The translations under genes were made by a program, and so were the position numbers. DNA of 64,000 nucleotides, from contig OZ038386.1 in the NCBI GenBank assembly GCA_964036045.1, forward strand, positions 14,295,433 to 14,359,432, written 5' to 3'. The notes beneath the pieces are model-generated. The model saw only the letters and a list, made by a program, of their open reading frames with translations, did no database searches and was not told the origin of the DNA. This document shows positions 1 to 64,000 of the stretch, one piece after another (position 1 is the stretch's first letter; each line of letters begins with the position of its first letter). This DNA comes from Eutreptiella sp. 'Long Island Sound 2002' (Eukaryota > Euglenozoa > Euglenophyceae > Eutreptiales > Eutreptiaceae).

Positions 1-384
1 GGGGGTGGATGAAGGTGAGCCACAGATTTAGAATGGGAAAATCATATATCCTGATTTGTTTGCTTATCCTGTGGATGCATGGCGGCCTTTGTTACCGCTG
101 CAGCATGGGATGGTTGTACCTCGGTTGTGCTGTGCGTTGCCGTGATTAGTCCATAAAGAAAGAGTCATGGTGTCATCCGACACTATGGTCTCTGTAGGTC
201 CAGCGAAGCGGACATCAATCAACTGTACCTGGAATGCGACTGTGTGCTGCTCTTCCAGACCGAAAGGCGCCTATGGTACCACTGATGAGGCTTTTGTTTT
301 GATACTGCTTGTCTGCTTGTCCCAACCAGACAGCAACTCAAACAGACTCCATACGGGGGCAAGGAAGGGCAAAAGGAAAAAAGT

Positions 385-491
385 GGGGCCACGCCATAGC
401 GTGGGGGTCCTTAACTCCTACTCAAACCAAAGCGTGGCAGTACATCAACCCAACTCGAGGGGCCACACTGAAGCGTGGGAGTCCTTAACCC
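385..491. repeat. Direct repeat, 33 bp, 74-bp spacing
   Basis: The segment starting GGGGCCACGCCATAGCGTGG at 385 recurs in diverged form from 459, both ending in GTCCTTAAC. The 74-bp offset suggests one and a half copies of a tandem unit. An AT-rich tract follows directly. Confidence 0.7.
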
Positions 492-3117
492 GAACTTTTT
501 TTGCTAAATAAAAAACTTAATAGAAAAAAACCTTTTTTTCTATTAAAAACTTTTAGTAGAAAAATGTTTCCTTCTACTAAGTTTTTTACTTCATTAGAAA
601 AGAATTTTTTCTTATAAATTTTTTACTTAGGAGAAAACCCACCTGCAGAAGAAAAATTTTGTAAAAAATTTTTTTGACTAAGTTTTACCACAATCCCGGT
701 CAAAATGGTCAAAGTGGACCTCACATATCTTGTTGAGCCATTGGTTTCAGTGTGACATGCAACCTTCTCCCAATCGCTTGTCCATGCGTTACACCTAAGA
801 CAAAATGCCCGAAGCACCCCACCAATTTGTATCAACTTGTCATCCATAACCCCATCTTGGCCACATATTCTTGGGGGCATTTGGCCAACAGCGGCTGTGG
901 CTGTCCCCGCTAACATACGTGTTTTCTAGCGGCACCTTGATCATCAGCCTTATCATTTGACACGGTCTCTTTATCATCAACGTAAAAGTCTTTACAGCTT
1001 GTGGTCAACCACATGCCGTTGACATTGTGGCCTTGAAACCTACTAACTACCACTATCATTCTACAACCATGTGGTGTCCTATTTCGACGTTCAATGCCTC
1101 TCAACTGTCACCCACATTTCTAGAGAACGACGTGCAAGAATGCAAGTGCAAGTGCAAGAATTTCTATAGTTTATTTGCTACTCATGTAACAGTGGCAATG
1201 TAGTCATACAGTGCTTCCACACACTTGTTTTGGGTCCTATGATGCTGTACTAGGTGGGACTGCTAACAACAGAGGAACAAATCAAGGTACGCCCTCCCCT
1301 GCTTGTGCCCTCCCCCGCTTGTCCAGTAAGCAGCTGCGCGTGACGATTCCCTTGCACATCCCATTCCTAGACAAAGGACACACAACACAAGAGAAGAGAG
1401 CGAACATGAGTGCATGTGAACCACGAAACTGCTTGCAGGGATGCATGTCAGGTCTACCGAGCAACAGGCTCGGTGTGCCACTTTTTCTGACGTGAGTATT
1501 TCACCTTAAAGAGCTGCACGTGCTCAACAGGGGCCACAGGAATTCACTAGTAAGCTGCACGGCATCCGTCTCATCAGTGTCCGCACACCGAGAAACGACA
1601 TCCGTGCGACAGGGGCACAAACATACGTTACCACTGTACTGGAGCGCTCATATGTGATGGACCGGTACCACGCTCCAAGGGGCCCAGAATCTTGGCAGAC
1701 ACAATACTGCTGTCTGAACGTTGGATTCAACAAAAGCACCAGCAGAGTACGTGTGAGTATCATTGAGATTCATGGCTGAAATTGCAAAAAGTGTTCTGCA
1801 TGATACAGGGTACAGTGCAGTGCCTTCCATGCGAGAAGTTTGAAGTATGCAGCAATGCACCAACGACAGTACCTCGTCCAACCAGCAAACACAGAGGAGA
1901 ACCTCAATATCCAACCTTCTAAGAAAATTTGCTCGTGCTTGCAACAGTGTCCTTCCGAAAAGCTCTGGCGATGGCACACTGTCACATGCCTTTTTTGTGA
2001 TTGTGCACCCAACATAATGGGAATCGACCCAGGGCCTTTCTACCCCTAATCAAAAGTACCACTTGCCATCGAAATGTTGAGTTCTTTATTAAAATGGGGG
2101 GGGGGGTGTATGGGCAAACTTAACAAAAAATTTCTATTTTTATCTTATAAAATTAAAAAATTTCCTTAAAATTTCAAAATTTTTTATTAAGTTTTACCTC
2201 GTCGTTGACCTAAGTATTTGGAGATGAAGGGCGTGGGGAGCCGTTGTCTTAGCCAAGTGTGTGTAATAAACCTGCAAGTTCCTGGCCAAACCTAGCTTAG
2301 GGGTCAGCTAGTGGCATTTTTGACAACCACAAGCACATATGCACATCATGCTTTGGGCAACGAGAGGCCATTATATAATTCTTCCTTGAAACCGACACTT
2401 TTATGCACGGAGCGGGAACAACTGTGAAGCCGCATGGGAGCAATTCCCATAGGTGGTCCCTTCAGTGCCCCAAGTTTCCGTCAAGTCATAGGGTTGCTGC
2501 ATTGCTGATGATGTTGTGAGTCCCTTGGATGTTGTGAGGATCACGTTGCAAGACTACGAGAGAAACTGTGTTTCCTTGTGGGGTTGTCCAAGTTGGGTAC
2601 CCCTCAGGTGACCAACTCAGTGTTACAAGCCATCTTAGAAACCTTTTTCCCCTCAGTGAGCCGTGCTGAGTGAAGGTTGACTACTAGTTACATATAACTA
2701 TATTCATGCAACTACGTGCACAAGGGAACACTTGGTGGAACACTAGTTCCGTGTTGAAACAAATACCATGTGACTTCATGACAAGCGTGCGACTGACAAA
2801 ATAGCTGCTTATCAGTGGCATTGGAAAATTTGACTTTTTGTGAAACCCTTTTGACCGCTTTGGGACGGGTTATCATTTGGTGGCAGTACAGGTGCTCTAG
2901 CACCCACAGGGGCCCAGGTAGTAGCTGTCGAAGCCATGTATCCCTGAAAAGTGCTGAAGTTGCTGTTTGTTGGCTCATTTATGACATTTGAAGAAATTTG
3001 AAATTTTCCTTCTTCCCGAAAAGCTTCCAACGGCTTTGGCATGGGTTGGGGTCATCCTCTGGAATCATCCACAGGAACTCTAGCACCCATGGAGGCCCAC
3101 ATAGGAGCTGGTAGCCT

Positions 3118-3458
3118 CATTCGGCCATTGGGTGCAAGGGAGAGTCCTTCCCAAAGGAATGGTGCACAACCTACTCATGCAGTTTCAACCTCACACAAAG
3201 AGCGTCTAGAACCTGCTTTCAATGAGATATTTTATCATTGTGGTTGGTCACAACCGGATATTTCATCATTGTTGGTGGTCACAATGGGATGTTTCTTCAT
3301 TGTGTGTGGTCACAACATCAAAAATATCAGTTTCAGAAATTGTGTTTTTTTTGAGCTAATGAGTGTTTTTCATTTCCTGTGGCCATTGTGTGAGAGGGGG
3401 TTGGGTCTCTCCCAAGGGATTGGTGCACAACCTGCTTATGCAGTTTCAGCCTCACCAG
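3118..3458. repeat. Two direct copies of a dispersed repeat
   Basis: Copies at about 3118-3195 and 3381-3458 share a core around GGTGCACAACCT(A/G)CT(C/T)ATGCAGTTTC followed by CCTCAC. A more diverged relative lies near 5060-5150 (GGTGGACAACCTGCTCGTGC). No coding potential is evident. This is an interspersed family of unknown type. Confidence 0.6.
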
Positions 3459-4446
3459 CTCAAAAATCAAAATCATCAAAATTGATTTTTTCGATATCGT
3501 GACCATTCCCTTTTGCCCTGCCCACAGCAAGGCCCTTGCCTATGACTGTTTAGCAGTCCTCTTTCACCCCACAAACACTGCAAAACAACGTTGTAGTGAA
3601 ATGTGAAGGAGGAACTGAGATGTTCCAGCTTCTTTGTCCCACAGCAAGCGTTCTACTGCACAACAACACAACTCATCGACTTTCTCATTGTGTGCCCTCT
3701 GGCACCATTGGAGTGTTGTGTGGTTTGCTTGGTTGTTTGTTTCCCCATACTGCAGTGCCATGACTGGAATTCATTGTCTGCCTGTAGATTGTAGAGGTTA
3801 TTTGGTCTTTTAAAACCAAAAAAAGGGAGCAAAAAGGACATATGAAAGTGAGCTGGCGATGTGTGGTGCTGAAGAAGGCACAGAAAGATCATAAACGAAC
3901 TGAGTAATGAAGTTGATACCACAATGATGAAATATGCCATGCAAAGCATGTTTTAGGGGGGAGCACCTAACGCGACGCACGCGCACATGCGTGGCACGGA
4001 GATTTGGCCGTCCGGCCCAACCAAGCAGATTAACTGGTGGCTAGGCCGGAAGAGCTATAGGTTTCTCCCCCTTGGACAAGGGTAAGAAAAATCGACAATC
4101 TACTGGTTGCTCCCAAGGGTCCATCTTACCCTCGCCCCCCCATGTCCAGCCCCCCCCCCCCCCTTCCATCGTGCAGTGCAGTGCAGCGAGAAAAACACTG
4201 AACAATGTGGTTATGACCATGCGCCTGTGACACGGGGGCGTATGCGAGCCCAGTATCCGTTGCCTCATGGCCCTTGTCCATCCCCCCCGGGGGGGGGGGG
4301 GGGCGCGTCACTGCCTAGTTCCAAAAAAAACGTGCCTAGTTCCAAAAAAAAACGTGTTGCTGCCATATTGCACAGGATTGTGCCACCGTGACACCTCGTT
4401 GTCTGAGATTAGGGTCACCTGCTTTGTTCTGACCCTTGCACTCCTC

Positions 4447-4662
4447 AGACCTCTGAAAAAGCTGGAAGCTCCAACAGTTGCTAAATCTGCACCGAAACCT
4501 GCAGCCAAACGTGGAAAGCAGGCTGCAGCAAAGCCTGCTGCAGCCAGTGCATCCATCCCTGTCGCTGATGGGGAACATATGCAGTTGTTCAAGACTTTGT
4601 GGGACCTTAAGAGGAAGTTTTACACTGTCCCTGTGCAGAACAAGGGGCATGCACAGAACTGA
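4447..4662 (+). pseudogene. C-terminal remnant of an unknown Ala/Lys/Pro-rich protein (GEHxQLF tail)
   Basis: The frame encodes about 71 residues: a basic Ala/Lys/Pro-rich stretch (KSAPKPAAKRGKQAAAK), then GEHMQLFKTLWDLKRKF and a stop at 4660-4662. The tail matches a second decayed copy at 16876-17010 (GEHVQLFRMVYDRKKSF, then a stop), with similar basic sequence before it. Two copies with the same C-terminal architecture suggest a mobile or repeated gene, but I do not recognise the family. The sequence before 4447 is not coherently coding; CTCCTCAG there could be a splice acceptor. Confidence 0.4.
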
Positions 4663-5704
4663 TGAGTGGATGCTGTGCATTGAGAATTCTGCTTATTTGT
4701 ATTGTGTGCATGGCATGACTGGCCATGAATTCTGCAGAGTATGCGCCAGTAAATGGTTTGTCGGGAGTGGTGTCCACCCCCCCCCCCCCCCCCGGGGTGG
4801 GGGGGACCGTCGTCCGGGGGGGGGGGGGGGGCTGGACATGGGGGGTCAAGGGTATGTATTTTCACCTTGGGAGGCGCCGGATAGGGCAAGACGGAGGGAT
4901 GTTTACACAGGTCTTGTACCCAATGGTTTGCTCTCCTTAGGGGGCATTTTGTGAGGGGGTAAAAGCCAATCCAATCCGGGTAAACTCAACGTAAAAGTAG
5001 CATGCGGTGCACGCGCGGCGCAGATACTTCCCCCAGACCCTCTTTGTATTTTTTGCACCCCATTTGGCCATAGGGTGCTGGGGGGTCGGGGTTCACAAGG
5101 CACTGGTGGACAACCTGCTCGTGCAATTTTCAGCGGCCAACAGGTCAAAATTGAAATTTCCGATACTGATCTTTTTTTTTATATTTCACCCAAAGCATTC
5201 ACCCCAAAGCATGTCACCGATATCCTTTTCGCCCCGCCCTTGTGCAAAGAGCACCTTCTGTCTGAATGACGCCAGGGAATGTTGCTGCAACTTTTGGAAC
5301 CATAGCCTATTGGATTTAGGTATCATTGGGGGTTTGTTCTTAACAACCCCACGTGTTGCTTGGGCATTTTTTCAGTGCATTTGCTGTTGTTTGCACAAGT
5401 TGTAGGGGTCTACACTACGGCAGGTTTGACAGCTGCAAGGGAAAAACCTACAGCGTGAAGTGCAGTGCGCATATGTGTGACAGCAGCATGCATGGCAATG
5501 TAGCAGACGCAGCGGGCACAGCTGCAGCGCAGGGTGCATAGCCAGGCCAGCACGCCAGCAGCAAGGGCTAGCTGAACAGTCGTAGCAACAGTAGTAGCAG
5601 GAAGGGCAGAGTGGGCACTTGGTTGCACAGGATGCACAGCCGGAAGGGCGGGCGTGCACCCAACTTTACTGTTGCCAAAGGCCCCGTTTCCCTCCTCTTC
5701 CGCC

Positions 5705-8700
5705 ATGGCAACACACGGTCGTCGTGCTGGTGAACAATCACCACGAAGTGCCGAGAACGGTGGTGATGAAAGACCAAAGATGCTGAGGCGCGGGACATCG
5801 GTGATCCTGCGCCCCATCAAGTACGGCGCTGTCCTGTTTGCTGTTGACGGAGTGCTCGCCGCCACAGGCAAGTTGCACGAAGTGTCTTGGAAGTCAACGT
5901 TGGACGAATACTTGAAGACACGGCAAGATGTGCACCACGAGCCTTTCTTTGAGTTCGAGCACAGTGATTACCAAAGATACATTGAGGGACTGGAGCGCTT
6001 CGACGGCTTGCGTACTTTCCTTGCTTCACGTAAGATCAACATTCCAGAAGGGACACCGGAAGATCAACCAAGCCAGGAAACAATTTGCGGACTGGCCAAC
6101 AAGAAGCATCGCAAGTTCCAAGAGCTGGTAGATTCTGCGGCGAACCTGAGGATCTACCAGTCTACCGTTGCGCTCATCAAGGACCTGCGAGAGAAGGGAA
6201 TCAAGGTTGGTGCGGTCTCCATGTCAAGCAGTTCAGAGAGAGTGCTGCAGACTGGCGGCGTCCTCGATTTGTTGGACCTGTTCTTTGACAAGAAGACTGC
6301 CGATGCCGAGGGCTTGAAGGGCTTTCCCGAACCGGATATCTGGACCAAGGCCGCTCAAAAGATGGGCTTCACGCCTGAAAACACGATCGTCGTCGACGAA
6401 TCGTCTGCAGGCTGCCAGGGTGGCCGAAAGGGGGAGTTTGCGTTGGTCGTCGGGCTTGCGCGGACCTCTAACCACCGAGCCCTCAGGCAAGCTGGTGCCC
6501 ATGTGACCATCACAGATTTCAAGGGATATGGCCGAGCTGAGAACCTGCAAAAATGGATGGAGACCAAAGACGTGGCCAGTGTACAAAAAGAGGAGCAGGA
6601 GGGCGCCGAGTCGATGCAAACTGCCAGCAGCATGTATGGGAAAATGGATCTGTTCAGCTCCACGCAAGAGTGGTGCATCGTTGAGGATTCCTATGTGGAG
6701 CAGGTGCATCAGCTGAACGAGACGATCTTTTGTCTGGCCAACGGGTTCTTGGCGATGCGTGGCAATTTCGAGGAGGGCTTCAAGGGCGCCATGGGCAACA
6801 GTGTGCCGGGAATCTACATGAACGGTTTCTTTGAGTCGTCGCCAATCAAATACGCTGAGGCTGCATATGGTTACCCAGAGAAGCATCAAACCATGTTGAA
6901 CTTGACCAGCTCCCGGAAGATCTGCGCCTACATTGGTGACACTGCTCATGAGGATGCTCAAATCGGGATGTGGACAGGGGAAGTCTCCGACTACCGTCGT
7001 GTGCTGGATCTCGGCGCAGGGACAGTAACCCGGTCGTTCACCTGGGAAGACCATGAGGAACGTGTTGCCAAGGTTGAGACACAACATCTGGTCTCCTTCA
7101 TTGACAAGAATCTGGCGGTCATGAAGTACACCATCACCCCCGAAAACTTTGACGAAACGATCACCCTGGTCTCCAACATTGACGGCAACGTGACGAATGT
7201 GATCACCAAGAATGATCCGCGTGTGGGATCCGCATTGAGCGGACAGGTGTTGCACGTGATCCACAAGACGCAGGAGCAGAATGGCTTGTTCGCCACCATC
7301 ACTCAGCGCACAACGTACTCCAACCTGGTCATGGTCTGCGGAATGAAGAACGTGATTGAAACGAAGTGTGACTATACGGTGGAGGGCAGACAGGTGGACC
7401 AGTGCTGTGAAGCCCTCATCAAGGTGCAAGCCAAGAAGGGTGAACCAATTACCATCATTAAGTACATCACCTACCACAATTCTCGTGACATTCCTGATTC
7501 CTCTCACCTCATCAAGGCCGCTGGCTTGACCCTGAATCGTGGCTGCGACGATGGATTGAAGTATTGGTTGTCCAAGCAATCAGCCTTCCTGAAGCAGTTC
7601 TGGGAGCAGAGCAATGTCTCCATTCTGGGTGACCCAGGTCTGCAGCAGGGAGTGCGCTTCAACATGTTCCATTTGTTGCAATCTGTTGGACGAGATGGTA
7701 AGACCAACATTGGTGCCAAGGGCTTGACTGGAGAAGGATACGAAGGCCATTACTTCTGGGACACAGAGATCTACATGATTCCATTCTTCTTGTACACGAT
7801 GCCTGACATCGTCCGGAAGCTGTTGGAGTTCCGTTTCAATACGTTGGATGGTGCGCGGGCACGTGCCAAGGAGCTGGCTCACAAGGGCGCCTTGTACCCA
7901 TGGCGCACAATCATGGGTGATGAAGCGTCTGCATTCTTCCCTGCCGGGACGGCCCAGTACCACATCAATGCCGATATCATTCACTCCTTGAGGAAGTACA
8001 TGGAAGCCACTGATGACATGGAGTTCTTGACCACCATGGGTGCTGAGATGCTGTTTGAGACCGCCCGCTTCTGGGTTGACATTGGCAATTACCGTGAGTC
8101 AGACAACAAGTTCGTCATCAACTGTGTGACCGGACCTGACGAGTACACTGCTTGTGTCAACAACAATTGCTTCACCAATTTCATGGCCCAAGCCAACCTG
8201 CAGTATGCTGTTGACGTTTCCATCCAGTTGAAGTCATCTTATGCGGACGACTACAAGCGGTTGGTTGACAAGCTGGGGCTGCAGGAGGGTGAAGTGAAGG
8301 AATGGGGCCGCGCAGCGGAGTGCATGTTCTTCCCATACGACGATACTTTGGGTATCTACTGCCAAGACGATTCATTCATTCACAAGGAAAAGTGGGATAT
8401 TAAGGGTACACCAAAGAACAAGTTCCCACTGCTCTTGAATTTCCACCCGCTGTCCATCTACCGCAAGCAAGTCTGCAAGCAAGCAGATCTATTGCTGGCT
8501 GAGTACTTGCTTGGAGACAAGTTCTCCCAGGATCAGAAGAAGCGTGATTACGAGTATTATGAGAAGATTACTACGCACGATTCATCTCTGTCTGCGTGTG
8601 TGTTCGCCATTTTGGCTGCAGAACTGGGCATGACTGAGAACGCGTACCACCATTTCACGGAGACCGCCCGAATGGATTTGGACAACCATCACCGCAACAC

Positions 8701-8989
8701 TCAGCATGGTATCCACACCGCAGCCATGGCAGGGACATGGATCTCCTTGACTGGTGGTTTTGCGGGTATGCGGGCCTACAACGGCAAGCTGCAGTTCAAC
8801 CCGTGGCTTCCGGCTCAGTGGCAGGGGTACTCCTTCAACATCACCTTCAAGAACAGTGGGATCAAGATCGATGTGGCAAAGGGGAACGTCACGTACACTT
8901 TGAAGTCTGGCAGTGGCCTTTCCTTCACGCACAAGGACAACAACGTTGTGTTGTCGCCCGAGAGTCCGACTGTGACACGTTCACTGTAA
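5705..8989 (+). CDS. GH65 disaccharide phosphorylase fused to a degenerate HAD/beta-phosphoglucomutase-like domain
   Basis: An uninterrupted 1094-residue frame. The ATG at 5705 sits in a strong context (CCGCCATGG) and is preferred to an in-frame ATG at 5654. Residues about 38-290 resemble the HAD beta-phosphoglucomutase family: VLFAVDGVL at 43-51, a Ser-rich motif II (S172-S175), Lys205 in KGFPEPD, and VVDESSAG (D231, E232). The nucleophile Asp of the usual FDxDG motif is Ala46, and the usual metal-binding Glu-Asp pair reads Asp-Glu, so this half is probably not a working mutase. Residues about 320-1085 form a full GH65 enzyme: ANGFLAMRGNFEEG near the start, GHYFWDTEI (W685, D686), TGPDEY with the expected catalytic acid Glu813, the THDSSLS phosphate-site motif (T957-D959) and GIHTAAMAG (from G1002). 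Known family members phosphorolyse trehalose, maltose, kojibiose or nigerose to beta-glucose 1-phosphate and glucose; the substrate cannot be read from sequence. No signal peptide is obvious, so a cytosolic role is likely. It is intronless, unlike the long gene downstream. The domain order recalls actinobacterial HAD-GH65 fusions. Confidence 0.93.
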   Translation: MATHGRRAGEQSPRSAENGGDERPKMLRRGTSVILRPIKYGAVLFAVDGVLAATGKLHEVSWKSTLDEYLKTRQDVHHEPFFEFEHSDYQRYIEGLERFDGLRTFLASRKINIPEGTPEDQPSQETICGLANKKHRKFQELVDSAANLRIYQSTVALIKDLREKGIKVGAVSMSSSSERVLQTGGVLDLLDLFFDKKTADAEGLKGFPEPDIWTKAAQKMGFTPENTIVVDESSAGCQGGRKGEFALVVGLARTSNHRALRQAGAHVTITDFKGYGRAENLQKWMETKDVASVQKEEQEGAESMQTASSMYGKMDLFSSTQEWCIVEDSYVEQVHQLNETIFCLANGFLAMRGNFEEGFKGAMGNSVPGIYMNGFFESSPIKYAEAAYGYPEKHQTMLNLTSSRKICAYIGDTAHEDAQIGMWTGEVSDYRRVLDLGAGTVTRSFTWEDHEERVAKVETQHLVSFIDKNLAVMKYTITPENFDETITLVSNIDGNVTNVITKNDPRVGSALSGQVLHVIHKTQEQNGLFATITQRTTYSNLVMVCGMKNVIETKCDYTVEGRQVDQCCEALIKVQAKKGEPITIIKYITYHNSRDIPDSSHLIKAAGLTLNRGCDDGLKYWLSKQSAFLKQFWEQSNVSILGDPGLQQGVRFNMFHLLQSVGRDGKTNIGAKGLTGEGYEGHYFWDTEIYMIPFFLYTMPDIVRKLLEFRFNTLDGARARAKELAHKGALYPWRTIMGDEASAFFPAGTAQYHINADIIHSLRKYMEATDDMEFLTTMGAEMLFETARFWVDIGNYRESDNKFVINCVTGPDEYTACVNNNCFTNFMAQANLQYAVDVSIQLKSSYADDYKRLVDKLGLQEGEVKEWGRAAECMFFPYDDTLGIYCQDDSFIHKEKWDIKGTPKNKFPLLLNFHPLSIYRKQVCKQADLLLAEYLLGDKFSQDQKKRDYEYYEKITTHDSSLSACVFAILAAELGMTENAYHHFTETARMDLDNHHRNTQHGIHTAAMAGTWISLTGGFAGMRAYNGKLQFNPWLPAQWQGYSFNITFKNSGIKIDVAKGNVTYTLKSGSGLSFTHKDNNVVLSPESPTVTRSL

Positions 8990-9468
8990 AAGCAACGGGT
9001 ACAGCATGTACTGAGCCACAGGACACAGTTTTCCGAATTTATACTGACTGCTGTTATTTCTTCCGTGCTGCTTGATTTGGCCAGTGTGAGCTACGCTCCC
9101 TGGTGATGACGGTTGTTGCACTCTTTAGTGGTTTTTAAGCACTCGGTGTTACCTCCGCTGCCCTTCCCGACTTTGCTTACAATGCGACAGCTTTATGCAC
9201 TTGCCAGTGGAAACATGCGTGCCACCAAGCATCAATGCCCGCACAGTCACCCTCATAACTGCGAAGCGTCGTCTGATCCAGAAATTCAGCCTGCAGCCTG
9301 ACCTGGGTCGACAGATACGCGGACCATGCTGACAGTGGTGTGGAGTCTGGTCCGGCCTCCTTTGTCCCTCAGCATGGTCCCTCCCTCAGGGTACAGTTCC
9401 TGCCCCACCACCGCCAACCACACAGATTTGTGGTTCATGCCGCTGCTGCCTGTGTCCTTTCCTGTACT

Positions 9469-9521
<53 letters not shown>

Positions 9522-12500
9522 ACGTCGCATGTCGTCTGCACTCCTGGTGGTGTTCAGTTCACGGATACACCTGCAAACGTGAACACCTACAAATCTGGTC
9601 ATGAGGTTTCTGGCTGTTTGTGTGCCACTGTCTGGCTGCTCTGGGTCATTGTTCTCCCAGTGCATACTGCCCAGCCTAGCCTCTGCAGTCCTCCACAATG
9701 GGCACAGAGTAATTTGCACCAAGTGGCCGCATGATGGTTTCTAGTCCCTTTGGTTTGGTGGACTTGTCCTCGTCGCTGATGGTGACAGCGGATTGCCGTT
9801 GCAGTCACAGGGCAGCAGGACAGGAAAGCATCTGTTTGCATGACTGTATGTTTTTTCCCCCCACCAAATTGCTTTCTGTGTGCGTATCCCTTCAAAAAGA
9901 TCCCTTCAAAAGGATGCACAAATGATGGCTTTTGGTTTGCCACTGTTTGGCTGCTCTGGGTCATTGTTAGTGCCGCGTTGTCTACGGCACTGTGCATGCA
10001 TGGCACACCCCCCCCCCCCCCCCGCCTCTTTGGAACCTCCCATGCTCGATGTGCCTATGTATTACACGTAATACAATGTGGTTGCCTTTATGGCATTGTT
10101 CATTATGTTTTGCAAAGTGGGGGGGTGGGTCACTCACGTCCTGTAGGGTCCCTGTTTCGGCGCAAATGGTATATTGCAGCTTCAGTGAGGAACCGGCCGA
10201 CTGCTGAAAAGAGTCACGTTGTTGTCTACAGGGGCATCTCTGCCGCAGTCAACCAAGGATTTGGTTTTGCAGAGAGATGAGTAGATACTCACCACCAAAT
10301 CTTCACTTGATGGACTTGGTCAAGCCAGCCACTGTACTGAATCTTGTTGAGTGATTTCTGTGTGAAGGCTCCCAAGTGTGGACCTTGGCCTGCACCCTTT
10401 GTCTGATGCAGGGCGTTGTATCTGCTCGGCATCTTCAGAGCCTGGGTGCATCCAGATGCAGCTATTTCACTACTCAAATACAGCCTTTGTCTCCATGTCT
10501 GGCCAAGGCTGGGTGTCTGCCCATGCAATCAGATGCATGATTTTTGTCTGCTGTCAGCAGTGCAAACTGTATGTGTGTACATTGTGCATGATCATTTGGA
10601 TAATTCGGAGTCCACAAATCGCCCAGGCACTGTATCTCTGCCTCTACATCACCTCAGAGCATCAAATGCAAAGATGGGGTGCACACCTCCGCATTGGGGG
10701 CATACAGAGGCTTTCACCATTTTCCCGATCCCACATTCGGGCAAACACCCACAACAAATGTATCCATGCCTCAATGAAACTGGCAAATTGGAAACCCATG
10801 TTGTATGTGGCTGCACTACATTTGGCACCCACTGGAACCCCCCCCCCCCGGAAATTGCACCATGGCCTCACCGCTGGCAACTGTCTTTGACCCATACCCA
10901 CCGATCCTTGCACCAGGGTCGACTGATTTTGTAAGGTTGAGGGAGCTACCAGGCCTCATCAGCACAGGCTCAGGGCATTCATTGTACTTGCTCCCTTTTG
11001 AGCATCTGCATCTCCGGTCCTCTGTTTTGTGACAGGACCATTGGATCTTTTGGGTGGGCTCACTTACTGGTGCCACCGTTGCTGGCATTTTCCATGGCGT
11101 CTTTTGGAAACTGCTTCATGGGAACCCTCTGAAGCCCGCCAAACTTTTTGAGTAGCTTTGTTGAACAAGGCAGCAACATAGCTGTCAGTTCCTTGGACTC
11201 CTCACCCCAAGCAGGCGGTGTCACACACTTTGCCTTGGCAGATCCGTGGTATCTTTTGATGAACCCATTTGCTCGTGCCGCGGACCCACCGGCACGTGCA
11301 CCGGCACCCAGCAGAGCCGCACCCACATGCAGGGGACCTGCACCCACACCCAGCGGAGCTGCACCAATAAGTGGCGTACCAGCAACTGCACCTGACGGAT
11401 CCGCAAAACATTACTGGCATTTTCCACGGAGTTTGTTTCAGAAGCCCATCCATGCTGCTGAATGTGCACAGTTGCTTTGTTTTGTAACACAGCATCACAT
11501 ATATGGGCGTTTGTATGGGGCAGAGGGGGGCATTCTGGGGTTTTGACGCAAAGTGGGAGGTTGTTTTTGCCGTTTTTGGACTTTCGGCCCGACATCGGTA
11601 TGGATTTTGTCCAAAAGTTGGTACCCCCCTATTTTGGACATGGAGAATTCCAAAATCAAGGTTTCGTGGCCCAATGAAACGGTGGCGGGGCTGTCCAAGG
11701 TCCCAAACACGGGCAATTTTCAGAAAATTTGCTGCTACTGGTCTGGCAGCGTACGTACAGGGTTTTCACGGTGCTTGGCCCGGTGCTCAAACATATTGTC
11801 ACTATGGCAAATTTCAGTGACCTAGCAAATTATGCAGAATTTCATGCCAAATCCACTGGTTCAGGCCCCACCTTTCAACTCAACGATATTGTAAAGAAAA
11901 TCACCAAAAACTGTTGGTAGCGTAGCCTGCAACAGTCAAGCTAACCAGACACAGCTTGACGCAAAGTAGGCCTGTACACAGTTTTGAGTAAATTTCTCCA
12001 ACATATCGTTGAGTTGAAGGGTGGGACCTTCACTAGTGAATTCTGCATAAAAAGCTGCATCATTTACTTACAGCACCGCAATGTGCCATACTAACGACAT
12101 GCTGGAGCACTAGGCTAAGCACGGTGAAACCCTGTATACAAATCAGACTAGAGTGGAGTCTCCTCAGCGTAAGCGCCAATGTCGCACAAGGCCCGGCATC
12201 CTAGGCCAACGCCCGCCACTGGACATGGCCCCTGGAAAGCGACGAAAGCTTGTCACCCTTGAGGATCTGTGGGGGCTGGAACACACATGATCCTACACAT
12301 GATCCTGCATTTTCTTTTTCCTCTTTACTCTAACGAATTATAGGTTTGCCTTATGGCGTGGCGGTTTGCCTACCGCATAATAAGAGAGCCCTCTGGTATA
12401 CGCATGTGAACTTTGGGTCTTTGCCATGTGCCCCGCGCTACGGGGATCCACTGTATCATATGCTGGAGTCGCCCACTTTCCCAAGCACAGTCTTGAGTAC

Positions 12501-14049
12501 TGTTTGAACTTTTGGAGTCAGTCAAAAAAAAATACAGACCAGACCAGACCAGACCAGATTTTTGGAGCAGATACCAAAATGCCAAAAAGCTCGGGTCCGG
12601 TACGAAAAAATATGGCCACCGACCCCCCCCCCCCCCCCAACCCTACATCACCGAAAAGCCCTTTTCTTGGATATTTCAAAAACGTATATTATACCCCTAC
12701 CTCCGGAACAACATTTTTGAGAAAATCAGCAAAAAGTAAAAACCTCCCCTTTTGCATCATAATGACCCCCCCCCCCCCCGGGGTAAAAATACCCATATAC
12801 ATCAATGTTGCCCTTCGGCCCAAGCAGCACTTGTCTTGCTCGCCCCCTCCTAACCCCCGGATTCTTGGGCTATGGGGGCGCCTTAAGCGTAGTGCGCGCG
12901 CAATGCAACTATTTGGGCGTCTAGCCGTACTGGAGACCCATGCTTTGAGATCATAGGGGTATCATTGTTACCCTGTTGCGTAGGTTTTGATGCTTTTTCC
13001 ACATTGGGGATATAGCATTTTTGGATTTTCACCCAATTTCACCCATTTCCACCCTTTTTCACACTTTATTTGTATTTGCAAGGGCTATTTGGACCATGAC
13101 TTTGTGCAGGAGACTACCCATCTCTTTGAATTGTGCTATGCATGTGATTCCAAGCCAAGTCGCATTCGAATGCGCCATCAAATTCTCGTCCTGCCGGTCG
13201 CATCAACTTACGAGGGTTTTATGAGGGTTGATGTGGTTGGTGAAGCGAAAGACCCGCCACAGGGTGAGTAGTTCAACTCCGAATAATCTCGTAGCGGAAA
13301 TTGCCTCCGCGGGGCTGTCGCCACAACGGTCGTCGTATTATGTCGACAAAGGTTTCGATGCACATACGAAAGGAGGTACCCCCGGCCGCCTCCCCCTCTA
13401 CATTAGAGGGTGTTGAGGGTGGCAACCAATACGCTGTTCATGGCTTTTCCAGATGTGCATGATGTGTGTTATGTGAAGGGAAGGTAGTTTGCAACTTTCT
13501 TGAGCCGGGGCAGTTTGGGTCACCCAATTCTAAGGGCGTTTCCAAGGGGCGTGTCTAGGGGCTCTTCGGGGGGAACATAGTCTAAAAATAGCGTGCAGTG
13601 CGCGTGCAGTGCGTGCACAGTGCAAGGATTCCCCCTATGGTACGCTGGTGCAACATGCTAGTCCAACAGCTCGTGGGCAGGGCTGACAAATTTTCGGTAT
13701 TATTGCGATGCAAACATGTTATTCTATCCTGCTGTCCGGGTATTGGGTTGGTGCTTTTCAAATACTAAACCCAGCCTGCCTCACTTTCAACCAGCTAAAA
13801 TGGAAGTTTGATGGCTTGATAAATTTTTTTTGTTGGGGCCTTTCATATTTTGTGTTGGTCCAAATGTACACCCCCCCCCCCCCCTTGTGTGTCCAATGAA
13901 CTCTCCCGCTCGGACCATTTTTTTGGGGGGGGACCTAATTCATTAGGGTCTTAATTACGTACCGGGCTCTAGAAGTGCGGCTTCAAGCATGGTTTGGAGA
14001 AATAATGAGGCTCTGTTGTGATATAATTTGCAGTAATGGTGGGCAAATT
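8990..14049. other. Intergenic region, repeat and mobile-element debris
   Basis: Contains the 3' flank of the GH65 gene, a (GTT)17 tract, C homopolymers near 10009-10023, 10839-10849, 12622-12638, 12767-12779 and 13869-13884, and short coherent frames without recognisable family. These include one near 13080-13271 with a CYACDSKPSRIRMRHQI stretch, and minus-strand frames across about 10816-11347. A short duplication of CTGGCATTTTCCA(T/C)GG lies near 11080 and 11409. CGTGCAGTGCGCGTGCAGTGC near 13590 is a short repeat shared with 19671 and 20328. I see no intact gene. Confidence 0.5.
9471..9521. repeat. (GTT)17 microsatellite
   Basis: Seventeen perfect GTT triplets, about 480 bp past the GH65 stop codon. 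The same triplet forms a longer array at 29185. Confidence 0.97.
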
Positions 14050-14520
14050 TTAAAGCAGGTTGTGCAGGAATGGTGGTACTAAAAAACCCCAGTCTGACAA
14101 CCCCATGTGCACCAGTTGCACCTGCGACATGGCCTCCACCCAACGCAAAGGGACGTCCACCATGTCAATTCGTCGCTGCACCATATCTCCCCCAGGCCGA
14201 ACATGACAACGCGTGTACCCCTCCCCAGCCTCATTGCTAGACCGTGTGAGAGGCCACGCATCCTGGAGCTCCCAATCATCCACCATGTCTTGCTCCAGCC
14301 ACATGGCCATTTTCTCGTTTTCCGACCATACTAGCGTGTAATCTACATCATGTGCACCCGACAACGAGTTCATATCCCCCGCCATGATACACGTCCCAAG
14401 GCTCTCCAGCTGCAGTAGCTCCCCCAGAAAGACCTTTCTGTCCGCTGCCGGATTCGGCGCATGGAAGTTCATGATTGTCACCCTAGAGACCCACGTTAAA
14501 TCCAGTATGTTAAATTTTCA
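14050..14520 (-). pseudogene. Non-LTR retrotransposon endonuclease (EEP/APE-type) fragment
   Basis: Reading leftwards, the frame gives DLTWVSRVTIMNFHAPNP, then AGDMNS, RRIDMVDV and LSDWGFLVP before a stop. This follows the order of the APE-like endonuclease domain of LINE-type elements (NxYAPN, GDFN, RID, SDH). The C-terminal SDH catalytic His is replaced by Trp, the N-terminal third is missing and no reverse transcriptase follows, so this is a dead 5'-truncated fragment. In the family this domain nicks target DNA before reverse transcription. Confidence 0.65.
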
Positions 14521-15247
14521 ATTTTAATTTTTGAAGGTCAGTAAAGGTTAAACGACAACTTTTGACATGTTAAACCAAAAATTTCCAAATTGTAAACCTT
14601 TGCAATGCTATTTGCATGCGGATGCTAGGATCCCGTGGTTGTTTTGTGTGGTACAATGTTGGACAATGGGTTTGTAGAGATGTTACATTGCCTAGGGGTT
14701 GGGTTTTCAACCGTATATGCATCCCCACATACAATAAACGTGAGGAGCCACCCCCAACCAATGGTGTCTAGTCGTGGTGGACGCGATTGAATGTACTAGG
14801 CCCACAAGTGCACGGGCCAACTATGGCCACTAGCGGGGGGGGGGGGGGCATAGTCACGGGCGGTCACGGGCTTCACCGCCTCCACTTGCTTGGTGCAAAC
14901 AAGGGAGGGGTGGCCAACCTTAGTGGCCTCCACCCTTCGGGCCCCGGCCAAAGGTGATGATCCACGCACTCACCAAGGAGTCGGGAGATCAATGGGTCCC
15001 GCGGACTCTTGGCTCCACTCAAATGCACAAGCGCCATACTAATCTCGAGAATGGTATCCCGGGGGAAAGGCATAACAAACAAGAGCTACACAATAGAAAA
15101 GTGGGTGCAGAGTGGGGTTGGAGGTGGACTCCCATCCCCCCCCCCCCCCTAGAAGCCCCTGTCAGGAAAATTATCCTGCAGATGCACACCCCAGCGCGCT
15201 CAAGTCAGTGCTGGAGTTGGCAAACCCAGCATGGACTCGGAGTGTGC

Positions 15248-15420
15248 ATTTGGATGCACCTGGTCAACGGCACGGGCAACAGCCCGCCTGTGGGAGAGCC
15301 GACCCTGGAGTAGTCAAACAGGACAAGTCATCCAGGGGCTCCGTTGACACAACCAAAACCATTTGGGCCCACAGAGGGTCAGAATGAGCAGTGGCGAGAG
15401 GCCAATAGGTGCTGCCGAGT
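15248..15420 (+). repeat. Dispersed repeat family (GCGAGAGGCCAATAGG), copy 1
   Basis: Shares TTGGATGCACCTGG(T/C)CAACGGC at its left and GTGGCGAGAGGCCAATAGG at its right with a copy at 38309-38427. A right-end fragment is at 60342-60382. Internal sequence differs in length. Element class unknown. Confidence 0.6.
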
Positions 15421-15904
15421 CGGAGTGGGGGATGTGGTCAAGTGCTGGTCATGCGTGATGGTGTTTGCAAATTGGGCTCAGCAGGTGTTACCTATGGTCC
15501 TATACTTGACCAACCAGGTGATCAAGGTTGCAGCATGGGGAGGAAGAGAGACTTGAACGTGACCCAATGTCCAGAGCAAGAGACGTTCAATAGTGCAAGG
15601 CATGAACTCAAGGCAATAGTGTATGCAATAGTGTGGGTGTAACACTCAAAAACAATTTCTAACTCTGCATTTCTTTGGGTGGGTGAGTGGGGGAGTTGCC
15701 ATTAAGTCTTTGGGAGCATAGACCGTTCACTAAATCGCTCCAGTTCATCCAGACTATTCCATTGGAAGTCTCCCTCAACCACGCTATACCAATGCATTTG
15801 TACAGCAAGTGCACATTAGGGGCACGGCATATGCAAGATGTGCACATACCACCTACTATGCCCCGCAGTGGCCAGGCAGACACCCGCTTGTACCCCCCCC
15901 CCCC

Positions 15905-15961
15905 CCGCGCAAGCACCTCCTTGTCTAAGCACCAGGACCCGGTCTGACCGTCACTTTTACC
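15905..15961 (+). repeat. Fold-back repeat family, partial copy
   Basis: GCGCAAGCACCTCCTTGTCTAAGCACCAGGACCCGGTCTGACCGTCAC matches the arms found at 16391 and 37297. It lies directly after a C homopolymer preceded by TGTA. Confidence 0.6.
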
Positions 15962-16390
15962 TAATTTTCTGACCACGGCTTTTACGGTCAGAAAGTAGGC
16001 AAAGCGTGATTGTGTGCCAATTGTAGAGGGAAAGAGGGGCTGTTTCATGCTTGTGATGAGTCCTCGTGCTCATAACAACATTGTGCTTGTTACTGCCCCC
16101 CACTGCTCTTTGTTTTGGTGTGATTTTCAGCCATGACTAATGTCGTTACCCCTGGCTTGGCTGTCACGTACATCTGGTCCACCGGTGAGCATGCGCCTGC
16201 CACTTTCATCGGTCGTTCTACTTGTGGGAAAGATTCCACAACCGAGGAATTACAACTTGGGAGCGCCCAGAGTTGCCCCCATACCCCACAGCCCCACCAA
16301 AACCGCCCTGTTGCAACTATTGTGGTTAGGGTGAGGTATTAGCAGGTTTTCGGGACATGCCTTCTTTTGATACCGTGCGTCGCGCGGTTG

Positions 16391-16535
16391 CACCGCCTTG
16401 TCTAAGCACCAGCACCCGGTCTGACCGTCACTTTCCTGACCTGGCTGGTGCTTGCGCAAGGGGGGGGCGGGGTACAAGCTACGCCCTTGTCCAAGCTACA
16501 GTAGGCGTAGGGACTGTAATAATTATGTACGTAAT
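16391..16535 (+). repeat. Fold-back (MITE-like) repeat
   Basis: Left part CCTTGTCTAAGCACCAGCACCCGG and right part GTGCTTGCGCAAGGGGG are imperfect inverted arms around TCTGACCGTCACTTTCCTGAC. The extension TACAAGCTACGCCCTTG...CAAGCTACAGTAGGCGTAGGGAC...GTAATAATT recurs at 17171-17265. This looks like a short non-autonomous palindromic element. Confidence 0.55.
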
Positions 16536-16875
16536 TTAATTGTGTGCGTAATTTAATTACGCACGAAAGGTAGTGCGGCCACATAAGACATGGGTTTGTC
16601 ATCACATTTGCCAATTACATATAGTCATGGGCACATTTGTTATCAGTCTTTGCCCACTTGAACCCGCATGGCTCTGATTTTGGGGATATTTGTGCTTTAT
16701 ATTCCCCTTTCTTGCACCAGCTCACCATGCAATCTTCTCTTTTTGAACATGGGGTCCAGTTATTTTCACACGTTCCACCGGGGACCGTGTGGATGCTACA
16801 ATGAAGGGACCATAGGTCTTTGATCGGAAGTTGTATTTTTACCAGGGACCACATGCAAGGCAAGGCGATTTCATT

Positions 16876-17010
16876 CCCAAGAGTTTGAAGTTGCCTAAGC
16901 CCAAACCAGCCCCTAAGCCTTAGCCAAAGGCATCTTCAAGTGGTGAGCATGTGCAATTGTTCCGCATGGTGTATGATCGCAAGAAGAGTTTCCAAGCCAA
17001 ACATTTGTAG
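16876..17010 (+). pseudogene. Second copy of the GEHxQLF-tail protein remnant
   Basis: The frame reads PKSLKLPKPKPAPKP, an in-frame TAG, then PKASSSGEHVQLFRMVYDRK and a final TAG at 17008-17010. It parallels 4447-4662 in a basic Pro/Lys-rich region, the GEH(M/V)QLF core and termination about 20-25 residues later. The internal stop shows it is decayed. Family unknown. Confidence 0.4.
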
Positions 17011-17170
17011 GCTTCGCATCCTTCATTGCTTGTGACAACATGGGTGTGAGCCTGAAATTTTCATGTTCCCAAGGCTTTCTTGTGTTTGCATGCTCTTGGA
17101 ACTGTGGGTGGAGGTCAAGGTGCACTCATACCATGCGCGCGTGCACGTGTGTGTCGGCAGTTGTATGTGT

Positions 17171-17265
17171 TGCGCGCAAGCTACGCCCTTGTGCAAGCTA
17201 CAGTAGGCGTAGGGACCGTAATAATTGCGTACATTAGTGTAGCTTATACAAGGGGGGGGGGCGGG
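17171..17265 (+). repeat. Fold-back repeat family, third copy
   Basis: GCGCAAGCTACGCCCTTGTGCAAGCTACAGTAGGCGTAGGGACCGTAATAATT matches the right part of the copy at 16391. It ends in TACAAGG(G)nCGGGGTA, the complement of the TACCCC(n)CTTG motif seen at the other copies. Confidence 0.6.
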
Positions 17266-18569
17266 GTAAAGGAAAAGGCCCATGCTGCGTGTGATAGACA
17301 CCATTGGAATGCCTGTCAAATGCCGGCTACATGTTGTGTTGGCCCTCAGTGCTTTCCCTGCACCCGCAACATTGAATCCTGCATGCAATATTTCGCAATC
17401 ATCTGCCCACAGTGACTCTGTTATACACACATGGACTGGAATTGCACTCTGAAGGGGACCTGTTGGTAAATGTTGCGCTGCAGGCGTTCTGATTGTAAGA
17501 GTGCTTAAGCTGCACTCTGGTTGCAAGGTGCACTCCTTTGCCCTTGGCGTGTCATCGGTGCTCAATGGTGCACAGACATTATGCACCACTGATATGCAAT
17601 GGTGCGCCCAATGCCCAATAGTGCAAAAGAAATGGGCGATCATGCACAAATACGCATGACCCTTTTGCAGCACAAAAACGCCAGCTGTGGACCCTCTCCT
17701 GCCCTGTTTGTGACCTTGAAGGCCTGGTCGAATGAGTGCCAGCCTTGCGCAAGGGCCAGATGCCAGATGCCACCGACTCCACCTTCAACCATGCTCCCCT
17801 GGCATCCAGAAGGTTGTGGGTTTCATCCCAACGCTGTATCCATTGTGATCAATGATGCCGATCCTCGGGTTCAAACCCATGCTATTTGCCCACTGCAATC
17901 TGCCCACATGTCCGACGCTTGATACAATTCGGTCCCTTGGCCCCAGTTTTGGACATCCAACTCATGTTTCTGTGGGCTCTTTTGGGGTGCAATGTGTGCA
18001 GCCCTGAGCGGCACACTGCTGGAGCAATTTGCAACGTGTGCAACGGCAAAGGCCCTTGACAAGGCAGCTCAAAGAGGCCCCCCCAAGTACTCACCACAGG
18101 CTGGCCTTTTGCCCTCAAAGGGGGTCATTTCTGGGGGGCAGGGTGTCTTCTTTCCCCACCTCTTACTCATTTGGGCCATTTTCAGCCTCTTGCTCCGGCA
18201 CACTGTCGATCAAGGTAAAACTAATTGCATCAGTGGATTCAGTGATTCGTCTTCCCTTCCTCCTCCACTGCAACACCCCGGCCACGTTGTTTCGCACAAT
18301 ATGCCTCCGTCAGTGTAGGTGGGGCCGGAGGTTCCCGCCCATTCATCACGACAAAGCCCCAGTGTTCCACTGCAAGTCAACGACCATCTGCCAATGGTCT
18401 CTGATGTGCGGACAAGTATGTGCTCTTACTGTGAGGGTGTACCTTGCCATATGTGATGGTCACCAGGAAGAGGTCGGAGAGCCTGAGCGAGCCACGCCAC
18501 CCCCCCCCCCCCCCCCTCCTTACCCCAACACGGCCTGGTCAGCGCTCAGAATAAGGGGTTGAGGGAAGG

Positions 18570-18709
18570 AAGGGGTTGTTCGCGAGTGGGGGAGATTTCT
18601 TTTCATTGGAATGCGTCCGCACTAACTACTCTGACGCACGCCCCCCCGTGCGCGGGTCAATATCGGCCTGTGTGCGTGCACGACAACAATGCCTTGCGCC
18701 ACAAGCTGA
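18570..18709 (+). repeat. Direct repeat, left copy (about 140 bp)
   Basis: Nearly the same sequence recurs at 20724-20880: GGTTGTTCGCGAGTGGGGGAG, AATGCGTCCGCACTAACT, and CGACAACAATGCCTTGCGCC near the end. The two copies bracket about 2 kb of GC-rich DNA. Boundaries do not show a clean target-site duplication. Confidence 0.75.
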
Positions 18710-18804
18710 GATTTGGAGACATGTGCAAAAGTGCCCGGTGCCCCTGGTACCGCCCAACTGAAAGTGGGACAACCCGACAGCCACAATAGGAGGCAGGGAG
18801 CGAC

Positions 18805-19728
18805 ATGCTGCCCCCCCGGCGCTGCACACCAGCAGCGGTGAGCGTGCCAGCAGAAGAAGAAAGAGCCCGAAATTGGGAGGAACGCAAGCAGCAAAGCAAC
18901 TGGGCACAGAGCCGCCCCACACACGGCAGTGAGACGAGCCCCAACAGGACACACAACAACACACAAGGGAACCATGAGGTGCAAGCACTGCAGCAACCAC
19001 CAAATGCGGCGCACGCCGAGCGAGCCATCAGCAAACACCCCCCCCCCCCCTACAAGGTGCCCACGCACTCCACAAGGGCGGGGGCTGCGCCCCGCGCGCC
19101 GGGAGGTGCCCGCCACGGGGGTGGCAACAGGGCCGTGACCAGCCAACCGCGCACGGGACAGTTCATGTCGTACGGAGATGTGAAACCCTCGTACGTGGGG
19201 GCAGGCGGGTGGGACAGGAGGGGGTGCGCAAAAGGGGCATCCAGGAGCGCCAACAGACAGGGGGAGGAGCAACACAGACACACAGAACGCGGGAGCCACA
19301 CCAAGAGGGACAAGGGCAAGCATAGCAGACAAGGAGGAGGGGCACAGCAAGGCAGGAGAGGCAACCAGAACAGCGGGAACAGGGAACCAGAATGGAGGGG
19401 ATGGGAGAGCGTGCGCATGGGAGGCCGCGACAACACAGGGGAGGGCCTGGCCAGCCAACCCCGTCGCTACCGGGTGCCAGGGCAACCCCTGCTCAACCAG
19501 CATCAGGTGGGGGGTGTCTCCCGCAGCCCAGATGGGCTGTTTGTGCAGCAGGAGCGGGAGCCCATCAGGGGCAGACCAGCTGTGAGGGGGAAAAGGACAT
19601 ATGGTGGACGGCTGGGACAACGCGTGGGGGAACAGGGCACCTGGGCCTCACGCACACAGAGGGAATGCCATGCACGCAGTGCGCACGCAGTGCGAAGTTT
19701 TGGATGTCGGCAAATACTCGAACCCTAG
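18805..19728 (+). CDS. Hypothetical GC-rich open frame, 307 residues
   Basis: A long open frame between two direct repeats, rich in Arg, Gly, Gln and Asn, with no motif I recognise. Its composition would suit a nucleic-acid-binding or gag-like protein. The opposite strand is also open for 332 codons over 18622-19620, so high GC alone may explain both frames. A 13-codon stretch of it comes from a C homopolymer region. Treat as possible only. Confidence 0.2.
   Translation: MLPPRRCTPAAVSVPAEEERARNWEERKQQSNWAQSRPTHGSETSPNRTHNNTQGNHEVQALQQPPNAAHAERAISKHPPPPYKVPTHSTRAGAAPRAPGGARHGGGNRAVTSQPRTGQFMSYGDVKPSYVGAGGWDRRGCAKGASRSANRQGEEQHRHTERGSHTKRDKGKHSRQGGGAQQGRRGNQNSGNREPEWRGWESVRMGGRDNTGEGLASQPRRYRVPGQPLLNQHQVGGVSRSPDGLFVQQEREPIRGRPAVRGKRTYGGRLGQRVGEQGTWASRTQRECHARSAHAVRSFGCRQILEP
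19671..19693 (+). repeat. Short GCACGCAGTGC tandem repeat
   Basis: Two copies of the 11-bp GCACGCAGTGC word in tandem; a five-copy array of the same word is at 20328-20384. Confidence 0.8.
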
Positions 19729-19925
19729 TTTTGGCCCCCTTTCACAAGTTTTTGGTTCCGTACCAGGGTTTTTTTTGGCTTCCCAAGCATTTAGGATGTG
19801 GCATATTTGAATTGTCAACCATTTCCCCCTAGAAGAGGCCCATCGACAAAGTGTACACCGTCGACACCACCCGGATCTCGACGTCGTCATTGTCGACACT
19901 GCAGCGAGCCTGGTATCCGTAGAGG

Positions 19926-19993
19926 CAGTTCGATTCGCCCTGCAGAGTACTCTTCCCAACAGTTTGATTCGCCCTGCAGAGTGCTCTTCCCGA
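19926..19993. repeat. 34-bp tandem duplication
   Basis: CAGTT(C/T)GATTCGCCCTGCAG and the following 14 bp occur twice in tandem (19926-19959, 19960-19993) with three differences. The flanking 19800-20275 stretch contains a moderately coherent frame (RWWRVDTRTGQFFFDD-like words) that I cannot assign. Confidence 0.85.
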
Positions 19994-20327
19994 CAGATAG
20001 TATGTGCACCAAAACCTTGGTCGACTTCAAGGTGATTCTCAAACCGAGATGCTCAAGATCATCGATCGGTATGGCCACGTCCACAACTGCAAAGAAGTCA
20101 ACGTGGTCATCGTCGCTCGAAGGCTCTCGATCGCCGATACTCGATGGTGGCGAGTCGACACCAGGACCGGACAGTTCTTCTTCGACGATGTTGTTGGTGA
20201 TAACTACAACCAGAAGTATCGATGGACACCTGGCCAACCCTATGGTATTGACACCTTTCAGTCTTCCCCCTAGTAAACAGGTGACAGGTATTCTTGGGTG
20301 AGTATCCTAGCCTCTGTGTGCGCAATA

Positions 20328-20384
20328 TGCACGCAGTGCGCACGCAGTGCACACGCAGTGCGCACGCAGTGCGCACGCAGTGCA
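20328..20384. repeat. Tandem array of about 11-bp GCACGCAGTGC units
   Basis: About five near-perfect copies of GCGCACGCAGT. The word also appears at 19671 and, loosely, near 13590. Confidence 0.85.
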
Positions 20385-20723
20385 AACACTTAGCCAGAAA
20401 CACAGCGAGGCAGGCTATAGACGGCCTATGGACAGAGGCGCATGGACAGCAAAAACAGTCAAATGACCCCAGCAACAACCAGCACATCCTCCATACGCCA
20501 ACTATTGGGCGCCGCTGACGCGCAAACGGCACACCATGCCACATTCAGCACAGCCCCAACACACCAAGTACTGGGCTCCGCAAATGCGGAAACGACACCA
20601 GCAAGAGCACCGGCTGCAGCGGCCGACAGAAAGCAGCAACCCGACGCAACATGCGAAGGGAAGAACGGGTGACTGTCCAGGGCCCCGTAAAGGAACAACA
20701 ACCAGACGGAATGTCACACAGGG

Positions 20724-20880
20724 GGAAGGGGGTTGTTCGCGAGTGGGGGAGATTTATTTCCATTGGAATGCGTCCGCACTAACTTCTCTGATGCACGCCC
20801 CCCTGTGCGCAGGTCAAGATCCTGTGATGAGACAAGGCCTGTGTGCGCGCACGACAACAATGCCTTGCGCCACAAGCTGA
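20724..20880 (+). repeat. Direct repeat, right copy
   Basis: Partner of 18570-18709, with a 15-20 bp insertion around AAGATCCTGTGATGAGACAAGG relative to it. Confidence 0.75.
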
Positions 20881-21705
20881 CAATGGACACATTGCCGCGT
20901 CCAATCCACTCCAGCTTTTGCAGAAGTGGGCTGTACGCCCAGGCCACTCACTACCAACCGGCAAGCCTATTCCACTTTCATCCCCCCCCCCCCCCCACCC
21001 TGGGCCGACGCGCCCAGGGTGGGAGTCCCATGTCCCAGCCCAGGATGCCTGTATCCTGCTTGGGGTCGGCTCTTAAATAATATTAAGGGGTCGCCTCCCA
21101 GATCCAGGAGCGGTTCCCTCTGGTTACAGGCCAAGACACTGCTGTCAGGAGGAGTCACAGAGAGTCTCCTGTGTTTCTGTGCCCGCTTCCTGGCGGCCAC
21201 GGCGGGGTAGCAGCACAAGCTGGGTTCTCCTCCTCCCCCCCACCCCATCCCCCTTAAACTGATGTAGACCAACAAGCAGGTCATGCACAAGGCGTGGGAC
21301 GGATGTGGGATGTGCGGCATGTAATGACATAGTGTGGCATGCTGTTCAAGCGCCCATATTGGCGAAATCTCAGTAATGTAAAACGCTGAGCGGATTTGCC
21401 ATACAGTTGCTCCCTCACAAGGTGAATCCAGTATTGGATCTGCCCTTCCCCCCTCAAGGGCTTGGAGGTTTGAGTCGGCAGAAGGGGTGGGGGGGAAGGG
21501 AGGCCACAAAGGCCAGAAAGCACCTTCTGCACAAATGGGCGGGGGAGTGGGTGCGCCATGTCCGTCGAGAAAAATAGACCACTGAGCACTTGTAGAGGGC
21601 CCTTGGGCATACTGTAGGCGTGAGCGCTGCAGGACATGGGCTGCTCGCTCGGTATCAGGCCTGAGTTGCACAGTCCCGGCTCCCATTCTGCTGCATTCCC
21701 TGTAG

Positions 21706-21820
21706 ATATGAAGCCGCAGCCACGTCGCCGTACCAATTCTGTGGATGTAACAGGGACCCCCAATTTGGTTGTGGCCCATTACATAGCCTGCCAGCAGCAG
21801 CAGGAGCTGCCGGGCCTCAG
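21706..21820 (+). CDS. Candidate first coding exon of the long gene
   Basis: After CCCTGTAG an ATG at 21708 opens MKPQPRRRTNSVDVTGTPNL, then a CQQQQ stretch, ending LPGL plus two bases of a codon at the donor GTATTG. The RRRTNS word resembles a basophilic kinase site. The end phase fits the exon at 23041. The donor lacks the G at +5 seen in the other exons, and a 320-codon frame is open on the other strand, so the exon is less secure than those downstream. Confidence 0.42.
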
Positions 21821-22044
21821 GTATTGCTGGCTGTGTTTGCCTCCTGTGTGCTTCAGGGCTGTGTGTGTGCGTATCAAGTTTGTGAGGGCACCTGAAGTTG
21901 GAGGGAGGGGCAGTGACGCGTTTGAGCATCAGACCTTCGCTTCGTTTGGTGGATATACTACAGTGCGTTCTGAGTAAGGTGGGGTGCTTGAGAACCGACC
22001 CCCCCCCCTTTCCCTCCCTCGCCCCAACTGCGGGGACGCGGATG

Positions 22045-22140
22045 AAGGGGAACTAGCCCTGGTCCCAAACCCTTAGACTGACGGCGGGCGCTACGTGCAT
22101 GCTCTACCACCGCTGCACCAGCTAAGGCCAACATGCCATC
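22045..22140 (-). other. tRNA-like remnant (possible SINE head)
   Basis: On the minus strand TTAGCTGGTGCAGCGGTGGT followed by AGAGCATGC resembles a tRNA D-arm and RNA polymerase III A box. A weak B-box-like GGGCTAGTTCCCC follows about 60 bases later. The arms do not fold as a proper tRNA. Confidence 0.3.
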
Positions 22141-22734
22141 AAACAGCATGCAACTACGCCCGGGACAGACTGGGATATGTGGGCCAGCAGAAGCAAGTGG
22201 CCAAAACCACCAACACCAAGCACACTGACACCAACAAGGAACCCCCTGGAGCCAGGAACTTCCCCCTCAAGGGAAGGAAGGGACAGGGTGCGACGGACCC
22301 ACTCCCACCCCCCCTGCCCCGCCCCCGCCGCCACCCCCTCCCCACAGCAACACGCTCCCCCGCCACCTAATGCCCCCCAGAGTCACATTCCATTCCGCTC
22401 TGATCCGCAAAACTACGCTTTTCCTCCCTCATTCACGTTGTCACAAATGGCCTCAATCAACAATCAACAAAAGCACGTCACCAAAACGACAGAGCACTTG
22501 ACTCTGCTTGTGCTACACGGTAACCAAGTAGCTTTCATGAAACCCCCGACCCCCCAATAGTGCAGTGGGTGGTAGGATGACCACCCAATGCACAGCACTG
22601 CCTGGGCCTTGGTGGGCACAGGCAGTGAACCCCTGAAACGACTGGCAAAATGCCTGGAGCAGCTGCGCACCACTGACGGGTAACACATGGTGATTGGAAC
22701 CCCCGGTGTTGCATTACCTACATCAGTCCTCCTC

Positions 22735-22862
22735 TTCACCCCCAACCCAATGGCCGGGCAACCAACCCACCTATGCCCAAGTGGATGATTCCCTCCTCAA
22801 AAGGCGAACATGTACGTTCATCCGGAAGTGCCAATCGGCATAGTCTTTCAGCTTTTCTGGCA
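22735..22862 (+). repeat. Poly-C-associated dispersed family, copy 1 (right module only)
   Basis: Shares CCTCTTCACCCCCAACCCAATGG, GATTCCCTCCT, CATCCGGAAGTGCCAATCGG and TCTTTCAGC with 36768-36906. A minus-strand copy of the CCGGAAGT part is at 26751-26833. It lies in the intron after the first candidate exon. Confidence 0.65.
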
Positions 22863-23040
22863 CACACACCCAATTTGGATTGTCTCTCCTTCCCACTTAT
22901 CTTTGAAGCTTTGTGCCTTTGACTCTTTCAAGTTATGTGCAGTACGCAGCAGCACACGTTCCGCTAGGACCTCTGTCCGCTTCATTGTCTTCAGTCCCGC
23001 TTGCTCTGTCACTTGGCGCATGTGATGCCTCTGATTGCAG

Positions 23041-23164
23041 GCGATTGATCGAGCCAGTGAGCGTCACCGTGACTGCTGGTAGCTCGCCCAGGCGCACCCC
23101 AGCGCCTGCGCGTAATGACAAGTTCCAGGATTTCTTGCAATACCCCTCACCGCATGGATCTCAG
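23041..23164 (+). CDS. Candidate exon 2 of the long gene
   Basis: Follows CTGATTGCAG. Its first base completes an Arg codon with the preceding exon, giving RLIEPVSVTVTAGSSPRRTP and then NDKFQDFLQYPSPHGSQ before donor GTGTGG. Composition is low-complexity and Ser/Pro-rich, suggesting disorder. The phase match and GTNTG donor support it. No domain recognised. Confidence 0.45.
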
Positions 23165-23763
23165 GTGTGGATGTGTGCGGTTGCAACCGGTTTGGGCCCC
23201 AAACCGCGTATCCTGTTTCCTAGTGCACATTGTTTCATGTTCCACACGATCCGCATCAAACAGCACCCCCTGTCCCCCTCATCCCTCTCGTCATGCTGCT
23301 GCCCCGTGCTCCACAGGAGCCGCAGGGGGCTGCGCTCAGGGGCTGCTGCCAGGTGGGCTCTGAGCCCAGAACACAGCACGCAGCTGCTGCCCCGGAGCAC
23401 CAGGGCCTGGGTTGTGAAGGACATACGGTCGGGCGAGGGGACCAGACGAATGCAGAGGGAGTGGGTGAGTGAACCCCCGGGGCGATCCATGCTTTGGGGA
23501 GCCCACCTGTGGTCAGGACTGGGAGCACCGGTGTGCCCTGGTCTGGAGGTGGGCAGTGTCATGGCATGGGTACGCATGCATGCCAGGACAGCCGGGGTGC
23601 AGAGGCATCAGGGGTGCTCCGGGGAGCCCCCCACTTGGCGGCTTGTGAGCGTTAGCGTTGACCACGAAATCCAGATCCAAATCCGGATCCAACTCCAAAT
23701 TTCCCCTCACCCTCGCTCGCTCGCCGGCTCGCTGGCTCTCTCCCTCTTCCGGCTTCTTTTCAG

Positions 23764-23979
23764 GCATCTGATGTCTCCGATCCCTTCCCTAAGGACGTGG
23801 CAGACGTGTCGTCGTTGGGTCTGTTCGAGGAGTTCGGACGGTCCAAAACCGAAATCGTCATGGGCACCCGCATGTACAGCACCAGTTTTGACCAGCAGAT
23901 GATCAGCAGCAGCTGTGGCCAAATCCCGCCCGACAGTTTGGCGGCACACGGCTGCCAACATACCACTGGCACCCGCCGG
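23764..23979 (+). CDS. Candidate exon 3 of the long gene
   Basis: Seventy-two codons, phase 0 at both ends, between a T/C-rich tract ending TTTTCAG and donor GTATGG. It begins ASDVSDPFPKDVADVSSLGL and continues FEEFGRSKTEIVMGTRMYS. Acidic and hydrophobic residues are mixed, more like a folded or binding segment than its neighbours. No known family. The intron after it (about 1.6 kb) holds a C homopolymer near 24370 and a minus-strand open frame of doubtful value. Confidence 0.5.
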
Positions 23980-25075
23980 GTATGGCAATGCGCACCACAG
24001 ACCCGGAGGAGGACCCAACAGTGCTTGGCGTGGGCAAGGGAATCCATCCCCCCAGACCCCAACCCCCAGCCCCTCCCCCAAGAGCTCTGCGGTATGCACA
24101 GCCGCCAGCAGTGCTCCACTTCACAACTCAGCGCTGGTGGTATTGGAGGGGATGGATCCAGACCACTTCAACCCCCCAACCCCACCCCCAACCCCAATTA
24201 AGTGATTGGACACAATTTTCCACTGAGGCTGCGCCGCGATTTTTCGTTCTGTAGTTGACAGCGCACATGGTGCTGCAGCAGGTCCGCACCTCTTTGGGGA
24301 GATGCCATTACATGCTTTGGCTTGAGATGCGGCCTGTTTGCCTTGACAGATTTTCGAAAAAGGCTTGGAACCCCCCCCCCCCCCCCTCCCCGTTTTGCAA
24401 CACGGTATGGCGGCTGGTAGTTCTTGGGTGAATGTATTTTAAGGTTGGCCAAAAAATTTCCGGACCACCAGGAGCCCGCCCCTCCCCCGCCACAACAGCA
24501 AGGAAAAAGGAAGCCGCATTTTCTCCCGGTGTCCTCTTCAGGGGAGGCAAACAAGGGAGGGACCTTTTCGCAAGCTCGTTGGGGCTGCTTCAACATGTCT
24601 GTGTGGGCCGTTGATACCTCACATTTTGCTGAAAGGGTTTGCAGGCGTTGGCAGGGGTTACAGGGGTTGCTGTGGCCTGCCTCTGGTTGGCATAGTACGA
24701 GACGAGCAATTGGTTGGTCCATGATTTCCAAGAGACTAGAACGCCACATGTTGTCCTCTACGGTGCTGGTGCCAGGGGCATGATCTGTGGTGCCCTTTGA
24801 GAATGTTTGATCATTTTGCTTCAGCCAGTGCCGTGCCCGATCCGTTTTTATCACTGAAAGCTCGTGCTGGGCATACCAGGTTGCATGTTCGCAATGATGG
24901 TACACCCACGGGCCTCCAGGAAATCACAGCAACCATCCAGAAGCCTCCAAAAAATAAGCAACCGTCCAAAAGCCAGACAAATTTATCAGCAACCAACCAA
25001 AGGCCTACACCCTGGCTTGGCTCACCGTAATTAGGCTTTACCCCCGTCCTGGCGCAGGCACGGGAGGGACGCCAA

Positions 25076-25247
25076 GGGGCAGAAGCAGCATTTGTGCGCA
25101 GAGGCACAACTGTCCCACTGTCACCTATAACGATACTGTTCCCCAGTGGCTTGGGACAAGCAATGGAGACCAAGTCCTCCTGTGTTGTGTTACACCCGGA
25201 AGTGTGAACGGGCACGCTCGCTCATCCTTTATCCCCCCCCCCCCCCC
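25076..25247 (+). repeat. Poly-C-associated dispersed family, copy 2
   Basis: Left module GGGGCAGAAGCAGCATTTGTG, ACTGTCCCACT and CC(A/G)GTGGCTTGGGACA; right module with CCGGAAGTG and CCTTTATCCCC ending in a long C tract. Left-module relatives are at 36646-36707 and 49715-49800. Confidence 0.65.
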
Positions 25248-25601
25248 GCCAAATGGTCACAAACAATGAGAAAGGGCGCAAGGTTTCCAGCCCCAGGCTG
25301 CCCTTGGAAACAAGAGGCTGAAGACAACAAGCGGCAACTGTGTGCACTGGGACACACATCACACTCTCATTCACAACACTGCACTCAACAGCCCCCCTCG
25401 CCCCCAATGTTTCAGTCACTCTACCCATTAACAATACTTTCCCTCGCTTGCTTGGGACAAACAATTTATGTCCAAAAACTCAAACCAGTGCGCGCACCCG
25501 GAACACCAACCGGCATATCTCCTTGTCCTTTATCGCTAACCCACCCACGTCTGCGGCTGCAGTCTCCCTGAGCTCCACCCGTTGCCCTCTGTCCCCTGCA
25601 G

Positions 25602-25828
25602 CTTAAAAGGCAGTCGCCCAACCAGCAGCTGCGGTTCCCCGTGAAGTTGCACAGGCAGAAGAAGGTGAAGTCGTGTGACGACCTGAAACCAGGGATGATC
25701 CTCTCTCCCCCCCTCAGCCCCATGCAGCCGACTCTTCCCAATGGCATGGCCCCGCTCAAGTTGGATAAGCTGGGCCACAGTCCGCGCCCCGAGCCCCGGA
25801 ACGACAAGCTGTCTTTCAACCACCTCAG
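25602..25828 (+). CDS. Candidate exon 4 of the long gene
   Basis: Begins after CCCCTGCAG with LKRQSPNQQLRFPVKLHRQK and runs through KKVKSCDDLKPGMILSPPLS and GMAPLKLDKLGH to FNHL plus two bases at donor GTGTGC. Basic N-terminal half, Pro/Ser-rich middle, probably disordered. The phase-2 end is matched by the single completing base of the exon at 27621, which then reads Ser. No domain recognised. Confidence 0.6.
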
Positions 25829-26750
25829 GTGTGCGTACCTCTCACCCCCTGGGCCAGGGTGCTTGCGGCGGGTTGGCAGAGCTGCCAGGGAGCAGGGCGT
25901 TCTTTCAGGGACGGTCAACTGCCAACCACTGACCGTCAACTGCCAACTAATGGCGGTTAACCTCCAACCGCCCCAACCGCCGACGGTTGTTAGCTGTTGA
26001 GGATGTTCTATGATAAAACTATTGTCTTTTGTACGCCCGCTGTTTTGCACTGTGAATCTTCTTTCGGGCCGAGGAAGGTGGCCGGGACGGGGGGAATGCA
26101 GCCGAGGGAGGCCGGAGCCCCGAGGTGAGGTGGGTGCGGCCTGGCAGAAGTGCTGGGAGGCCAGTCCCAGGATGTCGTGCCGTGACCGCGGCGGACTGAG
26201 TGGAGTTGGTGGGATCCAGCCCCCACGGGATTCAAGGTATGATATGGAGAGATCCCCCGCCATGGCCTTGACAGTGTAGGGGCCCTGCTGTCTGATGCGT
26301 AGGGGCGCTCGGGGGGCGTCGATCTGGGGACCCGGACTCCCCCCCCCCCCCCCCCAACCCAATCTACGCCCATGGGAAGCAGCAGTTTTATCGCCAACAC
26401 AATGGGGCCGACAACATCACGGCTCGTTGGCTGCTTTGGCAACCACATTTCTGTACCTGCCAGAGTTTCCTGTTTTTTCCTTCGATTATGGTGAGTGATC
26501 AACTGCTGAAAATGCTCAGAGCTTTATGGAGAAAGTAAATATCGAAAAAAAAGGCAATGATCCAACGAAATCCCCCCCCCCCCCCTCTCCGTTATGCCAC
26601 GGGTGTCAGGGCCCAGAACTGCACTGAAGAATCCCCCCCCCCCTCCTCATCGCTCGGCAGCAGTGCGTGAGCAGGCGCGAACAGGCACTTTGCTGCGCTT
26701 CATTTCGGACCTCGCAGTTTAAGCAGCACGTCCAGTGATTGATGGCTGTG

Positions 26751-26833
26751 GCCGGGGGTTGCCAGAAAGGCTGAGTAAGTGTGCCGGTTGATACTTCCGG
26801 GTGTACGCACTGGGTTGGGGTTTCAGGAGTTGT
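26751..26833 (-). repeat. Poly-C-associated dispersed family, minus-strand fragment
   Basis: The reverse complement contains ACCCGGAAGTATCAACCGGC and CTCAGCCTTTCTGGC, matching the copy at 22735 in opposite orientation. The surrounding intron also has C tracts near 26341, 26572, 26634, 27004 and 27067. Confidence 0.6.
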
Positions 26834-27620
26834 CTCCACTGCTGGTGCACAAGCAGACGGGGGGGGGGGGGTGGAGGGAGGTGGGCGGCAGACGCTCCCA
26901 AAAGTTTGCGTGCCCAAAATCGGCCTCAGATGTCTAATCCTGTGCTAAATGTCATTTTTCCCTGAGGACCATTTTGGTCATGTGATTGCCACAGCCCTAA
27001 ATCACCCCCCCCCCCCCCCCAGGCACTGCCAAAGGCAAACAACCTAGTTCCGAGGCCTTGTGCCAACCCCCCCCCCCCCCCAAACTGGGCAATGGTCTGG
27101 AAAGCTGTTATGAGTCGTGCTGCATGGGGATTGTTGGCAAAGGCGCTAGTCTTCGTGCCTCAGGGTTTTCCCTCGGTTTCGTGGCGGGATCTCTGGTCTG
27201 CACGCCCCTCCCAAGAGCTCCTCTCTCTCCCCCCCCCCTCTCTCTCTCTTTCCCCTTCCCTTTCTCAACGAGGTCACGTAGTTCGACGATCATAGCACGT
27301 GGCGCCCGACCGGGAGGTGAGTCCCAGACACAGGCATCACGGGGAACGCCAACCTAATGCCAGGGTGTCCTCGGTGGTTATCAGTGGCTTCTGTGATTTG
27401 AAGTGCACATTATTCTATCGATCTATGTCTATCATCTCTCCATCCTATCGGCTATGCTTCTTCCGTAGTGCTCCTGTGGGAGAGCCCAGTGGGCTCCTCA
27501 CTCATGCTCGTACCTTATTCTTGATCTGCATGAGTCCCGCGAGGCGGGCTGCCTGGAGATCGCATGTTCTTCCGTTAGCTCTAAGCCCCCCGCCCCCCTC
27601 TCTCTCTGTCTCACTCGCAG

Positions 27621-27891
27621 CCCGAAGGCCCACAGCCCCAATGCCCCTGACAAGAAGCCGCTCCGCAGCATCCTCCACAACTCCCATAGACCGGCCACGC
27701 CGGTTAGTGGCCAGTCCTGCAAGAACTCCTCGTTCCATCTGCAAGGCGATGCCTGGGGCCGGCAAGAAAGCTGCTTCTCCAAGAAAAGCGTGTCGTTCAG
27801 CGCCAATCTGGTGACGGATGTCACAGCTCCGGAGCAGCCGGACTGCTTTTCGAAGAAGAGCGTGTCCTTCTCCGAGACGTTGCTGCCGGAG
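27621..27891 (+). CDS. Candidate exon 5 of the long gene, with two KKSVSF motifs
   Basis: Follows CACTCGCAG and ends at donor GTCTGC in phase 0. It encodes PKAHSPNAPDKKPLRSILHN, a Ser-rich spacer, then two direct copies of a module starting CFSKKSVSFS about 23 residues apart. KSVSF fits the RVxF-type docking consensus for protein phosphatase 1 (basic, small, Val, x, Phe). This is inference from a short motif, but the internal duplication with flanking identity is visible. The donor word matches several B exons downstream. Confidence 0.62.
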
Positions 27892-27947
27892 GTCTGCGGT
27901 GGATGCGAGAGGGAGCTCGGAACGGGGGGCAGGCCGATGCTACATCG

Positions 27948-28012
27948 CCCCATGGGTGGTAGGCGTTGTAGAATGGGACGGTTGCTGGTTCGAGCCCCAG
28001 TAGCACCCTGCA
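27948..28012 (+). other. tRNA-like 3' half (B box and T-arm)
   Basis: TTGCTGGTTCGAGCCCCAGTAG contains a good RNA polymerase III B box (GGTTCGAGCCC) inside a paired T-stem (CTGG/CCAG). GGTGGTAGGCGTTGTAGAAT upstream is at most a degraded A box. Probably a decayed tRNA-derived element at the start of the intron after 27891. Confidence 0.35.
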
Positions 28013-28129
28013 GAACCCCAGCAGAAGCGAGAGCTTGGCACAAAATGGGTTTGGTTTGGGGGTCTTGCTGGAAGGTTTGCTGCTCAAATCATGTTGTTGC
28101 GCAACCATTTTTCGGTGCGCATGCACTAC

Positions 28130-28352
28130 AAAAAGTGGGGCAAAATGGCATTGGGATTAACTTGGGATAACCCAAAAATTGGGTCAAAATGGCATTGGGA
28201 TTATCTTGGGATTAATCCAAAAAGTGGGCCAAATGGATTTACCCAAAAAGTGAGTCAAAATGGCGTTGGGATTAACTTGGGATTAACCCAAAAAGTGGGG
28301 CAAAATGGCATTGGGATTAACTTGGGATTAACCCAAAAAGTGGGTCAAACGG
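28130..28352. repeat. Minisatellite, about 45-bp units
   Basis: About five diverged copies of a unit containing CAAAATGGCATTGGGATTAA, CTTGGGATTAACCC and AAAAAGTGGG. Confidence 0.85.
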
Positions 28353-29183
28353 CATTGCACATCTACGCTTTCCACCAATGGCTAGGCTATATTCAGCGAC
28401 TGGAGTGCAGCCAAATGTTGGTGCTCCACATGGTCATGATCTGCATCAGGGGGAATGGAAATGGTTGATATTGGTCGGACGACTGTACAATCGTTGTCCA
28501 GGTGGCAGGTTGGAGGAGGGCTCAGAGGTCGGAACAATCTGCATTAACGAGAGAAGTATTTGTGGATACAACAGATTGCAAGGGCTGCATCCAAAACTGA
28601 AACGAAAAGCCCAAAGGACGTGCGTCAGCCGCTGGGCAGGGGAGGGCTTGGCTGAGAACAAGCAATGTGCAAGCAGCGTAGCTCCCAGGGATGGGATTGT
28701 TGATGAGTGCACTGCCTCTGCTGGCATTGGACAATTTGGTTTAATTGTGACCACCTTCCTTCTCACCCCATCCCCACATTTGATAGTTAGTGTTTACCCC
28801 TCTTTTCTAACAAGTGGGTTGGAGGGAAAGCACCTTTGCAGTGTCATCTAACTCCACAGTCAGTACTCTAGCTAGAATCCATGTAAGCATTTAGGTGGTT
28901 GTCAGGGCGTGCTTAGACTGATTAAAAACCATATCCAAAACTCCCCCCCTTCTTCCCACAACCCCCCCCCCCCCCCCATACTCCCCCCAATTACAATTAA
29001 GCAAAAGTTCTGGTTGCATGAAGGTCAGTTTCCTCTTCCCCCTTGTGGCAGGGTTGGGTATTGTGCCTCTCTCGTGCCCTTTAGTCTGTGGTCTGTCCAC
29101 GCATCCTTTATGATCAGGCACCAGTAATGCTTCTTGCAAGTGCTCCCCTGGCCCCAGTCGTCGCCCCGTATGTTGTTCCCGTA

Positions 29184-29184
<1 letters not shown>

Positions 29185-29268
<84 letters not shown>

Positions 29269-29269
29269 G
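29185..29269. repeat. (GTT)28 microsatellite
   Basis: Twenty-eight GTT triplets that run directly into GCAG, the acceptor of the candidate exon at 29273. The position corresponds to the polypyrimidine tract of that intron end. Confidence 0.97.
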
Positions 29270-29272
29270 CAG

Positions 29273-29350
29273 GCCCCGTGTCCCAAGGAAAGTGAATGGG
29301 GCCGGCGCACACCGCCTGGGGGACTCAAGGATCAGAAGAGTCGTGGCACA
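29273..29350 (+). CDS. Candidate small exon, 26 codons
   Basis: Begins after TTGTTGCAG with APCPKESEWGRRTPPGGLKD and ends GT at donor GTATGT, phase 0 at both ends like its neighbours. The donor fits the GTNTG pattern of this gene. Weak points are the short length and lack of a family match. The rest of the intron to 33880 holds repeat elements and the assembly gap. Confidence 0.38.
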
Positions 29351-30683
29351 GTATGTTCCTGCTTTTGCTGATGCCTGGGTCGTGCCTGCACCTGTATGTG
29401 TGTCTGTGCCTGTGCCTGTGTTTTGCCCTGTGCCTGTGTCTGCTTGTACCTGGTGACACTGCACTAGCAGAGGTGAAAATGCAGCTTTGTATTGTTCACG
29501 CACGCCCGGTGGTCACACAGGGGGTTTGCAGGGCGTTGACGGTGGTGCTCGTCCTAAGGAAAGTATTCCTGATGTCATGTTTCTGTTGGTGAGGGGGTTT
29601 GTCGCTACCCCTGCAGTCCTCTGTGCGGTGAAGCATGACGGCTTGCCCATTTGCCAGGGCGCAGGGGGCTCGAGTACAAGCAGATGCACAGACGCACGCG
29701 CTCACACACACGCGCACACAGGCGTATCAGGATCGGGCTGGTCTGTGGGGAGCGGTGGGGCACACGCTCATTCAATGCTTGTCTTGTTGCCCTCTGGTGA
29801 GGTTGAAGGGACAGGAGCCATGGTGTGTTACCGGCAATTGTGCATACGGAGATCATCGGCCCGTCAGAGCTGCCCCCTGCAGGGCTGGACAAAGAACTCA
29901 TCGTTTGCAGTAGAGGTAGGAAGTAGGCCTGTTGAACCTCGCAGTTTGAGCATGATTGGAATCGATACCTTGGCACAGGCGTATCAGTCGAAGCCGTGAA
30001 CTAGACCCGGTACAACTACAATGGCGCCTACCCCACCTCGAGTGAACACACTCAGATGGGGGTCGCTGTGGTGCAATGCAGTGCACAAAAGCGGAAGGGG
30101 CCAAGGGGAGGAAGGTCGGGAAGGGGTTCACAGCCACAGGGCGGTGCCCGGCCCTGATTCACTGCAGCGTTTTGCATCAGAAGTGAGGGGCTGGTAGTTG
30201 TTCATGTGCCGGTGATATATCTGTTCAGGAGTCCATGGTCTCAGCCGCACGGGGCACGGATGGTGAGTTTTGCACGAAATGATGAAGGGGTGGGCCGCTG
30301 CACCGTTGGCGCCCGAAATCGTGCTGCATTGATATTTCTTGTTTGACTGAGGCGAAGCACCAGTCATTTGGCCGCAAGGTGTCTGGGTTGGAGCCCTCCC
30401 CCCGGGGGGGGCGACTCCGCGGGTCCTAGGATGCCAACTACCCCTGCCCCCCCCCCCCCCCCCTAGGGGCCTTTGGCCAACAGTTAGTTGCCAAAGGTGT
30501 CGCCCCCAGGCGTCCATGGGCGCCTAAGGCGCCCGATGCTCCATGAACACCGAAGGTGCCCTAAGGAGAATTTTATCCAATTTGCACCCCAACACTATCC
30601 TTAAACCCAACCTTGACTCTAACACCCACCCCCAACGCTCAGCCTACTCCTATCCCTACACCTAATCAAGACTGAATATTGGG

Positions 30684-31797
30684 ACCGAGCTGGTGGGGGA
30701 GGGAACATCAGCTATGATTGGTGAAGGACATCAAGAATGATTCACACATTGATGGCTCTTGACAAAGTGAAATCAGCTTGCAAGTGAACCCCATCACCAT
30801 GAGGCCCACTTTCAAGGCTTTTTGGACTTCTGAGTGGCCAAAATGCCCCAAAATGGGCTCAAAATGGGCTCATTTCACCCGTTTGTGCACCCCAAATGGT
30901 CTAGGATGAGGTTTGGAAAAATGCGTTTTTGACCCATTTTTGACCCATTTTTGGTCCCAAAACAGCCCATTTTCAAGGCATTTTGGGATTCTCGGAGGAC
31001 CAAAATGGGCCACCACAAGCTCAAAACGGTCCAAAAACACTTGTTTTAGCGTCGCACATGGTCTAGGATCATTTTTGAGAAAAGTCATCTTTTTGCCCCT
31101 ATTGGACGTTGTTGACCCATTTGGGCACCCACCTGTTTGGGCTTGAGCTTGCAGCTTGCTGCAGCCGAGTGGGCCTAGGTATTGGGGTCTAGGTGTCCGT
31201 TTGGGCAATTCTGAGGGGTGGAAACCACAAAAAGTGGGGGGTTGCGGGTGGAGTAGGTGCCCTCGGAATCGCATTTTGAGCCATGTAGCCAAAGATATGG
31301 CCTATTCTTGGTTTTTGGCTGTCGGCATTTGGAGCTTCTGGGGGCCTTTTTGGGCCGTTTCCGGGACATATCATGGAGTTAGAGGGCCGCAAAGAGCTCG
31401 TTGACACGGGGAAGTCAAGCCGCACGTGGAGTGTACCCACTGTTTCCCTTCGTTTGGCCGTTTTGAATGTGTTCCAGGGCTTTTTTGGCCCAAAAATGGC
31501 TGTTTTTGGCCCTAAACTGCAGCTTTTGAAATTGAGGTCCGCCACTTGCGAATCCCGTTCCCGGCCGCCACCGTTGAGTTTCTGGCTCAAACTTTGTGTG
31601 ATTGTACTTCACACCCATAGGTATCATCCACCAAAATTTCACTGAAATCCAAAGCACCACGACGGAGTTCTGATTTTTACCCATTTCGCGCGTGCGGTTG
31701 CTTGCTGCTTGCTGCTGTTGCTTGCTGCTAAACCTGGTAGGTCCACCCTAGACACTAAAAAGGGTTATAAAACCAAGACTGGTTCCACCAGCTCGGT
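30684..31797. mobile_element. 1.1-kb element with 13-bp terminal inverted repeats, copy 1
   Basis: Bounded by ACCGAGCTGGTGG (30684-30696) and its complement CCACCAGCTCGGT (31785-31797). CCTAATCAAGACTGAATATTG precedes it and CCCTAACCCTAATCAAG follows. The interior repeats words such as TTTTGACCCATTTTTG and AAGGCATTTTGGGATT, and ends with a GCTTGCTGC-rich stretch. No transposase is recognisable, so a non-autonomous element or complex satellite unit is likely. Confidence 0.6.
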
Positions 31798-31829
31798 GAC
31801 CCTAACCCTAATCAAGACTGAATATTGGG

Positions 31830-32870
31830 ACCGAGCTGGTGNNNNNNNNNNNNNNNNNNNNNNNNNNNNNNNNNNNNNNNNNNNNNNNNNNNNNNNNNNN
31901 NNNNNNNNNNNNNNNNNNNNNNNNNNNNNNNNNNNNNNNNNNNNNNNNNNNNNNNNNNNNNNNNNNNNNNNNNNNNNNNNNNNNNNNNNNNNNNNNNNNN
32001 NNNNNNNNNNNNNNNNNNNNNNNNNNNNNNNNNNNNNNNNNACAAGCTCAAAACAGTCCAAAAACACTTGTTTTAGCGTCGCACGTGGTCTAGGATCATT
32101 TTTGAGAAAAGTCATCTTTTTGCCCCTGTTGACCCATTAGGGCACCCACCAGTTTGGGCTTGAGCTTGTTGACCCATTTGGGCACCCATCTGTTTGGGCT
32201 TGAGCTTGCAGCTTGCCGAAGCCGAGTGGGCCTACGTATTGGGGTCTAGGCGTCCGTTTGGGCAATTCTGAGGGGTGGAAACCACAAAAAGTGGGGGGTT
32301 GCGGGTGGTGTAGGTGCCCTCGGAATCGCATTTTGAGCCATGCAGCCAAAGATATAGCCTATTCTTGGTTTGTGGTTGTCGGCATTTGGAGCTTCTGGGG
32401 GCCTTTTTGGGCCGTTTCCGGGACATATCATGGAGTTAGAGGGCCGCAAAGAGCTCGTTGACACGGGGAAGTCAAGCCGCACGTGGAGTGTACCCACTGT
32501 TTCCCTTCGTTTGGCCGTTTTGAGTGTGCTCCGGGGCTTTTTTGGCCCAAAAATGGCTATTTTTGGCCCTAAAGTGCAGTTCTTGAAACTGAGGTCCGCC
32601 ACTTGCGAATCCCGTTCCCGGCCGCCACCGTTGAGATTCTTGCTCAAACTTTGTGTGATTGTACTTCACACCCATAGGTATCATCCACCAAAATTTCACC
32701 CGAATCTGAAGCACCACGACGGAGTTCCGATTTTTACCCATTTCGCGCGTGCTGCTGCTTGCTGCTTGCTGCTGCTGCTTGCTGCTTGCTGCTGCTGCTG
32801 CTAAACCTGGTAGGTCCACCCTAGACACTAAAAAGGGTTATAAAACCAAGACTGGTTCCACCAGCTCGGT
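31830..32870. mobile_element. 1.1-kb element, tandem copy 2 (interrupted by the gap)
   Basis: Left end ACCGAGCTGGTG at 31830, then the N gap, then sequence nearly identical to copy 1 (TGGAGTTAGAGGGCCGCAAAG at 31374 and again at 32431), and the right inverted end at 32858-32870. A 50-bp internal duplication around 32127-32210 and extra GCT triplets near 32750-32802 distinguish it. CCCTAGCCCTAACCCTAGCC follows. Confidence 0.6.
31842..32041. other. Assembly gap, 200 N
   Basis: Exactly 200 N placed just inside the left end of the second element copy, so the true copy number and spacing of this tandem repeat are uncertain. Confidence 1.
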
Positions 32871-32954
32871 GACCCTAGCCCTAACCCTAGCCCTGGCTCT
32901 CACCCTAGGTTTATGGTGATGGTATGGTTAGAGGGAGGGCAAGGGGAGGTAAGC

Positions 32955-33180
32955 GGAGCCTGTGCCCCCCCCCCCCCCCCCACAACACCCCAAATCGCCC
33001 CACCTGGACCCCCTCCCCCAACCGACCCTCCCGGAGCCCCCCCCCCCCCACCCCATCGCCCCTCCTAGACCCCCTCCAATGCCCCCCCCCCACCCCATCG
33101 CCCCTCCTAGACACCCCCCCCCCCAATCGCCCCCCCTGAACCCCCCGTCCGATCCCCCCCCCCCCCCCCCCTCAGGGGCC
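32955..33180. repeat. C-rich low-complexity stretch
   Basis: Several C runs separated by short words, with ACCCCATCGCCCCTCCTAGA present twice. Downstream to 33879 I see one doubtful B-like remnant (see rejected items) and no clear exon. Confidence 0.85.
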
Positions 33181-33879
33181 TCCGGCCAACAGTTAGTTGG
33201 GGGGGTAGTTGGCGTCCAGAACCGAGGGGTTGCCCCCCCCGGGGCCCTCCCAGTCTCTGCTGGGGCGCCTCCTCAGGCCCTTCAGCGTGAAACAGAAAAG
33301 GCGGTTTCCGAAAAAGGTTGGTTGGCATTGGGATGAGGTTTGGCCCCGTATCTGAAGGCGGTTGACGTGCCGTTGACGTTGACAGCATTTGGCAGACCCA
33401 CTGACAGCGACTGGTGGGCCTCCAACGGCTATTGGTGGTTGACAGAAAGCAGTTGGTGGTGGGCTGAGGGCCGTCAGCGGTCGAAAAGCCAGCAACAGGT
33501 GCAGGAGAACAGTCCACGAGGCACCAAGAGCACTGGCATTTGATGGTTGACATCTTGCGGGTGGCGTTTCGTCAACGGCAGTTGGCGGGTCAACCAACCC
33601 TTTCTTGAGGTCCAGGGCAGACATGCCACTCGCGTCTGGCAGGATAACTGGTTCTCAGTAGGAATTGGCCCCGTATCAGAGGCCATTCAGTAATGCCCGC
33701 CCCCCGCACCACCAGAACTCCGTAGGAACGTGCTGCGTCCAGCGTGTGGCTCAGTAGGACCCTGCTCCATCTGATCATTTCTCAGCTGGCAGACGCTGGT
33801 GGTGGTGCTGGTCCAGGGGCCTCAGTATTTTGAAGGACCATTGTTGGCCCCTGCCACTGTTCTCTCTGCCATGTTGCAG

Positions 33880-34107
33880 GCGCAGCTGAAGTTCACCGTC
33901 ACCAAGCATCAGCCGCACGTGCACGAGACCACGGAACAGGCCGTCAGCCGCGACATGGAGTGGCTGGGGCTCTGGGGGAAGGATGTTACGGGCATTCCGC
34001 TCATGAGCGCGCGATATGCTGCGCCTTTTGCCAGAGCCTCGACGCCCGGGGAGGGCGTGAGGATGCTGTTCCGCACCGCTTGGGCAGAGGATCGTGAGGT
34101 CCGGCAG
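33880..34107 (+). CDS. Exon B1 of the alternating repeat gene
   Basis: Seventy-six codons between CATGTTGCAG and donor GTACGC. The usual HPALK start is reduced to AQLK and the linker is short. The core has SRDMEWLGLWGKDV, SARYAAPF, STPGEG and MLFRTAW. This is the first recognisable repeat exon; no A exon precedes it. The 2309-nt intron that follows holds a SINE at 34983-35211, two truncated element ends near 35590 and 36032, and a C run near 34797. Confidence 0.8.
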
Positions 34108-34982
34108 GTACGCACCGCTTCCCTAAGCCGACGCCCTGACATCTTGGCATTGGCCAGTGGTATCACCAGCTGTAAGGCCTTTTACGCGGGAGTTGAGGCG
34201 ATCCTGAGACTCACACGGACGACTGTCTGGGGCTCCGTAATCCACGGAGAGTTTCACACACCGGATGGCGGGGGGTTTGGGGGCTCTGCTGGATCACGAC
34301 ATGGAAATCCCACTCCGAATCCGTTTCTGTTTGGACTTCCAACAACGTCGTCTGAGACGTCTGGACACATTTGTGAAAACCCCAGACGATATCTTGGCTG
34401 AAGAAGCGCGACCTCTCACCAAGAATTGGCTGTAGAGGGCTATGAGCACAACCAAGTGCGGTCAAAAAGGAACCAATCGAATTCAGAGGGTCATTCGACC
34501 ACCGAGAACCCCTGGGCCACTGGGAAACACTAGGTCTGCTCTGCGACCACAACTCGGCACAAACCTGCTAAAGTTGCTGATTGTTGGGCCAAAAAAATGG
34601 CCGGCCATTGTTGAGTGTCTTGATTTGGGAACTGAAGTGGTGTGAGTATGGCAATCAATTACAAGCAACCGTTGCATGCTGAGACTGATCATCGACGAAA
34701 CTGACTTTCATCCTCTTTGCTTGTTGCTTCTTGTTGCTTGCTTGATAGGTGAACTATTAATTTGTTTGATGGACTGAAACAATTCATTCGTTTATTGCCC
34801 CCCCCCCCCCCTTCTTTCCACTTTCATTCTTTGACAACATCTTGAAATCAGAGTCGGCCAACTATCAAATTGGTACAATCGCCATCTCCGAATGCTGTGG
34901 GATATTGTTGACTGTAGAATTGTGTTACATCAGATTTTACAGCAATCTCCTTCACACACACAAGCTGAAGGGTATGGCCCTA

Positions 34983-35211
34983 TAGCGTGGGGTAAAGGTA
35001 AAGGTAAAGTGCTCGGGCGCTCTCCGAACTCCAGCGTAACCGTGATCCCTACCTGTCCCTCGCAGCATCCCTTCCGACTCGCGGGGTCACAGACACCCTA
35101 GCGCCTAGGATACTGCGTTCCGACCCCACCGGGATTCGAACCAAGCACCTCTAGTTCAGGCGGCACGCGCATGACCGCTGAACTACGCGACCTTCTTCCT
35201 GTAGCGTGGGG
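34983..35211 (-). mobile_element. tRNA-derived SINE with target-site duplication
   Basis: On the minus strand the element starts with a tRNA-like head: TAGTTCAGCGGTCATGCGC (D-arm, A box) and TTGGTTCGAATCCCGG (T-arm, B box), about 40 nt apart. The body is about 130 nt and the 3' end is (TTTACC)3 then CCACGC. The direct repeat TAGCGTGGGG flanks it (34983-34992 and 35202-35211), as expected from target-primed reverse transcription. It carries no protein and depends on a partner LINE in known families. Confidence 0.75.
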
Positions 35212-35589
35212 CTACTAAACCACCCGGGCAGTGCACATCACAAAACATTTGATTTGTGAGACTCATGCACGGGATGGCAGTGCCCCACACTTTGCCTGGG
35301 GCTACGGATTGTCAATTTGACTGAGACCCCCAATAGAGATAGCATGATGTGGCAGTGGCCATTGCACAGGCAATGACAGTTCGGTAGCATCTCAGTGTCT
35401 TTTTGGCATCCTGGCCTTTCGTTCTGCTAGCCCGCCCCACCCCCTTTTAGGAACAATATGTTTTTTTTGTTAAGGACCCCCCTTAAGGACCCCCCCCAAG
35501 GGCCTTTTTCCCAGGTCCGACGCCGGCCAACCCTAACCCTACCCCTACCCCTACTCTAGGTCCCAACTCTAACCAAGATTGAATATTGG

Positions 35590-36060
35590 ACCGAGCTGGT
35601 GGGGGAAGGAACATGGTCTAGGAGACTTCAATGACAATTGAGGTACACACTGGAAAGTGGATGAGAGCGGCTCAAAAGGGGCTCAAAATGAGCTGTATTC
35701 ATCCGTTTGGGCACCACAACTGGACTAGGGTCATGTTCGGAAAATCATGGTTTTGACCCGTTTTTGAGCCATTTGTGGTCCCAAATTGGCCCATTTTCAA
35801 GGCCCTTTCGGCCTTGAGAGGGGCCAAAATTTCTCAACATGGGCTCAAAATGGGCTCATTCCACTTGTTTGTCACCCCAAAATCGTCCAAAGTATCTTTG
35901 GAAAAACACATTTTTGATCCATTTTTGACTGATTTTTGGTCCCAAACCAGCCCATTTTCAAGGCATTTTGGGATTTTGGAGTGGCCAAACCTAGACTGCA
36001 CCCCTCACTCTAATCAAGACTGAGTATGGGGACTGAGCTTGTGGGGGAGGGAATACCAGC
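35590..36060. repeat. Truncated and diverged copies of the 1.1-kb element
   Basis: ACCGAGCTGGTGG at 35590-35602 begins a copy with the TTTTTGA(C/G)CCATTT and CCCATTTTCAAGGCATTTTGGG interior words but no right end. A second, degenerate left end (ACTGAGCTTGTGG) is at 36032-36044. Both are preceded by TCTAA(C/T)CAAGA(C/T)TGA, and telomere-like CCAACCCTAACCCTACCCC lies at about 35528. Confidence 0.65.
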
Positions 36061-36416
36061 CACGGGGCTGAATAAGGATGCATGTAGAGGGACGCCAAAA
36101 ACGATTCCTCCCACTTCGACCATTATTCCACCATCAAAACCCTTCCTCACTCGCTTCGCTCGCTGGAGAGACATGCCCGCCAGCAATCCTCCCGCACCCC
36201 TCCCCTATCACCCCTCCCCCTGCAGTCCCCCTACACCCTACTTGTACTGTGGCTTCATAGTGCCACGCTCCATTGTAATTTGAGTTTTCGAAGATCTGGG
36301 ATGGGGACCGTTTGGTCCATGCTGGGGCAGCAGGTGGCACCCACCACCCAGCCTCCTGCCCTGTCTGGCCAAAAAGCCCACATGCCCCCTCTCATTGCTC
36401 ATTCCCCTCCCACCAG

Positions 36417-36518
36417 ACATTCATGGGAATCAAAATGGTGTTTGGCATCGCCTGCACGGAGCACATGACTTTCCCCGACATCGTCACTCGTCTATTGCTC
36501 GTAGCGAATGAAGACCAG
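36417..36518 (+). CDS. Exon A1 of the alternating repeat gene
   Basis: Thirty-four codons from CCCACCAG to donor GTCTGT. Reads TFMGIKMVFGIACTEH, then MTFPDIVTRLLLVANEDQ. Matches the A consensus at Gly4, Lys6, Phe9, Gly10, Cys13, Thr14, Glu15 and His16. The following 1110-nt intron contains members of the poly-C-associated family and a fold-back repeat. Confidence 0.88.
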
Positions 36519-36645
36519 GTCTGTGCCAGCCTTGCCCCCCCCCCCCCCCATCCCCCGTTCCAGTGGTGGTGATCACCCTCCAAACTCCACTGTCCTGGGA
36601 AAGACTTTGTGTGGAGCGTGCCGACGCCGCCATGGGAGGCACGTA

Positions 36646-36906
36646 AGGGGCAGAAGCAGCATTTGTGAGCAGCGGGACAAGTTTCCCACTCTCATCTCGG
36701 AATTTTCCCTCAGCTTTTAGGGGTAGCCGAGCAGGCTGCCCACCCCTCACAGGTTTTTTTTTTGAACCTACCCTCTTCACTCCCGACCCAATGGGTGGGC
36801 ACCCAACCAATCTATCCATGAGTGGACGATTCCCTCCTTAGCAGGCGAATACATACGCAAGTTCCAAACGGTATACTCTTTCAGCCTTTATCCCCCCCCC
36901 CCCCCC
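36646..36906 (+). repeat. Poly-C-associated dispersed family, most complete copy
   Basis: Left module GGGGCAGAAGCAGCATTTGTG at 36646 and TTTCCCACTCTCA; right module CCTACCCTCTTCACTCCCGACC, GATTCCCTCCT, CTTTCAGCCTTTATCCCC, ending in a C homopolymer at about 36890-36906. Partial relatives are at 22735, 25076, 26751 (minus) and 49715. Confidence 0.65.
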
Positions 36907-37296
36907 GCGCTCCAATGGGGTCACTCATGGAAGAGACGCCGAATGGTAGTGCCCGCTTTGGCGCCTTGACGTACCTCGTCGGCATGGGGGTGCGCGTGTG
37001 TCAATGCTTAAGATACGGTCGCCTTCAAGGTACAGCCGGTGTAGCCCATCATATTGAGTTGGTACGTCGCAGCGGGCGGTCTGCTGCACATCTCTTTACG
37101 TGTTCTTTGCGCGTCAGCTGCGATGCGTCAGGTTCCATGTGCTCAGGTCCCGGCGTGCGTGTGCAAAGGCCCCTTGAGGTTGGTTCCCTGGGCTTGAAGC
37201 GGTGCTTGTGGTCTTGTCTATCACAAACATTTCCCAATTTTCGCACCCAAAAGCGCTGTTGTTTGAAACAATGTATTTGGGTCCCCCCCCCTCCTT

Positions 37297-37386
37297 TGCT
37301 CAAGCACTGCCTTGTCCAGGCACGAGAGTCCGTCTGACCGTCGTGTTCCTGACTTTTAGCGTGCTTGCGCAAGGGGGTGGGTACTG
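37297..37386 (+). repeat. Fold-back repeat family, copy in the A1-B2 intron
   Basis: GCTCAAGCACTGCCTTGTCC at the left and GTGCTTGCGCAAGGGGG at the right are imperfect inverted arms around GTCTGACCGTC. A C run precedes it, as in the copy at 15905. Confidence 0.6.
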
Positions 37387-37628
37387 TATTTGGGTACACC
37401 TGTGGCGGTGCAATCGCCCAGTTTCCGTTTCCCACCGCTGACATTGCTTTGCAACATGCGGCCTCGCCAACCACCAGGTCGGATTTGCAGGGACTGACAA
37501 ACTTGACCCGTTGTGCAACATGCAGTTGATCCATGTGACCATCCTTCTCTGCCCTGTCCCACTGCCAGTGCCGTTCGCAAGGAACCGCTCCTCCGCAGGC
37601 CCATGCCCCACGTCACTTTCTTGATCAG

Positions 37629-37859
37629 GAGGAGGAGCACCCGGCGTTGAAGGAGGAGGAGTTCACGTACGCGACGCCCAAGGTCAAGCAAACCGAAGAG
37701 CAGGCCGTGCGGCATGACATGGCGTGGCTGGGGCTGTGCCGGGACGATTTGGTCACCATCCCGTGCCTCGGCGCGCGGTACACGCCGCCCTTCGTCAGGC
37801 CGGAGACCCCAGGCACGGCGCTCCGACTGCTCTTCCGCACGGCTCAAGATCAAGGCGCG
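37629..37859 (+). CDS. Exon B2 of the alternating repeat gene (degenerate core)
   Basis: Seventy-seven codons after CTTGATCAG, opening EEEHPALKEEEF. The core reads RHDMAWLGLCRDDL where others have WGKDV, and after LLFRTA it ends QDQGA at donor GTATGC. About five of the usual final residues are thus missing. Phase is kept. This is the most diverged B core and may be losing function. The following 1937-nt intron contains the perfect inverted repeat. Confidence 0.75.
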
Positions 37860-37899
37860 GTATGCCGTGCCCCAGGGCCGCGCTCGAACAGGGGTAGAA

Positions 37900-38112
37900 C
37901 CCCCAACGGCCCACCAACCACTTTGTAACCGCCAGACCTTGCACCCCAACCGCGTTTCCAACCTCTGAATGCCGCTTTGCCAACCACTTTCCAAAAATTC
38001 CCTCCAGCCCCCCTGAAGTGCATTCCTGGTTGGGTGTCCAGCCTGCAATGGTGCTGTTCTGCCAACAGCAGCGGCACACCTGGAAACACAGGCCGGCCAA
38101 AATGAGACACTC
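37900..38112 (+). repeat. Perfect 213-bp inverted repeat, left arm
   Basis: Its reverse complement is identical, base for base, to 38490-38702. The arms are separated by 377 bp, and both lie inside the intron between B2 and A2. Confidence 0.97.
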
Positions 38113-38308
38113 GGGGTGATGGTCAGCCCTGCAATGCGTCTGTCCGCCCCCCCTACAACCCCTCACAACCCCCGGGTTGCATCCCCCAGTACCTGCTTTG
38201 TGGCGGCTTTTCCAACCGCCAATGACTGCGCTGGCGACCACTCGTGAAACCTCCCTGCACGCCCCCAAACTCGCTCAGCTCTTATGCCCCCCACCGCCGG
38301 TACGCGGT

Positions 38309-38427
38309 GTCCACTTGGATGCACCTGGCCAACGGCGATGGCAGTTGCCCTTCTCTGTTGAGGTAAGGGTAGGCCAGGCCGGGAGAGGGAGGGCACAAGG
38401 TGGCGAGAGGCCAATAGGCGCCGCGAG
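38309..38427 (+). repeat. Dispersed repeat family (GCGAGAGGCCAATAGG), copy in hairpin loop
   Basis: TTGGATGCACCTGGCCAACGGC and GTGGCGAGAGGCCAATAGGC match 15248-15420. It lies in the loop between the inverted arms. Confidence 0.6.
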
Positions 38428-38489
38428 CTGCAGACAGCAACACAACCAGGCATCGTGCCAGGCCGCCCCCTCCTGCAAGCACATCCCGG

Positions 38490-38702
38490 GAGTGTCTCAT
38501 TTTGGCCGGCCTGTGTTTCCAGGTGTGCCGCTGCTGTTGGCAGAACAGCACCATTGCAGGCTGGACACCCAACCAGGAATGCACTTCAGGGGGGCTGGAG
38601 GGAATTTTTGGAAAGTGGTTGGCAAAGCGGCATTCAGAGGTTGGAAACGCGGTTGGGGTGCAAGGTCTGGCGGTTACAAAGTGGTTGGTGGGCCGTTGGG
38701 GG
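38490..38702 (-). repeat. Perfect 213-bp inverted repeat, right arm
   Basis: Identical inverted partner of 37900-38112. Absence of any difference between the arms points to a very recent inverted duplication or gene conversion. Confidence 0.97.
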
Positions 38703-39796
38703 CGGGCAGAAGAAGGCCCCTTGTGATCTTCTTTGCTGCGTTGCCTGTGCCTCGGTGACTTGCGTTGGCATGTACGTTTGCTGCACATAGCGGCACCGGG
38801 GCTCCCCCCCCCCCCCCCCGCCTTTCCCGCTCCCACAGTCTTGCCCCTGGGCCCTCGTCAGGAGATGTGTGCATTGCGTCCCCTGCGTGCCCTTCATCGA
38901 GTTGCATTCGCCGTGCCGGCCGGACTCGCAGACACGCATGGGGGCGTATTGCTGGCGTCGGATGTCGGCTGGCGTCGGGGCACTGGCCCTACAGTCCGGA
39001 GGCACGCCTCCACAAAGCACGTCCCAAGTGCTTTGAACCGGAAATGTCCACCGGCAACCCAGCTCCACCTTTTTGATGGTTCACCTCCCGGGCCGGTTGC
39101 CCGAGCTTTTTCATGGGGGCGTGGGGCTGCTTCTGTACCCACTGGTCATACGCCAGACATGGCACTGGACACCGGTGGTCCCACACGGTGCTCTACCAGC
39201 CTTTGGAACCCCCGCCAGTGGTAAGTCCGCCCACCTTCTGCGCATCTCGTGTAGCGGGCGGCTTGTAGAACTGAGCTCCATGCGGCCATTCACACACCGC
39301 GGCATACAGTGGGAGGGGGGGTTCCGCGGCGCGAATTTTTGCTGTAGCATGTTTCGTGTTTCAAATTCATGCCAAATTTCCCACAATTTTCAGGCCGCTG
39401 TGCGAAACAAAATGGTATCGAAATTGAGCAAAATTGCTTGTCGTACAGTTGCTTTTGCCACACGCTCAGCATTGGCAGACGGGTTACAGTCAAATTCTGT
39501 GGGTATGAAGCCTCTCGCCATTGATTCATCCCTGTGTTGCACAGTTGTCCATTCTTCTTCAACTGTTTATGGCAGCCCGAACGTTTGCAAACGCAGGCTC
39601 ACAGTAGGTGGGTGCGAAATTTCCCACGGCAAATTCTGGTCTGCATGCAAAATAAACCCGCGTTAAAATTTTCTCGCACGAAACCCCCCCCCCCCCCCCG
39701 CTGTATGGTGTGGTGCCCGAGAGGACAGACGCATTGCCCCTTTATGGCCCAGGCCTCTTTGGTTCCTGTGCTGAACGGCTGCTTTGCTGTCCACAG

Positions 39797-39898
39797 AGAG
39801 TGAAGGGGCTCTGCACAGTGGTTGGGATTGCGTGCACCGAGCATTTGGCATTCGATGAGATTGTGACCCGGCTCCTCCTGGCAATGACGGACGGACAG
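39797..39898 (+). CDS. Exon A2 of the alternating repeat gene
   Basis: Thirty-four codons from CTGTCCACAG to donor GTTTGC. Reads RVKGLCTVVGIACTEH, then LAFDEIVTRLLLAMTDGQ. Deviations from the consensus are Cys for Lys at position 6 and Val for Phe at position 9. Only 130 nt of intron separate it from B3. Confidence 0.87.
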
Positions 39899-40028
39899 GT
39901 TTGCCCCTCTGCTCTTGCAACACGTGTTGAGGCCAGACCCCCGTCCGGTGTTCCTCGGGCACCAAAGGGGCTGATTGGTTGCTTCCGCCAGCCCTCCCCA
40001 GCCCTTACTTCGGGGCGTTTGTGCTCAG

Positions 40029-40280
40029 GATGACGACGATCTACATCCCGCCTTGAAGCCCGCGGAGCCCACAAGTCCAGTGTCGGAGCCCACAGCGCAC
40101 GTGCCCCGAACGCAGGACCAGGCCATCAGCCATGACATGGAGCATCTTGGGCTTTGGGGGAAGGACGTGGACACGATCCCCCTCATCCGCACAAGATACG
40201 TGCTGCCCTTCCAAAAGCCTTTCACACCGGGCAATGGCGTCCGATTGTTGTTTTGCACAGAAGACCGTGCGGTCCGCAAG
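40029..40280 (+). CDS. Exon B3 of the alternating repeat gene
   Basis: Eighty-four codons after TGTGCTCAG, starting DDDDLHPALK. The linker is Pro/Thr/Ser-rich; the core has SHDMEHLGLWGKDV, RTRYVLPF, FTPGNG and LLFC. Three codons around the usual AWA are absent in frame before EDRAVRK and donor GTATGG. The 1801-nt intron downstream contains a telomere-like CA/CCCTAA-rich stretch near 41518-41600 and a C run near 41971. Confidence 0.87.
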
Positions 40281-41517
40281 GTATGGATCGCTTGCTAATG
40301 TTGTGTGAGCTTCCACCCTCCATCCTTTACCAGGGGCATTGCTCGGAGGGGTTGGGTGGCCTCGGCCGCATACGGATTCGCTGCAGTCAGCGCGAGAACC
40401 AGGCCTTGGGTTTGGCTTGATGGGACAAGTAGACAGGGACAGGATGCCTGGCCCAACACGGACCTCTGTACCCCGAAGTTTTCAATCTTCTTAGCAATGT
40501 CACCCCTGGCCTTTGGCATCTACGTGCATCTGATGCTGGCCCCATTTGTCTATTCTTCGCAAGACCCATGACAACTGGTGGCGGTGCCATCAGGGATATG
40601 AAGGCTTCGAAAACATCAAGTGCTTGAACAAAGGAGGTCAACCCTCCGGGTTTAGCAGCATCAGCCAGACCTGCCACTGAAAAGGCAGGGTCATCAGAAA
40701 GGCTGTATCATGTTGAATGCCCTCATTTTCACCAGTATGGGGGCCCACCACCACTGCTGCTGGTATGGACGGTGGCTGCCTCATGGCAATCATCCACAAC
40801 AGCCCCATCCTCATATCTGGCCGCTTCAACATCCGCGCACTAATAGGAGCGGTCACGAACATTGGGCAATTTTTTCTGAAAACAGATGGGGTATTTTGTC
40901 CTTCGCACAAAACGTTTTGGCTGCTTTGTCTTCCTGTGATCCTGTGGTCCAATTTGATGCCGTGCAGTCAATGGATGGGACATACCCCCCTGCCCCCTTC
41001 CCCCACAGGAACATGCGCGTGTTCTGACCTCTGTGCGCTCCGGTGTTGGATGACTGTTCTTGTTGCTTGTTGCTGACCCCTAGTGCAGTGCACCCAGCCT
41101 CAGGTCTCTTGGGTCAGCAGGTACCAGTCATCAAGGCAAACCAGAAGGAAAACTTTTTTCAGGGAGCAGCTGATGGGGGTGGGGTGGGGTGTACCCAAGG
41201 GTAGCAAGAGAAGCTGGCTGTTCAGAACCAGAGCCTCCTTGAGGGAACACAAAATTTTCTTTGCTTCTTTTAGCTACATAAAAGAAACGTCCTTGCCACA
41301 CGGACGTTTCCCCTGGCCAACGTTTTACTGCCCGGCGTGCCAATGCTTTGCATGCACCCCCACCACCCCCACATACATGGCTCTATGGCATTCCCTGGAT
41401 ACCTCCTGTTGCACCCCCTGAGAAGGACTTGTTGCAGACGAGCAGCAAACGCACACTGGGATGACACCACAAGGCCATTTGCTCACACTGGACGCTCACA
41501 GAGTCCCCGCTTTCCCT

Positions 41518-41600
41518 GCAAACCCCAAGCACAAACCCTAACCACAAACCCCTAAACACAAACCCCAAACACAAACCCCAAACACAAAGCCCACACGCAA
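41518..41600. repeat. AACCCCAAACACA-type tandem array
   Basis: About five irregular 12-14 bp units built on ACAAACCCC(A/T)A, including ACCCTAACC. It resembles degenerate telomeric sequence within an intron. Confidence 0.75.
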
Positions 41601-42081
41601 CCACAATCGCAAGTCCCAACAGCGGTTGGCCACCAGCACTGCCACCCATCACCCCCAACTGCCGCAAAATCACCCCCGCCAGCTTGTAGTGCTTGGTTCA
41701 CAGGGACTTTTGGCGGATCTGCAGGTGCAGTGGCTGGGTCTGTGAGGGTTGCCTGGGGGTTGACATGACGGCTGGGCTGCTGTGCAAGCCTCTCCCCCAT
41801 ATAAGAGCGCACAGTCACTGACTTAGATTTCAAGAAGGCCGTGAACCGGCGCGAAAGTCAGTGCTAAGGTCGGCGGCAGAATGGGCGCTCAAATTGGCGG
41901 TCAAAAGTTGCCTTCTGCCACTGTTGCGTCACGTGCCTGGCATGTCTAAGCCCGTCCCTCATTCTTTCTGGACCCCCCCCCCCCCATTCACCATAAACCC
42001 CTGGTGCATAAGCCCCTGGACAGCCTCCACATTCCAGCCTCCGGGCGTGCCCCACCACTTGAACTGCGCTTTGTCCAACAG

Positions 42082-42180
42082 ACGTTCTTGGGCCTCAAGA
42101 CCATATTTGGCGTGGCCTGCACTGAGCACATGTCGTTCCCCGAAATCGTCAAACGCATGTTGGATGCCAATCCCGAGGAG
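42082..42180 (+). CDS. Exon A3 of the alternating repeat gene
   Basis: Thirty-three codons from GTCCAACAG to donor GTGTGT. Reads TFLGLKTIFGVACTEH, then MSFPEIVKRMLDANPEE. The final Gln seen in many A exons is absent. The 1511-nt intron that follows holds a direct repeat of GGCTTGTCCAAAC(A/G)C at 42410 and 42687 with an inverted partner GTTTGGACAAGG near 42758, plus a C run. Confidence 0.88.
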
Positions 42181-42409
42181 GTGTGTGTGTTGCAGTGGTC
42201 CGCTTCGGAAGGAGGCACCCGTTGGTGCCACTCCGGTCGCTGATCTGTGTTGCCCCTTTCGTACCCGGAGCTGACACTTGGGAGACAAAATTCATTGCAT
42301 TCAGTGGCATCTGGCCTTTCGCAGAAAGGGCTCGCGACAGTTGCTGGAGTGTGCTTTTCTGTGTGGATGGGTGTTTGGGGGGAGAATGCCCCCCCCCTTT
42401 GTCCTAAGG

Positions 42410-42772
42410 CGGCTTGTCCAAACACAGCGACCTCGTGTTTCCGCACTTTTGGGTTCTTTTTGGAACTATGGGTTTTGCCGGTCCAATCCAACAGAGAATG
42501 TTGTTTGTAGCTTCGTGAAGGCCGCAGGATGGGTCAATATGCGTGACAAGGTGTTGGTGTAGGTGTAATTCCACGTGCTCTTGCGTTCTGGGGTGTGCGC
42601 TGGCCTGTTGCTTTGTGTTGTCATTTTTTGAGGGACAGGGTTGGCTTATGTCTGCAACATGTGTTCCGTGGTACGTGCCACGCGGTAACAAGGGCTTGTC
42701 CAAACGCGGCGACCCTGTGTTTCTGCAGTTTGCCCCCTGAAACAGAACCTGGCCCATGTTTGGACAAGGGGT
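42410..42772. repeat. CTTGTCCAAAC direct and inverted repeats
   Basis: GGCTTGTCCAAACACAGCGA and the following GTGTTTCCGCA recur with few changes about 277 bp downstream; the complement GTTTGGACAAGG follows. The words resemble the CCTTGTC(C/T)AAGCAC arms of the fold-back family, so these may be distant members. Confidence 0.5.
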
Positions 42773-43691
42773 GAGGGGGGTATCGTAGAGCCTCAGGAGT
42801 AGTGAACGTTGTGTCCCTGTGTGTACGCTCAGTTTACTGCAGTGAAAGCCGCCTATGATCCTTCACTGAAGAGCGTGAATCACGCGCCTGGTGCACGCCA
42901 AACCCCCTCCCCCCCCTCCCGCACCAAACTCCCCCCCTCCGCGCCTCTTGTAACGGAGCACGCGGGACCGGCAAAACAATGCCTGTAATGCAGTCCGAAG
43001 CAAAAGACCATAACCACCACAGCTCAGCCTGCCCGGCCACTTCCACAGCCTCCGGCTGAAGAAGCACGGCCACCACAGGAGTGGGTGGGGGGAAACTTGG
43101 TGCCAAGTCAAATCTGCCGGAGTAAAGTTTGGCGGTGGGTCCCAGAAATAGCATCGAAACAGCCATGGCGAATTGGGCGGAAGGTCCCAAGTCTTACACA
43201 GGCCTCAGATGCCACTCTCTGTTCCGGGGAGACACACAGCCGGTGATGAGGGTCAAGGTGATCCCAAGTCCTGACAGGTCTTTGACCTGACAAAGGGGAC
43301 GGCTGCCAAAAACCACAACAGGACCTGCCTACCGCCGCCACAGAGCAGGCGAGCCTGCACGGCTGCTTTGGCGCGGCGCATTCGGCAGCCAATTTCAGAA
43401 ACCAAGTGTGCCACGCCACCCCCACACCAGTCATTTGCTTTGCAACCGGGGGGGGGGGGGTGATTGGCCTCTCTTGGGACCCTATCCGAGCCAAAAGCCA
43501 CCCACCTATCCAAACCCAAGAAATTTTTCCTCTTGGGACAAATTAAATTTTGAAAAGAGGGCGAAAAAGGAAAGGCCCATTTTTAAGTACACAAACTTTT
43601 TTTGCCCTCATACCCCCCCCCCCCGTGGGGTAGACCCCACCTTAAGCAAATGACTGGGACACGCGCGCGTCCATCGGAACACTCATCACAG

Positions 43692-43940
43692 GAGGACCTG
43701 CATCCGGCATTGATGAAGCAGCCCACCATCGTGTACGACGAGCCTGTGTTGACAATGCGTGAGACACACGAGATGGCCATCAGCAACGACATGAACTGGC
43801 TGGGGCTGTGGGGCAACGACGTCAACGTCATTCCCGGCATCAAAGCGCGATACTCTTCGCCGTTTGCGAAACCCTCGACCCCGGGGCACGGGATCCGCCT
43901 ACTGTTCTGCACCGCGTGGGAAGACCGTGCCAAGCGCCAG
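43692..43940 (+). CDS. Exon B4 of the alternating repeat gene
   Basis: Eighty-three codons after CATCACAG, starting EDLHPALMKQ. The core has SNDMNWLGLWGNDV, KARYSSPF, STPGHG, LLFCTAW and EDRAKRQ at donor GTCTGG. The linker has no strong bias. A 415-nt intron follows, with a long C tract close to the A4 acceptor. Confidence 0.88.
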
Positions 43941-44355
43941 GTCTGGGTTGCGTTCTCTGCGGCACACCTGCCGCCACCCACTGCAGTGTCTCTTGGTCCC
44001 TTGGCTGCAGGGTCAACCTCCGGGGGTTGTGGGTACCCAACGGTGGTCAATGGCTCGTGGCTGGGGGCTATGCCTCCGCTGAATCAGGTCCGTGAGGAAC
44101 TGACTCAGGGCGTTTGGTGGACAGGAAAAACGTTCATTCCGCGTCGGTTGGCCCACGTCGGTTGGCTCAGGACGGCCGTCATAAGCCTCCGATTGATGTC
44201 GAGTGAAGAGACCGCTGTAGTCTCTCGTGGAGCCTGACGACCGGATGGTCCCGCATTGTTTTCCTTCATTAAAACACGCGCCAACGTTTGCGATTGCACC
44301 CAACCTGTACCCCCCCCCCCCCCTCCCCCAAAGCGCCTCGCCCAACGCTTTGCAG

Positions 44356-44454
44356 TCTTTCAAGGGGATCAAGACGGTGTTCGGCATCGCCTGCACACAG
44401 CACATCTCCTTCCCTGAGATTGTCACACGGCTGCTGTTGGACTCGAACGAAGAG
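44356..44454 (+). CDS. Exon A4 of the alternating repeat gene
   Basis: Thirty-three codons from CTTTGCAG to donor GTGTGT. Reads SFKGIKTVFGIACTQH, then ISFPEIVTRLLLDSNEE. Gln replaces the Glu of CTEH. The next intron is the longest between repeat exons (4834 nt) and carries a C tract near 44735, dispersed repeats, a tRNA-like pair, a minisatellite and a decayed zinc-finger frame. Confidence 0.88.
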
Positions 44455-45795
44455 GTGTGTGCTCGCCTCATGTTCGATTTGCCACTGGCGGCACCGGCGG
44501 GGAAAGGCACACACACGCTCGGGGCCTTCCAAACCCCCTGCCCATTGTAGGAGGGCCCTGTCGCGCCGTTGTTGCACCCACCCATGGTACAAGCAGCCCC
44601 CCGCCCTCAAAGGGGTCCATGCACCGGCATTTAGTGCCCGTCACCTGCCGGGCCTGCTCGGGGCCGCTCACCCTGTCACGCAGGATTGGGGCAAAGAAGG
44701 GGAGGGGAGGGGAGGGCGATACGGCGTGCTGTAACCCCCCCCCCCCCACTTAAGGTAACCCCACCGGGTGCTCTGTGACGCAGTACCCCCCCCTTTGGTG
44801 AACCACCCGCAAGGAAAACATGGCAATGACCTGTGGAACACGGAAGTTGCCGCACTGTGTGCCTTAGTGTTGTTATGCGGTTGTTGCAAAGAAGTTGCGA
44901 ATGCCGGCCGTTCCTCAGGGACCGGAGGCTCAGGAGGATTGACGAATTCAATCAAATCAGTGTTGAGATCATACCCTTGCTCATTACATGCAGTGCAGTG
45001 TGTGTCACCGAAACACTACACACAGAAATCCTCAGACTCCGCCTCACTTAATGTACCCCCACTTGGGAAGCCAAAATATTTCAGTGCTGGAAGGTGGCCG
45101 GGGGTATTCTTTTTGTAGTTGGGGGCAGGGGTTACAAAGCCGCAGCACATCCGTCCATCCGAATGCCTGCCTTCCCTTCCCGTGGGAGAAAAAGTCGGTG
45201 GGTTAGAATGGCGCCCACTCAAGGCTTGGCTCACAGGTACATTTGGGCGCCTACGTGCGAAGCGGTGGCTTTCCTCATCCTCAGACAAGAAGTGTGGTTT
45301 GCACAGGGAAGGGGCTGACTCCAAGTACCCCACCTTTCAGATCCCTGCATGGTTTGCCCCCCGACTTTCTCTGTGGTCCCTTAGCGCCCTGATGAGCACA
45401 AAACGTCGCATGTGTGCAACACCGTACCACCTACTGCTCTCTCCTAGCGGTGGTGCATTTGGGTCTTGGTGGTGGTACGAGCTTTTCCTCGTGTGATTGT
45501 ACCCACAGACGCGCCACTAGCGTCCGCCGGGTGACACGTGATGACAAGGAGCTGGGTCCGACGGCACCCGGACACGCAGCTTGTTCCGACCAAGTTCCGG
45601 TCGCGATAGGAGCAGTCACAACTGATTGGCACATTGCATTGGGGTACTTCCTAACAAAGCTCATTTCCATGGGGGTTCTCAGAAATCCGAAAGCGAGGGG
45701 GTTTTTTGGAAAACCCCCCCTTTTTTTGAAAAATGGTCCGTGGGGGGTTTTTAAGGGTGTGCAGGCACACCATTTTTGCGAAAAAATCACCTTAA

Positions 45796-45870
45796 AGAGA
45801 GGTTGTTAGATCAAGCGCAGGTGCGGGCGTCGTATACCCCCCCTTTTGGGGGGTCATTCGCGTAGCATAC
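45796..45870 (+). repeat. Dispersed repeat (GAGAGGTTGTTAGATCAAG), copy 1
   Basis: AGAGAGGTTGTTAGATCAAG, GGGCGTCGTATAC and TTCGCG(T/C)AGCATA recur at 60055-60126. Both copies are intronic. Confidence 0.75.
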
Positions 45871-46079
45871 CCCAAGGCATGATATTTGATGTCCAACCCC
45901 TTGTAAAATCATTATTTTGCCCAATAAGACAATCGCCCAATGGAATTTTTGATTCTGAGGCCTCTATCCCCTAAAACCGGGTATCACTTTTTTGAGGGGG
46001 GTGGGGGGGGGCTGGGGTCAAAAGTTTGTGCTCAGAAGGCACCAAGCAGTGGGGAGGCAAAAGCTGTCAAAACCATCCC

Positions 46080-46236
46080 CGGTCGAATGGTAACGTAGCT
46101 GACTGCAGGCTTTTAGGTCGGCGGTTCGAATCCTGGTTGTCCGACTGTGGTCGGCGGTGCCGCCGCTATGGTGGGCCAAACGGGGTTCGCACCGCCGACC
46201 CAGAATTCTGCAATCAGCTGCATTACCATTTGGCCA
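46080..46236. repeat. Inverted pair of tRNA-like sequences
   Basis: Plus-strand copy at about 46084-46134: GAATGGTAACGTAGCTGACT, then GGTCGGCGGTTCGAATCC. The minus-strand copy at about 46181-46233 reads AAATGGTAATGCAGCTGATT, then GGTCGGCGGTGCGAACCC. Each has a D-arm-like and a T-arm-like part, and the plus copy has a perfect B box (GGTTCGAATCC). Anticodon and acceptor stems do not pair properly, so these are tRNA-derived, not working tRNA genes. Confidence 0.5.
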
Positions 46237-46507
46237 TTGCTTGCCCTTATGGTGGGTTTCCTCCCCACTGCTTGGAGCCGAGTCTGCCACTGACAAAAAA
46301 CCCAAACTGTGTGTTTCTGTTTGCTTGCCTGCTTGCCTGAATGACTTTCTGACCGCTGGTCTGGCTAACTAACTGATTGGCTGACTATCAGCCTCTATTC
46401 GAGGTGCACTGCCGAAGGCAATAGAATTTTTTTCGTGATATTTTTTTGGGCTGCACATCCAAAGTTGTGTCCTTGCCCCCAATGCAGCCACTTTTGATTT
46501 TGACCCC

Positions 46508-47150
46508 TTTGCTAAGGACCCCCGAGAACGTAGGGGTGACGTAGCAATTCCGCCCACTTGTGGGCCCCCGAGAAGGCAGGGGTGAGGTAGCCAATTCTGA
46601 TTCTATCCCCACTTTTGGGGACCCCCGAGAATGCAGGGGTTACGTAGCAATTCCGCCCACTTGTGGGCCCCCGAGAAGGGTGAGGCAATCACTTTTGATT
46701 TTCTCCCCTTTGTTGGGGACCCCGAGAATACACGGGTGACGTCGCAATGCCGCCCACTTTTGGGCCCCTGAGAAGGCAAGGCTGAGGTAGCCACTTCTGA
46801 TTTTCTCCCCTTTGTTGGGGACCCCTGAGAATGCAGGGGTGGCGCAGCAAAAAGTTCCGCCCACTTGTGGGCCCCCGAGAAGGCAGGGGTGAGGTAGCCA
46901 ATTCTGATATTCTCCCCACGCTTGGCGTCGGGGACCCCCGAGAACGCAGGGGTGACATAGCAATTCCGGGAGGGGTGACATAGCCATTCCACCCCCCCGA
47001 GAAGGCAGGGGTGAGGCAGCCATTCTGATTTTCTCCCCGTGCTTGGCGTTGGGGACCCCCGAGAATGCAAGGGTGACGTAGCAATTCCGCCCAGCAATTC
47101 CGCCCAATTGTGGGCCCCCGAGAAGGTAGGGGTGAGGCAGCCAATTCTGA
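46508..47150. repeat. Bipartite minisatellite, about six units of about 110 bp
   Basis: Two half-units alternate: GGGACCCCCGAGAA(T/C)GCAGG followed by GTGACGTAGCAATTCCGCCC, and GGGCCCCCGAGAAGGCAGGG followed by TGAGGTAGCC and TTCTGATT. About twelve half-units can be counted. Open frames of 150-200 codons on the minus strand here are a by-product of the repeat. Confidence 0.9.
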
Positions 47151-47509
47151 TGAGGATGCAGTCACGGTTGGGGCTATCTTTCTTGCAGTAGTGACCTTCA
47201 TATGGGGCTCGCAACGGACGTGTTCCGTGGGCACGTTTAGTTTTTCATGGTGCACCGTTGACAGTGCATGGGTTTATGGTACCTTTAAGGAGGCGGAACC
47301 TTTAAGGAGGCGCTTGCAACACGACATGCCATCCCCGTGACAGGTCAATTTTTGCCCTTTGTCGCAATGATCAGTGATCGGACCTTGTTGCCGTGGACGG
47401 GACAGTTTGGTCTGGAATGTGCGTTTCAGAATGGGCATGTGGTTTTTTTTTTATGCCCAAATGGATGCCTCATTCCATTGGGCACCTTGTCTGTCTTTGT
47501 GAAAACTGC

Positions 47510-48338
47510 ATAGGTGCCAGATTGTCCTCAGTTGTGTGCAGAGCTGTACGGTGGTGTGGCACATACTAGTGTGCGGCCCGTGGAAGCAACCAAATTTTGT
47601 TTGTTTTGTGGAGTGGCCATTGCTTTGGCAAGTATGCGCAATCATGTGGGAGTGCACTTGTAGAAGGGAGAGGTGGTAACGGAACCAAGGATGCGTGGTG
47701 ACGCCGAACCTTGCGGTTTCTGTGGTCGCAGTACAGGCACGTACACCACAAGTATTGTGCGCTTGAAAATCAGTAGCACATGCCGTTGTGTGTTCCCATT
47801 GAAGCACATAGTGGCCATGCGCAAACAAGAAAACATGCCCCGTGAACGTCCTATTCCCGGGTGCAGTGCCACCCCGTGGATTTTGAACATCAAAACTCAC
47901 TTGGCACGTTTGCACCAAACTCCGTTGATTTGACGGAATGGGTTGTAGTTAGCCAGGATGATGCGGACCAAAAAAATCCCCATGTTGATGAAGCCCAAGG
48001 TGGCACAGGCGGTTGATAATGAGGGTGCATCTTTGTGTGAAGCCTCTCTTGGCCGCTCGGATTGGGAGTGAAAGCCAGAGGAGGATGCAAGCTCTGCGGA
48101 ATCTGGGTCTTCAGCAGATCAGGATTCGTCCAGCGGCAACAAGAGTTCCGCATCTTCCGAAGATGGTAATAGCTCCTCTTCTTCCTCATCTTCTTCCTCT
48201 TCTACCTCTTCTTCCGGGGTGGAAGTTCTCCCCAAAAAGAAAGCTGTTCCCGGCAAGGGCACAAAGTGGCCCATCATCACTCCCAAGCAAAGTGCTAAGA
48301 AGCGACGCACGGTGAAGACGCCAGGGCGCAAGAAGTAG
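47510..48338 (+). pseudogene. Decayed gene with zinc-binding modules and Ser-rich basic tail
   Basis: Three frames must be combined. First FCLFCGVAIALASMRNHVGV then His (C2H2-like), an in-frame stop, then CGFCGRSTG...CRC and CSATPWILNIKTHLARLH. After a frame change come DLTEWVVVSQDDADQKN and an acidic region, a TGA at 48069, and a tail with EDASSAESGSS, a poly-Ser run and KQSAKKRRTVKTPGRKK before TAG (48336-48338). The order zinc modules, acidic, Ser-rich, basic is protein-like, but frameshifts and stops show decay. Intronic location and decay suggest a mobile-element protein. Family not recognised. Confidence 0.45.
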
Positions 48339-49288
48339 GCGGAGCTACACGCACACACACGACACAAACTGATACCTCCCACCTCCTTGCTCCCTCTCCT
48401 TCCCCTGTAGTAGCATGCACAGTAGGACTAGAAGCCCCACACAATGGCGCAGGGAGGGAGGCTTGGCCCGCCATAGCCTTAAGGGCCTCCTGAGTTGCGT
48501 CGGCCAACCGATATAGTCCTACACACACCCCTTCTGGTATGCCCTCCCCTTGATGCATTTCTCACCCCATGGTGTATTTCTAACCCCATGGTGCATTCCG
48601 AACCCCATGACCACCCTTGATGTGTTTCAACCCCCGTGCTCCAATTCTAACCCCATGGTGTATTTCGAACCCCATGACCGCCTCGGAGACCCACAGTCCC
48701 GAGGTTTCTGGTACCCATGGCCGGAAATACCCAAGCCGATGAAACCCTACCATAGACTTTGGTAGGGGCGGTGCGAATTGTCGGATCACACCTGGGCCGC
48801 ATACCCAATTGTTCAGAGGTGCCCAACACTATGTATTTCATTTCATGTGGGGTTGTGGGGGGGGATTTGGGGGGCTGGGGTGCCCTTCCCGCGGACAATA
48901 CCCCCGCGCAGCGAAAAACCCCCTTAAACCCCCCCCCCCTTTTAAATTTGGCTTTGGGGGGATTTTTAAGCAGGGTATCCAAATTCCGAGAACCTCCCCC
49001 CCCCTGCTCATTTCTCTTGCCGGACGCGTGGTGGTGTGTCTGCCCCTCCTCAGTGCCTCTTGGTGAATCGATTCCAGTCAGCGGCTGGTGGACGGCTGTG
49101 TTAAACTGGGTCAGCCTGCCGGAGGCTCAGCCTGCCGGAGGCTCTGTCCAGCCCGCTCTGTTTCTGCTGGCCAGGGCCTCTGCATATCTGGTCTGTTACC
49201 AAAACTTCAACCAGTGCAACCATTGCCCTGTTGCTCGTGTGTGTGTGCGCGCTCGTATGTCTGCATGACACGGCGGGCGTGTTTGCAG

Positions 49289-49627
49289 GAGGATCTTCAC
49301 CCGGCGCTCAAGCAGATCGAGGTCACGCCGCGGCGTACGACCAGTACTGTGCTTAGTGATCCCGCTCCCAGTTTCGATATTGAGCCCCCCGAAGAAGAAG
49401 AAGAAGAAGAAGAAGAAGACCACGAAGAGTCGATCGACTTCGCACAACTTTTTGGGCTGACGGAGGAGCAGACAATCAGCACAGACATGGAGTGGCTGGG
49501 ATTGTGGGGGAAGGACGACGAGAGGGTACCACTCATGAAAGCGCGGTACGCGAAGCCCTTCACGAAGCCTCCGACTCCTGGCGAAGGCATGAGATTGCTG
49601 TTCCGGACGGCCTGGGCCAAGAGCAAG
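49289..49627 (+). CDS. Exon B5 of the alternating repeat gene, with poly-Glu
   Basis: One hundred thirteen codons after GTGTTTGCAG, starting EDLHPALKQIE. The long linker contains nine consecutive GAA codons (49391-49417, poly-Glu) and further acidic residues. The core has STDMEWLGLWGKDD, KARYAKPF, PTPGEG and LLFRTAW, and ends AKSK at donor GTGTGC. The 2354-nt intron after it holds a poly-C-associated repeat, an open frame at 50874 and several C/G tracts. Confidence 0.88.
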
Positions 49628-49714
49628 GTGTGCATGGCCTGGGTCTCAGGATTTGTGGCCGTCGTTGGCACGAGGGCGAGGGCTCAGCTGCGGGTAACAC
49701 CCCCAAACCCCAAC

Positions 49715-49872
49715 AGGCAGAAGCAGCTCTTGTGAGCAGAGGGACGACTGTCCCACTCTCACATACCAGAACTACTTGTCCCCGGTGGCTTGGGACAGCA
49801 ATGTAAACAATTTCCTCCTGAAAAACTCAAAACAGTGCGTCTACCCGTCAGCCCTCCCTTTACACCCCCCAT
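49715..49872 (+). repeat. Poly-C-associated dispersed family, copy in B5-A5 intron
   Basis: GGCAGAAGCAGCTCTTGTGAGCAGAGGGAC, ACTGTCCCACTCTCA and CCGGTGGCTTGGGACA match the copy at 25076. It ends CTTTACACCCCCC, a shortened version of the C-tract end. Confidence 0.6.
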
Positions 49873-50873
49873 ATCCACACCAGCAAGCCTACTCTACGGC
49901 GCGCACAGACTCCCGAAAAGCCTTTGAAAAGGGCCGGTTGACTGTGCAGTACAACCAGTGTCCAGTGCCAAGTGTTTTGCATGACATGCTTTTGTTGATC
50001 TCGGTCATCTGGGGGGCGTGTGTGCGTGGGCGCGCGCGTGTGTGCGTGCATGCCTGTGCGTGTGCGTTGGTTGGGGTTTGTGGCAGGGTATCAATAGGTG
50101 AAAACAGCCCCAAACCATATCTCTCGGGGATGCTGAGAATTGCGCCAACCCGGTGGGTTTTTGGGGGTTGGTGCCATTGTTGCCTCATTTCACTGAGTGT
50201 TCCGGATGTATGGGTATGTGGGCTATATTCGGAAAGCCCTTGAAAAGGGCTATTCTGAACATCCGGGTCTGCATGCTGTACTGACGGTATGTTTGGTATT
50301 TTCGTCCTTTTTGGACAGTGCCTGTGTTGCTTTCTGCCTGTTTTTGTCAACAGGCAGCCATGTCCACATAACAATTCATGCAACATGCTGTTGCATCCCC
50401 AGATGCACCTCAGAAACCTCTGGTTCAGAAAAGAGCATGCTCTGGCGGTGCAAACTGGGTGTAGGTTACGGTCGGATGTCCCCGAGCACAGCAAAAAGGC
50501 CTTGTACAGCCGGTTCACAGCAACCTGCATGCACCCACAAAGAACACCAGATTCTGACGACCACAGAGGCTGCTTCTTTTGCAAGCCAATTTTGGGATCG
50601 TAAAGTCCACCCCGCCACCCCCCCCCCCCCTCAGGGCGTTGCTTTAATTTTCATTCCGGTAGGGGGGGGGGCACCCGTCCTCCCTGGACCCCCTCCCTCC
50701 CTCCCTTGGACCCCCTCCCCCCCTCCCCCCTCCGCTCTAATTCACCTGAGAATCACGGTTCTCGGAACATTTTTTCGTTTGGGCCAGTTTTTTCCTCCCG
50801 CGCCTTCGGCGCACCTATAGCAGGGTTCTTTGGTCACTCCACTGTGTCCTTTCTTCCCTCTGTTGCAGACACC

Positions 50874-51083
50874 ATGTCCCAGCGTCCCATAAGTGCGTTC
50901 TTGAGCACCCCGGTCCAACCGTGTCCCCGCGCAAAACGCAACGACGTTGTAAACGCGATTCTCTATTTTCGCTTCCAAGATAGATGTACTGGGAAGAAAA
51001 GGCAAGAGGCATACAATGTGGCACAGAAAGCATGTTCCACACTTTTTCTGAAGACTCCATTATGTGTCTGCCCCAAGCAGTGA
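50874..51083 (+). CDS. Hypothetical short frame with a PIP-box-like start
   Basis: ATG in a good context (ACACCATGT) opens MSQRPISAFLSTPVQP, then RAKRNDVVNAILYF and KKRQEAYNVAQKA, with a stop at 51081. QRPISAFL approximates the PCNA-interacting QxxIxxF pattern. A Ser/Asp/Glu-rich frame (SDSSGSSSSSEEDD) continues in another phase to 51183, suggesting a frameshift or small intron. It lies within the B5-A5 intron and may be a mobile-element remnant. Confidence 0.27.
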   Translation: MSQRPISAFLSTPVQPCPRAKRNDVVNAILYFRFQDRCTGKKRQEAYNVAQKACSTLFLKTPLCVCPKQ

Positions 51084-51981
51084 CTCGCCATCCAACTCAG
51101 ATTCTTCTGGTTCCTCTTCCAGTTCAGAAGAAGATGACATCAGTGTTGGTGAGCCCAGCTCAGGTGAGTCCAAATCTGATTGATCTTCGGCAAACAATTT
51201 GATGACAAGGAGCATTCCACTGTGTTTCCTGTTTGTGTTGCCTGGTGGTGTTTAGGTGAGGGCACAATTTTTGGACCCAAAAAGATGATTTGAGTACCTG
51301 TGTTCAGATATTATGACAAATGTATAGCTGAATGGGTCAATGTGGTGCATTTTTGCAATTCCTGGTTGATATGGTTCATTCCGGCAGGGGGGGGGGGGCA
51401 CCCCCCCCCCCCTGGACCCCCTCCCTCCCTCCTCTGGACCACCTCCCCCCCCTCCCCCCTCCGCTCAAGCAAAGCCCCCCCCCCCCCCCCTAAACCCATA
51501 CATTTCTGAAACGGCCTTTTCTCACAGATTTCAAAAAGTATACACATACCCTCCCCCCAAGGAACAAACTTTTGGCGCATCGGAACCCAGAAAAGTGCCA
51601 AACCCCAGGGTGTTGGCTCATAATGAATGTCCCTGAGAGATGTGTTGGAGGATCCCAAGTGATTTAGGAACAACTTTGTGAACAAGTCATTTTTTGCATT
51701 GTGATGGAGATGGGCTGGTTTTCACACCCACGACACAAGCGACTGGGGGGGGGGGGGCGCTTGATGCGCGCGCGTGGCACCGATTAGGACAACTGGAGGT
51801 CAACCCAAAAGAGCGGACTGGAATGTGTGCAACAACGGGCAATACTGGTCATTCCCAGCATCACCACCTCCAAAGGTGGGTGAGGCGCAAGTGACCCCCC
51901 GCTCTCCTCCCTAGCTCCACGTGCCTGACCTGTCCCCTGGGTATTGCATGTTCCACCGAGCCTCCGATGGCCATTTGACAG

Positions 51982-52083
51982 GGCATCGAAGGGCTCAAAA
52001 CCGTGTTCGGCATCGCTTGCACGGAGCACCTGGATTTCCCCGAGATTGCTACCCGTCTGCTTGAGGTTCCAGATGAGGACCAG
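51982..52083 (+). CDS. Exon A5 of the alternating repeat gene
   Basis: Thirty-four codons from ATTTGACAG to donor GTTTGT. Reads GIEGLKTVFGIACTEH, then LDFPEIATRLLEVPDEDQ. Close to consensus. A 485-nt intron follows, with a stretch of ATGTTGATG-type repeats (about 52180-52300) that reads as Val/Asp-rich codons but has no other coding sign. Confidence 0.88.
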
Positions 52084-52568
52084 GTTTGTCCGCTGTTGCT
52101 GTGAACTGTAGAGCGTCGGTTTGTGTGTGTCATCTTGATGGATGTGTCCTGTGTGTGGATGCCTTTGTGTGTGGACGGCGATGCTCATGTTGGTGCTCAT
52201 GTTGACGTTGATGCCAATGGTGAAGCCAATGCTGATGTTGATCTCAATGCCAACATTGATGGGCTGGTTGATTACGATGATGATGCTGCTGCTGCGGATG
52301 TTCATTGTTTTTGGTGTTGCGCAATGCTGACAGTAGGACTCCCACTGCCTGCGCCATTCAGAAGACAGTAATATGGACAACAGCAATAACACTGAAACTG
52401 TCAGGAACAGCAAACGTGCGAAAGCATCGCCAACATGACTATGGCAGTGAAGGTTCGTGCCCGCGTCCGCATCAACGCGCCACAAGCACGACATCAATGC
52501 CAGCACAGCAGCGGTCCTGCGCGTGTTCACGGTGGTGCTGGATGTGTGTCGCGCCTCCTGCTTCACAG

Positions 52569-52808
52569 ACGGAGGATGAACACCACCCGGCGCTGATGGA
52601 GATGCTCCCAAGCACTGAGAAGGTGTATGGGACGCAGGAGCAGGCCATCAGCCGCGATATGGACCGGCTGGGGCTGTGGGGCAAGGACGTGGACAACATC
52701 CCGTACGTGCGCGTGCGATACATGCTGCCCTACGTCCAGCCGTCCACCCCGGGGGACGCCTTCAGAATACTGTTCCGCACGGCGTGGGCAGACCGTGCCG
52801 TCCGTGAG
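52569..52808 (+). CDS. Exon B6 of the alternating repeat gene
   Basis: Eighty codons after CTTCACAG, starting TEDEHHPALMEM, with a short linker. The core has SRDMDRLGLWGKDV, RVRYMLPY, STPGDA and ILFRTAW, then ADRAVRE at donor GTCTGC. The 1389-nt intron holds a sequence near 52955-53060 with GGGTTCATATCCC, a possible B box, and a (GCGC/CACA)-rich tract near 53570-53630. Confidence 0.9.
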
Positions 52809-54197
52809 GTCTGCATTATTGACGCTTTGAATTAGTCAGTCAGTGAGTTTGCACGGAGTTAACACGCCCTTGAGCCCCGTAAGTTCGTTGTTCTGGTCGC
52901 TGAGTGACCGTGGGCCTCGGTGGTCATTTCGGGACCATGGCTGTTCTTCGTGGAGCGTACTGTTAGCGCCGTGGGAAGTCTCAAGAAGCCCCACCACCTT
53001 ATTAGGAAGACCCGGGTTCATATCCCAGCTTCAGCACCGTTTGGCAGGGAGAGGCTCGGATGCCTCACGGTTGTTTTTCCGTAATGAGGGAGCCCCTTGG
53101 TGTGGACCTGCGCAAACTGGACCCTCAGCCGACCTTTTCCTCGGGCTGCGTCCGCTCAATTGAGCCGACCTTTGCCTGTTCACGATGGAAAACTGCTGCG
53201 CAAATTTGCCTATATGACATTTTTCGAGACAACAGTTTTTCCACACTGAATTCCCCACTCTGTGCCTGTGCGTTGAGCGACCTGGGCCCTCAAGGTCCTA
53301 TCAATGTCCCACCCGTCTGCAGTTGGGATGCATGCCGCACGTGCCCCCCTGCCTGTGTCCTCTGTTCACCGGTGGTGTGGATCCCACGCTGCTGCCACAG
53401 CACAACTGACAGATGCAGCCCTAAGTTCTAAGGCGCCAGGGTGCGCTTGGTGGCCCTGCCACCCGGAAGGGCCAAACAATCGCTCGCTGGTGCCTGGCGA
53501 GCGCCCCGTCCAATCCCCCGCACAAGGCGTCCACTTGCGGCAAGGCCTGTTGGGAACACACGTACGCACACAGACGCGCGCGCGCGCGCACCCACGCCCA
53601 CGCACACGTGCACGCACGCGCACACACAAGGAGTTCAGACGCATGATATGGCATTTGTCTGGTGTGGAAGTACTGGCAGAGAATGTGGTCAAGAATGTTT
53701 CTGTGCCCCCTCTGCTGAGCCATGGGAGGGCTTCTGCAAAAAGGACCCGGGGATTGGGCCTCTCTGGGATGAATTGCAAGCGCGCGGTGCATGAAGGATG
53801 TTTTTCTAAGGGTCCTTGCACCCGAGAGCAACCAACAAGCACAGAGTCCCACCCAAGGGGAGGTAGCTTGAGGGAGTCAGCTCTCTTCTGGGCCTGACAG
53901 CAGACGTTCATCACGCACTCTGTGCCAATGCAACTGCCGCCGGTATGGGGCAGGCTTCAGTCACCCAAGGACGAGGCCAAAGGATGAGGACAAGTTGGTT
54001 GCTCTCTGGGGTTCACTCCACGTCACAAAGATACGGAGCAGAATCGATCGGGTCATATTTCGTGACGCTTTGGAGAGGCTCTCAGCAGCACTGGCATTGG
54101 CACACGGCGGTAGCATTCTGGTATTTGTGTGCGACGGGTTGCCTGCCTGCCCACTGGCCCGAGTCTCACTCTATTTTTGGTTGATTGCTCTCAACAG

Positions 54198-54296
54198 AGT
54201 TACATGGGCATCAAAACGGTATTCGGAATCGCCTGCACTGAACATCTTGCGTGGCCTGGCATCGTTACCCGATTGCTGACCACAGACGAGGAACAG
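54198..54296 (+). CDS. Exon A6 of the alternating repeat gene
   Basis: Thirty-three codons from CTCAACAG to donor GTGTGC. Reads SYMGIKTVFGIACTEH, then LAWPGIVTRLLTTDEEQ. Trp and Gly replace the usual Phe and Glu in FPEI. A 128-nt intron leads to B7. Confidence 0.9.
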
Positions 54297-54424
54297 GTGT
54301 GCATGTTCTTGCGTCTGGTCCTCTTTTCCTGAGTTTGAAATTGTTTGCTGCTGGTGTTACGTCCGCACCCATCCCGTTGCACACGTGCGAACGTCTTTGG
54401 GACACACTCCCTCTACTTTTGCAG

Positions 54425-54772
54425 GATATGCATCCGGCCCTGAAGTCCCTCGTCGCAGTGCCTGCGAGGCGGGTCCACATCCGCTACATGGATTCCACAG
54501 ACGAAGAGGTAGAGCCTCGGCCAATGCACGAGCCCCAGGTCCGAACGACCCCCCCAGTGCTCATGAGCCCCAACAGCCGCCGGCAGATGATGGAGCACGC
54601 CATCAGCGTTGACATGGAGTGGCTGGGGCTGTGGGGCAAGGATCTGAAGCGGATCCCGTACATAAGGGCACGATATGAGATGCCCTTTGAAAGGCCCAGT
54701 ACCCCGGGCAACGGGTTTCGGACACTGTTCCGCGCCGCGTGGAGGGACGCCGGAGACCGGGCCGCACGGAAG
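54425..54772 (+). CDS. Exon B7 of the alternating repeat gene
   Basis: One hundred sixteen codons after CTTTTGCAG, starting DMHPALKSL. The linker is long and mixed, with MDSTDEEVEPRP and a Pro/Ser segment. The core has SVDMEWLGLWGKDL, RARYEMPF, STPGNG and LFRAAW, then DAGDRAARK at donor GTCTGT (two extra residues). The 1630-nt intron starts with two long G tracts near 54805-54834 and has a C tract near 55917. Confidence 0.9.
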
Positions 54773-56402
54773 GTCTGTGCAGTGCTGCTGGGGGGCATGT
54801 TGCGGGGGGGGGGGGGGGGGAGGGGGGGGGGGGGGGCAATGGGGTTGGGTTGCTCTTGATGTGGGCCCAGGGGACGGGACTTCTTTGGGGGGGGGGCGGA
54901 TCTGGTTCCACTGATTTGGGGCTCAGGTCCATGTTGCATTCCCAAACGACGATTTAACTTTTTTTTTTGCCACCACCGAGACAGGGGGGGGTGGCACTCT
55001 CACTGTCCGGGTCACTTCGGTCAGCGAAGGGAGGGTCCGTTGGCGGGGGGCGGGGGGCGGGGGGCAGGGGGTTGGGGGTCCTAGTAGGGGCAGGTTACAT
55101 GTACCAGACAACCGAATGGGGGCGGGGTACATATAGAGTGGGAGTGGGTGTGTTGGCTATTTTTCGAATACAGCGGTGAATCTGTTGGCGGCTCGGGACG
55201 TTGTTGCACAAGTACGGCTTGATCAGAATGTGTAAGGTCTGCGTCTGCAAGCGACCATCTGTGTTAACCACCACACAGGACGGGCCCCTCTGGGGCTAAG
55301 ACAAGAGCAAAGAACTGTCCACGCATGGTACACTGCTTTATTGACTGAGCATGCAAATCAAACTAACCGGGGATGCAGCACCGTTTGCGTTGCTGTGGGG
55401 GGCATTGCTATGCATTGCTTCGCCCTCATGTGCATCGCGGTGGTGTGCCCCACCGGGTACACCGTTGTGGGATCATGCACAGTCCATCCCCAGCAGAAGA
55501 GGGGTCGTCTCAAAAAAATCGTGGCAACAAATTCGGGTGATTCGCGGAGGATTTGCCTGATCCCGTCAGGAATGGCCCCCTTCTGGTCCGAGGGGCAACA
55601 CCCCCTTCACACGGGGTTTGCTGAGGTGTGGCCTGATGCTGATCATTGGCAAATAGACCAGCGGCACGGCAGCTGATCCTGCTGCGCCACTGATGGACTG
55701 GCACCTCCTGGCCCCGAGTGGACGTGATGCAGCCATCCCGTTGTTGTGCCAGGCGAAGTGGCCTTTTCACGGGCGTAAGACAGTGGGCGGGCGGGCTAAT
55801 TTATCAAAGAGTGGCGCGACCACCAACGGCACGAGGAAATTCATTCAGCCGGGAACCGCATCACAGTGCAAAGGATTTGCCACTCGTATGCCTGCATCTG
55901 CACGCGATACATGTGACCCCCCCCCCCCCCGGTTTTCGTCTGGTTGTCTGGTAAATATAAACCCCCTTGTCGGTGTTGTCTAACCAATTTTTGTGACTGC
56001 ACCGGCACTTGAAACAGATCATCTACGCACCCCGGCTGAACCTGCAGTCACTCTGTATAGTCACGCAGTGCAGTCCCTCTGTAAGGTCATTTTGCCAGAC
56101 CCCAGTACCATGCAAGAGCCAGTTCAAGGCAAAAGGTGCCCGTGAGCGTCCCAGAGAAAGGCACACAATGCAATTGCACAGCACCCTCTATTTTCTAAGC
56201 CTTGAACCTGCGCTGCAAAGCCGTGTGATTGATCCATTGGTCAGTGCGCAAGCGTAGTTTTGCATTTGCCCATATCTCGGGGGTGGGAGGTTGAGGTCCG
56301 CAATTTTCCGCAATTTTTCCGCAATTGGATTCGACCCCCCAGACCGCAATCCCCCCCCCCCCCCGATATCTGTTGCGTTGACTTGTATTTTCATGTACAC
56401 AG

Positions 56403-56504
56403 ACTCTCGTGGGGCTCAAGCACGTATTCGGAATGGCCTGTACCAAGCACCTGCCGCTACGTGACATGTGCACCCATTTACTAATGGCACTGGAGGAAGA
56501 GGAG
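56403..56504 (+). CDS. Exon A7 of the alternating repeat gene (most diverged A)
   Basis: Thirty-four codons from TGTACACAG to donor GTCTGC. Reads TLVGLKHVFGMACTKH, then LPLRDMCTHLLMALEEEE. CTEH is CTKH and FPEIVTRLL is LRDMCTHLL. The 760-nt intron after it contains short imperfect GAGGTTGGG(C/G)TTGGG-type repeats near 56560-56620. Confidence 0.85.
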
Positions 56505-57264
56505 GTCTGCTCAGTGTTGGTGTTGTGTTTGAACATGGAATTGGCTTCGGGATTGGGTCGGGGTTGAGGTTGGGGCTGCGCTTGAGTTTGAGGTGAGGTT
56601 GGGCTTGGGCTTGGGCTGGGCCCCGCTTTAGCGGTTGAGGGGGAACCGCCGGCGTTTGGTGGGCAATCGACAACTGTTGGTGGCGGACCACCGGCAGCTG
56701 ACGTCCCAAATGCCGTGGACCCGAGCTGCTTCCTTTGGTTTTGTCAGTGGTAGTCCTGCGGTGGCTTTGTGCTTTTGGGATCCTGGTTCATAGGCAGGAT
56801 TGAGCTGGGCAAGGGAGGGCGACTACTGGGGGGCAGTCCCCCTCCCCGACGAGTCCTATTCGCACCAGAGCCACAGGAACGAAGCAAAGGCCATGCAGGC
56901 CCTGGCCACGAGACACGACCAGACACAAAACAGTCGTGGCCAGTGAATTTACAGTGCTCACTCGATGAGCGAGGCACTGACTGCCCACCAGAGTGTAGCA
57001 TGGCGTCATGCTGGCCTTCTTGGGCACAAAGAACATCCCATACTCAAACCGCAACCCACGTCCCACACCGCTCCCCTATCCCCTCTTCAGGGGTGTGGAC
57101 TTACTGGATCGCCTGCCCCCGAGTTTTGTCAGTGCCGGACATCCACGTGGAACACCGCGTTTCCACCTCAACACCAGTGAACCAGAGGCTGCACACACAG
57201 GGCTTTTCATTTGTGGCTTTGCCCCCTGCCCTTGCCACTGTCATTTGCAATGTCCGCTATGCAG

Positions 57265-57546
57265 GAACACCCGGCGCTGAAGCGCGTAGAACCCGAGCCC
57301 GAGCCAACGGAGTCCCTGTTTGTGGGGATGCTGAAGGCGCACTCATTCCATGAGCCAGTGCACGTGACGCCCGACCAGGCCATCAGCCAGGACATGGATC
57401 GGCTGGGGCTCTGGGGGAAGGACGTGGATGACATCATGGGCATGGCCGCGCGGTACGCGATTCCCTTCGGACGGCCTTGCACTCCGGGTGAGGGGGTGCG
57501 ACTGCTTTTCCGCACTGCCTGGGCTGAGGATCGTTCCGTCCGCAAG
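57265..57546 (+). CDS. Exon B8 of the alternating repeat gene
   Basis: Ninety-four codons after CGCTATGCAG, starting EHPALKRVEPEPEPTE. The core has SQDMDRLGLWGKDV, AARYAIPF, CTPGEG and LLFRTAW, then AEDRSVRK at donor GTACGG. The following 247-nt intron is half filled by a pentanucleotide array. Confidence 0.9.
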
Positions 57547-57595
57547 GTACGGGTCCCCTCTTAGGGACTTAGATTGGCGTCACTGGCACTGTATT

Positions 57596-57720
57596 GTGTT
57601 GTGTTGTGTTGTGTTGTGTTGTGTTGTGTTGTGTTGTGTTGTGTTGTGTTGTGTTGTGTTGTGTTGTGTTGTGTTGTGTTGTGTTGTGTTGTGTTGTGTT
57701 GTGTTGTGTTGTGTTGTGTT
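57596..57720. repeat. (GTGTT)25 pentanucleotide array
   Basis: Twenty-five perfect GTGTT units, 125 of the 247 nt of the B8-A8 intron, starting 49 nt after the donor and ending 73 nt before exon A8. Confidence 0.98.
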
Positions 57721-57793
57721 GCCTGCTACTTTGCCACACTCCCATGTCACTCTGCTGCACTCTGCCACGATCGCCCACTTCACTCTTACACAG

Positions 57794-57892
57794 AAGTTCT
57801 CCGGGATCAAGACCATTTTCGGAGTGGCCTGCACCGAACACCTGACGTTACCGGAGATCGTTGGACGCCTGTTCGACGCGCCCGAGGAACAG
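57794..57892 (+). CDS. Exon A8 of the alternating repeat gene
   Basis: Thirty-three codons from CTTACACAG to donor GTGTGT. Reads KFSGIKTIFGVACTEH, then LTLPEIVGRLFDAPEEQ. The 1392-nt intron that follows shows no clear repeat or exon on inspection. Confidence 0.9.
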
Positions 57893-59284
57893 GTGTGTAC
57901 GTGAATGCAAGTGTTGATTTGCTGAAGGTCCCTGTTTGCCTCCAGACGCAGTCTCCTGCCTTGACTGCTGCAGGTCCAACACTTGGAAGTGCGTAGCCCG
58001 ATGGAGGGTTGTACCCCGCCCCATCTGCATGCCTTGATGGACACCCGCTCCCCTTGCATCTTGCATTGGGGAGGAGCACAGGCTGGATTCAGGAAATGGG
58101 GACAAGCAGAAAAGTTCGGCCAACCCGGCCAGCCCCAGGGCCAGACCGCAGCTCTCACGTCAGGGCATGCACACACCTGCACGTACTTGAGAGCGCAGGA
58201 AACAGGCTCTACTACAAGCGTTTTCTGGGTGTACAAGTACATTACATAGAGAGCGCATCTGGACACAGGTGCGCCCGCTTACAGAAAGAAAGGTTGCACA
58301 AGCGGCATCCATGGGTTCTAGGAGATTGTCATGTATCTGCACCTGCAGCAAAACAAACACAAACACGAATGTAGAGTAGTGCCCATTATTGGTGGTATAA
58401 GATTGGGACATGAACGACTCTCTAGCTGCCAAATCATCTGAAATGCACAATGAGGGCATGCTGTTCTCTGCCCAGTCTCCAAGACTTGGCCAATCCAACC
58501 AAGCACCATGTTCCCAATTTGTTTTGCATATCTATGTTGTGGCTCGCACCCCAAATAGGCATCAGAATAACAGTAGAACGACACCACAAGATTACAATCT
58601 CTGTTCTCCTCCTCTTTGATGTGACCAAACATTTGGCTGCGCCCGGGCACCTGGTATCACATTCTTAGGCACTAGGTAGCGAATGTGAGGATCATGGGCT
58701 GCACCCTATTTTGTGTGTCTATGCGCATGTTGTGTGTCTGTGCTGCATGACAGAAATCTGTTATTGTTGAAAATTGCTTCCAAGGGGGGTCGGTTTCTGT
58801 GTGAAAACAACAGCATGCTAGTTTTCAGAAACTAACCAACTTTTCCACTGCTCGCCTGGAGGTGTGTTTCCAAAAGAAGTGTCACTGTAAACTGGTGAAT
58901 GGCATTTCTAGTACTCTGTCGATTTTTGTTGCGCTTTTCTGTGTATAGCCATCCACAATCAGAGGTACAAAATATCCATGCTATTCTCTGTGGTGCACAG
59001 TGCGACAGTGAAATGGCAGTAAGGACACTAGTGAAGCAGCTGGCAAGCAATACATCCGGAAGCAGTGCCAAGCCAAAAAAGGCTGGTTTGAATGCGGATC
59101 GCCACGGGCTGCCTAAGCATGCGTAGTGTCCAACGAAACGGCCGAGTGGCAAGATTGACATTGCGGGGACCCCAACGGATATGGGGCTCTTGTACAACCT
59201 CCAAAAAAACCTCTGGCAATTGGTGTGTGGAAGGGAACGCTTCGCCATCCCACCCATCCCCCTTGCCCACGATTTCCTTCGCAG

Positions 59285-59680
59285 GAGAAGGCAATTCCCG
59301 GCTCGGCAGTGGACCCTGTCTCTAGCCCAAAGGCCCCGTGCCGCATGCTCACGCAATCCGCCCCCAAGCCGGGCCCGTTGCACGCCGAGCCCAGCCCCGC
59401 GGCCGCCGCGCCCCCTGATGCTCCACCAGCCGTGGAAATGGTCCGCAGGGAGCCGCCGCGGCCGGTGCAGCCCAAGCGGGGGCCACGCGTGTGCCGCGAG
59501 ACGGAGGAGCAGGCCATCAGCCACGACATGGAGCGGCTGGGGCTGTGGGGGAGGGACCTGGACGACGTTCCGTACGTCAGGGCGCGGTACGCAGCGCCGT
59601 TTGTCAAGCCGTCCACCCCCGGCAACGGCGTCAGGCTGTTGTTCCGTGTGGCATGGCTGCAGGATCGGGAGGCACGCCAG
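59285..59680 (+). CDS. Exon B9 of the alternating repeat gene (longest)
   Basis: One hundred thirty-two codons after CCTTCGCAG. It lacks the HPALK start and opens EKAIPGSAVDPVSS. The linker is long, Ala/Pro-rich and very GC-rich. The core has SHDMERLGLWGRDL, RARYAAPF, STPGNG and LLFRVAW, then LQDREARQ at donor GTCTGT. The intron has C tracts near 59786, 60137 and 60419. Confidence 0.9.
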
Positions 59681-60054
59681 GTCTGTCGGCCCCCAGATCC
59701 AATTGCAGATCCCCCGCTGGCGCCGGTGCTGCAGAGGCTGTGTGTGGCTAATACAAGGGGGGGGTTCTGAGATTGGTGCCGACCCCCCCCCCCCCCCCGG
59801 AATTTCTTGCTCAATCCAGGCCATTTCTTGCTCCCTGGGAACCCTTGCTCCCTGAGCCCCTGGCAGCTAACATTTTTCTTCTGTAGGGAGGTACTGGTGG
59901 TGAGGATCAGTCATCATGCTAGTGCGTATCCCACAAATCTCTGCTTCTGTATCCTGTGTGTCCCAAAGTATGATTTTGTGTATCCCCTGTGTATCCCAGG
60001 GACTGTGCAACTGTACACAAAGCACCAAAATTTGGGGGTGCTGAAAGGACCTCG

Positions 60055-60126
60055 AAGAGAGGTTGTTAGATCAAGTGCAGGCATGGGCGTCGTATACTCC
60101 TCCTTTTTGGCGTTCGCGCAGCATAG
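60055..60126 (+). repeat. Dispersed repeat (GAGAGGTTGTTAGATCAAG), copy 2
   Basis: Partner of 45796-45870, same orientation. Confidence 0.75.
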
Positions 60127-60341
60127 CCTTCATGCCCCCCCCCCCCCCCCGCACCCATGGCCTTGTGTGACATTCACGTTGCTGGTTGTGGTGAGCACCT
60201 CCCAGCCTGGGATCTTCATGATGACCGCATACCGGGCACTGATCAGGCCGTCAGGGGAGGACGCCATGGGCAGAAGCTGCATTCTGGATTCCCACCCGGG
60301 CAGGTGGATGCCCGCAGTAGTGCGGATGCCTGCTTGTCATA

Positions 60342-60382
60342 GCAGAAGGTTCAAGGGCGAGAGGCCAATAGGCGCCGCCACA
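60342..60382 (+). repeat. Dispersed repeat family (GCGAGAGGCCAATAGG), right-end fragment
   Basis: GGGCGAGAGGCCAATAGGCG matches the right ends at 15420 and 38427. AAGGCCTTGTGCCAAC and a C tract follow, a combination also seen near 27053. Confidence 0.6.
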
Positions 60383-60514
60383 GGCTAACAGAGCCAACCA
60401 CCAAGGCCTTGTGCCAACCCCCCCCCCCCCCCCCGGCGCGCCCCGACAACCGCAATGGGCCCTGTTTAGGGCACGGGGCCAGGCCTCACTTCACGCCCGC
60501 ACTTCCACAAACAG

Positions 60515-60613
60515 GCGTTCGTGGGGATCAAGACCATCTTTGGAATGGCCTGCACGGAACACATCTCCCTGTCCAACGTCGCGGCCCGTCTGCTGGACGC
60601 TGCTGAGGAACAG
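60515..60613 (+). CDS. Exon A9 of the alternating repeat gene (last clear repeat exon)
   Basis: Thirty-three codons from CACAAACAG to donor GTTTGT. Reads AFVGIKTIFGMACTEH, then ISLSNVAARLLDAAEEQ. The valid donor implies at least one more exon downstream. C tracts lie near 60698 and 60910 in the next intron. Confidence 0.9.
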
Positions 60614-61761
60614 GTTTGTCGCCCGCAACAGACCGCCTCTGCACTTGTGCTCTTCTGTGTGCTGTGCCCCTGGCGTATGCCTCCCGCTGCTCCGAACCCC
60701 CCCCCCCCCCCTCTCTCTGCTTCGCCGGCCTGCCCTCGGCAAAGAAATGGTGGGCGCTCCACACACCCCACTCTCCCATTGCCCGCACTAAGGCCATAGA
60801 CCGCACTGATGGTGTATACTTGCACTCTGTCCTGCTGCCAGGATTCCAGTGCCCTCCTCCCTGGGTTGGTCCACCGGTGGAGCTGTGCTCCTTCCTGACC
60901 GCAGAGGAGGACCCCCCCCCCCCCCGGTCTACGATACGGTTTGCCCAAGATGCAGAGGGCGTATGTACTGTATTCATTTGGGACTTACTTTCAGTTGGTC
61001 CCAATTTGCAGATGTGCGCCAAGATGCTCGGGTCGTGTGCATTTTCGGGTGTTTGCTAAGTCACACCCGTTCGATGATGATTGGGCCATTGCGAGCAAAG
61101 CGAGGGGCAGACTGCTCTGCAGAGCGACGGTTGGGCTCCTGCTGGACCCACGAGGATGCGTGAAGGAAGGGGTGAGTGGAGGATGGGCGTGATCTGCCCC
61201 TCACACAACAGTCTCTAAGTCGCCCATTCTTCCAAGTGGAGGTGTCGTGCCAGGTCGGGTCTTGGGGGTTCCATCAGTCCGGCACGCCATGGGACTGGAC
61301 ATGGGGGGATCACCGCAGTCAGGTCGGAGAGGGGAGGGCACTAGGACCATGAGGAAAGTGACAATTTGAAGTGGCATTGACCCGGCCCGCCCTGACCTGC
61401 CCCGACCTGCCCCCTGTAAACACGTGGGTGCGCGTCATTGCTTGCTGGGAGCAGCATGACATGCCTTGCAGTGTGCCGTTGTCCGTCCCGGTGCATGTGC
61501 TGATTGCATTCTTTCAGTTGGGTGTTCCGTGTACAAACAAGATTTGCTTTGGGTCACGTGTGCCCATCAGTTTTACTTGCTTACTCCAAAATTTTTTTCG
61601 AACTTTGATGCAGTTTTTGTGTACAATTGCGTCTTGGCCACGGCCAACCTCCAGTCCCGGGTGTCGGAGACTCTGCTGTGGTGCACCGAATTGTCATAAT
61701 GTTCTGTTTATATGTGCACCAAAGTAGCCATTCATAGAAATGCGCCGACCGAAAATGAGAG

Positions 61762-61909
61762 TCACAGATCCTCCTCCTCCTCCTCCTCCTCCTTCTTCCT
61801 CTTTTGGTCCTTTGTGGCCGGCTTCGTACTCTGGGCGGATGCAGTGCCCCCGCTTTTTCTCAGCGGCGTGTGTTTCATGGATTGAATCCACTTTGTGAGC
61901 CTACCTCCT
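61762..61909 (-). CDS. Possible terminal exon of a minus-strand gene (Lys/Glu tail)
   Basis: On the minus strand, after GATGTCTCAG, the frame encodes GRLTKWIQSMKHTPLRKSGG, a Lys-rich stretch and EEEEEEEDL before TGA. A basic then acidic C-terminus ending at a stop is protein-like, but the GAG run is also a simple CTC repeat. No further exon was found. It would overlap no plus-strand exon. Confidence 0.22.
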
Positions 61910-62032
61910 GAGACATCATCCATGGGGACTGACCCCAACACCACTGATCCTGCCGCAACCAACCGCCGGGACAACGGTTCCCACTTCAGCGACTCTTTGG
62001 CTTTGAGCCCAAGCCTGTGTCTCCATCTGCAG

Positions 62033-62461
62033 GAGGCCCATGCACGCTCGGAAATGTGGCAAGAGGAGGACATGCAATACCGCGCGCTGATCGCTGAACA
62101 GCCAAAGCTCATCCGCACCAAGGAAGAGCAGTTGATGTCGGACGTGACGCAGCGTTTGTCTCAATACCAGGACCTGGTTCAGCACCTGGTCGACAAGGAG
62201 GTGGCCCTGCACTGGCCAACCCTCACGAACCCGTACCAATCCTCACCACCCTTCCTGCAGGATGGCACCAAAAGAGCTGGCGAAACCGGATCATCACTGC
62301 AAGCGGAGGGAAGGGGCCTAGCCAGGCATAACAGTCAACTACCTCTCGTCACCACCGCTCAATCACCCTCAGTAACCCTCAACAGCCTTCAATACCCCCC
62401 CCTCCCAAAAAAAATCCTCATCAGGGGGTTTGCCGTTTTCGGACCGGCATGGCTCGCCTGA
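62033..62461 (+). CDS. Candidate 3'-terminal exon of the long gene
   Basis: After CCATCTGCAG a phase-0 frame runs to a TGA at 62459. It begins EAHARSEMWQEEDMQYRALI and continues with KEEQLMSDVTQRLSQYQDLV, probably helical or coiled-coil. EEQLMSDVTQRL loosely resembles the EEQAISxDMxxL start of B cores, so it may be a distant B relative or a C-terminal cap. No GTNTG donor was found, which favours a last exon. An alternative donor GTGGCC at 62201 is possible. Confidence 0.38.
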   Translation, partial: EAHARSEMWQEEDMQYRALIAEQPKLIRTKEEQLMSDVTQRLSQYQDLVQHLVDKEVALHWPTLTNPYQSSPPFLQDGTKRAGETGSSLQAEGRGLARHNSQLPLVTTAQSPSVTLNSLQYPPLPKKILIRGFAVFGPAWLA

Positions 62462-64000
62462 AATTCGCAATGTTTTTGGGTACCGCAGAGCGCGTGAGCG
62501 TACCCACGCTTTGGGACGCAGCGCTGAGGTCCCATTGTCCCCGTTGTTCTGTCAATGAGCTCCAGTGTGCGGGTCTGTCGCCGATGTGCCGCGGGTTTCT
62601 CCATCGCATTCACCATTTGTCTGGCCCACCGATCTTCCCCCAGTTCCCCCGTTTCCCCCCTTTTGTCCCCATGTCCCCCATTTTTCCGGGGTATCGTGGT
62701 GAGCGGGTGAGTGTCGGTGGCGGTTGGTGTACGTGCCGGCAGTGGGACAGGCTGAGCATGAGGTGGCACTACGAGTGCCTGGAAAGCCACGGAAACACAC
62801 ACAGCACCAGCCAGCCCTGCGGGATGGATCCGCGATGGGTCAGGGCCACAGTCTTTGACTGTCTCCTCAGCTCAACTATGACCCAGTCCTGCGTGCCACG
62901 CGCACCTGCAGCAGGCTTCGTTCATAAGAATTAAGTTGCAATGGCGGGGGGGGGGGGGCTAAAGCTCTGGACCCCCGCCCCCTCTTAAAATTCCGAGGGT
63001 TTCCTGGTTGGGCTCCTGCCACCCTTCGTGGTTGTGAGGTATTTGTTGGATCCTCTGGACAAGCCAAAAGGGGGCATCTGAAGAGTGCAAAGTACAAGCA
63101 ATGGGTGCAAGGGAGAGTCAGCGCCCACTCAATTTTCCCAAGGAGACCCCAGTGCAGCCAACAGAAGCTTCAGCACGCACTTCTAGTAGCTGCAGCAGCA
63201 ACAAGCAGCAACAGCTCTGCGCAGAGCAACAATGCAGCGCAGAGTGGCAGTTCTGCACAGAGCAACAGTGCTGCACAGAGTGGTCGCCCCGAATAGAGGA
63301 GCAGTGCTGCACAGGGCAAGAGTCCTGCATAGAGCACCAGTCCTGCAGAGGCCCCAGGGCCGCTTTGAACATTTCCCCGGGGCAGACTGGAGACCGGTCA
63401 ACGATTAACGAAACCACACGAAGCTACTGGCGGGGCCGTACATTTCCTAGCATGCACAGAGCATTAATGGGTGACTTGCATATTGATGGTTTTCTTTTTG
63501 CTATGTGTGTCATTTTTTGGGGCTGGGATGCCTAACCTGGGAGAGCGCCTTGGCTTCAATTTGGTTTACAAAAAATGCTCCCCACAGAATTATAAGAGGG
63601 GGGAGGGTCTGGGTGGGTCAAAAGGCGGGTGGGTGGGTCCAAAGTTGGGTGGGTGGGTCTTGTCCAAAATACCCCCCCCCCTCTTCTTATAAACGAAGCC
63701 TGACCTGCCGACGGGCCAAACTCATCTTTGTTGTTGCCCACCCTCCCCCACCCCCACAGGCACTGAGGGAACCGGACACTGTGAAGTGCTCGGACTGGAT
63801 AGAAGGTGACAAAGGCTGTGAGTCAGGCACAGCTGGAGCCTTGGCGGATTTTCTTCACCTATTAGCGGCCCAGGCCTGCGGCAGACCATTGTTTTTGGCA
63901 TTTGTGTTGTCCCCCTCCCCTCCTCGACAGAACTTTTAGAGTGGGAAACGATGAGAATTGCTGAAGGACAAATTCCTTTGAGCCATTTTTGGTCCACAAA
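62462..64000. other. Region after the long gene, no confident gene
   Basis: A frame near 62690-62860 carries WCTCRQWDRLSMRWHYECLE, which has zinc-finger-like Cys/His spacing but no supporting splice sites. A G tract lies near 62945 and tandem GGTGGGT words near 63605-63660. The minisatellite at 63186-63350 is listed separately. Confidence 0.4.
63186..63350. repeat. Minisatellite of CAGAG(C/T)-type units
   Basis: About seven irregular 18-30 bp units around AGTGCTGCACAGAG. One frame reads SNSSAQSNNAAQSG-like peptide, but stops at 63294. Confidence 0.75.

Follow-up and report, generated by a model that had tools for sequence, protein, structure and literature searches.

A nine-copy two-exon module encodes an apparently undescribed repeated domain in Eutreptiella

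The gene for fibronectin, in which every type III repeat is encoded by two exons, is a familiar product of tandem duplication of symmetric exons. A second kind of tandem array is formed by the nuclear-encoded polyproteins of the RuBisCO small subunit (RBCS) and LHCP of Euglena, which are long chains of similar units (eight in RuBisCO) joined by linkers (PMC4938576). The linkers of these polyproteins are decapeptides, and the chain begins with an N-terminal signal peptide and plastid-targeting region. The locus analyzed here lies within a window of 64 kb (the whole stretch of DNA studied) of Eutreptiella sp. 'Long Island Sound 2002'. Like fibronectin, it has a uniform exon phase and a two-exon repeat with one intron inside the domain, and like the Euglena polyproteins, it carries tandem similar units, here nine, in one spliced open frame. 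It departs from both in that its units match no Pfam family, and from fibronectin additionally in linkers whose length varies more than threefold. The locus offers a clear example of how a two-exon module, duplicated again and again, can give rise to a large protein. The domain at its center turned up nowhere else in our searches, and the alga is one in which splicing is unusual and polyproteins are a recurrent feature.

Motif and reading-frame scans placed 18 exons on the forward strand between positions 33880 and 60613, B followed by A in strict alternation nine times (Table 1). The same order, phase and coordinates had been claimed in an earlier note on this DNA, and the array is confirmed as real. 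The nine A exons were located by a loose pattern scan, which also gave one extra, unrelated match at 22474, and exon borders were set from alignment and phase. All 18 exons are in phase 0 and divisible by three in length; the A exons measure 99 nt (five of nine) or 102 nt (four of nine) and the B exons 228–396 nt, lengths that had been reported before. Compared with the other B copies, B2, B3 and B5 are shorter at the 3' end. Every exon is preceded by a CAG acceptor and followed by a GT donor, so that the AG and GT borders described earlier stand for the entire set, but the CCAG exception proposed for the first A exon does not, because this acceptor ends in CAG as well. When the six frames of the window were searched with a profile built from the B exons, all nine were recovered (E 3.6e-40 to 2.7e-33), and the best match beyond them had an E-value of only 1.8.

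Table 1. Features of the array and its putative ends (positions within the window)
Feature	Position	Strand	Remarks
Candidate ATG in the B1 frame (MLQAQLKF...)	33871..33873	+	sequence reading; open frame from 33775; codon-usage segment from 33868
Exon B1 (or part of first coding exon)	33880..34107	+	
Exon A1	36417..36518	+	
Exon B2	37629..37859	+	
Exon A2	39797..39898	+	
Exon B3	40029..40280	+	130 nt downstream of A2
Exon A3	42082..42180	+	
Exon B4	43692..43940	+	
Exon A4	44356..44454	+	
Exon B5	49289..49627	+	acidic linker
Exon A5	51982..52083	+	
Exon B6	52569..52808	+	
Exon A6	54198..54296	+	
Exon B7	54425..54772	+	128 nt downstream of A6
Exon A7	56403..56504	+	
Exon B8	57265..57546	+	
Exon A8	57794..57892	+	
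Exon B9	59285..59680	+	longest linker, without HPAL motif
Exon A9	60515..60613	+	terminal donor CAG/GTTTGT
Candidate next exon	62033..62236	+	phase-0 CAG acceptor; codon score 26.4; 3' border provisional

The exon frame contains no stop codon over 1,156 codons; in the alternative frames, there are 31 and 29 stops (forward) and 8, 7 and 49 (reverse). Mean differences at codon positions 1, 2 and 3 are 0.31, 0.20 and 0.48 for B and 0.34, 0.18 and 0.58 for A, and pN/pS is 0.46 for the B cores and 0.40 for A, a pattern that fits purifying selection on the protein. A relic decaying free of selection would be in line with the divergence of the repeats, with B2 and A7 standing farthest from the others, but 1,156 codons without stop or frameshift, the smaller average change at positions 1 and 2 than at position 3, and pN/pS values below 0.5 render such a relic highly improbable.

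The introns between A2 and B3 (130 nt) and between A6 and B7 (128 nt) are too short to accommodate the end of one gene and the start of another, and the single gene claimed in the earlier note is supported accordingly: judging from intron length, at least these two B-A pairs each share a transcript with the pair that follows. Similar units in tandem on one strand are a usual outcome of gene duplication and might be taken for nine separate two-exon genes, but a donor ends every A exon, a phase-0 acceptor precedes each of B2–B9, and the two short gaps cannot contain a gene border, so that separate genes are hardly credible. The 18 donors follow the pattern GTN[T/C]G (T in 16, C in two) and, together with the CAG acceptors, agree with published E. 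gracilis introns, for which the literature gives a donor consensus of GTGTG (PMC11170887) and a CAG/C-rich 3' end. The T at donor position +4 was considered as a novelty and dropped, GTGTG being already the published E. gracilis consensus (PMC11170887). The E. gracilis spliced leader sequence occurs in the genome at 2292 + 2415 places, and its reversed control at none.

That B and A never break their alternation and that every exon is in phase 0 is consistent with growth of the gene from a duplicated two-exon unit, in support of what had been proposed earlier. As in other tandem exon-duplication genes, all 18 repeat exons are symmetric and of one phase. Here the exons resemble one another and the introns do not. 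None of the six inner branches is supported in any of three trees of the repeats, which thus give no order of duplication. The A and B distances show no correlation (Mantel r 0.02, p 0.43), and the trees therefore neither support nor refute joint duplication of A and B. Given that all exons are symmetric and their splice sites equivalent, any B-A pair could be skipped in frame, and the copies might accordingly be options, with differing numbers or choices of pairs per mRNA, rather than parts of one chain. However, no finding calls for such a splicing array and the introns lack extended similarity to one another; we consider it unlikely.

As delimited from the alignment, the repeated domain is the B core (about T-x-E-Q-A-I-S to R-A-V-R-K) plus the A exon, about 92 residues in all. 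AlphaFold2 models, obtained exon by exon, predict for A alone two helices at residues 5–15 and 19–28 (pLDDT 77, pTM 0.41) and for B alone a helical structure of low confidence (pLDDT 63, pTM 0.26), suggesting, with low to moderate confidence, an all-helical domain in which A forms a helical hairpin. Helical periodicity of the alignment was not significant, and part of the B core scored higher for a strand-like period. Each unit contains one invariant cysteine and one to four cysteines altogether, and there is thus no paired-cysteine pattern. With 33–34 residues and a predicted hairpin, the A exon resembles a HAT or TPR helical repeat, but no Pfam helical-repeat model matches the units, and, unlike in a continuous solenoid, the A hairpins are set apart by linker and B core, as beads with linkers. 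Among PDB chains, the unit profile hit two at E ≤10, one of which, 6g70, is pre-mRNA-processing factor 39, a HAT-repeat protein; it aligned with the A half (profile positions 82–117) at E 0.66–0.68, which is chance level.

Searches of Pfam, NCBIfam, PHROGs, PDB, IMG/VR, GTDB and 5.8 billion proteins detected no relative beyond this locus. Within the 2.28-Gb genome, the B9 core produced nine matches, all at this locus (E 3.5e-35 to 1.8e-11), with the tenth-best match at only E 1.4. The earlier statement that the units contain no Pfam-type domain is borne out by the lack of significant matches in Pfam, NCBIfam, PHROGs and PDB. A Pfam scan of the nine members at E ≤1 and ≤10, in which HMMER filters drop most matches above E 0.1, returned only CTLH_Armc9 and P23-45_gp39_N, for one member each (E 0.1–0.13). 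Assignment to a known fold by sequence was rejected because none of the weak matches exceeds chance once the number of scanned members is taken into account: Prp39 (E 0.66–0.68), a periplasmic binding protein (E 0.54–1.1), Armc9 CTLH (E 0.1–0.13), phage gp39 (E 0.13–0.22) and three PHROGs (E 0.066–0.44). A tblastn search of phage records with exon B7 gave no match. Collectively, the domain appears to be undescribed; the gene architecture belongs to a known type.

The linkers, that is, the variable 5' parts of exons B2–B9, span 21–72 residues, and seven of the eight internal ones start with HPAL[KM] behind acidic residues. A motif so widely shared, along with nine tandem units, is compatible with a polyprotein of the Euglena type, cut at the linkers into separate proteins of about 92 residues, and polyproteins split in this manner are known in E. 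gracilis (PMC4938576). However, in contrast to the decapeptides of RBCS and LHCP, the linkers here are longer and none of the eight matches a pattern derived from the published decapeptide. Moreover, if the ATG at 33871 (the putative 5' end) is the start, a simple hydropathy window detects neither a hydrophobic N-terminus of the targeting type nor a membrane-length segment, and 32–48 % of the B-core residues differ between units. We consider cleavage into nine products improbable.

We favor, with a probability of roughly 0.5, one nuclear, cis-spliced gene for a lineage-restricted, multivalent intracellular scaffold. In this gene, a symmetric phase-0 two-exon module would have been duplicated in tandem to give one polypeptide carrying the domain nine times; this chain would remain whole and act inside the cell, where the nine domains might bind copies of a single partner at high avidity. 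The HPAL[KM] motifs might provide a second, short docking site. A more specific version, which we regard as unlikely, is that the domain family arose in the Euglena lineage, in a single gene, and became ninefold through the two-exon module, the product being either a multivalent scaffold regulated by calmodulin, given the IQ-like motif of a candidate exon downstream, or the first non-plastid Euglena polyprotein, cut at HPAL[KM].

With regard to the ends of the gene, B1 may be the first coding exon, the 'acceptor' at 33880 being unused, because B1 lacks the HPAL motif and lies directly behind the in-frame ATG. Since A9 ends in a donor, the gene probably extends further downstream. Because the 18 exons and the GH65 frame served to train the codon score, it counts as evidence for downstream candidates only; for the candidate at 62033 it falls inside the range of the B exons. 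This candidate does not convincingly resemble either B or A, and a tenth B exon at this position is not supported: of 3000 shuffles, 317 attain its B-profile score and 105 its A-profile score. Under the scaffold reading, the gene would run on into further exons that carry an IQ-like motif. This motif is a pattern match: the regular expression matched eight times in a six-frame translation totalling 357,187 residues, with two of the matches in this candidate downstream stretch, for which a Pfam search yielded no IQ match.

The nine B exons (a variable 5' linker followed by a constant core) and nine A exons of the candidate repeat gene alternate along positions 33880-60613 of the forward strand, as the earlier note had described, and add up to 3,468 nt, or 1,156 codons, interrupted by 17 introns of 128 to 4,834 nt that together span 23,266 nt. 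The exons are indeed phase 0 and neutral to the frame: every exon length is divisible by 3, and the exon frame contains no stop codons, whereas the two remaining forward frames have 31 and 29 and the three reverse frames have 8, 7 and 49. The AG acceptors and GT donors reported previously were recovered throughout, with CAG at all 18 acceptors and, at all 18 donors (34107-60613), GT followed by G at +5; position +4 is T in 16 donors, C in two and A in none. Because only 243 of the 1483 GT dinucleotides within the same introns fit GTN[CT]G, the donors are far from random, although as duplication descendants of few ancestors the 18 sites do not represent independent events. The introns behind these donors no longer resemble one another.

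The 26-nt Euglena gracilis spliced leader, searched against the 2.28-Gb assembly with up to one mismatch, was found at 2,292 plus 2,415 places, compared with none for the reversed sequence used as a control; a very close relative of E. gracilis might share this leader. The window contains 49 runs of at least 10 C and 14 such runs of G. The conventional introns of E. gracilis are given a 5' consensus GTGTG (PMC11170887) and are described as ending in a C-rich tract and CAG. The T-rich +4 position of the 18 donors agrees with this consensus, and the exon model is supported by this correspondence with splice sites already published. The same paper reports 28,337 introns identified in E. gracilis (PMC11170887), and such an intron-rich species with +4U is a poor fit to the view linking +4U with few introns, for which a review (PMC11732430) is the cited source; E. 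gracilis may be an intron-rich exception. In one study, a search for snRNP27 in E. gracilis came up empty (PMC10679874).

The claim that these exons belong to a single gene is supported by the A2-B3 and A6-B7 spacings of 130 and 128 nt, which are too short for a gene border, and by the donor at the 3' end of each A exon, including A9, the last. An in-frame ATG at 33871 directly precedes B1, which lacks the HPAL motif that comes after A in most other units, and both features suit B1 as the first coding exon. We infer that a strong candidate exon downstream of A9 and candidate coding stretches in L001 and L002, two stretches of DNA outside the window with their own coordinates, are part of the same gene; Pfam did not recognize the IQ-like motif in one of them. 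The gene structure described here appears highly probable.

Features of the window and of the outside stretches L001, L002, L007 and L011 to L013
Feature	Location	Strand	Remarks
Strong candidate exon	starts 62033	+	phase-0 CAG acceptor
Candidate coding stretch past window	~L001:229		
Candidate coding stretch past window	~L001:2379		
Candidate coding stretch past window	~L001:5724-6293		IQ-like motif in L001:5724 stretch
Candidate coding stretch past window	~L002:9777		
Candidate exons, ~50 kb past window	L007:251-418 and L007:4125-4598	same as repeat gene	no Pfam match
Long open frame	5576-8989	+	HAD-GH65 fusion
Open frame	14053-14517	-	retroelement endonuclease-like by eye; no Pfam match
Open frame	27469-28167	+	two KKSVSFS motifs; no Pfam match
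Duplicate flanking 200-N gap	31015-31811 / 32042-32884		90% identical
Inverted repeat, intron 3	37900-38112 / 38490-38702		perfect, 213 bp
Tandem repeat, intron 8 (longest)	46489-47151		~103 nt
Array downstream of window	L001:6583 to ~L002:8978		~178-nt period, ~12 kb (from spacing of repeated frames)
Several long open frames	~L011 to L013		one retroelement polymerase-like by eye

A profile of the B exons run over the six frames of the window recovered all nine at E 3.6e-40 to 2.7e-33, with no further hit better than E 1.8. The mean differences at codon positions 1, 2 and 3 are 0.31, 0.20 and 0.48 for B and 0.34, 0.18 and 0.58 for A, and pN/pS is 0.46 and 0.40, respectively (36 pairs each, with synonymous sites saturated in 3 B and 8 A pairs). 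When the window was compared with itself by BLAST, exons matched exons, whereas introns shared only three short matches (46, 75 and 84 nt). Judged from these contrasts, the duplications look old and the protein looks to be under selection. As for the proposed growth by duplication of a two-exon unit, strict alternation remains the argument for pairwise duplication; maximum-likelihood trees of the B core together with A, of A alone and of the B core alone each left all six inner branches without support, distances among A exons correlated neither with those among B exons (r 0.02, p 0.43) nor with those among the next B exons (r -0.38, p 0.90), and similarity among copies showed no relation to position.

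Searching the whole 2.28-Gb genome with the B9 core yielded at least 12 matches: the B exons account for nine (E 3.5e-35 to 1.8e-11), and three more lie at E 1.4 to 9. Here 13 candidates were scored, and the counts are lower bounds. Against 5.8 billion proteins, the full spliced chain produced no match at E<=1e-3 among the 7,999 best-sharing candidates, and the unit alignment produced eight at E<=1 among 1,758 candidates, seven of them letter-for-letter identical to the window. The eighth, an ENA protein, agrees with the window over the first 174 of 205 residues, covering exon B7, and probably comes from a different assembly of this locus. With three-unit blocks as the query, three matches were obtained, all within those eight (best 7,991 candidates). 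Short peptide patterns picked out 18 stretches in IMG/VR and 29 in GTDB, none of them a relative. The reported absence of a Pfam-type domain is supported by searches of Pfam, NCBIfam, PHROGs and PDB, none of which gave a match above chance, and text searches of the literature found no description of the domain among the papers listed; 'undescribed' is to be read as absent from the libraries searched.

The conserved part of each unit, 90-96 residues long, extends from shortly before DMxxLGL in B through A and includes 21 invariant columns, among them D-M, L-G-L, R-Y, T-P-G and A-C-T-x-H. The B-to-A intron lies inside this domain and the A-to-B intron at the domain-linker border. AlphaFold2 modeled the A exon as a helical hairpin (pLDDT 77, pTM 0.41) and the B exon as helical with low confidence (pLDDT 63, pTM 0.26); the alignment showed no significant helical periodicity, and a strand-like period is favored in part of the B core. 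A helical fold of the unit is thus a candidate only. Linkers 2-9 comprise 21, 27, 24, 57, 21, 54, 34 and 72 residues, and seven of these eight carry HPAL[KM], at which processing of the chain is possible. E. gracilis is known to produce polyproteins in which decapeptides link eight RuBisCO small subunits (PMC4938576); membership of the repeat protein in this type was set aside because its linkers fail the decapeptide test. We propose instead that the product would be a chain located inside the cell, with flexible linkers connecting its nine small domains. This fits the single invariant cysteine per unit and a simple hydropathy analysis, which showed neither a hydrophobic start nor a segment of membrane length. 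The overall reading as a multivalent scaffold has a probability of roughly 0.5; the scaffold role itself is more tentative, at somewhat less than even odds.

Elsewhere in the window, the frame at 5576-8989 joins a beta-phosphoglucomutase-like HAD domain to a GH65 sugar phosphorylase represented by its N-terminal, central and C-terminal domains; NCBIfam matches fall below the curated cut-offs, and the predicted product is plausibly a phosphorylase acting on trehalose or a related disaccharide. The KKSVSFS motifs resemble phosphatase-1 docking motifs. The duplicate around the 200-N gap may be an assembly duplicate, and the inverted repeat of intron 3 perhaps reflects a recent event.
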